NCBI GenBank assembly: GCA_023053545.1 | Contig: JAKZAN010000039.1 | Coordinates: forward strand, 511,001-575,000 | DNA length: 64,000 nt | Source: Lepidurus packardi | Taxonomy: Eukaryota; Arthropoda; Branchiopoda; Notostraca; Triopsidae | Direction: 5' to 3' | Shown here: piece by piece, positions 1-64,000 of the stretch | How the letters are laid out: every line of letters begins with the position of its first letter | Numbering within the stretch: position 1 is the stretch's first letter | Program-made: the position numbers and the translations under genes | Notes under the pieces: generated by a model | What the model was told of the DNA's origin: nothing | What the model saw: only the letters and a program-made list of their open reading frames with translations | The model's database searches: none

Positions 1-50
1 GAATTAATTCCTTACGGACTTAATTAATTCCTTACGTACTTAATTAATTC

Positions 51-1738
51 CTTACGGTCTGAATTAATTCCGTACGGATTTTATTAATTCCTTACGGACT
101 GAATTAATTCATTACGGACTCAAATAATTCCTTACGGACTGAATTAATTCATTACGGACTGAATTAATTCTTTAATTAATTCCTTACGGACTGAATTAAT
201 TTCATACGGACTGAATTAATTCATTACGGACTGAACTAATTCCTTACGGACTGAATTAATTCCTTACGGACTGAATTAATTCCTTACGGACTGAATTAAT
301 TCCTTACGGACTGAATTAATACCTTACGGACTGAATTAAATCCTTACGGACTGAATTAATTCCTTACGGACTGAATTAATTCCTTACGGACTGAATTAAT
401 TCCTTACTGACTGAAATAATTCCTTACGGACTGAATTAATTCCTTGCGGACTGAATTAATTCCTTACTGACTGAATTAATTCCTTACGGACTTAATTAAT
501 TCCTTACGTACTTTATTAATTCCTTACGGTCTGAATTAATTCCGTACGGATTTTATTAATTCCTTACGGACTGAATTAATTCCGTACGGATTTTATTAAT
601 TCCTTACGGACTGAATAAATTCCTTACGAACTGAATTAATTCCGTACGGATTTTATTAATTCCTTACGGACTGAATTAATTCATTACGGACTGAATTAAT
701 TCCTTACTGACTGAATTAATTCATTACGGACTGAATTAATTCCTTACGGACTGAATTAATTCCTTAATTAATTCCTTACGGACTGAATTAATTCATTACG
801 GACTTAATTAATCGATTACGGACTGAATTAATTCCTTACGTACTGAACTTATTCCTTACGGACTGAATTAATTGATTACGGACTGAATTAATTCCTTACG
901 GTCTGAATTAATTCCGTACGGATTTTATTAATTCCTTACGGACTGAATTAATTCATTACGGACTCAAATAATTCCTTACGGACTGAATTAATTCATTACG
1001 GACTGAATTAATTCTTTAATTAATTCCTTACGGACTGAATTAATTTCATACGGACTGAATTAATTCATTACGGACTGAACTAATTCCTTACGGACTGAAT
1101 TAATTCCTTACGGACTGAATTAATTCCTTACGGACTGAATTAATTCCTTACGGACTGAATTAATACCTTACGGACTGAATTAAATCCTTACGGACTGAAT
1201 TAATTCCTTACGGACTGAATTAATTCCTTACGGACTGAATTAATTCCTTACTGACTGAATTAATTCCTTACGGACTGAATTAATTCCTTGCGGACTGAAT
1301 TAATTCCTTACTGACTGAATTAATTCCTTACGGACTTAATTAATTCCTTACGTACTTTATTAATTCCTTACGGTCTGAATTAATTCCGTACGGATTTTAT
1401 TAATTCCTTACGGACTGAATTAATTCCGTACGGATTTTATTAATTCCTTACGGACTGAATAAATTCCTTACGAACTGAATTAATTCCGTACGGATTTTAT
1501 TAATTCCTTACGGACTGAATTAATTCATTACGGACTGAATTAATTCCTTACTGACTGAATTAATTCATTACGGACTGAATTAATTCCTTACGGACTGAAT
1601 TAATTCCTTAATTAATTCCTTACGGACTGAATTAATTCATTACGGACTTAATTAATCGATTACGGACTGAATTAATTCCTTACGTACTGAACTTATTCCT
1701 TACGGACTGAATTAATTGATTACGGACTGAATTAATAC
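51..1738. repeat. Higher-order repeat, period 844 bp, two copies
   Basis: The variant-monomer order starting near GGTCTGAATTAATTCCGTAC is repeated once at a distance of 844 bp. The rare CTCAAATAATTCC variant occurs at 121 and 965, and the short TTCTTTAATTAATTCC unit follows each at the same distance. Part of the same block reappears later (CTCAAATAATTCC at about 3,825). The two copies diverge after about 895 and 1,738. Boundaries were judged by eye. Confidence 0.75.
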
Positions 1739-4700
1739 CTTACGGACTGAATTAAATCCTTACGGACTGAATTAATTCCTTACGGACTGAATTAATTCCT
1801 TACGGACTGAATTAATAACTTACTGACTGAATTAATTCCTTACGGACTGAATTAATTCCTTACGGACTGAATTAATTCCTTACGGACTGAATTAATTCCT
1901 TACGGACTTAATTAATTCCTTACGTACTTAATTAATTCCTTACGGTCTGAATTAATTCCGTACGGATTTTATTAATTCCTCACGGACTGAATTAATTCCG
2001 TACGGATTTTATTAATTCCTTACGTACTGAATTAATTCCTTACTGTCTGAATTAATTCCGTACGGATTTTATTAATTCCTTACGGACTGAATTTATTCAT
2101 TACGGACTTAATTAATCCATTACGGATTGAATTATTTCTTTACGTACTGAAGTTATTCCTTACGGACTGAATTAATTACTTACGGACTGAATTATTTCCT
2201 TACGTACTGAAATAATTCCTTACGGACTGAATTAATTCCTTACGGACTGAATTAATTCCTTAATTAATTCCTTACGGACTGAATTAATTTCATACGGACT
2301 GAATTAATTCATTACGGACTTAAATAATCGATTACGGACTGAATTAATTCCTTACGTACTGAACTTATTCCTTACGGACTGAATTAATTCCTTACGGACT
2401 GAATTAATACCTTACGGACTGAATTAAATCCTTACGGACTGAATTAATTCCTTACGGACTGAATTAATTCCTTACGGACTGAATTAATTCCTTACGGACT
2501 GAATTAATTCCTTACGGACTGAATTAATTCCTTACGGACTGAATTAATACCTTACGGACTGAATTAAATCCTTACGGACTGAATTAATTCCTTACGGATT
2601 TTATTCATTCCTTACGGACTGAATTAATTCATTACGGACTTAATTAATCCATTACGGACTGAATTATTTCCTTACGTACTGAAGTTATTCCTTACGGACT
2701 GAATTAATTCCTTACGTACTGAAATAATTCCTTACGGACTGAATTAATTCCTTACGGACTGAATTAATTCCTTACGGACTGAATTAATTCCTTAATTAAT
2801 TCCTTACGGACTGAATTAATTTCATACGGACTGAATTAATTCATTACGGAATTAATTAATCGATTACGGACTGAATTAATTCCTTACGTATTGAACTTAT
2901 TCCTTACGGACTGAATTAATTCCTTACGGACTGAATTAATTCCTTACGGACTGAATTAATTCCTTACGGACTGAATTAATACCTTACGGACTGAATTAAA
3001 TCCTTACGGACTGAATTAATTCCTTACGGACTGAATTAATTCCTTACGGACTGAATTAATTCCTTTCGGACTGAATTAGTTCCTTAAGGACTGAATTAAT
3101 TCCTTACGGACTGAATTAATTCCTTTCGGACTTAGTTAATTCCTTACGTACTTAATTAATTCCTTACGGTCTGAATTAATTCCGTACGGATTTTATTAAT
3201 TCCTTACGGACTGAATTAATTCATTACGGACTGAAGAAATTCCTTACGAACTGAATTAATTCCGTACGGATTTTATTAATTCCTTACGGACTGAATTAAT
3301 TCATTACGGACTGAAATAATTCCTTACGGACTGAATTAATTCATTACGGACTGAATTAATTCCTTAATTAATTCCTTATGGACTGAATTAATTTCATTCG
3401 GACTGAATTAATTCATTACGGACTTAATTAATCGATTACGGACTGAATTAATTCCTTACGGACTGAATTAATTCCTTACGGACTGAATTAATTCCTTACG
3501 GACTGAATTAATTCCTTACGGACTGAATTAATACCTTACGGACTGAATTAAATCCTTACGGACTGAATTATTTCCTTACGGACTGAATTATTTCCTTACG
3601 GACTGAATTAATTCCTTACGGACTGAATTAATTCCTTACGGACTGAATTAATTCCTTACGGACTGAATTAATTCCTTACGGACTTAATTAATTCCTTACG
3701 GACTGAATTAATTCCGTACGGATTTTATTAATTCCTTACGGACTGAATAAATTCCTTACGAACTGAATTAATTCCGTACGGATTTTATTAATTCCTTACG
3801 GACTGAATTAATTCATTACGGACTCAAATAATTCCTTACGGACTGAATTAATTCATTACGGACTGAATTAATTCTTTAATTAATTCCTTACGGACTGAAT
3901 TAATTTCATACGGACTGAATTAATTCATTACGGACTGAATTAATTCCTTACGGACTGAATTAATTCCTTACGGACTGAATTAATACCTTACGGAATGAAT
4001 TAAATCCTTACGGACTGAATTAATTCCTTACGGACTGAATTAATTCCTTACGGACTGAATTAATTCCTTACTGACTGAATTAATTATTTACGGACTGAAT
4101 TAATTCCTTACGGACTGAATTAATTCCTTACTGACTGAATTAATTCCTTACGGACTTAATTAATTCCTTACGTACTTTATTAATTCCTTACGGTCTGAAT
4201 TAATTCCGTACGGATTTTATTAATTCCTTACGGACTGAATTAATTCCGTACGGATTTTATTAATTCCTTACGGACTGAATAAATTCCTTACGAACTGAAT
4301 TAATTCCGTACGGATTTTATTAATTCCTTACGGACTGAATTAATTCATTACGGACTGAATTAATTCCTTACTGACTGAATTAATTCATTACGGACTGAAT
4401 TAATTCCTTACGGACTGAATTAATTCCTTAATTAATTCCTTACGGACTGAATTAATTTCATACGGACTGAATTAATTCATTACGGACTTAATTAATCGAT
4501 TACGGACTGAATTAATTCCTTACGTACTGAACTTATTCCTTACGGACTAAATTAATTCCTTACGGACTGAATTAATACCTTACGGACTGAATTAAATCCT
4601 TACGGACTGAATTAATTCCTTACGGACTGAATTAATTCCTTACGGACTGAATTAATAACTTACTGACTGAATTAATTCCTTACGGACTGAATTAATTCCT

Positions 4701-6370
4701 TACGGACTGAATTAATTCCTTACGGACTGAATTAATTCCTTACGGACTTAATTAATTCCTTACGTACTTAATTAATTCCTTACGGTCTGAATTAATTCCG
4801 TACGGATTTTATTAATTCCTCACGGACTGAATTAATTCCGTACGGATTTTATTAATTCCTTACGTACTTAATTAATTCCTTACGGTCTGAATTAATTCCG
4901 TACGGATTTTATTAATTCCTTACGGACTGAATTTATTCATTACGGACTTAATTAATCCATTACGGATTGAATTATTTCTTTACGTACTGAAGTTATTCCT
5001 TACGGACTGAATTAATTACTTACGGACTGAATTATTTCCTTACGTACTGAAATAATTCCTTACGGACTGAATTAATTCCTTACGGACTGAATTAATTCCT
5101 TAATTACTTCCTTACGGACTGAATTAATTTCATACGGACTGAATTAATTCATTACGGACTTAAATAATCGATTACGGACTGAATTAATTCCTTACGTACT
5201 GAACTTATTCCTTACGGACTGAATTAATTCCTTACGGACTGAATTAATACCTTACGGACTGAATTAAATCCTTACGGACTGAATTAATTCCTTACGGACT
5301 GAATTAAATCCTTACGGACTGAATTAATTCCTTACGGACTGAATTAATTCCTTACGGACTGAATTAATTCCTTACGGACTGAATTAATTCCTTACGGACT
5401 GAATTAATTCCTTACGGACTGAATTAATTCCTTACGGACTGAATTAATTCCTTACGGACTGAATTAATTCCTTACGGACTGAATTAATTCCTTACGGACT
5501 GAATTAATTCCTTACTGACTGAATTAATTCCTTACGGACTGAATTAATTCCTTACGGACTGAATTAATTCCTTACTGACTGAATTAATTCCTTACGGACT
5601 TAATTAATTCCTTACGTACTTTATTAATTCCTTACGGTCTGAATTAATTCCGTACGGATTTTATTAATTCCTTACGGACTGAATTAATTCCGTACGGATT
5701 TTATTATTTCCTTACGGACTTAATAAATTCCTTACGAACTGAATTAATTCCGTACGGATTTTATTAATTCCTTACGGACTGAATTAATTCATTACGGACT
5801 GAATTAATTCCTTACTGACTGAATTAATTCATTACGGACTGAATTAATTCCTTACGGACTGAATTAATTCCTTAATTAATTCCTTACGGACGGAATTAAT
5901 TTCATACGGACTGAATTAATTCATTACGGACTTAATTAATCGATTACGGACTGAATTAATTCCTTACGTACTGAACTTATTCCTTACGGACTGAATTAAT
6001 TCCTTACGGACTGAATTAATACCTTACGGACTGAATTACATCCTTACGGACTGAATTAATTCCTTACGGACTGAATTAATTCCTTACGGACTGAATTAAT
6101 TCCTTACTGACTGAATTAATTCCTTACGGACTTAATTAATTCCTTACGTACTTAATTAATTCCTTACGGTCTGAATTAATTCCGTACGGATTTTATTAAT
6201 TCCTCACGGACTGAATTAATTCCGTACGGATTTTATTAATTCCTTACGTACTTAATTAATTCCTTACGGTCTGAATTAATTCCGTACGGATTTTATTATT
6301 TCCTTACGGACTGAATTTATTCATTACGGACTTAATTAATCCATTACGGATTGAATTATTTCTTTACGTA

Positions 6371-8155
6371 CTGAAGTTATTCCTTACGGACTGAATTAAT
6401 TACTTACGGACTGAATTATTTCCTTACGTACTGAACTTATTCCTTACGGACTGAATTAATTCCTTACGGACTGAATTAATTCCTTACGGACTGAATTAAT
6501 TCCTTACGGACTGAATTAATACCTTACGGACTGAAATAAATCCTTACGGACTGAATTAATTCCGTACGGACTGAATTAATTCCTTACGGACTGAATTAAT
6601 TCCTTACTGACTGAATTAATTCCTTACTGACTGAATTAATTCCTTACGGACTGAATTAATTCCTTACGGACTGAATTAATTCCTTACGGACTGAATTAAT
6701 TCCTTACGGACTGAATTAATTCCTTACGGACTTAATTAATTCCTTACGTACTTTATTAATTCCTTACGGTCTGAATTAATTCCGTACGGATTTTATTAAT
6801 TCCTTACGGACTGAATCAATTCCGTACAGATTTTATTAATTCCTTACGGACTGAATAAATTCCTTACGAACTGAATAAATTCCGTACGGATTTTATTAAT
6901 TCCTTACGGACTGAATTAATTCCTTACGGACTGAATTAATTCCTTACGGACTGAATTAATACCTTACGGACCGAATTAAATCCTTTCGGACTGAATTAAT
7001 TCCTTACGGACTGAATTAATTCCTTACGGACTGAATCAATTCCTTAATTAATTCCTTACGGACTGAATTAATTTCATACGGACTGAATTAATTCATTACG
7101 GACTTAATTAATCGATTTCGGACTGAATTAATTCCTTACGGACTGAATTAAATCCTTACGGACTGAATTAATTCATTACGGACTTAATTAAATCCTTACA
7201 GACTGAATTAATTCCTTATGGACTTAATTAATTCCGTAAGGAATGAATTAATTAATTACGTACTGAAGTTATTCCTTACGGACTGAATTAATTACTTACG
7301 GACTGAATTATTTCCTTACGTACTGAACTTATTCCTTACGGACTGAATTAATTCCTTACGGACTGAATTAATTCCTTACGGACTGAATTAATTCCTTACG
7401 GACTGAATTAATACCTTACGGACTGAAATAAATCCTTACGGACTGAATTAATTCCGTACGGACTGAATTAATTCCTTACGGACTGAATTAATTCCTTACT
7501 GACTGAATTAATTCCTTACTGACTGAATTAATTCCTTACGGACTGAATTAATTCCTTACGGACTGAATTAATTCCTTACGGACTGAATTAATTCCTTACG
7601 GACTGAATTAATTCCTTACGGACTTAATTAATTCCTTACGTACTTTATTAATTCCTTACGGTCTGAATTAATTCCGTACGGATTTTATTAATTCCTTACG
7701 GACTGAATCAATTCCGTACAGATTTTATTAATTCCTTACGGACTGAATAAATTCCTTACGAACTGAATAAATTCCGTACGGATTTTATTAATTCCTTACG
7801 GACTGAATTAATTCCTTACGGACTGAATTAATTCCTTACGGACTGAATTAATACCTTACGGACCGAATTAAATCCTTTCGGACTGAATTAATTCCTTACG
7901 GACTGAATTAATTCCTTACGGACTGAATCAATTCCTTAATTAATTCCTTACGGACTGAATTAATTTCATACGGACTGAATTAATTCATTACGGACTTAAT
8001 TAATCGATTTCGGACTGAATTAATTCCTTACGGACTGAATTAAATCCTTACGGACTGAATTAATTCATTACGGACTTAATTAAATCCTTACAGACTGAAT
8101 TAATTCCTTATGGACTTAATTAATTCCGTAAGGAATGAATTAATTAATTACGGAC
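6371..8155. repeat. Higher-order repeat, period 892 bp, two copies
   Basis: A block starting at CTGAAGTTATTCC (6,371 and 7,263) and ending at the rare TTCCGTAAGGAATGAATT (7,232 and 8,124) is tandemly duplicated. Two independent rare markers give the same 892-bp offset. The internal variant monomers, including the GAATCAATTCCGTACAGATT unit, follow in the same order in both copies. Confidence 0.8.
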
Positions 8156-9549
8156 TGAATTAATTCCTTACGGACTGAATTAATTCCTTACGGACATAAT
8201 TAATTCCTTAATTAATTCCTTACGGACTGAATTAATTTCATACGGACTGAATTAATTCCTTACGGACTTAATTAATCGATTACGGACTGAATTAATTCCT
8301 TACGTACTGAACTTATTCCTTACGGACTGAATTAATTCCTTACGGACTGAATTAATTCCTTACGGACTGAATTAATTCCTTACGGACTGAATTAATACCT
8401 TATGGACTGAATTAATACCTTACGGACTGAATTAATTCCTTACGGACTGAATTAATTCCTTACGGACTGAATTAATTCCTTACGGACTGAATTAATTCCT
8501 TACGGACTGAGTTAATTCCTTAATTAATTCCTTACGGACTGAATTAATTTCATACGGACTGAATTAATTCCTTACGGACTTAATTAATCGATTACGGACT
8601 GAATTAATTCCTTACGTACTGAACTTATTCCTTACGGACTGAATTAATTCCTTACGGACTGAATTAATTCCTTACGGACTGAATTAATTCCTTACGGACT
8701 GAATTAATACCTTATGGACGGAATTAATAACTTACGGACTGAATTAATTCCTTACGGACTGAATTAATTCCTTACGGACTGAATTAATTCCTTACGGACC
8801 GAATTAAATCCTTTCGGATTGAATTAATTCCTTACGGACTGAATTAATTCCTTACGGACTGAATTAATTCCTTACGGACCGAATTAAATCCTTTCGGATT
8901 GAATTAATTCCTTACGGACTGAATTAATTCCTTACGGACTGAATCAATTCCTTAACTAATTCCTTACGGACTGAATTAATTTCATACGGACTGAATTAAT
9001 TCATTACGGACTTAATTAATCGATTACGGACTGAATTAATTCCTTACGGACTGAATTAATTCCTTACGGACTGAATTAAATCCGTACGGACTGAATTAAT
9101 ACCTTATGGACTGAATTAATACCTTACTGACTGAATTAATTCCTTACGGACTGAATTAATTCCTTACGGACTGAATTAATTCCTTACGGACCGAATTAAA
9201 TCCTTTCGGACTGAATTAATTCCTTCCGGACTGAATTAATTCATTACGGACTGAATCAATTCCTTAACTAATTCCTTACGGACTGAATTAATTTCATACG
9301 GACTGAATTAATTCATTACGGACTTAATTAATCGATTACGGACTGAATTAATTCCTTACGGACTGAATTAATTCCTTACGGACTGAATTAAATCCTTACG
9401 GACTGAATTAATTCATTACGGACTTAATTAAATCCTTACAGACTGAATTAATTCCTTATGGACTTAATTAATTCCGTAAGGAATGAATTAATTAATTACG
9501 GACTGAAATAATTCCTTACGGACTGAATTAATTCCTTACGGACAGAATT

Positions 9550-10900
9550 AATTCCTTAATTAATTCCTTACGGACTGAATTAATTTCATACGGACTGAAT
9601 TAATTCCTTACGGACTTAATTAATCGATTACGGACTGAATTAATTCCTTACGTACTGAACTTATTCCTTACGGACTGAATTAATTCCTTACGGACTGAAT
9701 TAATTCCTTACGGACTGAATTAATTCCTTACGGACTGAATTAATACCTTATGGACTGAATTAATACCTTACGGACTGAATTAATTCCTTACGGACTGAAT
9801 TAATTCCTTACGGACTGAATTAATTCCTTACGGACTGAATTAATTCCTTACGGACTGAATTAATTCCTTAATTAATTCCTTACGGACTGAATTAATTTCA
9901 TACGGACTGAATTAATTCCTTACGGACTTAATTAATCGATTACGGACTGAATTAATTCCTTACGTACTGAACTTATTCCTTAAGGACTGAATTAATTCCT
10001 TACGGACTGAATTAATTCCTTACGGACTGAATTAATTCCTTACGGACTGAATTAATACCTTATGGACGGAATTAATACCTTACGGACTGAATTAATTCCT
10101 TACGGACTGAATTAATTCCTTACGGACTGAATTAATTCCTTACGGACCGAATTAAATCCTTTCGGATTGAATTAATTCCTTACGGACTGAATTAATTCCT
10201 TACGGACTGAATCAATTCCTTAACTAATTCCTTACGGACTGAATTAATTTCATACGGACTGAATTAATTCCTTACGGACTTAATTAATCGATTACGGACT
10301 GAATTAATTCCTTACGTACTGAACTTATTCCTTACGGACTGAATTAATTCCTTACGGACTGAATTAATTCCTTACGGACTGAATTAATTCCTTACGGACT
10401 GAATTAATACCTTATGGACTGAATTAATACCTTACGGACTGAATTAATTCCTTACGGACTGTATTAATTCCTTACGGACTGAATTAATTCCTTACGGACT
10501 GAATTAATTCCTTACGGACTGAATTAATTCCTTAATTAATTCCTTACGGACTGAATTAATTTCATACGGACTGAATTAATTCCTTACGGACTTAATTAAT
10601 CGATTACGGACTGAATTAATTCCTTACGTACTGAACTTATTCCTTAAGGACTGAATTAATTCCTTACGGACTGAATTAATTCCTTACGGACTGAATTAAT
10701 TCCTTACGGACTGAATTAATACCTTATGGACGGAATTAATACCTTACGGACTGAATTAATTCCTTACGGACTGAATTAATTCCTTACGGACTGAATTAAT
10801 TCCTTACGGACCGAATTAAATCCTTTCGGATTGAATTAATTCCTTACGGACTGAATTAATTCCTTACGGACTGAATCAATTCCTTAACTAATTCCTTACG
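9550..10900. repeat. Higher-order repeat, period 664 bp
   Basis: The short unit CCTTAATTAATTCC at 9,866 and 10,530, and the rare CCTTAAGGACTG at 9,978 and 10,642, both give an offset of 664 bp. Each copy also contains the TTATGGACGG and GGACCGAATTAAATCC variants in the same order. Outer limits are approximate. Confidence 0.7.
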
Positions 10901-13100
10901 GACTGAATTAATTTCATACGGACTGAATTAATTCCTTACGGACTGAATTAATTTCATACGGACTGAATTAATTCATTACGGACTTAATTAATCGATTACG
11001 GACTGAATTAATTCCTTACGGACTGAATTAATTCCTTACGGACTGAATTAAATCCTTACGGACTGAATTAATACCTTATGGACTGAATTAATACCTTACG
11101 GACTGAATTAATTCCTTACGGACTGAATTAATTCCTTACGGACTGAATTAATTCCTTACGGACCGAATTAAATCCTTTCGGACTGAATTAATTCCTTACG
11201 GACTGAATTAATTCCTTACGGACTGAATCAATTCCTTAACTAATTCCTTACGGACTGAATTAATTTCATACGGACTGAATTAATTCATTACGGACTTAAT
11301 TAATCGATTACGGACTGAATTAATTCCTTACGGACTGAATTAATTCCTTACGGACTGAATTAAATCCTTACGGACTGAATTAATTCATTACGGACTTAAT
11401 TAAATCCTTACAGACTGAATTAATTCCTTATGGACTTAATTAATTCCGTAAGGAATGAATTAATTACTTACGGACTGAATTATTTCCTTACGTACTGAAA
11501 TAATTCCTTACGGACTGAATTAATTCCTTACGGACTGAATTAATTCCTTAATTAATTCCTTACGGACTGAATTAATTTCATACGGACTGAATTAATTCAT
11601 TACGGACTTAAATAATCGATTACGGACTGAATTAATTCCTTACGTACTGAACTTATTCCTTACGGACTGAATTAATTCCTTACGGACTGAATTAATACCT
11701 TACGGACTGAATTAAATCCTTACGGACTGAATTAATTCCTTACGGACTGAATTAAATCCTTACGGACTGAATTAATTCCTTACGGACTGAATTAATTCCT
11801 TACGGACTGAATTAATTCCTTACGGACTGAATTAATTCCTTACGGACTGAATTAATTCCTTACGGACTGAATTAATTCCTTACGGACTGAATTAATTCCT
11901 TACGGACTGAATTAATTCCTTACGGACTGAATTAATTCCTTACTGACTGAATTAATTCCTTACTGACTGAATTAATTCCTTACGGACTGAATTAATTCCT
12001 TACGGACTGAATTAATTCCTTACTGACTGAATTAATTCCTTACGGACTTAATTAATTCCTTACGTACTTTATTAATTCCTTACGGTCTGAATTAATTCCG
12101 TACGGATTTTATTAATTCCTTACGGACTGAATTAATTCCGTACGGATTTTATTAATTCCTTACGGACTTAATAAATTCCTTACGAACTGAATTAATTCCG
12201 TACGGATTTTATTAATTCCTTACGGACTGAATTAATTCATTACGGACTGAATTAATTCCTTACTGACTGAATTAATTCATTACGGACTGAATTAATTCCT
12301 TACGGACTGAATTAATTCCTTAATTAATTCCTTACGGACGGAATTAATTTCATACGGACTGAATTAATTCATTACGGACTTAATTAATCGATTACGGACT
12401 GAATTAATTCCTTACGAACTGAACTTATTCCTTACGGACTGAATTAATTCCTTACGGACTGAATTAATACCTTACGGACTGAATTACATCCTTACGGACT
12501 GAATTAATTCCTTACGGACTGAATTAATTCCTTACGGACTGAATTAATTCCTTACGGACTGAATTAATTCCTTACGGACTGAATTAATTCCTTACGGACT
12601 GAATTAATTCCTTACGGACTTAATTAATTCCTTACGTACTTAATTAATTCCTTACGGTCTGAATTAATTCCGTACGGATTTTATTAATTCCTCACGGACT
12701 GAATTAATTCCGTACGGATTTTATTAATTCCTTACGTACTTAATTAATTCCTTACGGTCTGAATTAATTCCGTACGGATTTTATTAATTCCTTACGGACT
12801 GAATTTATTCATTACGGACTTAATTAATCCATTACGGATTGAATTATTTCTTTACGTACTGAAGTTATTCCTTACGGACTGAATTAATTACTTACGGACT
12901 GAATTATTTCCTTACGTACTGAACTTATTCCTTACGGACTGAATTAATTCCTTACGGACTGAATTAATTCCTTACGGACTGAATTAATTCCTTACGGACT
13001 GAATTAATTCCTTAATTAATTCCTTACGGACGGAATTAATTTCATACGGACTGAATTAATTCATTACGGACTTAATTAATCGATTACGGACTGAATTAAT

Positions 13101-16100
13101 TCATTGCGGACTGAATTAATTAATTAATGGACTGAGTTAATTCCTTACGGACTGAATCAATTCCTTACGGACTTAATTAATTCCTTTCGGAGTGAATTAA
13201 TTCCTTACGGACTGAATTAATTCATTACGGATTGAATTAATACCTTCCGGACTGAATTAATTCCTTACGGACGGAATTAATACCTTACGGATTGAATTAA
13301 ATCCTTACGGACTGAATACATTCCTTACGGATTGAATTAATTCCTTACAGAATGAATTAATTCTTAACGGAATGAATTAATTCTTTACGGACCAAATTAA
13401 TTCCTTAGAGATTGAATTAATTCCTTACGGGCTGAATTTATTTCTTACGGACTGCATTAATACATTACGGACTGAATTAGTTCCTTACGGACTGAATTAA
13501 TTCCTTACTAACATAATAAATTCCTTACGGAATGAAATAATTCCTTACGGACTGAATTAATTCCTTACGGATTGAATTAATTCCTTAGAGACTGAATTAA
13601 TTCTTGACGGAATGAATTAATTCCTTACGGACCAAATTAATTCCTTAGGGAATTAATTAATTCCTTACGGGCTGAATTAATTGCTTACGGACTGAATTAA
13701 TACATTACGGACTGAATTAGTTCCTTACGGACTGAATTAGTTCCTTACGGGCTGAATTACTTTCTTACGGACTGAATTAAATCCTTACCGACTGAATCAA
13801 TTCCTTAAGGACTGAATTAATTCCTTACGGACTGAATTAATTCCTTACGGACTGAATTAATTCCTTACGGACTGAATTAATTCCTTACGGAATGAATTAA
13901 ATCCTTACGGACTGAATTAATTATTTACGGAATGAATTAAATCCTTACGGACTGAATTAATTATTTACGTACTGAATTAATTAATTAATGGACTGAATTA
14001 ATTCATTACGGATTGTTTTAATTCCTTCCGGACTGAATTAATTCCTTACGGATTTAATTAATTATTTACGGATTGAATTAATTCCTTACGGACTGAATTA
14101 ATTCCTTACGGACTGAATTAATTCCTTATGTATTGAATTAATTCCTTACGGATTGAATTAATTCCTTACGGACTGAATTAATTCTTTACGGACTGAATAA
14201 ATTCCTTACGGACTGAATTAATTAATTAATGGACTGAGTTAATTCCTTACGGACTGAATCAATTCCTTACGGACTTAATTAATTCCTTTCGGAGTGAATT
14301 AATTCCTTACGGACTGAATTAATTCATTACTGATTGAATTAATACCTTCCGGACTGAATTAATTCGTTACGGACGGAATTAATTCCTTACGGATTGAATT
14401 AATTCCTTACGGACTGAATAAATTCCTTACGGATTGAATTAATTCCTTACAGAATGAATTAATTCTTAACGGAATGAATTAATTCCTTAAGGACCAAATT
14501 AATTCCTTAGAAATTGAATTAATTCCTTACGGGCGGAATTTATTTCTTACGGACTGCATTAATACATTACGGACTGAACTAGTTCCTTACTAACATAATA
14601 AATTCCTTACGGAATGAATTAATTCCTTACGGACTGAATTAATTCCTTATGGATTGAATTAATTCCTTACGGACTGAATTAATTCTTAACGGTATGAATT
14701 AATTCCTTACGTGCTAAATTAATTTTTTACGGACTGAATTAATTCCTTACGGACTGAATTATTTCCTTACTTATTGAATTAATTCCTTACGGACTGAATT
14801 AATTAATTAATTGACTGAATTAATTCATTACGGATTGAATTAATTCCTTACGGACTGAATTAATTAATTAATGGACTGAAATAATTCATTACGGATTGAA
14901 TTAATTCCTTACGGACTGAATCAATTCCTTACGGACTTAATTAATTCCTTTCGGAGTGAATTAATTCCTTACGGACTGAATTAATTCATTACGGATTGAA
15001 TTAATACCTTCCGGACTGAATTAATTCCTTACGGACGGAATTAATACCTTACGGATTGAATTAAATCCTTACGGACTGAATACATTCCTTACGGATTGAA
15101 TTAATTCCTTACAGAATGAATTAATTCTTAACGGAATGAATTAATTCTTTACGGACCAAATTAATTCCTTAGAGATTGAATTAATTCCTTACGGGCTGAA
15201 TTTATTTCTTACGGACTGCATTAATACATTACGGACTGAATTAGTTCCTTACGGACTGAATTAATTCCTTACTAACATAATAAATTCCTTAAGGAATGAA
15301 ATAATTCTTACGGACTGAATTAATTCCTTACGGATTGAATTAATTCCTTAGAGTCTGAATTAATTCTTGACGGAATGAATTAATTCCTTACGGACCAAAT
15401 TAATTCCTTAGGGAATTAATTAATTCCTTACGGGCTGAATTAATTGCTTACGGACTGAATTAATACATTACGGACTGAATTAGTTCCTTACGGACTGAAT
15501 TAGTTCCTTACGGACTGAATTAATTCTTTACGGATAGAATTAATTCCTTACGGACTGAATTAATTCCTTAGGGAATGAATTAATTCCTTACGGGCTGAAT
15601 TACTTTCTTACGGACTGAATTAAATCCTTACCGACTGAATCAATTCCTTAAGGACTGAATTAATTCCTTACGGACTGAATTAATTCCTTACGGACTGAAT
15701 TAATTCCTTACGGACTGAATTAATTCCTTACGGAATGAATTAAATCCTTACGGACTGAATTAATTATTTACGGAATGAATTAAATCCTTACGGAATGAAT
15801 TAATTATTTACGTACTGAATTAATTAATTAATGGACTGACTTAATTCATTACGGATTGTTTTAATTCCTTCCGGACTGAATTAATTCCTTACGGATTTAA
15901 TTAATTATTTACGGATTGAATTAATTCCTTACGGACTGAATTAATTCCTTACGGACTGAATTAAATCCTTATGGATTGAATTAATTCCTTACGGATTGAA
16001 TTAATTCCTTACGGACTGAATTAATTCCTTACGGACTGAATAAATTCCTTACGGACTGAATTAATTAATTAATGGACTGAGTTAATTCCTTACGGACTGA

Positions 16101-19100
16101 ATCAATTCCTTACGGACTTAATTAATTCCTTTCGGAGTGAATTAATTCCTTACGGACTGAATTAATTCATTACTGATTGAATTAATACCTTCCGGACTGA
16201 ATTAATTCGTTACGGACGGAATTAATTCCTTACGGATTGAATTAATTCCTTACGGACTGAATAAATTCCTTACGGATTGAATTAATTCCTTACAGAATGA
16301 ATTAATTCTTAACGGAATGAATTAATTCCTTAAGGACCAAATTAATTCCTTAGAGATTGAATTAATTCCTTACGGGCGGAATTTATTTCTTACGGACTGC
16401 ATTAATACATTACGGACTGAACTAGTTCCTTTCTAACATAATAAATTCCTTACGGAATGAATTAATTCCTTACGGACTGAATTAATTCCTTATGGATTGA
16501 ATTAATTCCTTACGGACTGAATTAATTCTTAACGGTATGAATTAATTCCTTACGTGCTAAATTAATTTTTTACGGACTGAATTAATTCCTTACGGACTGA
16601 ATTATTTCCTTACTTACTGAATTAATTCCTTACGGACTGAATTAATTAATTAATGGACTGAATTAATTCATTACGGATTGAATTAATTCCTTACGGACTG
16701 AATTAATTAATTAATGGACTGAAATAATTCATTACGGATTGAATTAATTCCTTACGGACTGAATTAATTCCTTACGGATTGAATTAATTCCTTACGGATT
16801 GAATTAATTCCTTACGGACTGAATTAATTCCTTACGGACTGAATTAATTCCTTACGGATTGAATTGATTCCTTACGGACCAAATTAATTCCTTAGGGAAT
16901 TAATTAATTCCTTCGTGCTGAATTAATTTCTCACGGACTGAATTAATACATTACGGACTGAATTAGTTCCTTACGGACTGAATTAGTTCCTTACGGATTG
17001 AATTAATTCTTTACGGATAGAATTAATTCCTTACGGACTGAATTAATTCCTTAATGACTGAATTAATTCCTTACGGGCTGAATTACTTTCTTACGGACTG
17101 AATTAATTCCTTACGGACTGAATTAATTCCTAACGGACTGAATTAATTCCTTACGGACTGAATTAATTCCTTACGGATTGAATTAATTCCTTACCGACTG
17201 AAATAATTCCTTACGGACTGAATTATTTTCTTACGGATTGAATTAATTCATTACAGACTGAATTAATTCCTTACGGAATGAATTAATTCCTTACGGAATG
17301 AATTAATTCCTTACGGGCTGAATTAATTAATTAATGGACTGAATTGATTCATTACGGATTGAATTAATTCCTTACGGACTGAATTAATTACTTAAGGACT
17401 GAATTAATTAATTAATGGACTGAATTAATTCCTTACGGACTTAATCAATTCCTTACGGACTTAATTAATTCCTTACTGAGTGAATTAATTCCTTACGGAC
17501 TGAATTAATTCCTTACGGACTGAATTAATTCCTTACGGAATGAATTAAATCCTTACGGACTGAATTAATTATTTACGGAATGAATTAAATCCTTACGGAC
17601 TGAATTAATTATTTACGTACTGAATTAATTAATTAATGGACTGAATTAATTCATTACGGATTGTTTTAATTCCTTACTGAGTGAATTAATTCCTTACGGA
17701 CTGAATTAATTCCTTACGGACTGAATTAATTCCTTATGGATTGAATTAATTCCTTACGGATTGAATTAATTCCTTACGGACTGAATTAATTCCTTACGGA
17801 CTGAATAAATTCCTTACGGACTGAATTAATTAATTAATGGACTGAGTTAATTCCTTACGGACTGAATCAATTCCTTACGGACTTAATTAATTCCTTTCGG
17901 AGTGAATTAATTCCTTACGGACTGAATTAATTCATTACTGATTGAATTAATACCTTCCGGACTGAATTAATTCGTTACGGACGGAATTAATTCCTTACGG
18001 ATTGAATTAATTCCTTACGGACTGAATAAATTCCTTACGGATTGAATTAATTCCTTACAGAATGAATTAATTTTTAACGGAATGAATTAATTCCTTAAGG
18101 ACCAAATTAATTCCTTAGAGATTGAATTAATTCCTTACGGGCGGAATTTATTTCTTACGGACTGCATTAATACATTACGGACTGAACTAGTTCCTTACTA
18201 ACATAATAAATTCCTTACGGAATGAATTAATTCCTTACGGACTGAATTAATTCCTTATGGATTGAATTAATTCCTTACGGACTGAATTAATTCTTAACGG
18301 TATGAATTAATTCCTTACGTGCTAAATTAATTTTTTACGGACTGAATTAATTCCTTACGGACTGAATTATTTCCTTACTTACTGAATTAATTCCTTACGG
18401 ACTGAATTAATTAATTAATGGACTGAATTAATTCATTACGGATTGAATTAATTCCTTACGGACTGAATTAATTAATTAATGGACTTAGTTAATTCCTTAC
18501 GGACTGAATCAATTCCTTACGGACTTAATTAATTCCTTTCGGAGTGAATTAATTCCTTACGGACTGAATTAATTCATTACTGATTGAATTAATTCCTTAC
18601 AGAATGAATTAATTTTTAACGGAATGAATTAATTCCTTAAGGACCAAATTAATTCCTTAGAGATTGAATTAATTCCTTACGGGCGGAATTTATTTCTTAC
18701 GGACTGCATTAATACATTACGGACTGAACTAGTTCCTTACTAACATAATAAATTCCTTACGGAATGAATTAATTCCTTACGGACTGAATTAATTCCTTAT
18801 GGATTGAATTAATTCCTTACGGACTGAATTAATTCTTAACGGTATGAATTAATTCCTTACGTGCTAAATTAATTTTTTACGGACTGAATTAATTCCTTAC
18901 GGACTGAATTATTTCCTTACTTACTGAATTAATTCCTTACGGACTGAATTAATTAATTAATGGACTGAATTAATTCATTACGGATTGAATTAATTCCTTA
19001 CGGACTGAATTAATTAATTAATGGACTGAAATAATTCATTACGGATTGAATTAATTCCTTACGGACTGAATTAATTCCTTACGGATTGAATTAATTCCTT

Positions 19101-20852
19101 ACGGATTGAATTAATTCCTTACGGACTGAATTAATTCCTTACGGACTGAATTAATTCCTTACGGATTGAATTGATTCCTTACGGACCAAATTAATTCCTT
19201 AGGGAATTAATTAATTCCTTACGGATTGAATTAATTCCTTACAGAATGAATTAATTTTTAACGGAATGAATTAATTCCTTAAGGACCAAATTAATTCCTT
19301 AGAGATTGAATTAATTCCTTACGGGCGGAATTTATTTCTTACGGACTGCATTAATACATTACGGACTGAACTAGTTCCTTACAAACATAATAAATTCCTT
19401 ACGGAATGAATTAATTCCTTACGGACTGAATTAATTCCTTATGGATTGAATTAATTCCTTACGGACTGAATTAATTCTTAACGGTATGAATTAATTCCTT
19501 ACGTGCTAAATTAATTTTTTACGGACTGAATTAATTCCTTACGGACTGAATTATTTCCTTACTTACTGAATTAATTCCTTACGGACTGAATTAATTAATT
19601 AATGGACTGAATTAATTCATTACGGATTGAATTAATTCCTTACGGACTGAATTAATTAATTAATGGACTGAAATAATTCATTACGGATTGAATTAATTCC
19701 TTACGGACTGAATTAATTCCTTACGGATTGAATTAATTCCTTACGGATTGAATTAATTCCTTACGGACTGAATTAATTCCTTACGGACTGAATTAATTCC
19801 TTACGGATTGAATTGATTCCTTACGGACCAAATTAATTCCTTAGGGAATTAATTAATTCCTTCGTGCTGAATTAATTTCTCACGGACTGAATTAATACAT
19901 TACGGACTGAATTAGTTCCTTACGGACTGAATTAGTTCCTTACGGATTGAATTAATTCTTTACGGATAGAATTAATTCCTTACGGACTGAATTAATTCCT
20001 TAATGACTGAATTAATTCCTTACGGGCTGAATTACTTTCTTACGGACTGAATTAATTCCTTACGGACTGAATTAATTCCTAACGGACTGAATTAATTCCT
20101 TACGGACTGAATTAATTCCTTACGGATTGAATTAATTCCTTACCGACTGAAATAATTCCTTACGGACTGAATTATTTCCTTACGGATTGAATTAATTCAT
20201 TACAGACTGAATTAATTCCTTACGGAATGAATTAATTCCTTACGGAATGAATTAATTCCTTACGGGCTGAATTAATTAATTAATGGACTGAATTGATTCA
20301 TTACGGATTGAATTAATTCCTTACGGACTGAATTAATTACTTAAGGACTGAATTAATTCCTTACGGACTTAATCAATTCCTTACGGACTTAATTAATAAC
20401 TTACGGACTTAATTATTTCCTTACGGACTGAATTAATTCTTTACGGACTGAATAAATTCCTTACGGAATTAATAAATTCCTTACGGAATTAATTAATTCC
20501 TTAAGGATTGAATAAATTCATTAGGATTGAATGAATTCCTTACTTACTGAATTAGTTCCTTACGGAATGAATTAATTCTTTACGGATAGAATTAATTCCT
20601 TACGGACTGAATTAATTCCTTAATGACTGAATTAATTCCTTACGGGCTGAATTACTTTCTTACGGACTGAATTAATTCCTTACGGACTGAATTAATTCCT
20701 AACGGACTGAATTAATTCCTTACGGACTGAATTAATTCATCACGGACTGAATTAATTCTTTACGCACTGAATTAATTCCTTACGTACTGAATTAATTAAT
20801 TAATGGACTGAATTAATTCCTTACGGACTTAATCAATTCCTTACGGACTTAA
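13101..20852. repeat. 20-bp satellite array, domain beta
   Basis: Same 20-bp monomer, with a different set of variants from about 13,100 onward: GGATTGAATTAATTCC, GGACCAAATTAATTCC, TTAGGGAATTAATTAATT, TACTAACATAATAAATT, GGACTGCATTAATACATT, and a 21-bp unit containing AATTAATTAATTAATGGACT. The alpha-type TTTTATTAATT and 12-bp units disappear. This variant set then continues between and beyond all the retrotransposon insertions to the end of the window. Blocks marked by TTCCTTTCGGAGTGAATT recur at about 13,181, 14,283, 14,945, 16,125, 17,891 and 18,533. No gene seen. Confidence 0.95.
17411..17500. other. Empty-site counterpart of the element A insertion
   Basis: The satellite here reads continuously through the same variant monomers that flank element A: TAATGGACTGAATT, then GGACTTAATCAATTCC, then TTACGGACTTAATT, then AATTCCTTACTGAGTG. 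In the A copies the retrotransposon separates the last two. The 13-bp segment TACGGACTTAATT at 17,454-17,466 occurs once here and on both sides of element A copy 2. A second, slightly changed empty site (TACGGACTTCATT) is at 30,697-30,709. Confidence 0.8.
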
Positions 20853-20854
20853 TT
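20842..20854. repeat. Target-site duplication, left copy, element A1
   Basis: TACGGACTTAATT abuts the poly-T tract. The last two T may belong to the tail. The right copy at 25,768-25,780 reads TACGGAATTAATT, one mismatch. The variant GGACTTAATT on the left supports a true duplication, because most monomers read GGACTGAATT. Confidence 0.7.
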
Positions 20855-20864
20855 TTTTTTTTTT

Positions 20865-20897
20865 AATTTAATCTCAGCGTGAGCAAAGCTCTTTGCC
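20865..20897 (-). other. 3'-terminal stem-loop of element A1
   Basis: On the plus strand GAGC (20,881-20,884), AAA, GCTC (20,888-20,891), followed by TTGCC. As RNA this is GGCAAA-GAGC-UUU-GCUC-ACGC about 20 nt before the poly-A. It aligns in position with hairpins in families B and C, where a GGCAA box also precedes the stem. The reverse transcriptase may recognise this structure, as in other stringent LINEs; that role is inferred. Confidence 0.55.
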
Positions 20898-20983
20898 GAT
20901 ATTTATTTTCTTTCTTTCCAATTTTCTGTTTTACAATGTTATCACTATTTAAACTTTAAATCAATGGGCTTTCCTCTAAATGA

Positions 20984-23900
20984 CTAGAATAGTGCCCTCC
21001 CTTGTTTGTATATTTCGCGGGAGCTGTTTATGAAACTTTCAACTGCTGCAAAGATCTTCGGGTTTGTTAGAATGTTTTGCATATTGAAGTGAACTTTTTC
21101 TTTCGATAGTTTTTGAAGAAGGATTGCTCTTGGTTTGTTTAGCCACCTGCAATGGTAGAGAATGTGTTTGAGGTCTTGAGAACTTTGAGCGTAGCACGGG
21201 CAGAAAGGGTTGTCAGTCTTCTTTATACGATGGAGAAAAGCCAAGGAAGGATAGTGTGAACAGCGAAGTTTTATCAGGGTATAAATTGTGTGTCTGTTTA
21301 AGTTTAATTTGCAAATGGGTGAGGATTCAGGAGTAATTCCTAAACTTAACAATGTTGAAGTTTTTTTAGTCCAATTTTCCACCCATTTTTGTTTGAATAT
21401 ACTTTTAACTGTTTTTGGGATCTCTTGGGTTTCCCGATTACAGTTAAACTGGGAGACCAATTGTTCGATTTGATATGAGCAAGTTGCGTATGAGGAATGA
21501 CGAGGAGGATCCATGTTTCGGAGGTCTGCTGCATTTCTTGTTAAACCGAATCTAATCAGCCTTTCTTCGACGGCCAACTTCAGTGGAGGGATTCCAGTCT
21601 CTACTTCTAGGGTTGATGTTGGAGACGTTTTAAATGCTCCGGATATTATTAACAAGGCTTGGCGATGAAGGTATTTTAAAGTGGGGGATTTTTCGAACTT
21701 GAAGTTTGACCAGGCTGGTAGGACGTAAAATATCTTAGAATAAAGTGTAGCTAAAAGCAGAGATCTCAGCTGGTTAGTTCTTATAGCTGGAATATTATGG
21801 GACAAGTTTCGTATTTTCAGAATAATAAAATTTCCTTCGGCTGCAAGTCGATTAACATGCGATTTCCAGGATAGCTTTGTATCAAATAAGAGGCCAAGAT
21901 AACGAACGTGGGGTCTTGGGATGATGGTGATATCACCCCATGTAAGGGGCGTATCGTCAGGGTATCTTTTCTTTGAGAAATGTATCAGCTCTGTCTTGCT
22001 TTGACTGAAAGTGAGGTGAACACTAAGACTCCATTTCTCAAGTGCTTTCAGGGCATTTTGAAGCATCCTGATATTTTTGATATCCTGATTCCTGATTATT
22101 TTGCATCCTGAAGCATCCTGATTATTTTGATATCCTGATATTTTGACACTTTCCCAGATGATCCGCTGATAGCTAAAAGTAAGTCATCAGCGAAAGCCTG
22201 CACACGGATGCGTTTGCTTTTGAGAAGTTTTAATGCTCCATCTATATATGTGACGAACAAAATTGGTGATAGGGGTGATCCTTGAGGGAGTCCTTTGCTG
22301 ACATGAAAAGTTTGGCTCCTGTGGTTACCATGCTGAACGTAGATTGTGCGATCTGCTAAAAAGTTTTGAAGCCAATCTGCGACGTAACCTTTTTCTTTTT
22401 CAGTATTTGGATTAACTTTCTATGATTAACATTATCAAAGGCTCCTTCAATGTCCAATAGAAGCGCTGTTGTAGTTTGATGTTTGTCGAATCCATTTAGG
22501 ATTTGATTACTCAGGGCAAGCATAGCATCTGTGGTCGATTTCTTTGGACGAAAACCCTACTGATAGTCAGAGAGAAGCGATTTTTGTTCCATATGATCTA
22601 ATATTTTTAATGCAATCGTTTTTTCTAAAACTTTTCCTAGTGTGGAAAGTAAGGTTATGGGGCTGAAACTCTTATGTGTTTTATAGTCTGCCTTTTTGGG
22701 TTTAGGAACAGGGAGCACTTTTCCGATTTTCCAGGCGGTAGGAAAATACGAGTATTTTAAGGAGGCGTTAAAAATATTTACCACTATATTTCCGATTACT
22801 TTCCAGGTGTTTTTTAACACTATAGGCTGTATGGCATCATCTCCTGGTGCTTTAATATTAGGTAAAGCTCGCACGAGTGTTTTGAGCTCCCGACAGGATA
22901 TTTCTGGATATCTTTGCTGTCTTCTGAAATTGCATTTTCTTACGTTCTGATAGTTCGAAGTTTGAGTAGCTGAGAAGAACTTTTGCGCCAAAAAATTTAG
23001 TTTGTTAATTTCGTCCTCGAAAACGTCCCCTTGTTGATTTAACAGTTGTTCCAGGCTGTTTTTCGTTGTTTTTTCACGGTTTGCTCTATTCAATCCCCAG
23101 AGTATTCTGTTGTCAGGAGTTTTTAGTTTCTGTTCCCAATATAAATTTTTTGCTACACGGCATTTGTTTGTGTACAAATTTCTCATAGTTTTCCATCGGG
23201 CTTGGTCTTGTACAGTTCTTGAATTTTTATAAATCCTTAGGCTTTTAGCTGTTTCTTTCCGGAGGTTTGCTAGTTCTTTGGACCACCAGGGATTTTCTCT
23301 TTTGGAAAGATTTGTTTTGGGGATATTAAGTTCCATTGCTTTATGTAGTGCTTGCGTTAGATTTTTAACTGTGTCGTCTAATTCCTCGGGGCCCGATATG
23401 TCATGATATTTTATTTTACTTTTTTTCAGTTCCTCATTGAGAGTATTGTTTAATTTAATCCAGTCCACTTTATTATAGCTCCATATCCATGATTTAATTG
23501 ATTCCTTATGGACATATATTTCTATTATAATTGCTTCGTGGTCCGATTGGTTGATAAAATCTGGGCTTTTAAAAATGGAGTGTCCGACGAAAGGTAGGCA
23601 CTGGGTTGTAGCAAACGTTAGATCTAAAGTGGATGAATTGCCTCTTTCGTTCAAGAAAGTAGAAAAGTTATGTTCATTTAAGATGGTCAAATTGTGGGTT
23701 GTGGTAAATTCGAACAGTTGGGTGCCTGGGATATCCGGGCTATGGTCTTCCCAGGCCCAGTGGTGAGCGTTCATGTCTCCACTGAAGATAAGACGTGGTG
23801 AAATTTTTGAATATTTCTCCCAAATTTCTTGTAGTAATTTTTCTAAATCTTGGGTGAATCGTCTGTATACGCCGATTACTATAAATTCTGGGCGGTTATG

Positions 23901-24209
23901 ACCTGGGAGTATTTTGATAACCGAATAAAGTTCATTTGTTTCAAGAATTTTCATATAGGAGGTGTCTTGGTTTTTGAAAGTTGCGATCCCCTTATATTCG
24001 CCATCTGGGGAATAAGTTACAAAGTTGCGAAAGGTTTTGCCAGGGGATAAGTTTTGTGGGGGTTCTAAGATAAATACGGCTTCAAAGTCACATTCGCTGG
24101 ATAAATTTATAGTTTCTTGTAGCTGCTGAAAATTTTTCCTGATATTGTGGATAAATATTTTAATCGGTTTATCGTTCATTTCAATTTGGTTATTGATTGT
24201 GATGACCAT
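20984..24209 (-). pseudogene. Element A1 ORF2: endonuclease-reverse transcriptase, disrupted
   Basis: This would nick target DNA and reverse-transcribe the element RNA. The first open segment (24,209-22,557, 550 codons) has an APE-type endonuclease with E49 in ILEPPQ, D145 and N147 in SGDMNAHH, and S222-D223-H224. The linker and the first RT motifs follow. It stops at a TAG (22,557-22,559) in place of the Trp codon found in families B and C (SDMQWGFR). Beyond it the frame reopens, then shifts near 22,410. Sequence coding for LPQGSPLSP and FADD (about 22,183-22,194) is recognisable in another frame. A roughly 50-bp internal duplication near 22,061-22,140 shifts the frame again into a 360-codon tail (22,066-20,984) with RT-thumb sequence and C289-X-C291-X9-H301-X4-C306. 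Its start overlaps the ORF1 end by 20 nt. It cannot encode a working enzyme as it stands. Confidence 0.92.
22061..22145. repeat. Local direct duplication inside A1 RT
   Basis: AAGCATCCTGAT followed by TTTTGATATCCTGAT occurs at about 22,061 and again at about 22,111, with slight differences between the two copies. The extra material is about 50 bp, not a multiple of three, and lies just after the FADD motif in coding order. Element B has no such insertion. It is also present in A2 at about 32,536-32,620. Confidence 0.75.
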
Positions 24210-25580
24210 CCCTGGTGCAAGTTCCTTTGGCTGCCAGGTTCTTTGTGTTTTCTTGGGGGTTTTTTGGTCCTCTTTTCTTTATTTCCTCCGCTCGAATAAG
24301 GCAAATTCTATCGTAAGATGCGTGACTACCCTGGCAATTTGCGCATTTAAATTGGCTGCTTTGGCACTCCTTGGTTGAATGTTGCTCGCTTGCGCACTTG
24401 GCGCATTTACTGGATCTGCTTGTACACTTTTGTGCGAAGTGGCCATACGCTTGACAGCGAAAGCATTGGATGACCAGGGGTGGATGGGCCTCTTCAAGTT
24501 GAACTGTTCTATTGAAAGCAAATAGGGCTCCTACCTTCAGTAGCGTGTTTTTTTCCTCCTGGGAGTTGCAAGTGTACATGATAGATCCATATGCTTTGTC
24601 ACTGGTTGGGTTCAGCCATTTAATTTGATTTGGCGAAAAGGTAATTTCTAGGATTGAGTTTTTCCTTGTCAAATGTTGGCTAATTTCTGTTTCTTGTTTG
24701 TCTTTCGGCAGTTGGTGGATAACGATGTTAAGATTAGGGCGATGTTCAATTATTTTAACCCGACCGAGATTTTTCAAATTTGCAGTTTGGATGGCAGTTC
24801 CTGCCTTTATTTTGTCCTCTTTGGACTTGAAAGTGATGAAAAGCTTTCCTTCTTCCTTCTTTGTGGCCAGGACTGGGCTTGGTAAGCTTGGTTCAATTTT
24901 TGCCAAGTCTTCGTCGATGAGCTCAAGTAATTCCTTTCTCGGTATGGTTTTTCCCCATTTTTCTGGATCTTCTTGCTGGATGATCAATATTTCTTCAGGG
25001 AGTGTGGATTTGGTTGGTTTTGGGGTGTTAGCCCGAGCTGTATTCCCTAGTTGATCTGGAGCGAGGTTTGTGGTCCGAGGAGTTTTTTTCGGATAGCTTC
25101 TGACCAGGTTTCTTTCACCTGTGTTGGGGCCTCTTGAGAGCGGTTCACTTTGTGGAGTTCATCTTTAAGAGACTGAACTTCCTCAGTTAAGGAGATAATT
25201 TGCCCTATAAGCAGATCTTGATTTTCCTTGAGGGTCTTGTTTGATTCAATTATTATGGTTTGGTTTCCGTGCAGCAATCGGATTTGCGATAGCAGAAGAT
25301 CAAGGGTTTTGGAGTGGTATTCCTCATCTGAGACTGAATGTTTACGGGAAGTTTCTTCGCGCATAGGAGGCATTGTTCTTTTCCGGGATTGAGAGTTTTT
25401 TTTGTGACGACAGTCAGGACACGTTGTAGCCAGGTGGTGGTCTTTTGTAAAGCTTTCGCTACACATTGTACAGCGAAGTATGAGCGGTGGGTTTTTAACT
25501 TGGCTTTCAACCCGGTTGGCAAGGTCACCAGGTTCACCACGTGTGCCCTGCGCAAGGCAGGGCACTGGCTCCCCGTCCAT
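24190..25580 (-). pseudogene. Element A1 ORF1: gag-like nucleic-acid-binding protein, two frames
   Basis: This would coat and chaperone the element RNA. The first segment (25,580-25,047, 177 codons from an ATG) has a C37-X2-C40-X13-C54-X2-C57 zinc motif and a leucine-rich coiled coil at about 92-146. The second (24,987-24,190 as a minimum, open further upstream) contains a region similar to element C ORF1 and three knuckles: C175-X2-C-X4-H-X4-C, C195-X2-C-X4-H-X4-C, C215-X2-C-X3-H-X6-C. Compared with element C ORF1 these are the two halves of one protein. They are offset by -1 at a run of seven A (sense CGAAAAAAACTCC, about 25,084-25,090). That is either a one-base deletion or a slippery site. 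Copy 2 has the same run. Confidence 0.88.
25543..25565 (-). other. 9-bp hairpin 16 nt after the A1 ORF1 start codon
   Basis: GTGCCCTGC (25,543-25,551) pairs perfectly with GCAGGGCAC (25,557-25,565) around a 5-nt loop. In the RNA it begins 16 nt after the A of the ORF1 AUG at 25,580. The same hairpin is in A2 at 36,018-36,040. A hairpin in this position can favour initiation at the upstream AUG; that role is inference. Confidence 0.6.
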
Positions 25581-25767
25581 CTGCCTGATAATCTAGCCAA
25601 TTAATCCAAACCAGTGAAACAAAAAACAAAAGCTGAAAACAGTGTAACTTTTGAGAGTCTAATGGGATCTTTCCAGATTAATCCGTTTCTTAACAACAGT
25701 GATATGGATTTCACAGAAAGACGCCTCTGCTTTCACAGAGCGATTTGACACACGTCTGCCTTGACAC
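25581..25767 (-). promoter_or_regulatory. 5' UTR of element A1
   Basis: 187 bp between the satellite junction and the ORF1 ATG. LINEs usually carry an internal promoter here, but I recognise no motif. Whether 25,767 is the true 5' end is unknown. Copy 2 cannot settle this, because it is a duplicate of the same insertion. Confidence 0.4.
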
Positions 25768-28700
25768 TACGGAATTAATTAATTCCTTACTGAGTGAATT
25801 AATTCCTTACGGACTTAATTAATAACTTACGGACTTAATTATTTCCTTACGGACTGAATTAATTCTTTACGGACTGAATCAAATCCTTACGGACTGAATT
25901 AATTTATTACGGAATTAATAAATTCCTTACGGAATTAATAAATTCCTTACGGAATTAATAAATTCCTTACGGAATTAATTAATTCCTTAAGGATTGAATA
26001 AATTCATTAGGATTGAATGAATTCCTTACTTACTGAATTAGTTCCTTACGGAATGAATTAATTCCTTACTTACTGAATTAGTTCCTTACGGAATGAATTA
26101 ATTCCTTACGGACGGAATGAATTCCTTACGGACTGAATTATTTCCTTACGGACTGAATTTATTCCTTACAGACTTAATTAATTTATTACGTACTGAATTA
26201 ATTCCTTACGGACTTAATTAATTCCTTACAGATTGAATTCATACCATACGGACTGAATTAATTCCTTTGGGAAATGAATTAATTCCTTACGGACGTAAAT
26301 AATTCCTTACGGAATGAATTAATTCCTTACGGACTGAATTAATTCCTTACAGACTTAATTAATTTATTACGGACTGAATTAATTCATTACCTACTTAATT
26401 AATTCCTTACAGACTTAATTAACTCCTTACGCACTGAATTGATTCCTTACGGACGTAAATAATTCCTTACGGAATGAATTAATTCCTTACGGACTGAATT
26501 TATTCCTTACAGACTTAATTAATTATTTACGGAATGAATTAAATCCTTACGGACTGAATTAATTATTTACGTACTGAATTAATTAATTAATGGACTGAAT
26601 TAATTCATTACGGATTGTTTTAATTCCTTACGGACTGAATTAATTCCTTACGGATTTAATTAATTATTTACGGATTGAATTAATTCCTTACGGACTGAAT
26701 TAATTCCTTACGGACTGAATTAATTCCTTACCTACTGAATCAATTCCTTACGGACATAATTAATTCCTTACGGACTGAATTAATTCCTTACGGGCTGAAT
26801 TAATTTCTTACGGACTGAATTAATTACTTACAGACTTAATTAATTCCTAACGGACAGAATTAATTCCTTACGGACTGAATTATTTCATTACGGACTGAAT
26901 TAATTCATTACGGACTTAATTAATTCCTTACAGACTGAATTAATTCCTTACGGACTAAATTAAATCCTTACGGACTTAATAATTCATTACGGACTGAATT
27001 AATTCATTACAGACTGAATTAATTCCTTACGGACTGAATGAATTCCTTACGGACCGAATTAATTCCTTTGGGAATGAATTAATTCCTTACATGCTGAATT
27101 AATTTCTTACGGACTGAATGAATTCCTTACGGACCGAATTAATTCCTTTGGGAATGAAATAATTCCTTACATGCTGAATTAATTTCTTACGGACTGAATT
27201 AATTCCTTACTTTCTGAATTAATTCCTTACGGACTGAATTAGTTCCTAACGGACTGAATTAATTCCTTCCGGACTGAATTAATTCCTTACGGACTGAATT
27301 AATTCCTTACGGACTGAATTAATTCATTAATGGACTGAATTAATTCCTTACGGATTGAATTAATTCCTTACGGACTGAATTAATTCCTTACGGACTGAAT
27401 TAATTCCCTACGGATTGAATTAATTCCTTACGGATTGAATTAATTCCTTACGGACTGAATTAATTCCTTACGGACTGAATTAATTCCTTACGGATTGAAT
27501 TGATTCCTTACGGACCAAATTAATTCCTTAGGGAATTAATTAATTCCTTACGGGCTGACATAATTTCTCACGGACTGAATTAATACATTACGGACTGAAT
27601 TAGTTCCTTACGGACTGAATTAGTTCCTTACGGACTGAATTAGTTCCTTACGGACTGAATTAATTCTTAACGGATAGAATTATTTCCTTACGGACTGAAT
27701 TAATTCCTTAATGAATGAATTAATTCCTTACGGGCTGAATTACTTTCTTACGGACTGAATTAATTCCTTACGGACTGAATTAATTCCTAACGGACTGAAT
27801 TAATTCCTTACGGACTGAATTATTTCCTTACGGACTGAATTTATTCCTTACAGACTTAATTAATTATTTACGGAATGAATTAAATCCTTACGGACTGAAT
27901 TAATTATTTACGTACTGAATTAATTAATTAATGGACTGAATTAATTCATTACGGATTGTTTTAATTCCTTACGGACTGAATTAATTCCTTACGGATTTAA
28001 TTAATTATTTACGGATTGAATTAATTCCTTACGGACTGAATTAATTCCTTACGGACTGAATTAATTCCTTATGGATTGAATTAATTCCTTACGGATTGAA
28101 TAAATTCCTTACGGACTGAATTAATTCCTTACGGACTGAATTAATTCCTTACGGACTGAATAAATTCCTTACGGACTGAATTAATTAATTAATGGACTGA
28201 GTTAATTCCTTACGGACTGAATCAATTCCTTACGGACTTAATTAATTCCTTTCGGAGTGAATTAATTCCTTACGGACTGAATTAACTCATTACGGATTGA
28301 ATTAATTCCTTACGGACTGAATTAATTCCTTACGGACTGAATAAATTCCTTACGGACTGAATTAATTAATTAATGGACTGAGTTAATTCCTTACGGACTG
28401 AATTAATTCCTTACGGACTGAATTAATTCCTTACAGATTGAATTAATTCCTTACGGACTGAATTAATTCCTTACGGACTGAATTAATTCCTTACGGACTG
28501 AATTAATTCCTTACGGATTTAATTAATTATTTACGGATTGAATTAATTCCTTACGGACTGAATTAGTTCCTTACGGACTGAATTAATTCCTTACGGATTG
28601 AATTAATTCCTTACGGATTGAATTAATTCCTTACGGACTGAATTAATTAATTAATGGACTGAGTTAATTCCTTACGGACTGAATCAATTCCTTACGGACT

Positions 28701-31328
28701 TAATTAATTCCTTTCGGAGTGAATTAATTCCTTACGGACTGAATTAATTCATTACTGATTGAATTAATACCTTCCGGACTGAATTAATTCGTTACGGACG
28801 GAATTAATTCCTTACGGATTGAATTAATTCCTTACGGACTGAATAAATTCCTTACGGATTGAATTAATTCCTTACAGAATGAATTAATTCTTAACGGAAT
28901 GAATTAATTCCTTAAGGACCAAATTAATTCCTTAGAGATTGAATTAATTCCTTACGGGTGGAATTTATTTCTTACGGACTGCATTAATACATTACGGACT
29001 GAAATAGTTCCTTACTAACATAATAAATTCCTTACGGAATGAATTAATTCCTTACGGACTGAATTAATTCCTTATGGATTGAATTAATTCCTTACGGACT
29101 GAATTAATTCTTAACGGTATGAATTAATTCCTTACGTGCTAAATTAATTTTTTACGGACTGATTTAATTCTTTACGGACTGAATTATTTCCTTACTTACT
29201 GAATTAATTCCTTACGGACTGAATTAATTAATTAATGGACTGAATTAATTCATTACGGATTGAATTAATTCCTTACGGACTGAATTAATTAATTAATGGA
29301 CTGAAATAATTCATTACGGATTGAATTAATTCCTTACGGACTGAATTAATTCCTTACGGATTGAATTAATTTCCTTACGGATTGAATTAATTCCTTACGG
29401 ACTGAATTAATTCCTTACGGACTGAATTAATTCCTTACGGATTGAATTGATTCCTTACGGACCAAATTAATTCCTTAGGGAATTAATTAATTCCTTCGTG
29501 CTGAATTAATTTCTCACGGACTGAATTAATACATTACGGACTGAATTAGTTCCTTACGGACTGAATTAGTTCCTTACGGATTGAATTAATTCTTTACGGA
29601 TAGAATTAATTCCTTACGGACTGAATTAATTCCTTAATGACTGAATTAATTCCTTACGGGCTGAATTACTTTCTTACGGACTGAATTAATTCCTTACGGA
29701 CTGAATTAATTCCTAACGGACTGAATTAATTCCTTACGGACTGAATTAATTCCTTACGGATTGAATTAATTCCTTACCGACTGAAATAATTCCTTACGGA
29801 CTGAATTATTTCCTTACGGAATGAATTAATTCCTTACGGGCTGAATTAATTAATTAATGGACTGAATTGATTCATTACGGATTGAATTAATTCCTTACGG
29901 ACTGAATTAATTACTTAAGGACTGAATTAATTCCTTACGGATTGAATTAATTCCTTACGGATTGAATTAATTCATCACGGACTGAATTAATTCTTTACGC
30001 ACTGAATTAATTCCTTACGTACTGAATTAATTAATTAATGGACTGAATTAATTCCTTACGGACTGAATTAATTCCTTACGGACTGAATTAATTCCTTACG
30101 GATTGAATTGATTCCTTACGGACCAAATTAATTCCTTAGGGAATTAATTAATTCCTTCGTGCTGAATTAATTTCTCACGGACTGAATTAATACATTACGG
30201 ACTGAATTAGTTCCTTACGGACTGAATTAGTTCCTTACGGATTGCATTAATTCTTTACGGATAGAATTAATTCCTTACGGACTGAATTAATTCCTTAATG
30301 ACTGAATTAATTCCTTACGGGCTGAATTACTTTCTTACGGACTGAATTAATTCCTTACGGACTGAATTAATTCCTAACGGACTGAATTAATTCCTTACGG
30401 ACTGAATTAATTCCTTACGGATTGAATTAATTCCTTACCGACTGAAATAATTCCTTACGGACTGAATTATTTCCTTACGGATTGAATTAATTCATTACAG
30501 ACTGAATTAATTCCTTACGGAATGAATAAATTCCTTACGGAATGAATTAATTCCTTACGGATTGAATTAATTCCTGACGGATTGAATTAATTCATCACGG
30601 ACTGAATTAATTCTTTACGCACTGAATTAATTCCTTACGTACTGAATTAATTAATTAATGGACTGAATTAATTCCTTACGGACTTAATCAATTCCTTACG
30701 GACTTCATTAATTCCTTACTGAGTGAATTAATTCCTTACGGACTTAATTAATAACTTACGGACTTAATTATTTCCTTACGGACTGAATTAATTCTTTACG
30801 GACTGAATCAAATCCTTACGGACTGAATTAATTTATTACGGAATTAATAAATTCCTTACGGAATTAATAAATTCCTTACGGAATTAATTAATTCCTTAAG
30901 GATTGAATAAATTCATTAGGATTGAATGAATTCCTTACTTACTGAATTAGTTCCTTACGGAATGAATTAATTCTTTACGGATAGAATTAATTCCTTACGG
31001 ATTGAATTAATTCCTTACCGACTGAAATAATTCCTTACGGACTGAATTATTTCCTTACGGAATGAATTAATTCCTTACGGGCTGAATTAATTAATTAATG
31101 GACTGAATTGATTCATTACGGATTGAATTAATTCCTTACGGACTGAATTAATTACTTAAGGACTGAATTAATTCCTTACGGATTGAATTAATTCCTTACG
31201 GATTGAATTAATTCATCACGGACTGAATTAATTCTTTACGCACTGAATTAATTCCTTACGTACTGAATTAATTAATTAATGGACTGAATTAATTCCTTAC
31301 GGACTTAATCAATTCCTTACGGACTTAA
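25768..31328. repeat. Satellite array, domain beta, between A1 and A2
   Basis: 20-bp monomers in the same orientation as the rest. The first several hundred bases (TTACTGAGTG, TAATAACTTACGG, repeated GGAATTAATAAATTCC, ATTAGGATTGAATGAATT) match the segment after A2, with a few units gained or lost. At 30,697-30,709 the order flanking element A is present without the element. No gene seen. Confidence 0.95.
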
Positions 31329-31330
31329 TT
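31318..31330. repeat. Target-site duplication, left copy, element A2
   Basis: TACGGACTTAATT, identical to the right copy at 36,243-36,255. The last two T may be tail. This is the cleaner of the two family A duplications, because the right copy of A1 has one substitution. Confidence 0.75.
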
Positions 31331-31339
31331 TTTTTTTTT

Positions 31340-31372
31340 AATTTAATCTCAGCGTGAGCAAAGCTCTTTGCC
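31340..31372 (-). other. 3'-terminal stem-loop of element A2
   Basis: Same as A1: GAGC-AAA-GCTC on the plus strand at 31,356-31,366, then TTGCC. Confidence 0.55.
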
Positions 31373-31458
31373 GATATTTATTTTCTTTCTTTCCAATTTT
31401 CTGTTTTACAATGTTATCACTATTTAAACTTTAAATCAATGGGCTTTCCTCTAAATGA

Positions 31459-34400
31459 CTAGAATAGTGCCCTCCCTTGTTTGTATATTTCGCGGGAGCT
31501 GTTTATGAAACTTTCAACTGCTGCAAAGATCTTCGGGTTTGTTAGAATGTTTTGCATATTGAAGTGAACTTTTTCTTTCGATAGTTTTTGAAGAAGGATT
31601 GCTCTTGGTTTGTTTAGCCACCTGCAATGGTAGAGAATGTGTTTGAGGTCTTGAGAACTTTGAGCGTAGCACGGGCAGAAAGGGTTGTCAGTCTTCTTTA
31701 TACGATGGAGAAAAGCCAAGGAAGGATAGTGTGAACAGCGAAGTTTTATCAGGGTATAAATTGTGTGTCTGTTTAAGTTTAATTTGCAAATGGGTGAGGA
31801 TTCAGGAGTAATTCCTAAACTTAACAATGTTGAAGTTTTTTTAGTCCAATTTTCCACCCATTTTTGTTTGAATATACTTTTAACTGTTTTTGGGATCTCT
31901 TGGGTTTCCCGATTACAGTTAAACTGGGAGACCAATTGTTCGATTTGATATGAGCAAGTTGCGTATGAGGAATGACGAGGAGGATCCATGTTTCGGAGGT
32001 CTGCTGCATTTCTTGTTAAACCGAATCTAATCAGCCTTTCTTCGACGGCCAACTTCAGTGGAGGGATTCCAGTCTCTACTTCTATGGTTGATGTTGGAGA
32101 CGTTTTAAATGCTCCGGATATTATTAACAAGGCTTGGCGATGAAGGTATTTTAAAGTGGGGGATTTTTCGAACTTGAAGTTTGACCAGGCTGGTAGGACG
32201 TAAAATATCTTAGAATAAAGTGTAGCTAAAAGCAGAGGTCTCAGCTGGTTAGTTCTTATAGCTGGAATATTATGGGACAAGTTTCGTATTTTCAGAATAA
32301 TAAAATTTCCTTCGGCTGCAAGTCGATTAACATGCGATTTCCAGGATAGCTTTGTATCAAATAAGAGGCCAAGATAACGAACGTGGGGTCTTGGGATGAT
32401 GGTGATATCACCCCATGTAAGGGGCGTATCGTCAGGGTATCTTTTCTTTGAGAAATGTATCAGCTCTGTCTTGCTTTGACTGAAAGTGAGGTGAACACTA
32501 AGACTCCATTTCTCAAGTGCTTTCAGGGCATTTTGAAGCATCCTGATATTTTTGATATCCTGATTCCTGATTATTTTGCATCCTGAAGCATCCTGATTAT
32601 TTTGATATCCTGATATTTTGACACTTTCCCAGATGATCCGCTGATAGCTAAAAGTAAGTCATCAGCGAAAGCCTGCACACGGATGCGTTTGCTTTTGAGA
32701 AGTTTTAATGCTCCATCTATATATGTGACGAACAAAATTGGTGATAGGGGTGATCCTTGAGGGAGTCCTTTGCTGACATAAAAAGTTTGGCTCCTGTGGT
32801 TACCATGCTGAACGTAGATTGTGCGATCTGCTAAAAAGTTTTGAAGCCAATCTGCGACGTAACCTTTTTCTTTTTCAGTATTTGGATTAACTTTCTATGA
32901 TTAACATTATCAAAGGCTCCTTCAATGTCCAATAGAAGCGCTGTTGTAGTTTGATGTTTGTCGAATCCATTTAGGATTTGATTACTCAGGGCAAGCATAG
33001 CATCTGTGGTCGATTTCTTTGGACGAAAACCCTACTGATAGTCAGAGAGAAGCGATTTTTGTTCCATATGATCTAATATTTTTAATGCAATCGTTTTTTC
33101 TAAAACTTTTCCTAGTGTGGAAAGTAAGGTTATGGGGCTGAAACTCTTATGTGTTTTATAGTCTGCCTTTTTGGGTTTAGGAACAGGGAGCACTTTTCCG
33201 ATTTTCCAGGCGGTAGGAAAATACGAGTATTTTAAGGAGGCGTTAAAAATATTTACCACTATATTTCCGATTACTTTCCAGGTGTTTTTTAACACTATAG
33301 GCTGTATGGCATCATCTCCTGGTGCTTTAATATTAGGTAAAGCTCGCACGAGTGTTTTGAGCTCCCGACAGGATATTTCTGGATATCTTTGCTGTCTTCT
33401 GAAATTGCATTTTCTTACGTTCTGATAGTTCGAAGTTTGAGTAGCTGAGAAGAACTTTTGCGCCAAAAAATTTAGTTTGTTAATTTCGTCCTCGAAAACG
33501 TCCCCTTGTTGATTTAACAGTTGTTCCAGGCTGTTTTTCGTTGTTTTTTCACGGTTTGCTCTATCCAATCCCCAGAGTATTCTGTTGTCAGGAGTTTTTA
33601 GTTTCTGTTCCCAATATAAATTTTTTGCTACACGGCATTTGTTTGTGTACAAATTTCTCATAGTTTTCCATCGGGCTTGGTCTTGTACAGTTCTTGAATT
33701 TTTATAAATCCTTAGGCTTTTAGCTGTTTCTTTCCGGAGGTTTGCTAGTTCTTTGGACCACCAGGGATTTTCTCTTTTGGAAAGATTTGTTTTGGGGATA
33801 TTAAGTTCCATTGCTTTATGTAGTGCTTGCGTTAGATTTTTAACTGTGTCGTCTAATTCCTCGGGGCCCGATATGTCATGATATTTTATTTTACTTTTTT
33901 TCAGTTCCTCATTGAGAGTATTGTTTAATTTAATCCAGTCCACTTTATTATAGCTCCATATCCATGATTTAATTGATTCCTTATGGACATATATTTCTAT
34001 TATAATTGCTTCGTGGTCCGATTGGTTGATAAAATCTGGGCTTTTAAAAATGGAGTGTCCGACGAAAGGTAGGCACTGGGTTGTAGCAAACGTTAGATCT
34101 AAAGTGGATGAATTGCCTCTTTCGTTCAAGAAAGTAGAAAAGTTATGTTCATTTAAGATGGTCAAATTGTGGGTTGTGGTAAATTCGAACAGTTGGGTGC
34201 CTGGGATATCCGGGCTATGGTCTTCCCAGGCCCAGTGGTGAGCGTTCATGTCTCCACTGAAGATAAGACGTGGTGAAATTTTTGAATATTTCTCCCAAAT
34301 TTCTTGTAGTAATTTTTCTAAATCTTGGGTGAATCGTCTGTATACGCCGATTACTATAAATTCTGGGCGGTTATGACCTGGGAGTATTTTGATAACCGAA

Positions 34401-34684
34401 TAAAGTTCATTTGTTTCAAGAATTTTCATATAGGAGGTGTCTTGGTTTTTGAAAGTTGCGATCCCCTTATATTCGCCATCTGGGGAATAAGTTACAAAGT
34501 TGCGAAAGGTTTTGCCAGGGGATAAGTTTTGTGGGGGTTCTAAGATAAATACGGCTTCAAAGTCACATTCGCTGGATAAATTTATAGTTTCTTGTAGCTG
34601 CTGAAAATTTTTCCTGATATTGTGGATAAATATTTTAATCGGTTTATCGTTCATTTCAATTTGGTTATTGATTGTGATGACCAT
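31459..34684 (-). pseudogene. Element A2 ORF2: endonuclease-reverse transcriptase, disrupted
   Basis: Same structure as the A1 copy. The endonuclease plus early RT segment is 34,684-33,032 (550 codons), ending at the same TAG (33,032-33,034) in place of the conserved Trp. The middle of the RT is frameshifted, and the C-terminal segment is 32,541-31,459 (360 codons) with the CPC-X9-H-X4-C motif. The catalytic residues of the endonuclease remain. Family members elsewhere without these lesions may exist; this copy cannot make a complete enzyme. Confidence 0.92.
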
Positions 34685-36055
34685 CCCTGGTGCAAGTTCC
34701 TTTGGCTGCCAGGTTCTTTGTGTTTTCTTGGGGGTTTTTTGGTCCTCTTTTCTTTATTTCCTCCGCTCGAATAAGGCAAATTCTATCGTAAGATGCGTGA
34801 CTACCCTGGCAATTTGCGCATTTAAATTGGCTGCTTTGGCACTCCTTGGTTGAATGTTGCTCGCTTGCGCACTTGGCGCATTTACTGGATCTGCTTGTAC
34901 ACTTTTGTGCGAAGTGGCCATACGCTTGACAGCGAAAGCATTGGATGACCAGGGGTGGATGGGCCTCTTCAAGTTGAACTGTTCTATTGAAAGCAAATAG
35001 GGCTCCTACCTTCAGTAGCGTGTTTTTTTCCTCCTGGGAGTTGCAAGTGTACATGATAGATCCATATGCTTTGTCACTGGTTGGGTTCAGCCATTTAATT
35101 TGATTTGGCGAAAAGGTAATTTCTAGGATTGAGTTTTTCCTTGTCAAATGTTGGCTAATTTCTGTTTCTTGTTTGTCTTTCGGCAGTTGGTGGATAACGA
35201 TGTTAAGATTAGGGCGATGTTCAATTATTTTAACCCGACCGAGATTTTTCAAATTTGCAGTTTGGATGGCAGTTCCTGCCTTTATTTTGTCCTCTTTGGA
35301 CTTGAAAGTGATGAAAAGCTTTCCTTCTTCCTTCTTTGTGGCCAGGACTGGGCTTGGTAAGCTTGGTTCAATTTTTGCCAAGTCTTCGTCGATGAGCTCA
35401 AGTAATTCCTTTCTCGGTATGGTTTTTCCCCATTTTTCTGGATCTTCTTGCTGGATGATCAATATTTCTTCAGGGAGTGTGGATTTGGTTGGTTTTGGGG
35501 TGTTAGCCCGAGCTGTATTCCCTAGTTGATCTGGAGCGAGGTTTGTGGTCCGAGGAGTTTTTTTCGGATAGCTTCTGACCAGGTTTCTTTCACCTGTGTT
35601 GGGGCCTCTTGAGAGCGGTTCACTTTGTGGAGTTCATCTTTAAGAGACTGAACTTCCTCAGTTAAGGAGATAATTTGCCCTATAAGCAGATCTTGATTTT
35701 CCTTGAGGGTCTTGTTTGATTCAATTATTATGGTTTGGTTTCCGTGCAGCAATCGGATTTGCGATAGCAGAAGATCAAGGGTTTTGGAGTGGTATTCCTC
35801 ATCTGAGACTGAATGTTTACGGGAAGTTTCTTCGCGCATAGGAGACATTGTTCTTTTCCGGGATTGAGAGTTTTTTTTGTGACGACAGTCAGGACACGTT
35901 GTAGCCAGGTGGTGGTCTTTTGTAAAGCTTTCGCTACACATTGTACAGCGAAGTATGAGCGGTGGGTTTTTAACTTGGCTTTCAACCCGGTTGGCAAGGT
36001 CACCAGGTTCACCACGTGTGCCCTGCGCAAGGCAGGGCACTGGCTCCCCGTCCAT
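34665..36055 (-). pseudogene. Element A2 ORF1: gag-like protein, two frames
   Basis: The N-terminal segment is 36,055-35,522 (C4 zinc motif, coiled coil) and the C-terminal segment 35,462-34,665 (three zinc knuckles). They are offset by -1 at the same A7 run as in copy 1 (about 35,559-35,565). One residue differs from copy 1 (Ser for Pro near residue 71). The C-terminal segment overlaps the start of ORF2 by 20 nt, and ORF2 lies in the +1 frame relative to it. Confidence 0.88.
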
Positions 36056-36242
36056 CTGCCTGATAATCTAGCCAATTAATCCAAACCAGTGAAACAAAAA
36101 ACAAAAGCTGAAAACAGTGTAACTTTTGAGAGTCTAATGGGATCTTTCCAGATTAATCCGTTTCTTAACAACAGTGATATGGATTTCACAGAAAGACGCC
36201 TCTGCTTTCACAGAGCGATTTGACACACGTCTGCCTTGACAC

Positions 36243-39200
36243 TACGGACTTAATTAATTCCTTACTGAGTGAATTAATTCCTTACGGACTTAATTAATAA
36301 CTTACGGACTTAATTATTTCCTTACGGACTGAATTAATTCTTTACGGACTGAATCAAATCCTTACGGACTGAATTAATTTATTACGGAATTAATAAATTC
36401 CTTACGGAATTAATAAATTCCTTACGGAATTAATAAATTCCTTACGGAATTAATAAATTCCTTACGGAATTAATTAATTCCTTAAGGATTGAATAAATTC
36501 ATTAGGATTGAATGAATTCCTTACTTACTGAATTAGTTCCTTACTTACTGAATTAGTTCCTTACGGAATGAATTAATTCCTTACGGACGGAATGAATTCC
36601 TTACGGACTGAATTATTTCCTTACGGACTGAATTTATTCCTTACAGACTTAATTAATTTATTACGTACTGAATTAATTCCTTACGGACTTAATTAATTCC
36701 TTACAGATTGAATTCATACCATACGGACTGAATTAATTCCTTTGGGAAATGAATTAATTCCTTACGGACGTAAATAATTCCTTACGGAATGAATTAATTC
36801 CTTACGGACTGAATTAATTCCTTACAGACTTAATTAATTTATTACGGACTGAATTAATTCATTACCTACTTAATTAATTCCTTACAGACTTAATTAACTC
36901 CTTACGGAATGAATTAATTCCTTACGGACTGAATTAATTCCTTACAGACTTAACTAATTCCTTACGGACTTAATTAGTTCCTTACGGACTGAATTAATTC
37001 CTTACGGACTGAATCAATTCCTTACGGACTGAATTAATTTATTACGGAATTCATTCATTCCTTATGGACTTAATTAATCCCTTGCGGACTGAATTAATTC
37101 TTTACGTGCTGAATTAATTCCTGACGGACTGAATTAATTCCTAACGGACTGAATTAATTCCTTACCTACTGAATCAATTCCTTACGGACATAATTAATTC
37201 CTTACGGACTGAATTAATTCCTTACGGGCTGAATTAATTTCTTACGGACTGAATTAATTACTTACAGACTTAATTAATTCCTAACGGACAGAATTAATTC
37301 CTTACGGACTGAATTATTTCATTACGGACTGAATTAATTCATTACGGACTTAATTAATTCCTTACAGACTGAATTAATTCCTTACGGACTAAATTAAATC
37401 CTTACGAACCGAATTAATTCCTTTGGGAATGAATTAATTCCTTACATGCTGAATTAATTTCTTACGGACTGAATGAATTCCTTACGGACCGAATTAATTC
37501 CTTTGGGAATGAAATAATTCCTTACATGCTGAATTAATTTCTTACGGACTGAATTAATTCCTTACTTTCTGAATTAATTCCTTACGGACTGAATTAGTTC
37601 CTAACGGACTGAATTAATTCCTTCCGGACTGAATTAATTCCTTACGGACTGAATTAATTCCTTACGGACTGAATTAATTCATTAATGGACTGAATTAATT
37701 CCTTACGGATTGAATTAATTCCTTACGGACTGAATTAATTCCTTACGGACTGAATTAATTCCTTACGGATTGAATTAATTCCTTACGGATTGAATTAATT
37801 CCTTACGGACTGAATTAATTCCTTACGGACTGAATTAATTCCTTACGGATTGAATTGATTCCTTACGGACCAAATTAATTCCTTAGGGAATTAATTAATT
37901 CCTTACGGGCTGACATAATTTCTCACGGACTGAATTAATACATTACGGACTGAATTAGTTCCTTACGGACTGAATTAGTTCCTTACGGACTGAATTAATT
38001 CTTTACGGATAGAATTATTTCCTTACGGACTGAATTAATTCCTTAATGAATGAATTAATTCCTTACGGGCTGAATTACTTTCTTACGGACTGAATTAATT
38101 CCTTACGGACTGAATTAATTCCTAACGGACTGAATTAATTCCTTACGGACTGAATTATTTTACCTTACGGACTGAATTTATTCCTTACAGACTTAATTAA
38201 TTATTTACGGAATGAATTAAATCCTTACGGACTGAATTAATTATTTACGTACTGAATTAATTAATTAATGGACTGAATTAATTCATTACGGATTGTTTTA
38301 ATTCCTTACGGACTGAATTAATTCCTTACGGATTTAATTAATTATTTACGGATTGAATTAATTCCTTACGGACTGAATTAATTCCTTACGGACTGAATTA
38401 ATTCCTTATGGATTGAATTAATTCCTTACGGATTGAATTAATTCCTTACGGACTGAATAAATTCCTTACGGATTGAATTAATTCCTTACAGAATGAATTA
38501 ATTCTTAACGGAATGAATTAATTCCTTAAGGACCAAATTAATTCCTTAGAGATTGAATTAATTCCTTACGGGCGGAATTTATTTCTTACGGACTGCATTA
38601 ATACATTACGGACTGAACTAGTTCCTTACTAACATAATAAATTCCTTACGGAATGAATTAATTCCTTATGGATTGAATTAATTCCTTACGGACTGAATTA
38701 ATTCTTAACGGTATGAATTAATTCCTTACGTGCTAAATTAATTTTTTACGGACTGAATTAATTCCTTACGGACTGAATTATTTCCTTACTTACTGAATTA
38801 ATTCCTTACGGACTGAATTAATTAATTAATGGACTGAATTAATTCATTACGGATTGAATTAATTAATTAATGGACTGAATTAATTCATTACGGATTGAAT
38901 TAATTCCTTACGGACTGAATTAATTAATTAATGGACTGAATTAATTCATTACGGATTGAATTAATTCCTTACGGACTGAATTAATTCCTTACGGATTGAA
39001 TTAATTCCTTACGGATTGAATTAATTCCTTACGGACTGAATTAATTCCTTACGGACTGAATTAATTCCTTACGGATTGAATTGATTCCTTACGGACCAAA
39101 TTAATTCCTTAGGGAATTAATTAATTCCTTCGTGCTGAATTAATTTCTCACGGACTGAATTAATACATTACGGACTGAATTAGTTCCTTACGGACTGAAT

Positions 39201-42200
39201 TAGTTCCTTACGGATTGAATTAATTCTTTACGGATAGAATTAATTCCTTACGGACTGAATTAATTCCTTAATGACTGAATTAATTCCTTACGGGCTGAAT
39301 TACTTTCTTACGGACTGAATTAATTCCTTACGGACTGAATTAATTCCTAACGGACTGAATTAATTCCTTACGGACTGAATTAATTCCTTACGGAATGAAT
39401 TAATTCCTTACGGAATGAATTAATTCCTTACGGGCTGAATTAATTAATTAATGGACTGAATTGATTTATTACGGATTGAATTAATTCCTTACGGACTGAA
39501 TTAATTACTTAAGGACTGAATTAATTCCTTACGGATTGAATTAATTCCTTACGGATTGAATTAATTCCTTACGGATTGAATTCATTCCTTACGGACTGAA
39601 ATAATTCCTTACGGAATGAATTAATTCCTTACGGAATGAATTAATTCCTTACGGACCAAATTAATTCCTTAGGGAATTAATTAATTCCTTACGGGCTGAA
39701 TTAATTTCTTACGGACTGAATTAATTCCTTATGGATTGAATTAATTCCTTACGGATTGAATTAATTCCTTACGGACTGAATAAATTCCTTACGGATTGAA
39801 TTAATTCCTTACAGAATGAATTAATTCTTAACGGAATGAATTAATTCCTTAAGGACCAAATTAATTCCTTAGAGATTGAATTAATTCCTTACGGGCGGAA
39901 TTTATTTCTTACGGACTGCATTAATACATTACGGACTGAACTAGTTCCTTACTAACATAATAAATTCCTTACGGAATGAATTAATTCCTTACGGACTGAA
40001 TTAATTCCTTATGGATTGAATTAATTCCTTACGGACTGAATTAATTCTTAACGGTATGAATTAATTCCTTACGTGCTAAATTAATTTTTTACGGACTGAA
40101 TTAATTCCTTACGGACTGAATTATTTCCTTACTTACTGAATTAATCCCTTACGGACTGAATTAATTAATTAATGGACTGAATTAATTCATTACGGATTGA
40201 ATTAATTAATTAATGGACTGAATTAATTCATTACGGATTGAATTAATTCCTTACGGACTGAATTAATTAATTAATGGACTGAATTAATTCATTACGGATT
40301 GAATTAATTCCTTACGGACTGAATTAATTCCTTACGGATTGAATTGATTCCTTACGGACCAAATTAATTCCTTAGGGAATTAATTAATTCCTTCGTGCTG
40401 AATTAATTTCTCACGGACTGAATTAATACATTACGGACTGAATTAGTTCCTTACGGACTGAATTAGTTCCTTACGGATTGAATTAATTCTTTACGGATAG
40501 AATTAATTCCTTACGGACTGAATTAATTCCTTAATGACTGAATTAATTCCTTACGGGCTGAATTACTTTCTTACGGACTGAATTAATTCCTTACGGATTG
40601 AATTAATTCCTAACGGACTGAATTAATTCCTTACGGACTGAATTAATTCCTTACGGAATGAATTAATTCCTTACGGAATGAATTAATTCCTTACGGGCTG
40701 AATTAATTAATTAATATACTGAATTGATTTATTACGGATTGAATTAATTCCTTACGGACTGAATTAATTACTTAAGGACTGAATTAATTCCTTACGGATT
40801 GAATTAATTCCTTACGGATTGAATTAATTCATCACGGACTGAATTAATTCCTTACGGACTGAATTAATTCCTTACGGATTGAATTCATTCCTTACGGACT
40901 GAAATAATTCCTTACGGAATGAATTAATTCCTTACGGAATGAATTAATTCCTTACGGACCAAATTAATTCCTTAGGGAATTAATTAATTCCTTACGGGCT
41001 GAATTAATTTCTTACGGACTGAATTAATTCCTTACGGATTGAATTAATTCCTTACGGACTGAATTAATTCCTTACGGACTGAATTAATTCCTTACGGACT
41101 GAATTAAATCCTTACGGGCTGAATTAATTATTTACGTACTGAATTAATTAATTAATGGACTGAATTGATTCATTACGGATTGAATTAATTCCTTACGGAC
41201 TGAATAAATTACTTAAGGACTGAATTAATTCCTTACGGATTGAATTAATTCCTTATGGACTTAATTAATTCCTTACGGACTGAATTAATCCCTTACGGAC
41301 TGAGTTAATTCCTTACGGACTGAATTAATTCCTTAAGGATTGAATTAATTCCTTACGTACTGAATTAATTAATTAATGGACTGAATTAATTCCTTACGGA
41401 CTGAATCAATTCATTACGGACGTAATTAATTCCTTACGGACTGAATTAATCCCTTACGGACTGAGTTAATTCCTTACGGACTGAATTAATTCCTTACGGA
41501 TTGAATTAATTCCTTACGGACTGAATTAATTCCTTACGGACTGAATTTATTCCTTAAGTACTGAATTAATTCCTTACGGATTGAATTAATTCCTTACAGA
41601 ATGAATTAATTCTTAACGGAATGAATTAATTCTTTACGGACCAAATTAATTCCTTAGAGATTGAAATAATTCCTTACGGGCTGAATTTATTTCTTACGGA
41701 CTGCATTAATACATTACGGACTGAATTAGTTCCTTACGGACTGAATTAATTCCTTACTAACATAATAAATTCCTTACGGAATGAATTAATTCCTTACGGA
41801 CTGAATTAATTCCTTACGGATTGAATTAATTCCTTACGGACTGAATTAATTCTTAACGGTATGAATTAATTCCTTACGGACCGAATTAATTCCTTTGGGA
41901 ATGAATTAATTCCTTACGTGCTGAATTAATTTCTTACGGACTAAATTAATTCCTTACGGACTGAATTAATTCCTTACTTACTGAATTAATTCCTTACGGA
42001 CTGAATTAATTAATTAATGGACTGAATTATTTCATTACGGATTGAATTAATTCCTTTTGGACTGAATTAATTCCTTACGGACTGAATTAATTCCTTACGG
42101 ATTGAATTAATTCCTTACGGATTGAATTAATTCCTTACGGACTGAATTAATTCCTTACGGATTGAATTGATTCCTTACGGACCAAATTAATTCCTTAGGG

Positions 42201-42306
42201 AAATAATTAATTCCTTACGGGCTGAATTAATTTCTCACGGACTGAATTAATACACTACGGACTGAATTAGTTCCTTACGGACTGAATTAGTTCCTTACGG
42301 ACTGAA
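36243..42306. repeat. Satellite array, domain beta, between A2 and B1
   Basis: 20-bp monomers. The left part parallels the segment after A1 (TTCCTTTGGGAAATG, CTTACATGCTG, TTACTTTCTG variants in the same order). The right part from about 40,310 is duplicated before B2 from about 52,055 (offset 11,745), including the rare CTTCGTGCTG and TACACTACGG variants. A small irregular unit (TTATTTTACCTTACGG) is at about 38,155. GGACTGCATT monomers matching the element C target occur at 41,695. No gene seen. Confidence 0.95.
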
Positions 42307-42308
42307 TT
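42296..42308. repeat. Target-site duplication, left copy, element B1
   Basis: TACGGACTGAATT, with the right copy at 45,750-45,762. This is the canonical monomer, so by itself it cannot separate a duplication from neighbouring units. The phase is the same as for A and C. Confidence 0.6.
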
Positions 42309-42332
42309 TTTTTTTTTTTTTTTTTTTTTTTT

Positions 42333-42365
42333 AACTTTAACAGGCGTAGGCTCGCGCCTATTGCC
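42333..42365 (-). other. 3'-terminal stem-loop of element B1
   Basis: Plus strand TAGGC (42,347-42,351), TCGC, GCCTA (42,356-42,360), then TTGCC. As RNA: GGCAA-UAGGC-GCGA-GCCUA-CGCC, with a GNRA-type tetraloop. It lies about 15 nt before the poly-A and aligns with the hairpins of A and C. Confidence 0.65.
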
Positions 42366-42565
42366 TCAAGCTTTATTAAATATGCCTTCTGTACATTGTC
42401 AATAATTTAAAAAATTGTTAAAGGGGTGATGCTTCTGCATTACCCTTTAACATAGCACATAGAACAAAAGGGTGGAGAGGGGGATAGGACACAAAGGGGG
42501 TGGAGGGGGGGACACATGACAAGGAGGGTGGAGGGGGGGAGACAGCAGGGCAAAAACTCTGCTAA
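42366..42565 (-). other. 3' UTR of element B1 with G-rich plus strand
   Basis: Between the ORF2 stop and the stem-loop. At about 42,470-42,545 the plus strand (the first cDNA strand) has repeated runs of three to eight G separated by short purine-rich spacers (GGGTGGAG, GGGGGTGGAGG), so it could form G-quadruplexes. The element RNA is correspondingly C-rich. No ORF here. Confidence 0.6.
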
Positions 42566-45500
42566 CTAGAACACCCTTATGCAACTTTGATTCGCTTCGT
42601 GTAGAAAAATATTAAGTGTGTTGAAAGCTTTAGGGCTGGTTAGCAATTCCTTTGCGTTAAAATGGATTTTTAACTTGTTTAGCTTCTGGAGTAGTTGGGC
42701 ACGTTGCTTGTTGAGTCGACGACAGTGGAACAGTAGATGCGGTAGGTCCTGTCTAGTTCTATCCTGGCATGGACATAGGTCCGAGTCGGATTTTTGGATT
42801 CGTTGGAGGTAGCTCCTGGTTGGGAAGTGTGTGGTTCTCACTTGAATCATCTTTGAGATGATTGTCCTGGGAAGGTGGACGTACACTATTCCTTGACGAG
42901 ATGGTCCATGGGTCAGATCCTGTAACGGGCTCTGAGAATTATTCCAACGTTCCTTCCATTGACTCATCGTTGCTTCTTCTATCCAACCACGAGCTACCTT
43001 TATGGAATCTGGGCTTGACTTCCAGACGACGGCTGCAAGTACTCTTGCCCTCTCCAAACAGGACGTGTATCGTCTGTGCCTGGGTACCTCTTCGGAAACG
43101 GGCCATTTGTCCCAGTATCTTGAAGCGTAGTTGCGGAGCACTAATCTCTCGAGGTACAAATCGAATGGTGGTAGGCCCGATTCTATTTCCAAAGCAACGG
43201 TTGGGGTTGTTTTGAGGGCTCCTGTTATTGCTAACAGGCCCTTTCTATACAGTTGGATAATGGGTCGTAGCTTAGCCAAAGAGATGTTGCACCAGGCTGG
43301 GAAAGCATAGCTTAGTTTTGAGAGGACCGTCGTCTGAAAAAGAGTACGGACCTGACGGCAAGTGACAGCTCTTGAAAATCTCATCACTTTGTGTATCCTT
43401 TGCAGGGTTAAATTGCATTGGACTACCAGACGGTTAACATGGTGTGTCCATGTGAGACTATTGTCATAAACTAGACCGAGGTACCTGACCGCATCCTTAG
43501 AATGGACTATCGTACCGTCCCAAACGAGGGGTGTGGCTTCTGGTTTTTGCTTTTTGGAAAAGTGAATTAATTCCGTCTTTTCTTTCGCAAACTGTAGTCG
43601 GTGCTTCTTAGCCCATTTTTCGAGCGCAGCCAAGTTGTTGCTCAGAAGCTTGACATTTTTCTCGCTGGAGGTGCTCGATGTAAAAATCAACAGGTCATCC
43701 GCGAAAGCTTGCATGTCGATCTTCTTCCGTTTTATGCATCCCAACGCTCCATCAATGTACATCAAGAATAATATCGGTGATAGGGGAGAGCCTTGCGGAA
43801 CTCCCTTAATAATCGAGACGACATCGCTTTTTTCTTCACCAAAAACCACATATGCTCTCCGTTTCTCGAGAAAACTCTTAATCCATCTGGTCACTTGTGA
43901 TGGAACTTTCAGCGCCCAAAGCTCTTCAACTAACACTTCGTGGTTTACATTGTCAAATGCTCCGGAAATGTCCAACAGTAAGGCTGAAAGGACTTTCCCT
44001 TTATCGAAGCTATCCAAAATCGCATCGCTGAAATTCACCATGGCATCCACTGTTGATCGCCCTGGTCTAAAACCCCATTGCATATCCGACAACTTATCGT
44101 TATCTTCTAGAAACAGCTTTAACCGATTTGCTATTGCCTTTTCTAGTATTTTCCCCAATACCGGTAGCAGGGAGATTGGTCGAAAACTCTTGATTGACGT
44201 GTAGCTCTGCTTCCCAGGCTTAGGGAGCGTAATAACTTTAGCAGTCTTCCATGCTTTGGGGTGATATTCCAGGGCCAGAGAGGCATTATACAAGCTAACC
44301 ACTGTTGGGCCAATAACACTCCATAGGGATTTAATGATGATTGCTTGGATTTCATCCACTCCAGCAGCTTTACATGGTTGGAGTCCCTCGATTATCTCAG
44401 AAATTTCCTCCCTGGTGAAAGGGGCTTCATAAAAAGAACCTCTGGTTTTCCGAGCTTTGTACAGGGAAGAACGGCGTCGTAGGGAATCTTCTTGCGAATT
44501 TACCGGGGCCCCGTCCAGCAGGTGTGTCGCCACAAAATTTAATTTCGTAATCGCATCTGGGAAAGGCGTACCATCATTTCGTCTCAGGAATTCGAGCTTG
44601 TTATTATTGTAGACCCTCATTTGCCGGTCTAGGTTCCAAATAACCCTGCTGTCTGGTGTATTAAGTTGTTCAGACCAATACGTATTCCTGAATTCCCTGG
44701 TTTTCGCTCTATAGGCATTCCTGGTTTCTTTCCATAACTTTTCCCTCTCAGAGCCCCCGTGTGTACGGTACTGTCTGAGCACAGCCGCTGTTTGTTTACG
44801 AAGGATTTGGAGCTCCCTATTCCACCAAGGATTGTTCCTGTTATTTGCGGATTTTTTGGGGATACTTTTCGTCATTTCCGTCTGGATGATTGTTGTAAGC
44901 CTGCCAACGGCTATGTCCAAAGCGATAGGGCTCGAAAGATCTGCGAACTTAGGTGATGCCTTCAGTACCTCACCCCGTACGTTAGAGGCGAGTTCTTTCC
45001 AATTGACCCTGCTGTAGCACCATGTTGTCTTTGCCGTGTGGGTTTGCAAAAGATTAAGGGAAATCACTATGGCTTTGTGATCTGATTCATTGTAATACTC
45101 TGCTTCATCCAGGACGTGCCAATCTGTGGTCTTGATTAATTGCGGGGAACACCACGTGAGGTCTAAAGTCGATTTGTGCCCACGCTCGTTGTGAAATGTT
45201 GGGACATTCCATTCATTAATCAAGTCCAAGTGATGTTCTGTGGCAAAGTCGTACAGTTGTATTCCTGGTATATCTGAAGCTTTATCCTCCCACCGCCAGT
45301 GATGGGCATTGAAATCTCCTGTTACTATCACAGGGTCGTGTTGGTTGTAATTTCCCCAGGCTTCTTCAAGAAGCGACGCGGTGTTAGCTGTGTGCCTTCT
45401 ATATATTGCAAGTATGGATATCGCTCGTCCTCCTGGGTTTGTCAACCTGATTTTCGCGTATAGTTCCTTAATTTCAAGGACATAGAAACGGCTGTCTGGC

Positions 45501-45700
45501 TTACGGAGCAGCATCACTCCTTCATAAGCAAGAGACGGAGTAATAACGTCAAATCCCATGATACGTGATTGAGTGTAGTTCTGTGGCGGCTCCAATAAAA
45601 TAACCAAGGTTACATCTTCTCTGTTTGCCTCTCTAGCAACTTCAGTAAGTTGAGATGTGCTTTTACGAATGTTCTGCACAATCAATCGTACCAATCCCAT
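42566..45700 (-). CDS. Element B1 ORF2: endonuclease-reverse transcriptase, intact
   Basis: 1044 residues, uninterrupted. The N-terminal APE-type endonuclease spans about 1-225, with E37 (LLEPPQ), Y100, D129 and N131 (GDFNAHH), D180 and S206-D207-H208. A linker contains NNPWWN and the reverse transcriptase core covers about 480-760: SFRPISLLPVLGK, QWGFRPGRST, catalytic D577 (LLLDISGAFD), GVPQGSPLSP (633-642), and F-A-D668-D669. The C-terminal part carries C976-X-C978-X9-H988-X4-C993. No RNase H domain is evident, and the length fits LINEs without one. It starts at an ATG with A at -3 and G at +4, one codon after the ORF1 stop and in the same frame. It should perform target-primed reverse transcription. 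The coding potential is intact although the element lacks ORF1. Confidence 0.95.
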   Translation of the reverse strand: MGLVRLIVQNIRKSTSQLTEVAREANREDVTLVILLEPPQNYTQSRIMGFDVITPSLAYEGVMLLRKPDSRFYVLEIKELYAKIRLTNPGGRAISILAIYRRHTANTASLLEEAWGNYNQHDPVIVTGDFNAHHWRWEDKASDIPGIQLYDFATEHHLDLINEWNVPTFHNERGHKSTLDLTWCSPQLIKTTDWHVLDEAEYYNESDHKAIVISLNLLQTHTAKTTWCYSRVNWKELASNVRGEVLKASPKFADLSSPIALDIAVGRLTTIIQTEMTKSIPKKSANNRNNPWWNRELQILRKQTAAVLRQYRTHGGSEREKLWKETRNAYRAKTREFRNTYWSEQLNTPDSRVIWNLDRQMRVYNNNKLEFLRRNDGTPFPDAITKLNFVATHLLDGAPVNSQEDSLRRRSSLYKARKTRGSFYEAPFTREEISEIIEGLQPCKAAGVDEIQAIIIKSLWSVIGPTVVSLYNASLALEYHPKAWKTAKVITLPKPGKQSYTSIKSFRPISLLPVLGKILEKAIANRLKLFLEDNDKLSDMQWGFRPGRSTVDAMVNFSDAILDSFDKGKVLSALLLDISGAFDNVNHEVLVEELWALKVPSQVTRWIKSFLEKRRAYVVFGEEKSDVVSIIKGVPQGSPLSPILFLMYIDGALGCIKRKKIDMQAFADDLLIFTSSTSSEKNVKLLSNNLAALEKWAKKHRLQFAKEKTELIHFSKKQKPEATPLVWDGTIVHSKDAVRYLGLVYDNSLTWTHHVNRLVVQCNLTLQRIHKVMRFSRAVTCRQVRTLFQTTVLSKLSYAFPAWCNISLAKLRPIIQLYRKGLLAITGALKTTPTVALEIESGLPPFDLYLERLVLRNYASRYWDKWPVSEEVPRHRRYTSCLERARVLAAVVWKSSPDSIKVARGWIEEATMSQWKERWNNSQSPLQDLTHGPSRQGIVYVHLPRTIISKMIQVRTTHFPTRSYLQRIQKSDSDLCPCQDRTRQDLPHLLFHCRRLNKQRAQLLQKLNKLKIHFNAKELLTSPKAFNTLNIFLHEANQSCIRVF

Positions 45701-45703
45701 TGT

Positions 45704-45748
45704 CTATTTGCTCCTTGACACGGACTTCTTGCCCTTTGCGTCTATCTC
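45704..45748 (-). pseudogene. Element B1 ORF1 remnant (last 14 codons)
   Basis: Sense codons EIDAKGKKSVSRSK and TAG directly abut the satellite. They are homologous to the basic C-terminal tail of element C ORF1, including the K-K-S core. The remnant fixes the truncation point inside ORF1. Confidence 0.85.
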
Positions 45749-45749
45749 C

Positions 45750-48700
45750 TACGGACTGAATTAATTCCTTACGGACTGAATTAATTCCTTACGGATTGAA
45801 TTAATTCCTTACGGACTGAATGAATTCTTAACGTTATGAATTAATTCCTTACGGACCGAATTAATTCCTTACGTGCTGAATTAATTTCTTACGGACTGAA
45901 TTAATTCCTTACGGACTGAATTAATTCCTTACTTACTGAATTAATTCCTTACGGACTGAATTAATTAATTGATGGACTGAATTAATTCATTACGGATTGA
46001 ATTAATTCCTTACGGACTGAATTAGTTCCTTACGGACTGAATTAATTCTTTACGGATAGAATTAATTCCTTACGGACTGAATTAATTCCTTAATGAATGA
46101 ATTAATTCCTTACGGGCTGAATTACTTTCTTACGGACTGAATTAATTCCTTACGGACTGAATTTATTCCTTAAGTACTGAATTAATTCCTTACGGATTGA
46201 ATTAATTCCTTACAGAATGAATTAATTCTTAACGGAATGAATTAATTCTTTACGGACCAAATTAATTCCTTAGAGATTGAATTAATTCCTTACGGGCTGA
46301 ATTTATTTCTTACGGACTGCATTAATACATTACGGACTGAATTAGTTCCTTACGGACTGAATTAATTCCTTACTAACATAATAAATTCCTTACGGAATGA
46401 ATTAATTCCTTACGGACTGAATTAATTCCTTACGGATTGAATTAATTCCTTACGGACTGAATTAATTCTTAACGGTATGAATTAATTCCTTACGGACCGA
46501 ATTAATACCTTTGGGAATGAACTAATTCCTTACGTGCTGAATTAATTTCTTACGGACTGAATTAATTCCTTACGGACTGAATTAATTCCTAACGGACTGA
46601 ATTAATTCCTTACGGACTGAATTAATTCCTTCCGGATTGAATTAATTCTTTACGGACTGAAATAATTCCTTACGGACTGAATTAATTCTTTACGGAGTGA
46701 ATTAATTCCTTACAGACTGAATTAATTCCTTACGGACTGAATTAATTACTTAAGGACTGAACTAATTCCTTACGGATTGAATTAATTCCTTACGGACTTA
46801 ATTAATTCCTTACGGACTGAATTAATCCCTTACGGACTGAGTTAATTCCATACGGACTGAATTAATTCCTTACGGATTGAATTAATTCCTTACGTACTGA
46901 ATTAATTAATTAATGGACTGAATTAATTCCTTACGGACTGAATCAATTCCTTACGGACTTAATTAATTCCTTACGGACTGAATTAATTCCTTACGGACTG
47001 AGTTAATTCCTTACGGACTGAATTAATTCCTTACGGATTGAATTAATTCCTTACGGACTGAATTAATTCCTTACGGACTGAATTTATTCCTTACGGACTG
47101 AATTAATTCCTACCGGATTGAATTAATTCCTTACAGAATGAATTAATTCTTAACGGAATGAATTAATTCTTTACGGACCAAATTAATTCCTTAGAGATTG
47201 AATTAATTCCTTACGGGCTGAATTTATTTCTTACGGACTGCATTAATACATTACGGACTGAAATAGTTCCTTACGGACTGAATTAATTCCTTACTAACAT
47301 AATAAATTCCTTACGGACTGAATTAATTCCTTACGGACTGAATTAATTCCTTACGGATTGAATTAATTCCTTACGGATTGAATTAATTCCTCACGGACTG
47401 AATTAATTCCTTACGGATTGAATTGATTCCTTACGGAAAAAATTAATTCCTTAGGGAAATAATTAATTCCTTACGGGCTGAATTATTTTCTCACGGACTG
47501 AATTAATACATTACGGACTGAATTAGTTCCTTACGGACTGAATTAGTTCCTTACGGACTGAATTAATTCTTTACGGATATAATTAATTCCTTACGGACTG
47601 AATTAATTCCTTAATGAATGAATTAATTCCTTACGGGCTGAATTACTTTCTTACGGACTGAATTAATTCCTTACGGACTGAATTAATTCCTAACGGACTG
47701 AATTAGTTCCTTACGGACCAAATTAATTCCTTAGGGAATTAATTAATTCCTTACAATTGAATTAAATCCTTACGGACTGAATTAATTATTTACGTACTGA
47801 ATTAATTAGTTAATGGACTGAATTGATTCATTACGTATTGAATTAATTCCTTACGGACTGAATTAATTACCTAAGGACTGAATTAATTCCTTACGGATTG
47901 AATTAATTCCTTACGGATTGAATTAATTCATCACGGACTGAATTAATTCTTTACGGACTGAATTAATTCCTTACGGATTGAATTGATTCCTGACGGACCA
48001 AATTAATTCCTTAGGGAAATAATTAATTCCTTACGGACTGAATTAATTCCTTACGTGCTGAATTAATTTCTTACGGACTGAATTAATTCATTACGGACTG
48101 AATTAATTCCTTACTTACTGAATTAATTCCTTACGGACTGAATTAATCCCTTACGGACTGAGTTAATTCCATACGGACTGAATTAATTCCTTACGGATTG
48201 AAATAATTCCTTACGTACTGAATTAATTAATTAATGGACTGAATTAATTCCTTACGGACTGAATCAATTCCTTACGGACTTAATTAATTCCTTACGGACT
48301 GAATTAATTCCTTACGGACCGAGTTAATTCCTTACGGACTGAATTAATTCCTTACGGATTGAATTAATTCCTTACGGACTGAATTAATTCCTTACGGACT
48401 GAATTTATTCCTTACGGAGTGAATTAATTCCTTACAGACTGAATTAGTTCCTTACGGACTGAATTAATTCCTTACTAACATAATAAATTCCTTACGGAAT
48501 GAATTAATTCCTTCCGGATTGAATTAATTCTTTACGGACTGAAATAATTCCTTACGGACTGAATTAATTCTTTACGGAGTGAATTAATTCCTTACAGACT
48601 GAATTAATTCCTTACGGACTGAATTAATTACTTAAGGACTGAACTAATTCCTTACGGATTGAATTAATTCCTTACGGACTTAATTAATTCCTTACGGACT

Positions 48701-51700
48701 GAATTAATCCCTTACGGACTGAGTTAATTCCATACGGACTGAATTAATTCCTTACGGATTGAATTAATTCCTTACGTACTGAATTAATTAATTAATGGAC
48801 TGAATTAATTCCTTACGGACTGAATCAATTCCTTACGGACTTAATTAATTCCTTACGGACTGAATTAATTCCTTACGGACTGAGTTAATTCCTTACGGAC
48901 TGAATTAATTCCTTACGGATTGAATTAATTCCTTACGGACTGAATTAATTCCTTACGGACTGAATTTATTCCTTACGGACTGAATTAATTCCTTACGGAT
49001 TGAATTAATTCCTTACAGAATGAATTAATTCTTAACGGAATGAATTAATTCTTTACGGACCAAATTAATTCCTTAGAGATTGAATTAATTCCTTACGGGC
49101 TGAATTTATTTCTTACGGACTGCATTAATACATTACGGACTGAAATAGTTCCTTACGGACTGAATTAATTCCTTACTAACATAATAAATTCCTTACGGAC
49201 TGAATTAATTCCTTACGGACTGAATTAATTCCTTACGGATTGAATTAATTCCTTACGGATTGAATTAATTCCTCACGGACTGAATTAATTCCTTAATGAA
49301 TGAATTAATTCCTTACGGGCTGAATTACTTTCTTACGGACTGAATTAATTCCTTACGGACTGAATTAATTCCTAACGGACTGAATTAGTTCCTTACGGAC
49401 CAAATTAATTCCTTAGGGAATTAATTAATTCCTTACAATTGAATTAAATCCTTACGGACTGAATTAATTATTTACGTACTGAATTAATTAATTAATGGAC
49501 TGAATTGATTCATTACGTATTGAATTAATTCCTTACGGACTGAATTAATTACCTAAGGACTGAATTAATTCCTTACGGATTGAATTAATTCCTTACGGAT
49601 TGAATTAATTCATCACGGACTGAATTAATTCTTTACGGACTGAATTAATTCCTTACGGATTGAATTGATTCCTGACGGACCAAATTAATTCCTTAGGGAA
49701 ATAATTAATTCCTTACGGGCTGAATTAATTTCTCACGGACTGAATTAATTCCTTACGGACTGAATTAATTCCTTACGGATTGAATTAATTCCTTACGGAC
49801 TGAAATAATTCCTTACGGACTGAATTAATTCCTTACGGAGTGAATTAATTCCTTACAGACTGAATTAATTCCTTACGGATTGAATTAATTCCTTACGGAC
49901 TGAATTAATTCTTAACGGTATGAATTAATTCCTTACGGACCGAATTAATTCCTTTGGGAATGAATTAATTCCTTACGTGCTGAATTAATTTCTTACGGAC
50001 TGAATTAATTCCTTACGGACTGAATTAATTCCTTACTTACTGAATTAATCCCTTACGGACTGAATTAATCCCTTACGGACTGAGTTAATTCCATACGGAC
50101 TGAATTAATTCCTTACGGATTGAAATAATTCCTTACGTACTGAATTAATTAATTAATGGACTGAATTAATTCCTTACGGACTGAATCAATTCCTTACGGA
50201 CTTAATTAATTCCTTACGGACTGAATTAATTCCTTACGGACCGAGTTAATTCCTTACGGACTGAATTAATTCCTTACGGATTGATTTAATTCCTTACGGA
50301 CTGAATTAATTCCTTACGGACTGAATTTATTCCTTACGGAGTGAATTAATTCCTTACGGACCGAATTAATTCCTTTGGGAATGAATTAATTCCTTACGTG
50401 CTGAATTAATTTCTTACGGACTAAATTAATTCCTTACGGACTGAATTAATTCCTTACTTACTGAATTAATTCCTTACGGACTGAATTAATTAATTAATGG
50501 ACTGAATTATTTCATTACGGATTGAATTAATTCCTTACGGACTGAATTAATTCCTTACGGATTGAATTAATTCCTTACGGACTGAATTAATTCTTAACGG
50601 TATGAATTAATTCCTTACGGACCGAATTAATACCTTTGGGAATGAACTAATTCCTTACGTGCTGAATTAATTCCTTACTTACTGAATTAATTCCTTACTT
50701 ACTGAATTAATTCCTTACGGACTGAATTAATTAATTAATGGACTGAATTAATTCATTACGGATTGAATTAATTCCTTACGGACTGAATTAATTCCTTACG
50801 GACTGAATTAATTCCTTACGGATTGAATTAATTCCTTACGGATTGAATTAATTCCTTACGGACTGAATTAATTCCTTACGGATTGAATTGATTCCTTACG
50901 GACCAAATTAATTCCTTAGGGAAATAATTAATTCCTTACGGGCTGAATTAATTTCTCACGGAATGAATTAATACATTACGGACTGAATTAGTTCCTTACG
51001 GACTGAATTAGTTCCTTACGGACTGAATTAATTCTTTACGGATATAATTAATTCCTTACGGACTGAATTAATTCCTTAATGAATGAAATAATTCCTTACG
51101 GGCTGAATTACTTTCTTACGGACTGAATTAATTCCTTACGGACTGAATTAAATCCTAACGGACTGAATTAATTCCTTACGGATTGAATTAATTCCTTACG
51201 GACTGAAATAATTCCTTACAGACTGAATTAATTCCTTACGGAATGAATTAATTCCTTACGGAATGAATTAGTTCCTTACGGACCAAATTAATTCCTTAGG
51301 GAATTAATTAATTCCTTACAATTGAATTAAATCCTTACGGACTGAATTAATTATTTACGTACTGAATTAATTAATTAATGGACTGAATTGATTCATTACG
51401 GATTGAATTAATTCCTTACGGACTGAATTAATTACCTAAGGACTGAATTAATTCCTTACGGATTGAATTAATTCATCACGGACTGAATTAATTCTTTACG
51501 GACTGAATTAATTCCTTACGGATTGAATTGATTCCTTACGGACCAAATTAATTCCTTAGGGAAATAATTAATTCCTTATGGGCTGAATTAATTTCTCAAG
51601 GACTGAGTTAATACATTACGGACTGAATTAGTTCCTTACGGACTGAATTAGTTCCTTACGGACTGAATTAATTCTTTACGGATAGAATTAATTCCTTACG

Positions 51701-54051
51701 GACTGAATTAATTCCTTAATGAATGAATTAACTTCCTTACGGGCTGAATTACTTTCTTACGGACTGAATTAATTCCTTACGGACTGAATTAATTTCTAAC
51801 GGACTGAATTAATTCCTTACGGACTGAATTAATTCCTTACGGATTGAATTAATTCCTTACGGATTGAATTAATTCCTTACGGACAGAATTAATTCTTAAC
51901 GGTATGAATTAATTCCTTACGGACCGAATTAATTCCTTTGGGAATGAATTAATTCCTTACGTGCTGAATTAATTCCTTACGGACTGAATTAATTCCTTAC
52001 GGATTGAATTAATTCCTTACGGATTGAATTAATTCCTTACGGACTGAATTAATTCCTTACGGACTGAATTAATTCCTTACGGATTGAATTGATTCCTTAC
52101 GGACCAAATTAATTCCTTAGGGAATTAATTAATTCCTTCGTGCTGAATTAATTTCTCACGGACTGAATTAATACATTACGGACTGAATTAGTTCCTTACG
52201 GACTGAATTAGTTCCTTACGGATTGAATTAATTCTTTACGGATAGAATTAATTCCTTACGGACTGAATTAATTCCTTAATGACTGAATTAATTCCTTACG
52301 GGCTGAATTACTTTCTTACGGACTGAATTAATTCCTTACGGACTGAATTAATTCCTAACGGACTGAATTAATTCCTTACGGACTGAATTAATTCCTTACG
52401 GAATGAATTAATTCCTTACGGAATGAATTAATTCCTTACGGGCTGAATTAATTAATTAATGGACTGAATTGATTTATTACGGATTGAATTAATTCCTTAC
52501 GGACTGAATTAATTACTTAAGGACTGAATTAATTCCTTACGGATTGAATTAATTCCTTACGGATTGAATTAATTCATCACGGACTGAATTAATTCCTTAC
52601 GGACTGAATTAATTCCTTACGGATTGAATTCATTCCTTACGGACTGAAATAATTCCTTACGGAATGAATTAATTCCTTACGGAATGAATTAATTCCTTAT
52701 GGACCAAATTAATTCCTTAGGGAATTAATTAATTCCTTACGGGCTGAATTAATTTCTTACGGACTGAATTAATTCCTTACGGATTGAATTAATTCCTTAC
52801 GGACTGAATTAATTCCTTACGGACTGAATTAATTCCTTACGGACTGAATTAAATCCTTACGGGCTGAATTAATTATTTACGTACTGAATTAATTAATTAA
52901 TGGACTGAATTGATTCATTACGGATTGAATTAATTCCTTACGGACTGAATAAATTACTTAAGGACTGAATTAATTCCTTACGGATTGAATTAATTCCTTA
53001 TGGACTTAATTAATTCCTTACGGACTGAATTAATCCCTTACGGACTGAGTTAATTCCTTACGGACTGAATTAATTCCTTAAGGATTGAATTAATTCCTTA
53101 CGTACTGAATTAATTAATTAATGGACTGAATTAATTCCTTACGGACTGAATCAATTCATTACGGACTTAATTAATTCCTTACGGACTGAATTAATCCCTT
53201 ACGGACTGAGTTAATTCCTTACGGACTGAATTAATTCCTTACGGATTGAATTAATTCCTTACGGACTGAATTAATTCCTTACGGACTGAATTTATTCCTT
53301 AAGTACTGAATTAATTCCTTACGGATTGAATTAATTCCTTACAGAATGAATTAATTCTTAACGGAATGAATTAATTCTTTACGGACCAAATTAATTCCTT
53401 AGAGATTGAAATAATTCCTTACGGGCTGAATTTATTTCTTACGGACTGCATTAATACATTACGGACTGAATTAGTTCCTTACGGACTGAATTAATTCCTT
53501 ACTAACATAATAAATTCCTTACGGAATGAATTAATTCCTTACGGACTGAATTAATTCCTTACGGATTGAATTAATTCCTTACGGACTGAATTAATTCTTA
53601 ACGGTATGAATTAATTCCTTACGGACCGAATTAATTCCTTTGGGAATGAATTAATTCCTTACGTGCTGAATTAATTTCTTACGGACTAAATTAATTCCTT
53701 ACGGACTGAATTAATTCCTTACTTACTGAATTAATTCCTTACGGACTGAATTAATTAATTAATGGACTGAATTATTTCATTACGGATTGAATTAATTCCT
53801 TTTGGACTGAATTAATTCCTTACGGACTGAATTAATTCCTTACGGATTGAATTAATTCCTTACGGATTGAATTAATTCCTTACGGACTGAATTAATTCCT
53901 TACGGATTGAATTGATTCCTTACGGACCAAATTAATTCCTTAGGGAAATAATTAATTCCTTACGGGCTGAATTAATTTCTCACGGACTGAATTAATACAC
54001 TACGGACTGAATTAGTTCCTTACGGACTGAATTAGTTCCTTACGGACTGAA
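45750..54051. repeat. Satellite array, domain beta, between B1 and B2
   Basis: Longest array in the beta part after the first insertion. 20-bp monomers, with the 21-bp TAATTAATTAATGG unit recurring. Several internal blocks recur at about 1.5-1.9 kb intervals: TTACTAACATAATAAATT blocks at about 46,370, 47,290, 48,475 and 49,180, and CTTACAATTGAATTAAATCC at about 47,750, 49,435 and 51,318. GGACTGCATTAATACATT monomers (46,311) match the element C target. The last 2 kb duplicates the region before B1. No gene seen. Confidence 0.95.
46311..46400. other. Empty-site counterpart of the element C insertion
   Basis: TTTATTTCTTACGGACTG-CATT runs on into AATACATTACGGACTG, TTAGTTCC and the TTACTAACATAATAAATT unit. 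The same left and right variant monomers are split by element C, where TACGGACTGCATT is present on both sides. Another copy of this empty site is at 41,695. Confidence 0.8.
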
Positions 54052-54053
54052 TT
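54041..54053. repeat. Target-site duplication, left copy, element B2
   Basis: TACGGACTGAATT, with the right copy at 57,494-57,506. Same site as B1, expected because the whole block is duplicated. Confidence 0.6.
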
Positions 54054-54076
54054 TTTTTTTTTTTTTTTTTTTTTTT

Positions 54077-54109
54077 AACTTTAACAGGCGTAGGCTCGCG
54101 CCTATTGCC
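54077..54109 (-). other. 3'-terminal stem-loop of element B2
   Basis: Identical to B1: TAGGC-TCGC-GCCTA on the plus strand at 54,091-54,104, then TTGCC. Confidence 0.65.
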
Positions 54110-54309
54110 TCAAGCTTTATTAAATATGCCTTCTGTACATTGTCAATAATTTAAAAAATTGTTAAAGGGGTGATGCTTCTGCATTACCCTTTAACATAGC
54201 ACATAGAACAAAAGGGTGGAGAGGGGGATAGGACACAAAGGGGGTGGAGGGGGGGACACATGACAAGGAGGGTGGAGGGGGGGAGACAGCAGGGCAAAAA
54301 CTCTGCTAA
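54110..54309 (-). other. 3' UTR of element B2 with G-rich plus strand
   Basis: Same G-run-rich segment as in B1, at about 54,214-54,289 on the plus strand. No ORF. Confidence 0.6.
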
Positions 54310-57300
54310 CTAGAACACCCTTATGCAACTTTGATTCGCTTCGTGTAGAAAAATAGTAAGTGTGTTGAAAGCTTTAGGGCTGGTTAGCAATTCCTTTGCG
54401 TTAAAATGGATTTTTAACTTGTTTAGCTTCTGGAGTAGTTGGGCACGTTGCTTGTTGAGTCGACGACAGTGGAACAGTAGATGCGGTAGGTCCTGTCTAG
54501 TTCTATCCTGGCATGGACATAGGTCCGAGTCGGATTTTTGGATTCGTTGGAGGTAGCTCCTGGTTGGGAAGTGTGTGGTTCTCACTTGAATCATCTTTGA
54601 GATGATTGTCCTGGGAAGGTGGACGTACACTATTCCTTGACGAGATGGTCCATGGGTCAGATCCTGTAACGGGCTCTGAGAATTATTCCAACGTTCCTTC
54701 CATTGACTCATCGTTGCTTCTTCTATCCAACCACGAGCTACCTTTATGGAATCTGGGCTTGACTTCCAGACGACGGCTGCAAGTACTCTTGCCCTCTCCA
54801 AACAGGACGTGTATCGTCTGTGCCTGGGTACCTCTTCGGAAACGGGCCATTTGTCCCAGTATCTTGAAGCGTAGTGGCGGAGCACTAATCTCTCGAGGTA
54901 CAAATCGAATGGTGGTAGGCCCGATTCTATTTCCAAAGCAACGGTTGGGGTTGTTTTGAGGGCTCCTGTTATTGCTAACAGGCCCTTTCTATACAGTTGG
55001 ATAATGGGTCGTAGCTTAGCCAAAGAGATGTTGCACCAGGCTGGGAAAGCATAGCTTAGTTTTGAGAGGACCGTCGTCTGAAAAAGAGTACGGACCTGAC
55101 GGCAAGTGACAGCTCTTGAAAATCTCATCACTTTGTGTATCCTTTGCAGGGTTAAATTGCATTGGACTACCAGACGGTTAACATGGTGTGTCCATGTGAG
55201 ACTATTGTCATAAACTAGACCGAGGTACCTGACCGCATCCTTAGAATGGACTATCGTACCGTCCCAAACGAGGGGTGTGGCTTCTGGTTTTTGCTTTTTG
55301 GAAAAGTGAATTAATTCCGTCTTTTCTTTCGCAAACTGTAGTCGGTGCTTCTTAGCCCATTTTTCGAGCGCAGCCAAGTTGTTGCTCAGAAGCTTGACAT
55401 TTTTCTCGCTGGAGGTGCTCGATGTAAAAATCAACAGGTCATCCGCGAAAGCTTGCATGTCGATCTTCTTCCGTTTTATGCATCCCAACGCTCCATCAAT
55501 GTACATCAAGAATAATATCGGTGATAGGGGAGAGCCTTGCGGAACTCCCTTAATAATCGAGACGACATCGCTTTTTTCTTCACCAAAAACCACATATGCT
55601 CTCCGTTTCTCGAGAAAACTCTTAATCCATCTGGTCACTTGTGATGGAACTTTCAGCGCCCAAAGCTCTTCAACTAACACTTCGTGGTTTACATTGTCAA
55701 ATGCTCCGGAAATGTCCAACAGTAAGGCTGAAAGGACTTTCCCTTTATCGAAGCTATCCAAAATCGCATCGCTGAAATTCACCATGGCATCCACTGTTGA
55801 TCGCCCTGGTCTAAAACCCCATTGCATATCCGACAACTTATCGTTATCTTCTAGAAACAGCTTTAACCGATTTGCTATTGCCTTTTCTAGTATTTTCCCC
55901 AATACCGGTAGCAGGGAGATTGGTCGAAAACTCTTGATTGACGTGTAGCTCTGCTTCCCAGGCTTAGGGAGCGTAATAACTTTAGCAGTCTTCCATGCTT
56001 TGGGGTGATATTCCAGGGCCAGAGAGGCATTATACAAGCTAACCACTGTTGGGCCAATAACACTCCATAGGGATTTAATGATGATTGCTTGGATTTCATC
56101 CACTCCAGCAGCTTTACATGGTTGGAGTCCCTCGATTATCTCAGAAATTTCCTCCCTGGTGAAAGGGGCTTCATAAAAAGAACCTCTGGTTTTCCGAGCT
56201 TTGTACAGGGAAGAACGGCGTCGTAGGGAATCTTCTTGCGAATTTACCGGGGCCCCGTCCAGCAGGTGTGTCGCCACAAAATTTAATTTCGTAATCGCAT
56301 CTGGGAAAGGCGTACCATCATTTCATCTCAGGAATTCGAGCTTGTTATTATTGTAGACCCTCATTTGCCGGTCTAGGTTCCAAATAACCCTGCTGTCTGG
56401 TGTATTAAGTTGTTCAGACCAATACGTATTCCTGAATTCCCTGGTTTTCGCTCTATAAGCATTCCTGGTTTCTTTCCATAACTTTTCCCTCTCAGAGCCC
56501 CCGTGTGTACGGTACTGTCTGAGCACAGCCGCTGTTTGTTTACGAAGGATTTGGAGCTCCCTATTCCACCAAGGATTGTTCCTGTTATTTGCGGATTTTT
56601 TGGGGATACTTTTCGTCATTTCCGTCTGGATGATTGTTGTAAGCCTGCCAACGGCTATGTCCAAAGCGATAGGGCTCGAAAGATCTGCGAACTTAGGTGA
56701 TGCCTTCAGTACCTCACCCCGTACGTTAGAGGCGAGTTCTTTCCAATTGACCCTGCTGTAGCACCATGTTGTCTTTGCCGTGTGGGTTTGCAAAAGATTA
56801 AGGGAAATCACTATGGCTTTGTGATCTGATTCATTGTAATACTCTGCTTCATCCAGGACGTGCCAATCTGTGGTCTTGATTAATTGCGGGGAACACCACG
56901 TGAGGTCTAAAGTCGATTTGTGCCCACGCTCGTTGTGAAATGTTGGGACATTCCATTCATTAATCAAGTCCAAGTGATGTTCTGTGGCAAAGTCGTACAG
57001 TTGTATTCCTGGTATATCTGAAGCTTTATCCTCCCACCGCCAGTGATGGGCATTGAAATCTCCTGTTACTATCACAGGGTCGTGTTGGTTGTAATTTCCC
57101 CAGGCTTCTTCAAGAAGCGACGCGGTGTTAGCTGTGTGCCTTCTATATATTGCAAGTATGGATATCGCTCGTCCTCCTGGGTTTGTCAACCTGATTTTCG
57201 CGTATAGTTCCTTAATTTCAAGGACATAGAAACGGCTGTCTGGCTTACGGAGCAGCATCACTCCTTCATAAGCAAGAGACGGAGTAATAACGTCAAATCC

Positions 57301-57444
57301 CATGATACGTGATTGAGTGTAGTTCTGTGGCGGCTCCAATAAAATAACCAAGGTTACATCTTCTCTGTTTGCCTCTCTAGCAACTTCAGTAAGTTGAGAT
57401 GTGCTTTTACGAATGTTCTGCACAATCAATCGTACCAATCCCAT
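54310..57444 (-). pseudogene. Element B2 ORF2: endonuclease-reverse transcriptase with a premature stop
   Basis: Same 1045-codon frame as B1, but codon 374 is TGA (56,323-56,325) where B1 has CGA (Arg). Read on the coding strand this is a C-to-T change at a CpG. It separates the endonuclease plus linker (57,444-56,323, 373 residues) from the RT and C-terminal part. The RT part stays open down to 54,310, with an internal Met at 56,277. All catalytic motifs seen in B1 are present. Two missense differences lie in the C-terminal half (His for Asn in the RHYASRYW segment, Thr for Asn near the end). Confidence 0.93.
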
Positions 57445-57447
57445 TGT

Positions 57448-57492
57448 CTATTTGCTCCTTGACGCGGACTTCTTGCCCTTTGCGTCTATCTC
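57448..57492 (-). pseudogene. Element B2 ORF1 remnant (last 14 codons)
   Basis: As in B1, with Ala for Val at one codon (GCG against GTG). The stop TAG is followed by ACA and then the ORF2 ATG in the same frame. Confidence 0.85.
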
Positions 57493-57493
57493 C

Positions 57494-58426
57494 TACGGAC
57501 TGAATTAATTCCTTACGGACTGAATTAATTCCTTACGGATTGAATTAATTCCTTACGGACTGAATGAATTCTTAACGTTATGAATTAATTCCTTACGGAC
57601 CGAATTAATTCCTTACGTGCTGAATTAATTTCTTACGGACTGAATTAATTCCTTACGGACTGAATTAATTCCTTACTTACTGATTTAATTCCTTACGGAC
57701 TGAATTAATTAATTGATGGACTGAATTAATTCATTACGGATTGAATTAATTCCTTACGGACTGAATTAGTTCCTTACGGACTGAATTAATTCTTTACGGA
57801 TAGAATTAATTCCTTACGGACTGAATTAATTCCTTAATGAATGAATTAATTCCTTACGGGCTGAATTACTTTCTTACGGACTGAATTAATTCCTTACGGA
57901 CTGAATTAATTCCTAACGGACTGAATTAATTCCTTACGGACTGAATTAATTCCTTCCGGATTGAATTAATTCTTTACGGACTGAAATAATTCCTTACGGA
58001 CTGAATTAATTCTTTACGGAGTGAATTAATTCCTTACAGACTGAATTAATTCCTTATGGACTGAATTAATTACTTAAGGACTGAATTAATTCCTTACGGA
58101 TTGAATTAATTCCATACGGACTGAATTAATTCCTTACGGATTGAATTAATTCCTTACGTACTGAATTAATTAATTAATGGACTGAATTAATTCCTTACGG
58201 ACTGAATCAATTCCTTACGGAATTAATTAATTCCTTACGGACTGAATTAATTCCTTACGGACTGAATTTATTCCTTAAGTACTGAATTAATTCCTTACGG
58301 ATTGAATTAATTCCTTACAGAATGAATTAATTCTTAACGGAATGAATTAATTCTTTACGGACCAAATTAATTCCTTAGAGATTGAATTAATTCCTTACGG
58401 GCTGAATTTATTTCTTACGGACTGCA
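57494..58426. repeat. Satellite array, domain beta, between B2 and C
   Basis: About 933 bp of 20-bp monomers. The first about 400 bp repeats the segment after B1, including the unusual GGACTGAATGAATTCTTAACG and TTGATGGACTG units. Similarity ends at about 57,900, against about 46,155 after B1. The last monomer reads GGACTGCATT before the poly-T of element C. No gene seen. Confidence 0.95.
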
Positions 58427-58428
58427 TT
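58416..58428. repeat. Target-site duplication, left copy, element C
   Basis: TACGGACTGCATT, with an identical right copy at 63,370-63,382. The C in GGACTGCATT is a minority variant, so matching flanks are good evidence of a real duplication. The last two T may come from the tail. Confidence 0.85.
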
Positions 58429-58440
58429 TTTTTTTTTTTT

Positions 58441-58477
58441 CAATTTAAAGCCGGCGTAGGCTTGAAAGCCTGTTGCC
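58441..58477 (-). other. 3'-terminal stem-loop of element C
   Basis: Plus strand AGGCT (58,458-58,462), TGAA, AGCCT (58,467-58,471), then GTTGCC. As RNA: GGCAAC-AGGCU-UUCA-AGCCU-ACGCC, just before the poly-A. Stem sequence differs from B and A but pairing is kept. Confidence 0.65.
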
Positions 58478-58529
58478 AAACTATGTATTTGTCGTATCCT
58501 TGCAAGATATTATATTATAAAAACAGATA

Positions 58530-61500
58530 CTAATAACAGGGTTGGATGGATGGGATGGGGGTCAGGAGAGAAGGGTGTAAGGGGGGTAGAAAAAGTACTG
58601 AAATGATTGGGTGAGCTTCTCGTCCTTGGCTGGTTGCTGAATTGAAAGTCTGTTTGGCCTCGTTAAGGAAAAGTTTCACCGCTGGGAATAGTTTTGGGTC
58701 CATGAGAAAGTTCTGAGGTTTAAAGTGCAGTTTGAGGGAACTGTGGGCTCTAATCAACTTCGCTCTGCACTTGTTTAACCAACGACAATGTATAAAAACG
58801 TGGTGAAGGTCTTGGATAACCATTTCCGGGCATGGGCAAAGCTTAGTGGGCGAACGGCCAATTCTATACAAATAGCTCAATGTTGGGAAGTGCGTGGATC
58901 GGACCTGTATAATCGTTGCAATGGTATTTCTTGGTAGTCTTGAGTTGATGATTCCATGAAGAGATGGAACAGCATTCAAATCTTTTAAAGGGCTATTAGT
59001 TGATTCCCATCCATTTTGCCACGTTTTAATAAGCGCTTTTTTAATTTCTAGTAGGGCTTCTTTTTGGGTTGCGGGTGGGCTTGACCAGATTGCCCTGGCC
59101 AGGCATCTTGTCCTTTCTTCACAGGATGCATACATCTTGTGTCTCTGGGTTTCTACCTGTATTGGCCATTTCTGCCAGTTCTTATGCGCATAGTGTCGTA
59201 GAAGTGTCCATTTTAACTTTAAGTTTAATGGTAGGACGCCTGTATCAACCTCTAGGGCTATGGTTGGGGTTGAAGGAAGTGCTCCTGAAATTAGCAGAAG
59301 GCCTCTTCGGTATATTTGGGTGATAGGCCGAAGCCTGGTTTCCGAGGCATTGCACCAAGCTGGGTATCCATAGGTCAACTTTGAAACGATAGTTGCATGG
59401 AAGAGAGTGCGTACTTGGGAGCATGTGATGGACTTCGAAATTTTGATCAACCGGTGGATCCTCTGAAGGGTGTTATTACATTGAGCTGCTAGTAGGGAAA
59501 TATGGCTTTGCCATGTGAGCCTGTTATCATAGATTACGCCCAGGTATCTCACTGCCTCCTTTGGGTAGATAGTTGTCGTTCCCCATATTAGCGGGGCAAC
59601 CTCTTCTGTTCTTTTTCTTGAGAAGTGTATCAACTCGGTCTTGTCCCTGGAGAATTCTAGCTCAAACTTCCTTCCCCATTTTTCTAGTGAGCATAGGTTG
59701 TTCGCTAAAAGTCTTGTGTTCCATTCGCTGGACGAACCCGAAGTGTGGAGGAGCAAATCATCGGCGAAGGCACCGATGTGAATTCGTTTCCGGTTTATTA
59801 CACTTAGCGCCCCGTTGATATATAACAAAAAGATGATAGGTGATATTGGAGATCCTTGCGGTACACCTTTTTTTATGGCATATGTTTGACTGTTTTCCGT
59901 TCCGTGTACGACGAATGCTCTCCTGTCTTGGAGGAAGCTCTGTATCCACTTGACAATCTGTGAGGGCACCTTTAGTTTCTTCATTTCGGCAACCAGTTTT
60001 TGATGTACTACGTTGTCAAATGCTCCTTTAATATCAAGTAGGAGGGCTGTTTGAACTTTGCCTCTGTCAAAGCTGTTTAGTACGGAGTTACTGAGTTCCA
60101 TGAGGGCATCTGTTGTACCTCTCCCTAGTCTAAAACCCCATTGCATATCCGACAGCTTGTTGTTGTTTTCAAGGAAAGTTTGCAGTCTGGAAGCTACTGC
60201 TTTTTCAAGAATTTTTCCAAGAATAGGTAAGAGGGCGATTGGCCGGAAACTTTTTATTGAGCTGTAGTCCTTCTTGCCGGGTTTCGGTAAGGGCAGTACT
60301 TTCGCTATCTTCCACAAAGAGGGATAGTGACCAAAGGTGAGAGAGGCGTTAAAGATTTTGACCACGGTTGCAGAAATGGTCGTCCAAATTTCCTGAAGCA
60401 CGATCGCTTGGATACCATCCATACCAGCGGCTTTTTTTGAATGTAAGTTGTTCAAGATATTGGAAATTTCTTCTATAGTGAAGTCTGATGAGATTTCACA
60501 TTGGGTAGATCTCGTGAAATGATGCTTACAACGGGGACCTTGGTATGTTTTTGTTGGGGCGTCCCACATTTCTCCGACAATAAGGTGTTCAGCGATGAAA
60601 TTGAGCCTAGCGACTGGGTTATCAAATGGCGTACCATCCTCTTGTTTAAGTTGCTGAACAAGTGACTTGCTGTTCTCGTTACGTAATGTACGATTAAGAT
60701 TCCAGATGACCTTATTCTCGGTGGTAGCCATCTTGTCTGCCCAGTACTTGTCCCGACGCTCTCTAGTCTTGGTCCTGTAGTGATTTCTTGACGCTTTCCA
60801 TAGGGTCTCTCTTCTTGTGCCTCCATAAATTCGATAAGCGCGTAGTGCTTTCGCCGCTTGTTTACGGAGTTCCGCTAGTTCTAAGTTCCACCAGGGATTA
60901 TTCCGGTTTTTACTGGTAAAGGTGGGTATGTTTTGGTTCATAGCATTTTGTATGATAGTTGTCAGTTTATAAGCAGCTGCATCGATGTCCTGTGTGTTGG
61001 AGAGCTTTGTAAAGGAGTTTTTAGAGTTTTTTAGTCCCAAAGCCGTGTCATGGCGTGCTTTCTCCCAGTTGGCCTTTTGGTAGTGCCAGCTTTTGTTCGA
61101 TACTTTGTTGGTGTTGTGTATGAGGTTTAGAGAAATCACTATGGCTTTGTGGTCGGATTCGTTGTAGTATTTTGCTTCATCAAGGACGTGCCAGTCTGTG
61201 ATTGCAGTTAATTGAGGGGAACACCACGTGAGATCGATTGTCGATTTATGTCCACGTTCGTTGTGGAAAGTTGGGACATTCCATTGGTTTATCAAGTCCC
61301 AGTGCTGTTCTGTAGCGAAGTCATATAGTTGTGTTCCCGATGAGTCTGGTGTTTTATCCTCCCACTGCCAATGATGAGCATTGAAATCTCCTGTGATGAT
61401 TACTGGGTCCTGTTGATTGTACTTTCCCCAGGCTTCTTGAAGAAGCGACGTCGTGTTAACAGTATGTCTTCTGTAAATTGCGAGTAGGGATATTGCTCGG

Positions 61501-61772
61501 CCTTGTTGATTTCCCAGTCTGATTTTTGCGTACAGTTCCTTTATTTCAATGACATGGAAAGGGCTGTCTGGCTTACGAAGGAGCATTACTCCCTCATAAG
61601 CAAGAGATGTTGTAATGACGTCAAAACCTAGGATGTGTGATTGAGTATAGTGCTGTGGTGGTTCTAGAACAATAACCAGGGTTATATCCTCACTGTTGGC
61701 CTCTCTTGCCACTTCGTTAAGTTGGGATGTACTTTTCCGGATATTCTGTACAATCAGTCGCACTATTCCCAT
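58530..61772 (-). CDS. Element C ORF2: endonuclease-reverse transcriptase, intact
   Basis: 1080 residues without interruption. The endonuclease covers about 1-225: E37 in VLEPPQ, Y100, D129 and N131 in GDFNAHH, D180, S206-D207-H208. The RT core includes PIALLPILGK, QWGFRLGR (Leu where B has Pro), D580 in LLLDIKGAFD, GVPQGSPISP, and F-A-D671-D672. The post-RT region has TPTIALEVDTGVLPL and the C-terminal motif CPC-X9-H-X4-C. No RNase H is evident. The last roughly 35 residues, Pro- and Leu-rich, extend beyond the end of B and are encoded by the G-rich plus-strand stretch at 58,540-58,590. The ATG follows the ORF1 stop after a single codon, in the same frame. It would nick the satellite and prime cDNA synthesis there. 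Confidence 0.96.
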   Translation of the reverse strand: MGIVRLIVQNIRKSTSQLNEVAREANSEDITLVIVLEPPQHYTQSHILGFDVITTSLAYEGVMLLRKPDSPFHVIEIKELYAKIRLGNQQGRAISLLAIYRRHTVNTTSLLQEAWGKYNQQDPVIITGDFNAHHWQWEDKTPDSSGTQLYDFATEQHWDLINQWNVPTFHNERGHKSTIDLTWCSPQLTAITDWHVLDEAKYYNESDHKAIVISLNLIHNTNKVSNKSWHYQKANWEKARHDTALGLKNSKNSFTKLSNTQDIDAAAYKLTTIIQNAMNQNIPTFTSKNRNNPWWNLELAELRKQAAKALRAYRIYGGTRRETLWKASRNHYRTKTRERRDKYWADKMATTENKVIWNLNRTLRNENSKSLVQQLKQEDGTPFDNPVARLNFIAEHLIVGEMWDAPTKTYQGPRCKHHFTRSTQCEISSDFTIEEISNILNNLHSKKAAGMDGIQAIVLQEIWTTISATVVKIFNASLTFGHYPSLWKIAKVLPLPKPGKKDYSSIKSFRPIALLPILGKILEKAVASRLQTFLENNNKLSDMQWGFRLGRGTTDALMELSNSVLNSFDRGKVQTALLLDIKGAFDNVVHQKLVAEMKKLKVPSQIVKWIQSFLQDRRAFVVHGTENSQTYAIKKGVPQGSPISPIIFLLYINGALSVINRKRIHIGAFADDLLLHTSGSSSEWNTRLLANNLCSLEKWGRKFELEFSRDKTELIHFSRKRTEEVAPLIWGTTTIYPKEAVRYLGVIYDNRLTWQSHISLLAAQCNNTLQRIHRLIKISKSITCSQVRTLFHATIVSKLTYGYPAWCNASETRLRPITQIYRRGLLLISGALPSTPTIALEVDTGVLPLNLKLKWTLLRHYAHKNWQKWPIQVETQRHKMYASCEERTRCLARAIWSSPPATQKEALLEIKKALIKTWQNGWESTNSPLKDLNAVPSLHGIINSRLPRNTIATIIQVRSTHFPTLSYLYRIGRSPTKLCPCPEMVIQDLHHVFIHCRWLNKCRAKLIRAHSSLKLHFKPQNFLMDPKLFPAVKLFLNEAKQTFNSATSQGREAHPIISVLFLPPLHPSLLTPIPSIQPCY

Positions 61773-61775
61773 AAG

Positions 61776-63146
61776 CTACTTGCTCTTTGTCGCGGACTTC
61801 TTGTCCTTTGCTTCTACTTCCTTCAGTCGGGTAGGACAGTTTGAGTCAAAAGCGTAGTGTTGGTCTTTGCAATTTGCACATTTCTTCATTGCCTCTGTGC
61901 ATTTCCTTGTGTCGTGGTTTTTGGCACATTTTCCGCAGGTTGGAGTCTTCTCGCGGCAAGACGCTGACATGTGGCCATAGGCTTGACAATTATAGCACTG
62001 AAGGATCTGGGGGTGTTTGACGTTTTCCACTTGTACTATGCGGTTGAAAGCAAAGATGGCTCCCACTTCTATCAACCGTTTCTTCTCTTCTTCTGATTTA
62101 CAAGTATACTTGATGGAACCGTATGCTTTTTTTACATCCGGGTTTAGCCATTTCGCTTGATCCGCTTGGAAGACGACTTCCAGGTTTGAGTTTTTTTCGG
62201 AGATGTGTTTGCATATTTCTGGTAGACTCTCGTCCTTTGGTAGCTGGTGAATAATCATCGTCAGGTTTGGTTGCCTCTTTACTACCTTTACCGGACCCAA
62301 ATTTGGCAATGTCGCCGATTCAAAAATGTTTTCAGAAGTTGTTTTTTCCTCTATACTCTTGTAGGTGAGTGCGAGTCTGTTCGTTCTGGTCTTTCCTACT
62401 AGGACAGGTTTCGGTGCTTTTGGGTATGCTTTGGACAGGTCATCTTCGATTGTCTTCAGAAGATCTTTCCTGGGAATGACCGCGTTTCTCTTAGTCTCGT
62501 CTTCTTGCTGAATGAATAACGTTAGACCATCGTCGTCTTGAGCGCTTGAATCGTGGCTGGCAGGGGTGACACTTGGGGTGCTTGTCACCTTGATTGATGG
62601 TTTGGTTCTCTTCCTTTGGACAACTTGTGTCCAAGTGCTTGTTTGAGCCGGAGACGAGGAGACTTGGTTTGTGGCGTTAATTTGCGTAGTTGAGAAGGAA
62701 GGTTTCATGTGTTCTTCCTGTAGATCCTTGCGGAGTCCAATAACTTCCGCTTTTAATGCCATGACTTCCTGGATTAGATTCTCGTTGCTCTCTTTAAGTG
62801 ATCGAAGTGTCGACAGGATGACATCCATGGTAGATACTTGGGTTGGATCTTCGATTGAGAAACACCTTCTGCGATACGTCTGATCATTTGGGGGGGAGGG
62901 TAGGGGACGTTTCTGACCCAGAATTGGGTTTGCAGTCGCTTTTTTGTCACGACATGGTTTGCAGTTCTTGGCTGCAGGTTTGTCTTTTAGAAACAGGTCA
63001 CCACAGGTTTGGCATTTCACTTGGGGTTGTGATGTGACTGTTGGGTTGGGCGAGTCTATTTCAATGTTTTCAAGCACACGGGAAGGGCCTGGTTGAGAAA
63101 ACCGGATCCCCCCTTTAACGGGCGAGTTTTCAGGTGTCCTTAACAT
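61776..63146 (-). CDS. Element C ORF1: gag-like RNA-binding protein, intact
   Basis: 456 residues from the first ATG (63,146). The frame is open 9 codons further to a TTG, which I do not take as the start; the ATG has A at -3. Order: C45-X2-C48-X13-C62-X2-C65 zinc motif; basic Pro-rich stretch; coiled coil at about 105-146 (leucine-rich, would mediate oligomerisation); Ser/Thr-rich linker; a conserved middle domain shared with A (VIPRKDLL, PNLTMIIHQLPKD, WLNPDVKKAYGSIKYTC); then three knuckles, C384-X2-C-X4-H-X4-C, C404-X2-C-X3-H-X4-C and C423-X2-C-X3-H-X6-C. The tail is basic. LINE ORF1 proteins of this type bind element RNA and form the particle with ORF2. The N-terminal C4 motif is unusual to me. 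Confidence 0.93.
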   Translation of the reverse strand: MLRTPENSPVKGGIRFSQPGPSRVLENIEIDSPNPTVTSQPQVKCQTCGDLFLKDKPAAKNCKPCRDKKATANPILGQKRPLPSPPNDQTYRRRCFSIEDPTQVSTMDVILSTLRSLKESNENLIQEVMALKAEVIGLRKDLQEEHMKPSFSTTQINATNQVSSSPAQTSTWTQVVQRKRTKPSIKVTSTPSVTPASHDSSAQDDDGLTLFIQQEDETKRNAVIPRKDLLKTIEDDLSKAYPKAPKPVLVGKTRTNRLALTYKSIEEKTTSENIFESATLPNLGPVKVVKRQPNLTMIIHQLPKDESLPEICKHISEKNSNLEVVFQADQAKWLNPDVKKAYGSIKYTCKSEEEKKRLIEVGAIFAFNRIVQVENVKHPQILQCYNCQAYGHMSASCREKTPTCGKCAKNHDTRKCTEAMKKCANCKDQHYAFDSNCPTRLKEVEAKDKKSATKSK

Positions 63147-63369
63147 ATTGTCACTGGGCAAAGCCCAAAACAATCACTTAAGAGGTCCTCGTTCATGCAC
63201 AAATATGCAAATAAACGTTATGAAAAATTCCACAAAGGTGCAACAAGCACTTAACTAAACCTGGTAACGAGAACTACCTAAACAAAACTTTGGGTACACC
63301 AATAGAATTACAAAAACAGGAGCGCACTTCAAAAAACGACCGAGCTTCCCGCCAGTCCGCACAGTGTCC
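63147..63369 (-). promoter_or_regulatory. 5' UTR of element C
   Basis: 223 bp upstream of ORF1. A 5-bp hairpin (TGGGC, AAA, GCCCA on the plus strand, 63,155-63,167) lies 8 nt before the ATG. An internal promoter would be expected here but no motif is recognised. Confidence 0.45.
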
Positions 63370-64000
63370 TACGGACTGCATTAATACATTACGGACTGAA
63401 TTAGTTCCTTACGGACTGAATTAATTCCTTATTAACATAATAAATTCCTTACGGAATGAATTAATTCCTTACGGACTGAATTAATTCCTTACGGATTGAA
63501 TTAATTCCTTACGGACTGAATTAATTCTTAACGGTATGAATTAATTCCTTACGGACCGAATTAATACCTTTGGGAATGAACTAATTCCTTACGTGCTGAA
63601 TTAATTTCTTACGGAATGAATTAATTCCTTACGGACTGAATTAATTCCTAACGGACTGAATTAATTCCTTACGGACTGAATTAATTCCTTCCGGATTGAA
63701 TTAATTCTTTACGGACTGAAATAATTCCTTACGGACTGAATTAATTCTTTACGGAGTGAATTAATTCCTTACAGACTGAATTAATTCCTTACGGACTGAA
63801 TTAATTACTTAAGGACTGAACTAATTCCTTACGGATTGAATTAATTCCTTACGGACTTAATTAATTCCTTACGGACTGAATTAATCCCTTACGGACTGAG
63901 TTAATTCCATACGGACTGAATTAATTCCTTACGGATTGAATTAATTCCTTACGTACTGAATTAATTAATTAATGGACTGAATTAATTCCTTACGGACTGA
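63370..64000. repeat. Satellite array, domain beta, after element C
   Basis: 20-bp monomers to the window end. The order (GCATTAATACATT, TTAGTTCC, TTATTAACATAATAAATT, TTAACGGTATG, CCTTTGGGAATG, CCATACGG) follows that at about 46,311-46,920 closely, which is the uninterrupted version of the same block. Confidence 0.95.

Follow-up and report, generated by a model that had tools for sequence, protein, structure and literature searches.

Three related LINE families share one insertion phase and strand in a 20-bp satellite of Lepidurus packardi, and also insert outside it

The window, a stretch of 64,000 nucleotides from Lepidurus packardi, carries a 20-bp satellite, TACGGACTGAATTAATTCCT, in six stretches (1..20852 on the + strand, 25768-31328, 36243-42306, 45750-54051, 57494-58426 and 63370-64000), between which lie five LINE copies. 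All 2058 scored 20-bp windows of these segments (at least 15 matches to the monomer) are in + strand orientation. A search of the literature for the letters of the monomer found none. On contig C1, exact satellite dimers start at 13957481 of 14048370 and reach towards the contig end; that end may reflect a break in the assembly. A TTAGG-type search gave 550 matches, scattered among those listed, which extend into contig C1.

The LINE copies belong to three families and, as originally predicted, all five lie on the minus strand with poly-T directly after TACGGACT-TAA (A1, A2), TACGGACT-GAA (B1, B2) or TACGGACT-GCA (C), each run sharing its first two T with the target. Family A is represented by A1 (20853-25767, measured from the poly-T to the point where the satellite resumes), whose poly(A) tail appears as + strand poly-T at 20853-20864, and by A2 (31329-36242); A1 has an endonuclease (EN) domain, PF14529, within 22557-24209, and its ORF2 is without a single reading frame. 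B1 (42307-45749) is 5'-truncated and retains an open ORF2 of 1044 amino acids with EN and reverse transcriptase (RT), and B2 lies at 54052-57493. The copy of family C (58427-63369) is apparently full length, with a zinc-knuckle ORF1 at 61776-63173 and an EN+RT ORF2 at 58530-61772, both on the minus strand. At A1, contrary to the prediction, the satellite resumes at TACGGAAT and not at TACGGACT.

The shared site and strand of the five copies stand, but the flanks reveal segmental duplication, and the copies represent only three insertion events. A2 is a segmental duplicate of A1 at a shift of 10,475 bp, with one base different over the first 214 bases of right flank beyond the element; B2 duplicates B1 at a shift of 11,744 bp, the two being identical for 219 bases beyond 45720, of which some 190 are flank. 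Left flanks agree over 300 bp at 0.93 (L069/L070) and 1.0 (L009/L010). Target-site duplications, read by eye at the element junctions, are 12-13 bp long and some carry monomer-specific variants. On the 3' side of A1 the duplication is TACGGACTTAATT (20842..20854, + strand), with one base changed in the right copy, TACGGAATTAATT (25768..25780); TACGGACTTAATT flanks both sides of A2 and of the copy on contig C36 (L071/L089). Family C is bounded by TACGGACTGCATT, with the monomer variant GCA, on both its 3' side (58416..58428) and its 5' side (63370..63382).

The kinship of the three families, as first proposed, is borne out by an RT tree of 58 rows (mostly unlabelled database matches), in which A, B and C form one clade (100/100). 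ORF2 identity is 57.6% between B and C and about 44-46% between A and B/C, the latter over the C-terminal half and for those A copies whose frame stays open over a long stretch. A Pfam scan finds PF14529 and PF00078 in ORF2 of B and C and no RNase H in either, and among solved endonucleases TRAS1 comes nearest (1wdu, E 3.8e-8), a single pointer to possible R1-clade membership. Several of the best database matches of ORF2 have RNase H, and in one of the searches no match exceeds 31% identity. Reading frames in the flanks have, by eye, an animal-like look. The marks of an APE-type LINE are all present: EN and RT in one ORF, a poly(A) tail, target-site duplication and 5' truncation. Poly-T tails are found at element 3' ends genome-wide, with the exception of L052. 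Whilst B1 and B2 are 5'-truncated, B copies outside the window extend to a C-like 5' end, and the 5' module (5' end plus endonuclease) shows about 80% nucleotide identity between B and C, against 57% beyond it, a contrast consistent with a possible exchange of this module between the two families.

Across the genome, 38 independent insertions were counted from the 3' ends of the three families after duplicates had been collapsed by left flank or by right flank (groups L069-071; L074/075; L072/077; L009-012; L016/020/021/023; L014/017; L040-042). L023 was joined by its right flank, its left flank being no closer than background, and the joining of L014/017 was a judgement on left flanks 0.84 alike with agreeing last bases; counted separately they give 39 events. 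Short 3' fragments (L028, L054, L055, L085, L086) were retained; L026 and L083, which are without a 3' end, and the looser relatives L027, L029-L038, L056-L068 and L084 (25 loci, or 24 if L033/L034 count as one) were excluded. The poly-T at C36:373245 / C40:161348 was not counted as an insertion of its own, because its left flank repeats that of the neighbouring A copy. Ten of the 38 insertions lie inside this satellite (A 2, B 4, C 4), and all ten share one phase and one strand, as had been proposed from the window. The other 28 comprise 12 in other tandem repeats and 16 with no array at the junction as judged by TRF, so that 22/38 are in a tandem array of any kind. One B event (L014/L017), which lies in a related satellite, has the opposite strand.

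These counts tell against the central claim of the original prediction, a satellite-specialised lineage with the array as its safe harbour, taken here in the sense of strict, TRAS/SART-like targeting. Both observations that it named as speaking against it can be set beside the census: many copies do lie outside the satellite (28/38, 16 of them without a tandem array), but those inside are uniform (10/10) and not at random phases on both strands. Because the families insert elsewhere too, none of them is a satellite specialist in the true sense, and strict specialisation is refuted. What argues for some specialisation is the constant phase and strand, together with a share of 10/38 insertions in a satellite that makes up, by estimate, 5-25% of the assembly (best estimate 7-10%); tail probabilities, calculated for 10/36, are 0.0001-0.002 at 7-10%, 0.035 at 15% and 0.17 at 20%. 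The looser 3'-end relatives have 0/24 insertions in the satellite (Fisher 0.005), but they are more diverged, and old insertions may be purged by arrays. The enrichment is moderate and confounded by age, and we consider the specialist reading improbable.

Amplification of the satellite around a single ancient insertion could mimic a shared site, and duplicates are indeed many: A1/A2, B1/B2, the same flanks on contigs C36, C40 and C4, and three copies on contig C79. Nevertheless, ten events remain after collapse; their flanking monomers differ, as do their duplication variants wherever these were read. The 5' junction was read for 7/10 satellite events, and a target-site duplication fits in six. 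A non-consensus variant stands on both sides in three of these (A TACGGACTTAATT, B ACGGACTTAATT on contigs C4/C36/C40, and C TACGGACTGCATT); a B event at C30:402121 has a duplication with a single mismatch, TCTTA[G/C]TGAATT; and in the second A event and the window B event the duplication equals the consensus monomer, which is weaker proof. The seventh event, on contig C79 (L042/L098), lacks a matching duplication. A single insertion cannot have given rise to three families, which refutes this account for the phase shared between families and leaves it very improbable overall.

The original prediction also held that a shared phase and strand in three independent insertions would be unlikely by chance. 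For phase this argument is weaker, because 1719 of the 2116 TTAA sites in the window's satellite are already at the exact insertion phase. For strand, three events would agree 1 time in 4, and the argument becomes strong only genome-wide, at 10/10. An endonuclease reading nothing beyond TT/AA would need only the single TTAA of the monomer to set the phase (0.81^10 = 0.12), the strand being left to chance or to a uniform direction of replication in the arrays. In its favour, both strands carry junctions of elements left unassigned; against it, those of A, B and C lie 10/10 on one strand (2 x 0.5^10 = 0.002), and the two groups differ by Fisher 0.036 (0.015 with C1:8010899), for a post hoc grouping of few sites with contexts unread. 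We regard this simpler account as unlikely.

The junctions concerned come from a pattern census. In the main orientation, 28/43 poly-T sites near TACGGACT are at the insertion phase, 19 of these 28 belonging to the three families, and 15/43 are off-phase; in the opposite orientation 8/14 junctions are off-phase. Reversed-pattern controls gave 1+3 matches in one census run and 0+1 in another. Unassigned in-phase junctions lie on contigs C49, C102 and C168 in the main direction, and on contigs C64, C81 and C137, perhaps also at C1:8010899, in the opposite direction at the mirror-image phase. Off-phase junctions on contigs C48 and C69, displaced by 1 base and 5 bases, each lie roughly 1.1 kb from an RVT_1 match; that at C4:293929, 7 bases off-phase with two anchors 20 bp apart, has a C-like 5' end (80% identity) some 5 kb away. 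These three are probably real LINE ends, and the last may mark a relative of B and C sitting off-phase in the satellite.

The reading that we favour, with a probability of about two in three, is of one APE-type LINE lineage, made up of families A, B and C, with a loose endonuclease that takes account of bases on one side of its site as well. The ORF2 endonuclease would nick after TT, with TT/AA as the best site, and insertion would proceed by target-primed reverse transcription. Each 20-bp monomer would offer a single TT/AA site, GGACTGAATT/AATTCC, which would fix the phase; the freed ...GAATT 3' end would pair with the poly(A) tail and prime first-strand synthesis, and a second-strand nick 12-13 bp away would yield the target-site duplication. 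Because AATT/AATT is a palindrome, a TT/AA nick leaves the strand over. Outside the palindromic AATTAATT, GACTG lies on one side and CCTTA on the other, and the enzyme would accept these bases only when they run one way, thereby fixing the strand. Were the preference only TT/A, a second same-strand site in the monomer (1840 TT/A sites at the insertion phase, 1775 at CCTT/ACGG in the window's satellite) would mean that phase, too, needs further bases. The position of the nick is deduced from the junctions, and its place is blurred by poly-T. Arrays would act as large repeated targets in which insertion probably does little harm, and copies would then be multiplied by unequal exchange.

Targets elsewhere fit a motif that is loose. 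Among the 12 events in other tandem repeats, TT/AA matches both of those with the two junctions read (CTGACTT/AATT and TTACTTAATT/AATT), and three more (L045, L072/L077, L076) fit by eye when the downstream bases of the repeat unit are used. The other readable targets of TT/A type are CAGAAATT/ATTT, TTCTTTT/ATTA and GTTTTT/ATC; AAGTAT/AAGT is a T/AA target, and GCAGG/GTTT and one target inside a T run fit neither. A bolder extension, tentative and rather doubtful as a whole, is that reading beyond AATT/AATT breaks the palindrome's symmetry and makes every monomer of one satellite a one-way, one-phase hotspot, other LINEs in this genome using both sides, and that B and C kept or exchanged the 5' module, so that target choice would move together with an endonuclease block open to exchange.

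Waldo-like and other microsatellite LINEs target tandem repeats, as A, B and C do. The L1-CS LINEs of a Cuscuta satellite and TRAS/SART are precedents. In Cuscuta europaea, PMC8091179 places 91% of L1-CS elements within 10 kb of the satellite CUS-TR24, compared with 10/38 insertions inside the satellite here (22/38 in any array), the great majority of copies being satellite-associated there and not here; L1-CS belongs to a plant L1 lineage and uses two adjacent sites, whereas A, B and C use one, but in both the monomer holds a preferred nick site matching an L1-like motif. Bombyx TRAS/SART endonucleases recognise roughly 10-12 bp surrounding the nick, according to PMC7265360, and these elements resemble A, B and C in using one position and one strand of a short tandem repeat (10/10 here, with off-phase and opposite-strand junctions among unassigned elements) and in their poly(A) tail. 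TRAS/SART are, however, specific for telomeric repeats, a restriction that A, B and C lack; a repeat-specific LINE of that kind would have nearly all its copies in the one target repeat, against 10/38 here. Mammalian L1, with the cleavage site TTTTAA as quoted in PMC8091179, shares with them a poly(A) tail and, by our reading of the junctions, a TT/AA-type nick; unlike it, A, B and C have an ORF2 of another lineage, several of whose best matches carry RNase H.

Copy counts in satellites should be read with caution, as they mix transposition with array duplication. With one palindromic site of which one side is used, the satellite offers a simple test case for how LINE endonucleases read around the nick, and the findings suggest that a short, loose endonuclease preference, repeated by the monomer, can look like satellite specialisation.

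The window satellite is a 20-bp repeat (TACGGACTGAATTAATTCCT) that keeps a single strand orientation from end to end and is broken up by five minus-strand LINE copies of three families, A (A1 and A2), B (B1 and B2) and C; the source assembly comprises 108.6 Mb in 344 contigs. At each junction TACGGACT is followed by TAA, GAA or GCA and then by poly-T, the complement of a poly(A) tail. The original prediction of one exact site and one orientation within the satellite holds for all five copies, and the predicted resumption of the satellite at a common sequence (TACGGACT) is seen beyond A2, B1, B2 and C but not beyond A1, where it restarts at TACGGAAT. ORF2 of B (1044 aa) and of C (1080 aa) carries endonuclease and RT domains within one frame; an endonuclease domain is detected in family A, and the A copies in the window have no single open ORF2 frame. 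A1 and A2 have common flanks, as do B1 and B2, so each pair is a segmental duplicate and the five copies represent three insertion events. On contig C36 (224-247 kb) an A-B-B arrangement has flanks matching the A-A-B-B of the window (contig C30), and is either a duplicated array or an alternative haplotype.

Insertions were sought genome-wide with approximately 400 bases from the 3' end of each family, followed by flank reading, and duplicates were merged by their left flank or, for one B group (loci L099-L102), by an identical right flank. This left 38 independent insertions that retain the 3' end (A 12, B 11, C 15), 10 of which lie in window-type satellite (A 2, B 4, C 4). In all ten, the poly-T was found at the identical monomer position and on the identical strand, the result of a tabulation specified beforehand. 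The 5' junction was read for seven (A 2, B 3, C 2), and a target duplication of 12-13 bp fits six of these: in three, both copies of the duplication bear a non-consensus variant (A TACGGACTTAATT, B ACGGACTTAATT, C TACGGACTGCATT), the B event at C30:402121 has a single mismatch (TCTTA[G/C]TGAATT), and the second A event and the window B event have the consensus monomer, which is weaker proof of duplication. The event on contig C79 (L042/L098) has no matching duplication, its two sides reading GGATTTAATT and GGACTGAATT.

Copies outside the satellite are many (28/38), the outcome named in advance as counting against a satellite-specialised lineage. By TRF, 12 of the 38 lie in other tandem arrays, namely a 10-bp TAAACCAGTT repeat (four A insertions: L072, L073, L076 and L085), AT runs (two), a TTCATGAATTACTGACTTAA repeat (two), a AATTAATTAGGGGCTTAATT repeat (two), a 92-bp array (one) and an 18-37-bp array (one), and 16 show no such array at the insertion point. 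At L072/L092 the flanks on either side run in opposite directions of the 10-bp repeat. Two further 20-bp satellites (L053, L014/L017, L044 and L045), which by eye look like ~70% relatives of the window satellite, take B and C insertions. The assembly contains 30,830 exact 40-base satellite dimers and, at 158-866 bp per dimer as measured locally, the satellite is estimated to total 4.9-26.7 Mb, with a best estimate of 7-10% of the assembly; ten insertions in 38 are then an approximately three-fold enrichment, and not clearly an enrichment should the satellite make up as much as 20%. The 24 looser 3'-end relatives all lie outside the satellite (Fisher 0.005 against A/B/C), but these are more diverged than the A, B and C copies and old insertions may be lost from arrays, so that age confounds the enrichment.

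The phase could arise from the nick preference alone, since 1719 of the 2116 TTAA sites in the window satellite lie at the insertion phase; from TTAA alone, the chance of ten in ten at that phase is 0.81^10 = 0.12. As a TT/AA preference would suffice, the phase is poor evidence for recognition of the satellite as such. Were the preference merely for TT/A, CCTT/ACGG on the same strand would be an equally common second site (1775, against 1840 at the insertion phase), and the A, B and C satellite insertions leave it unused. Among the 12 events in other tandem repeats, as judged by eye, two with both sides read fit TT/AA (CTGACTT/AATT and TTACTTAATT/AATT), and L045, L072/L077 and L076 do so provided that the downstream bases come from the repeat unit; the target of L014/L017 is TT/A (CAGAAATT/ATTT), and the remainder are T/A or ambiguous.

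The strand is a different matter, because AATT/AATT is palindromic and a TT/AA preference predicts equal use of both strands, under which ten in ten on one strand has a probability of 0.002. A family-independent census of T-runs following TACGGACT gave 57 matches at 43 sites, with 28 at the insertion phase: 19 A/B/C copies, two derived from an A flank, and seven unassigned junctions on contigs C49, C102 (five, probably duplicates) and C168. The mirror census of A-runs preceding TACGGACT, which detects the opposite orientation, gave 19 matches at 14 sites, six of them at the mirror-image phase (C64; C81, two; C137, two; C1:8010899). Reversed-pattern controls gave four matches and one match, respectively. 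At C49 and C64 an RVT_1 match lies ~1.1 kb off, on the side expected from a LINE 3' end. The palindrome thus seems open to use from both sides, whereas A, B and C take one; the strand difference between A/B/C and the unassigned in-phase junctions, on few sites grouped post hoc, is suggestive (Fisher 0.036, or 0.015 counting C1:8010899). Off-phase sites make up 15/43 and 8/14 of the two censuses. An RVT_1 match lies ~1.1 kb from those on C48 (one base off) and C69 (five off). At C4:293929 (seven off) and at two sites on C68 (one base off), a pair of anchors spaced by 20 bp places the junction inside satellite. About 5 kb from C4:293929 (to ~C4:298983) is a 5' end with 80% identity to the C one, so this junction may belong to a relative of B and C departing from the phase rule. 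One B event, L014/L017, in a related satellite, is inserted on the other strand.

As predicted, the three families are related, forming one clade with 100/100 support in an RT tree with 58 rows. The sole significant match of the C endonuclease part among solved structures is TRAS1 (E 3.8e-8). In 100-residue windows the A endonuclease shares only 27-46% identity with its B and C counterparts, yet the target is the same. Between B and C the 5' end and endonuclease are ~80% identical (window 45041-45700 in B, 61113-61772 in C), and nucleotide identity is 81% (521/641) up to ORF2 codon 215 and 57% (1409/2479) past it. At fourfold-type sites 45/80 are identical before this break against 72/198 beyond (Fisher 0.003, with the break chosen from the data), and the drop is not significant in a free-breakpoint shuffle test (133/2000); from these comparisons, exchange of a 5' module bearing the endonuclease is possible. 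A C-type 5' end at 78-81% is present at 13 more places (C155, C16, C5, C48, C75, C291, C2, C1 and C4), with no B or C 3' end nearby among the matches listed, and these would represent further families with a similar 5' end. LINE fragments related to A, B and C (L030-L038 and L058-L068), though elsewhere diverged from B and C, were seen by eye to share a hairpin-like 3' end in which GGCGTAGGCT is matched by an AGCCT or CGCCT arm.

L1-CS LINEs are described as inserting at two adjacent, L1-like sites in a plant satellite monomer, with 91% of them associated with the satellite (Vondrak et al., PMC8091179), and SART/TRAS elements insert at a fixed position and strand in telomeric repeats, with endonucleases that read ~10-12 bp and whose exchange shifts target choice (PMC7265360). 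TTAGG-type triplets are frequent genome-wide in L. packardi (550 matches against 9 in the control) and, among the matches listed, scattered inside contig C1. A, B and C work like the L1-CS and SART/TRAS systems, but differ in lacking near-exclusive targeting. The observation of a shared site and strand stands, and the reading of these families as satellite specialists does not; the best-supported explanation is a loose endonuclease whose TT/AA preference would give A, B and C their phase and which, by reading bases on one side of the nick, would give them their strand.
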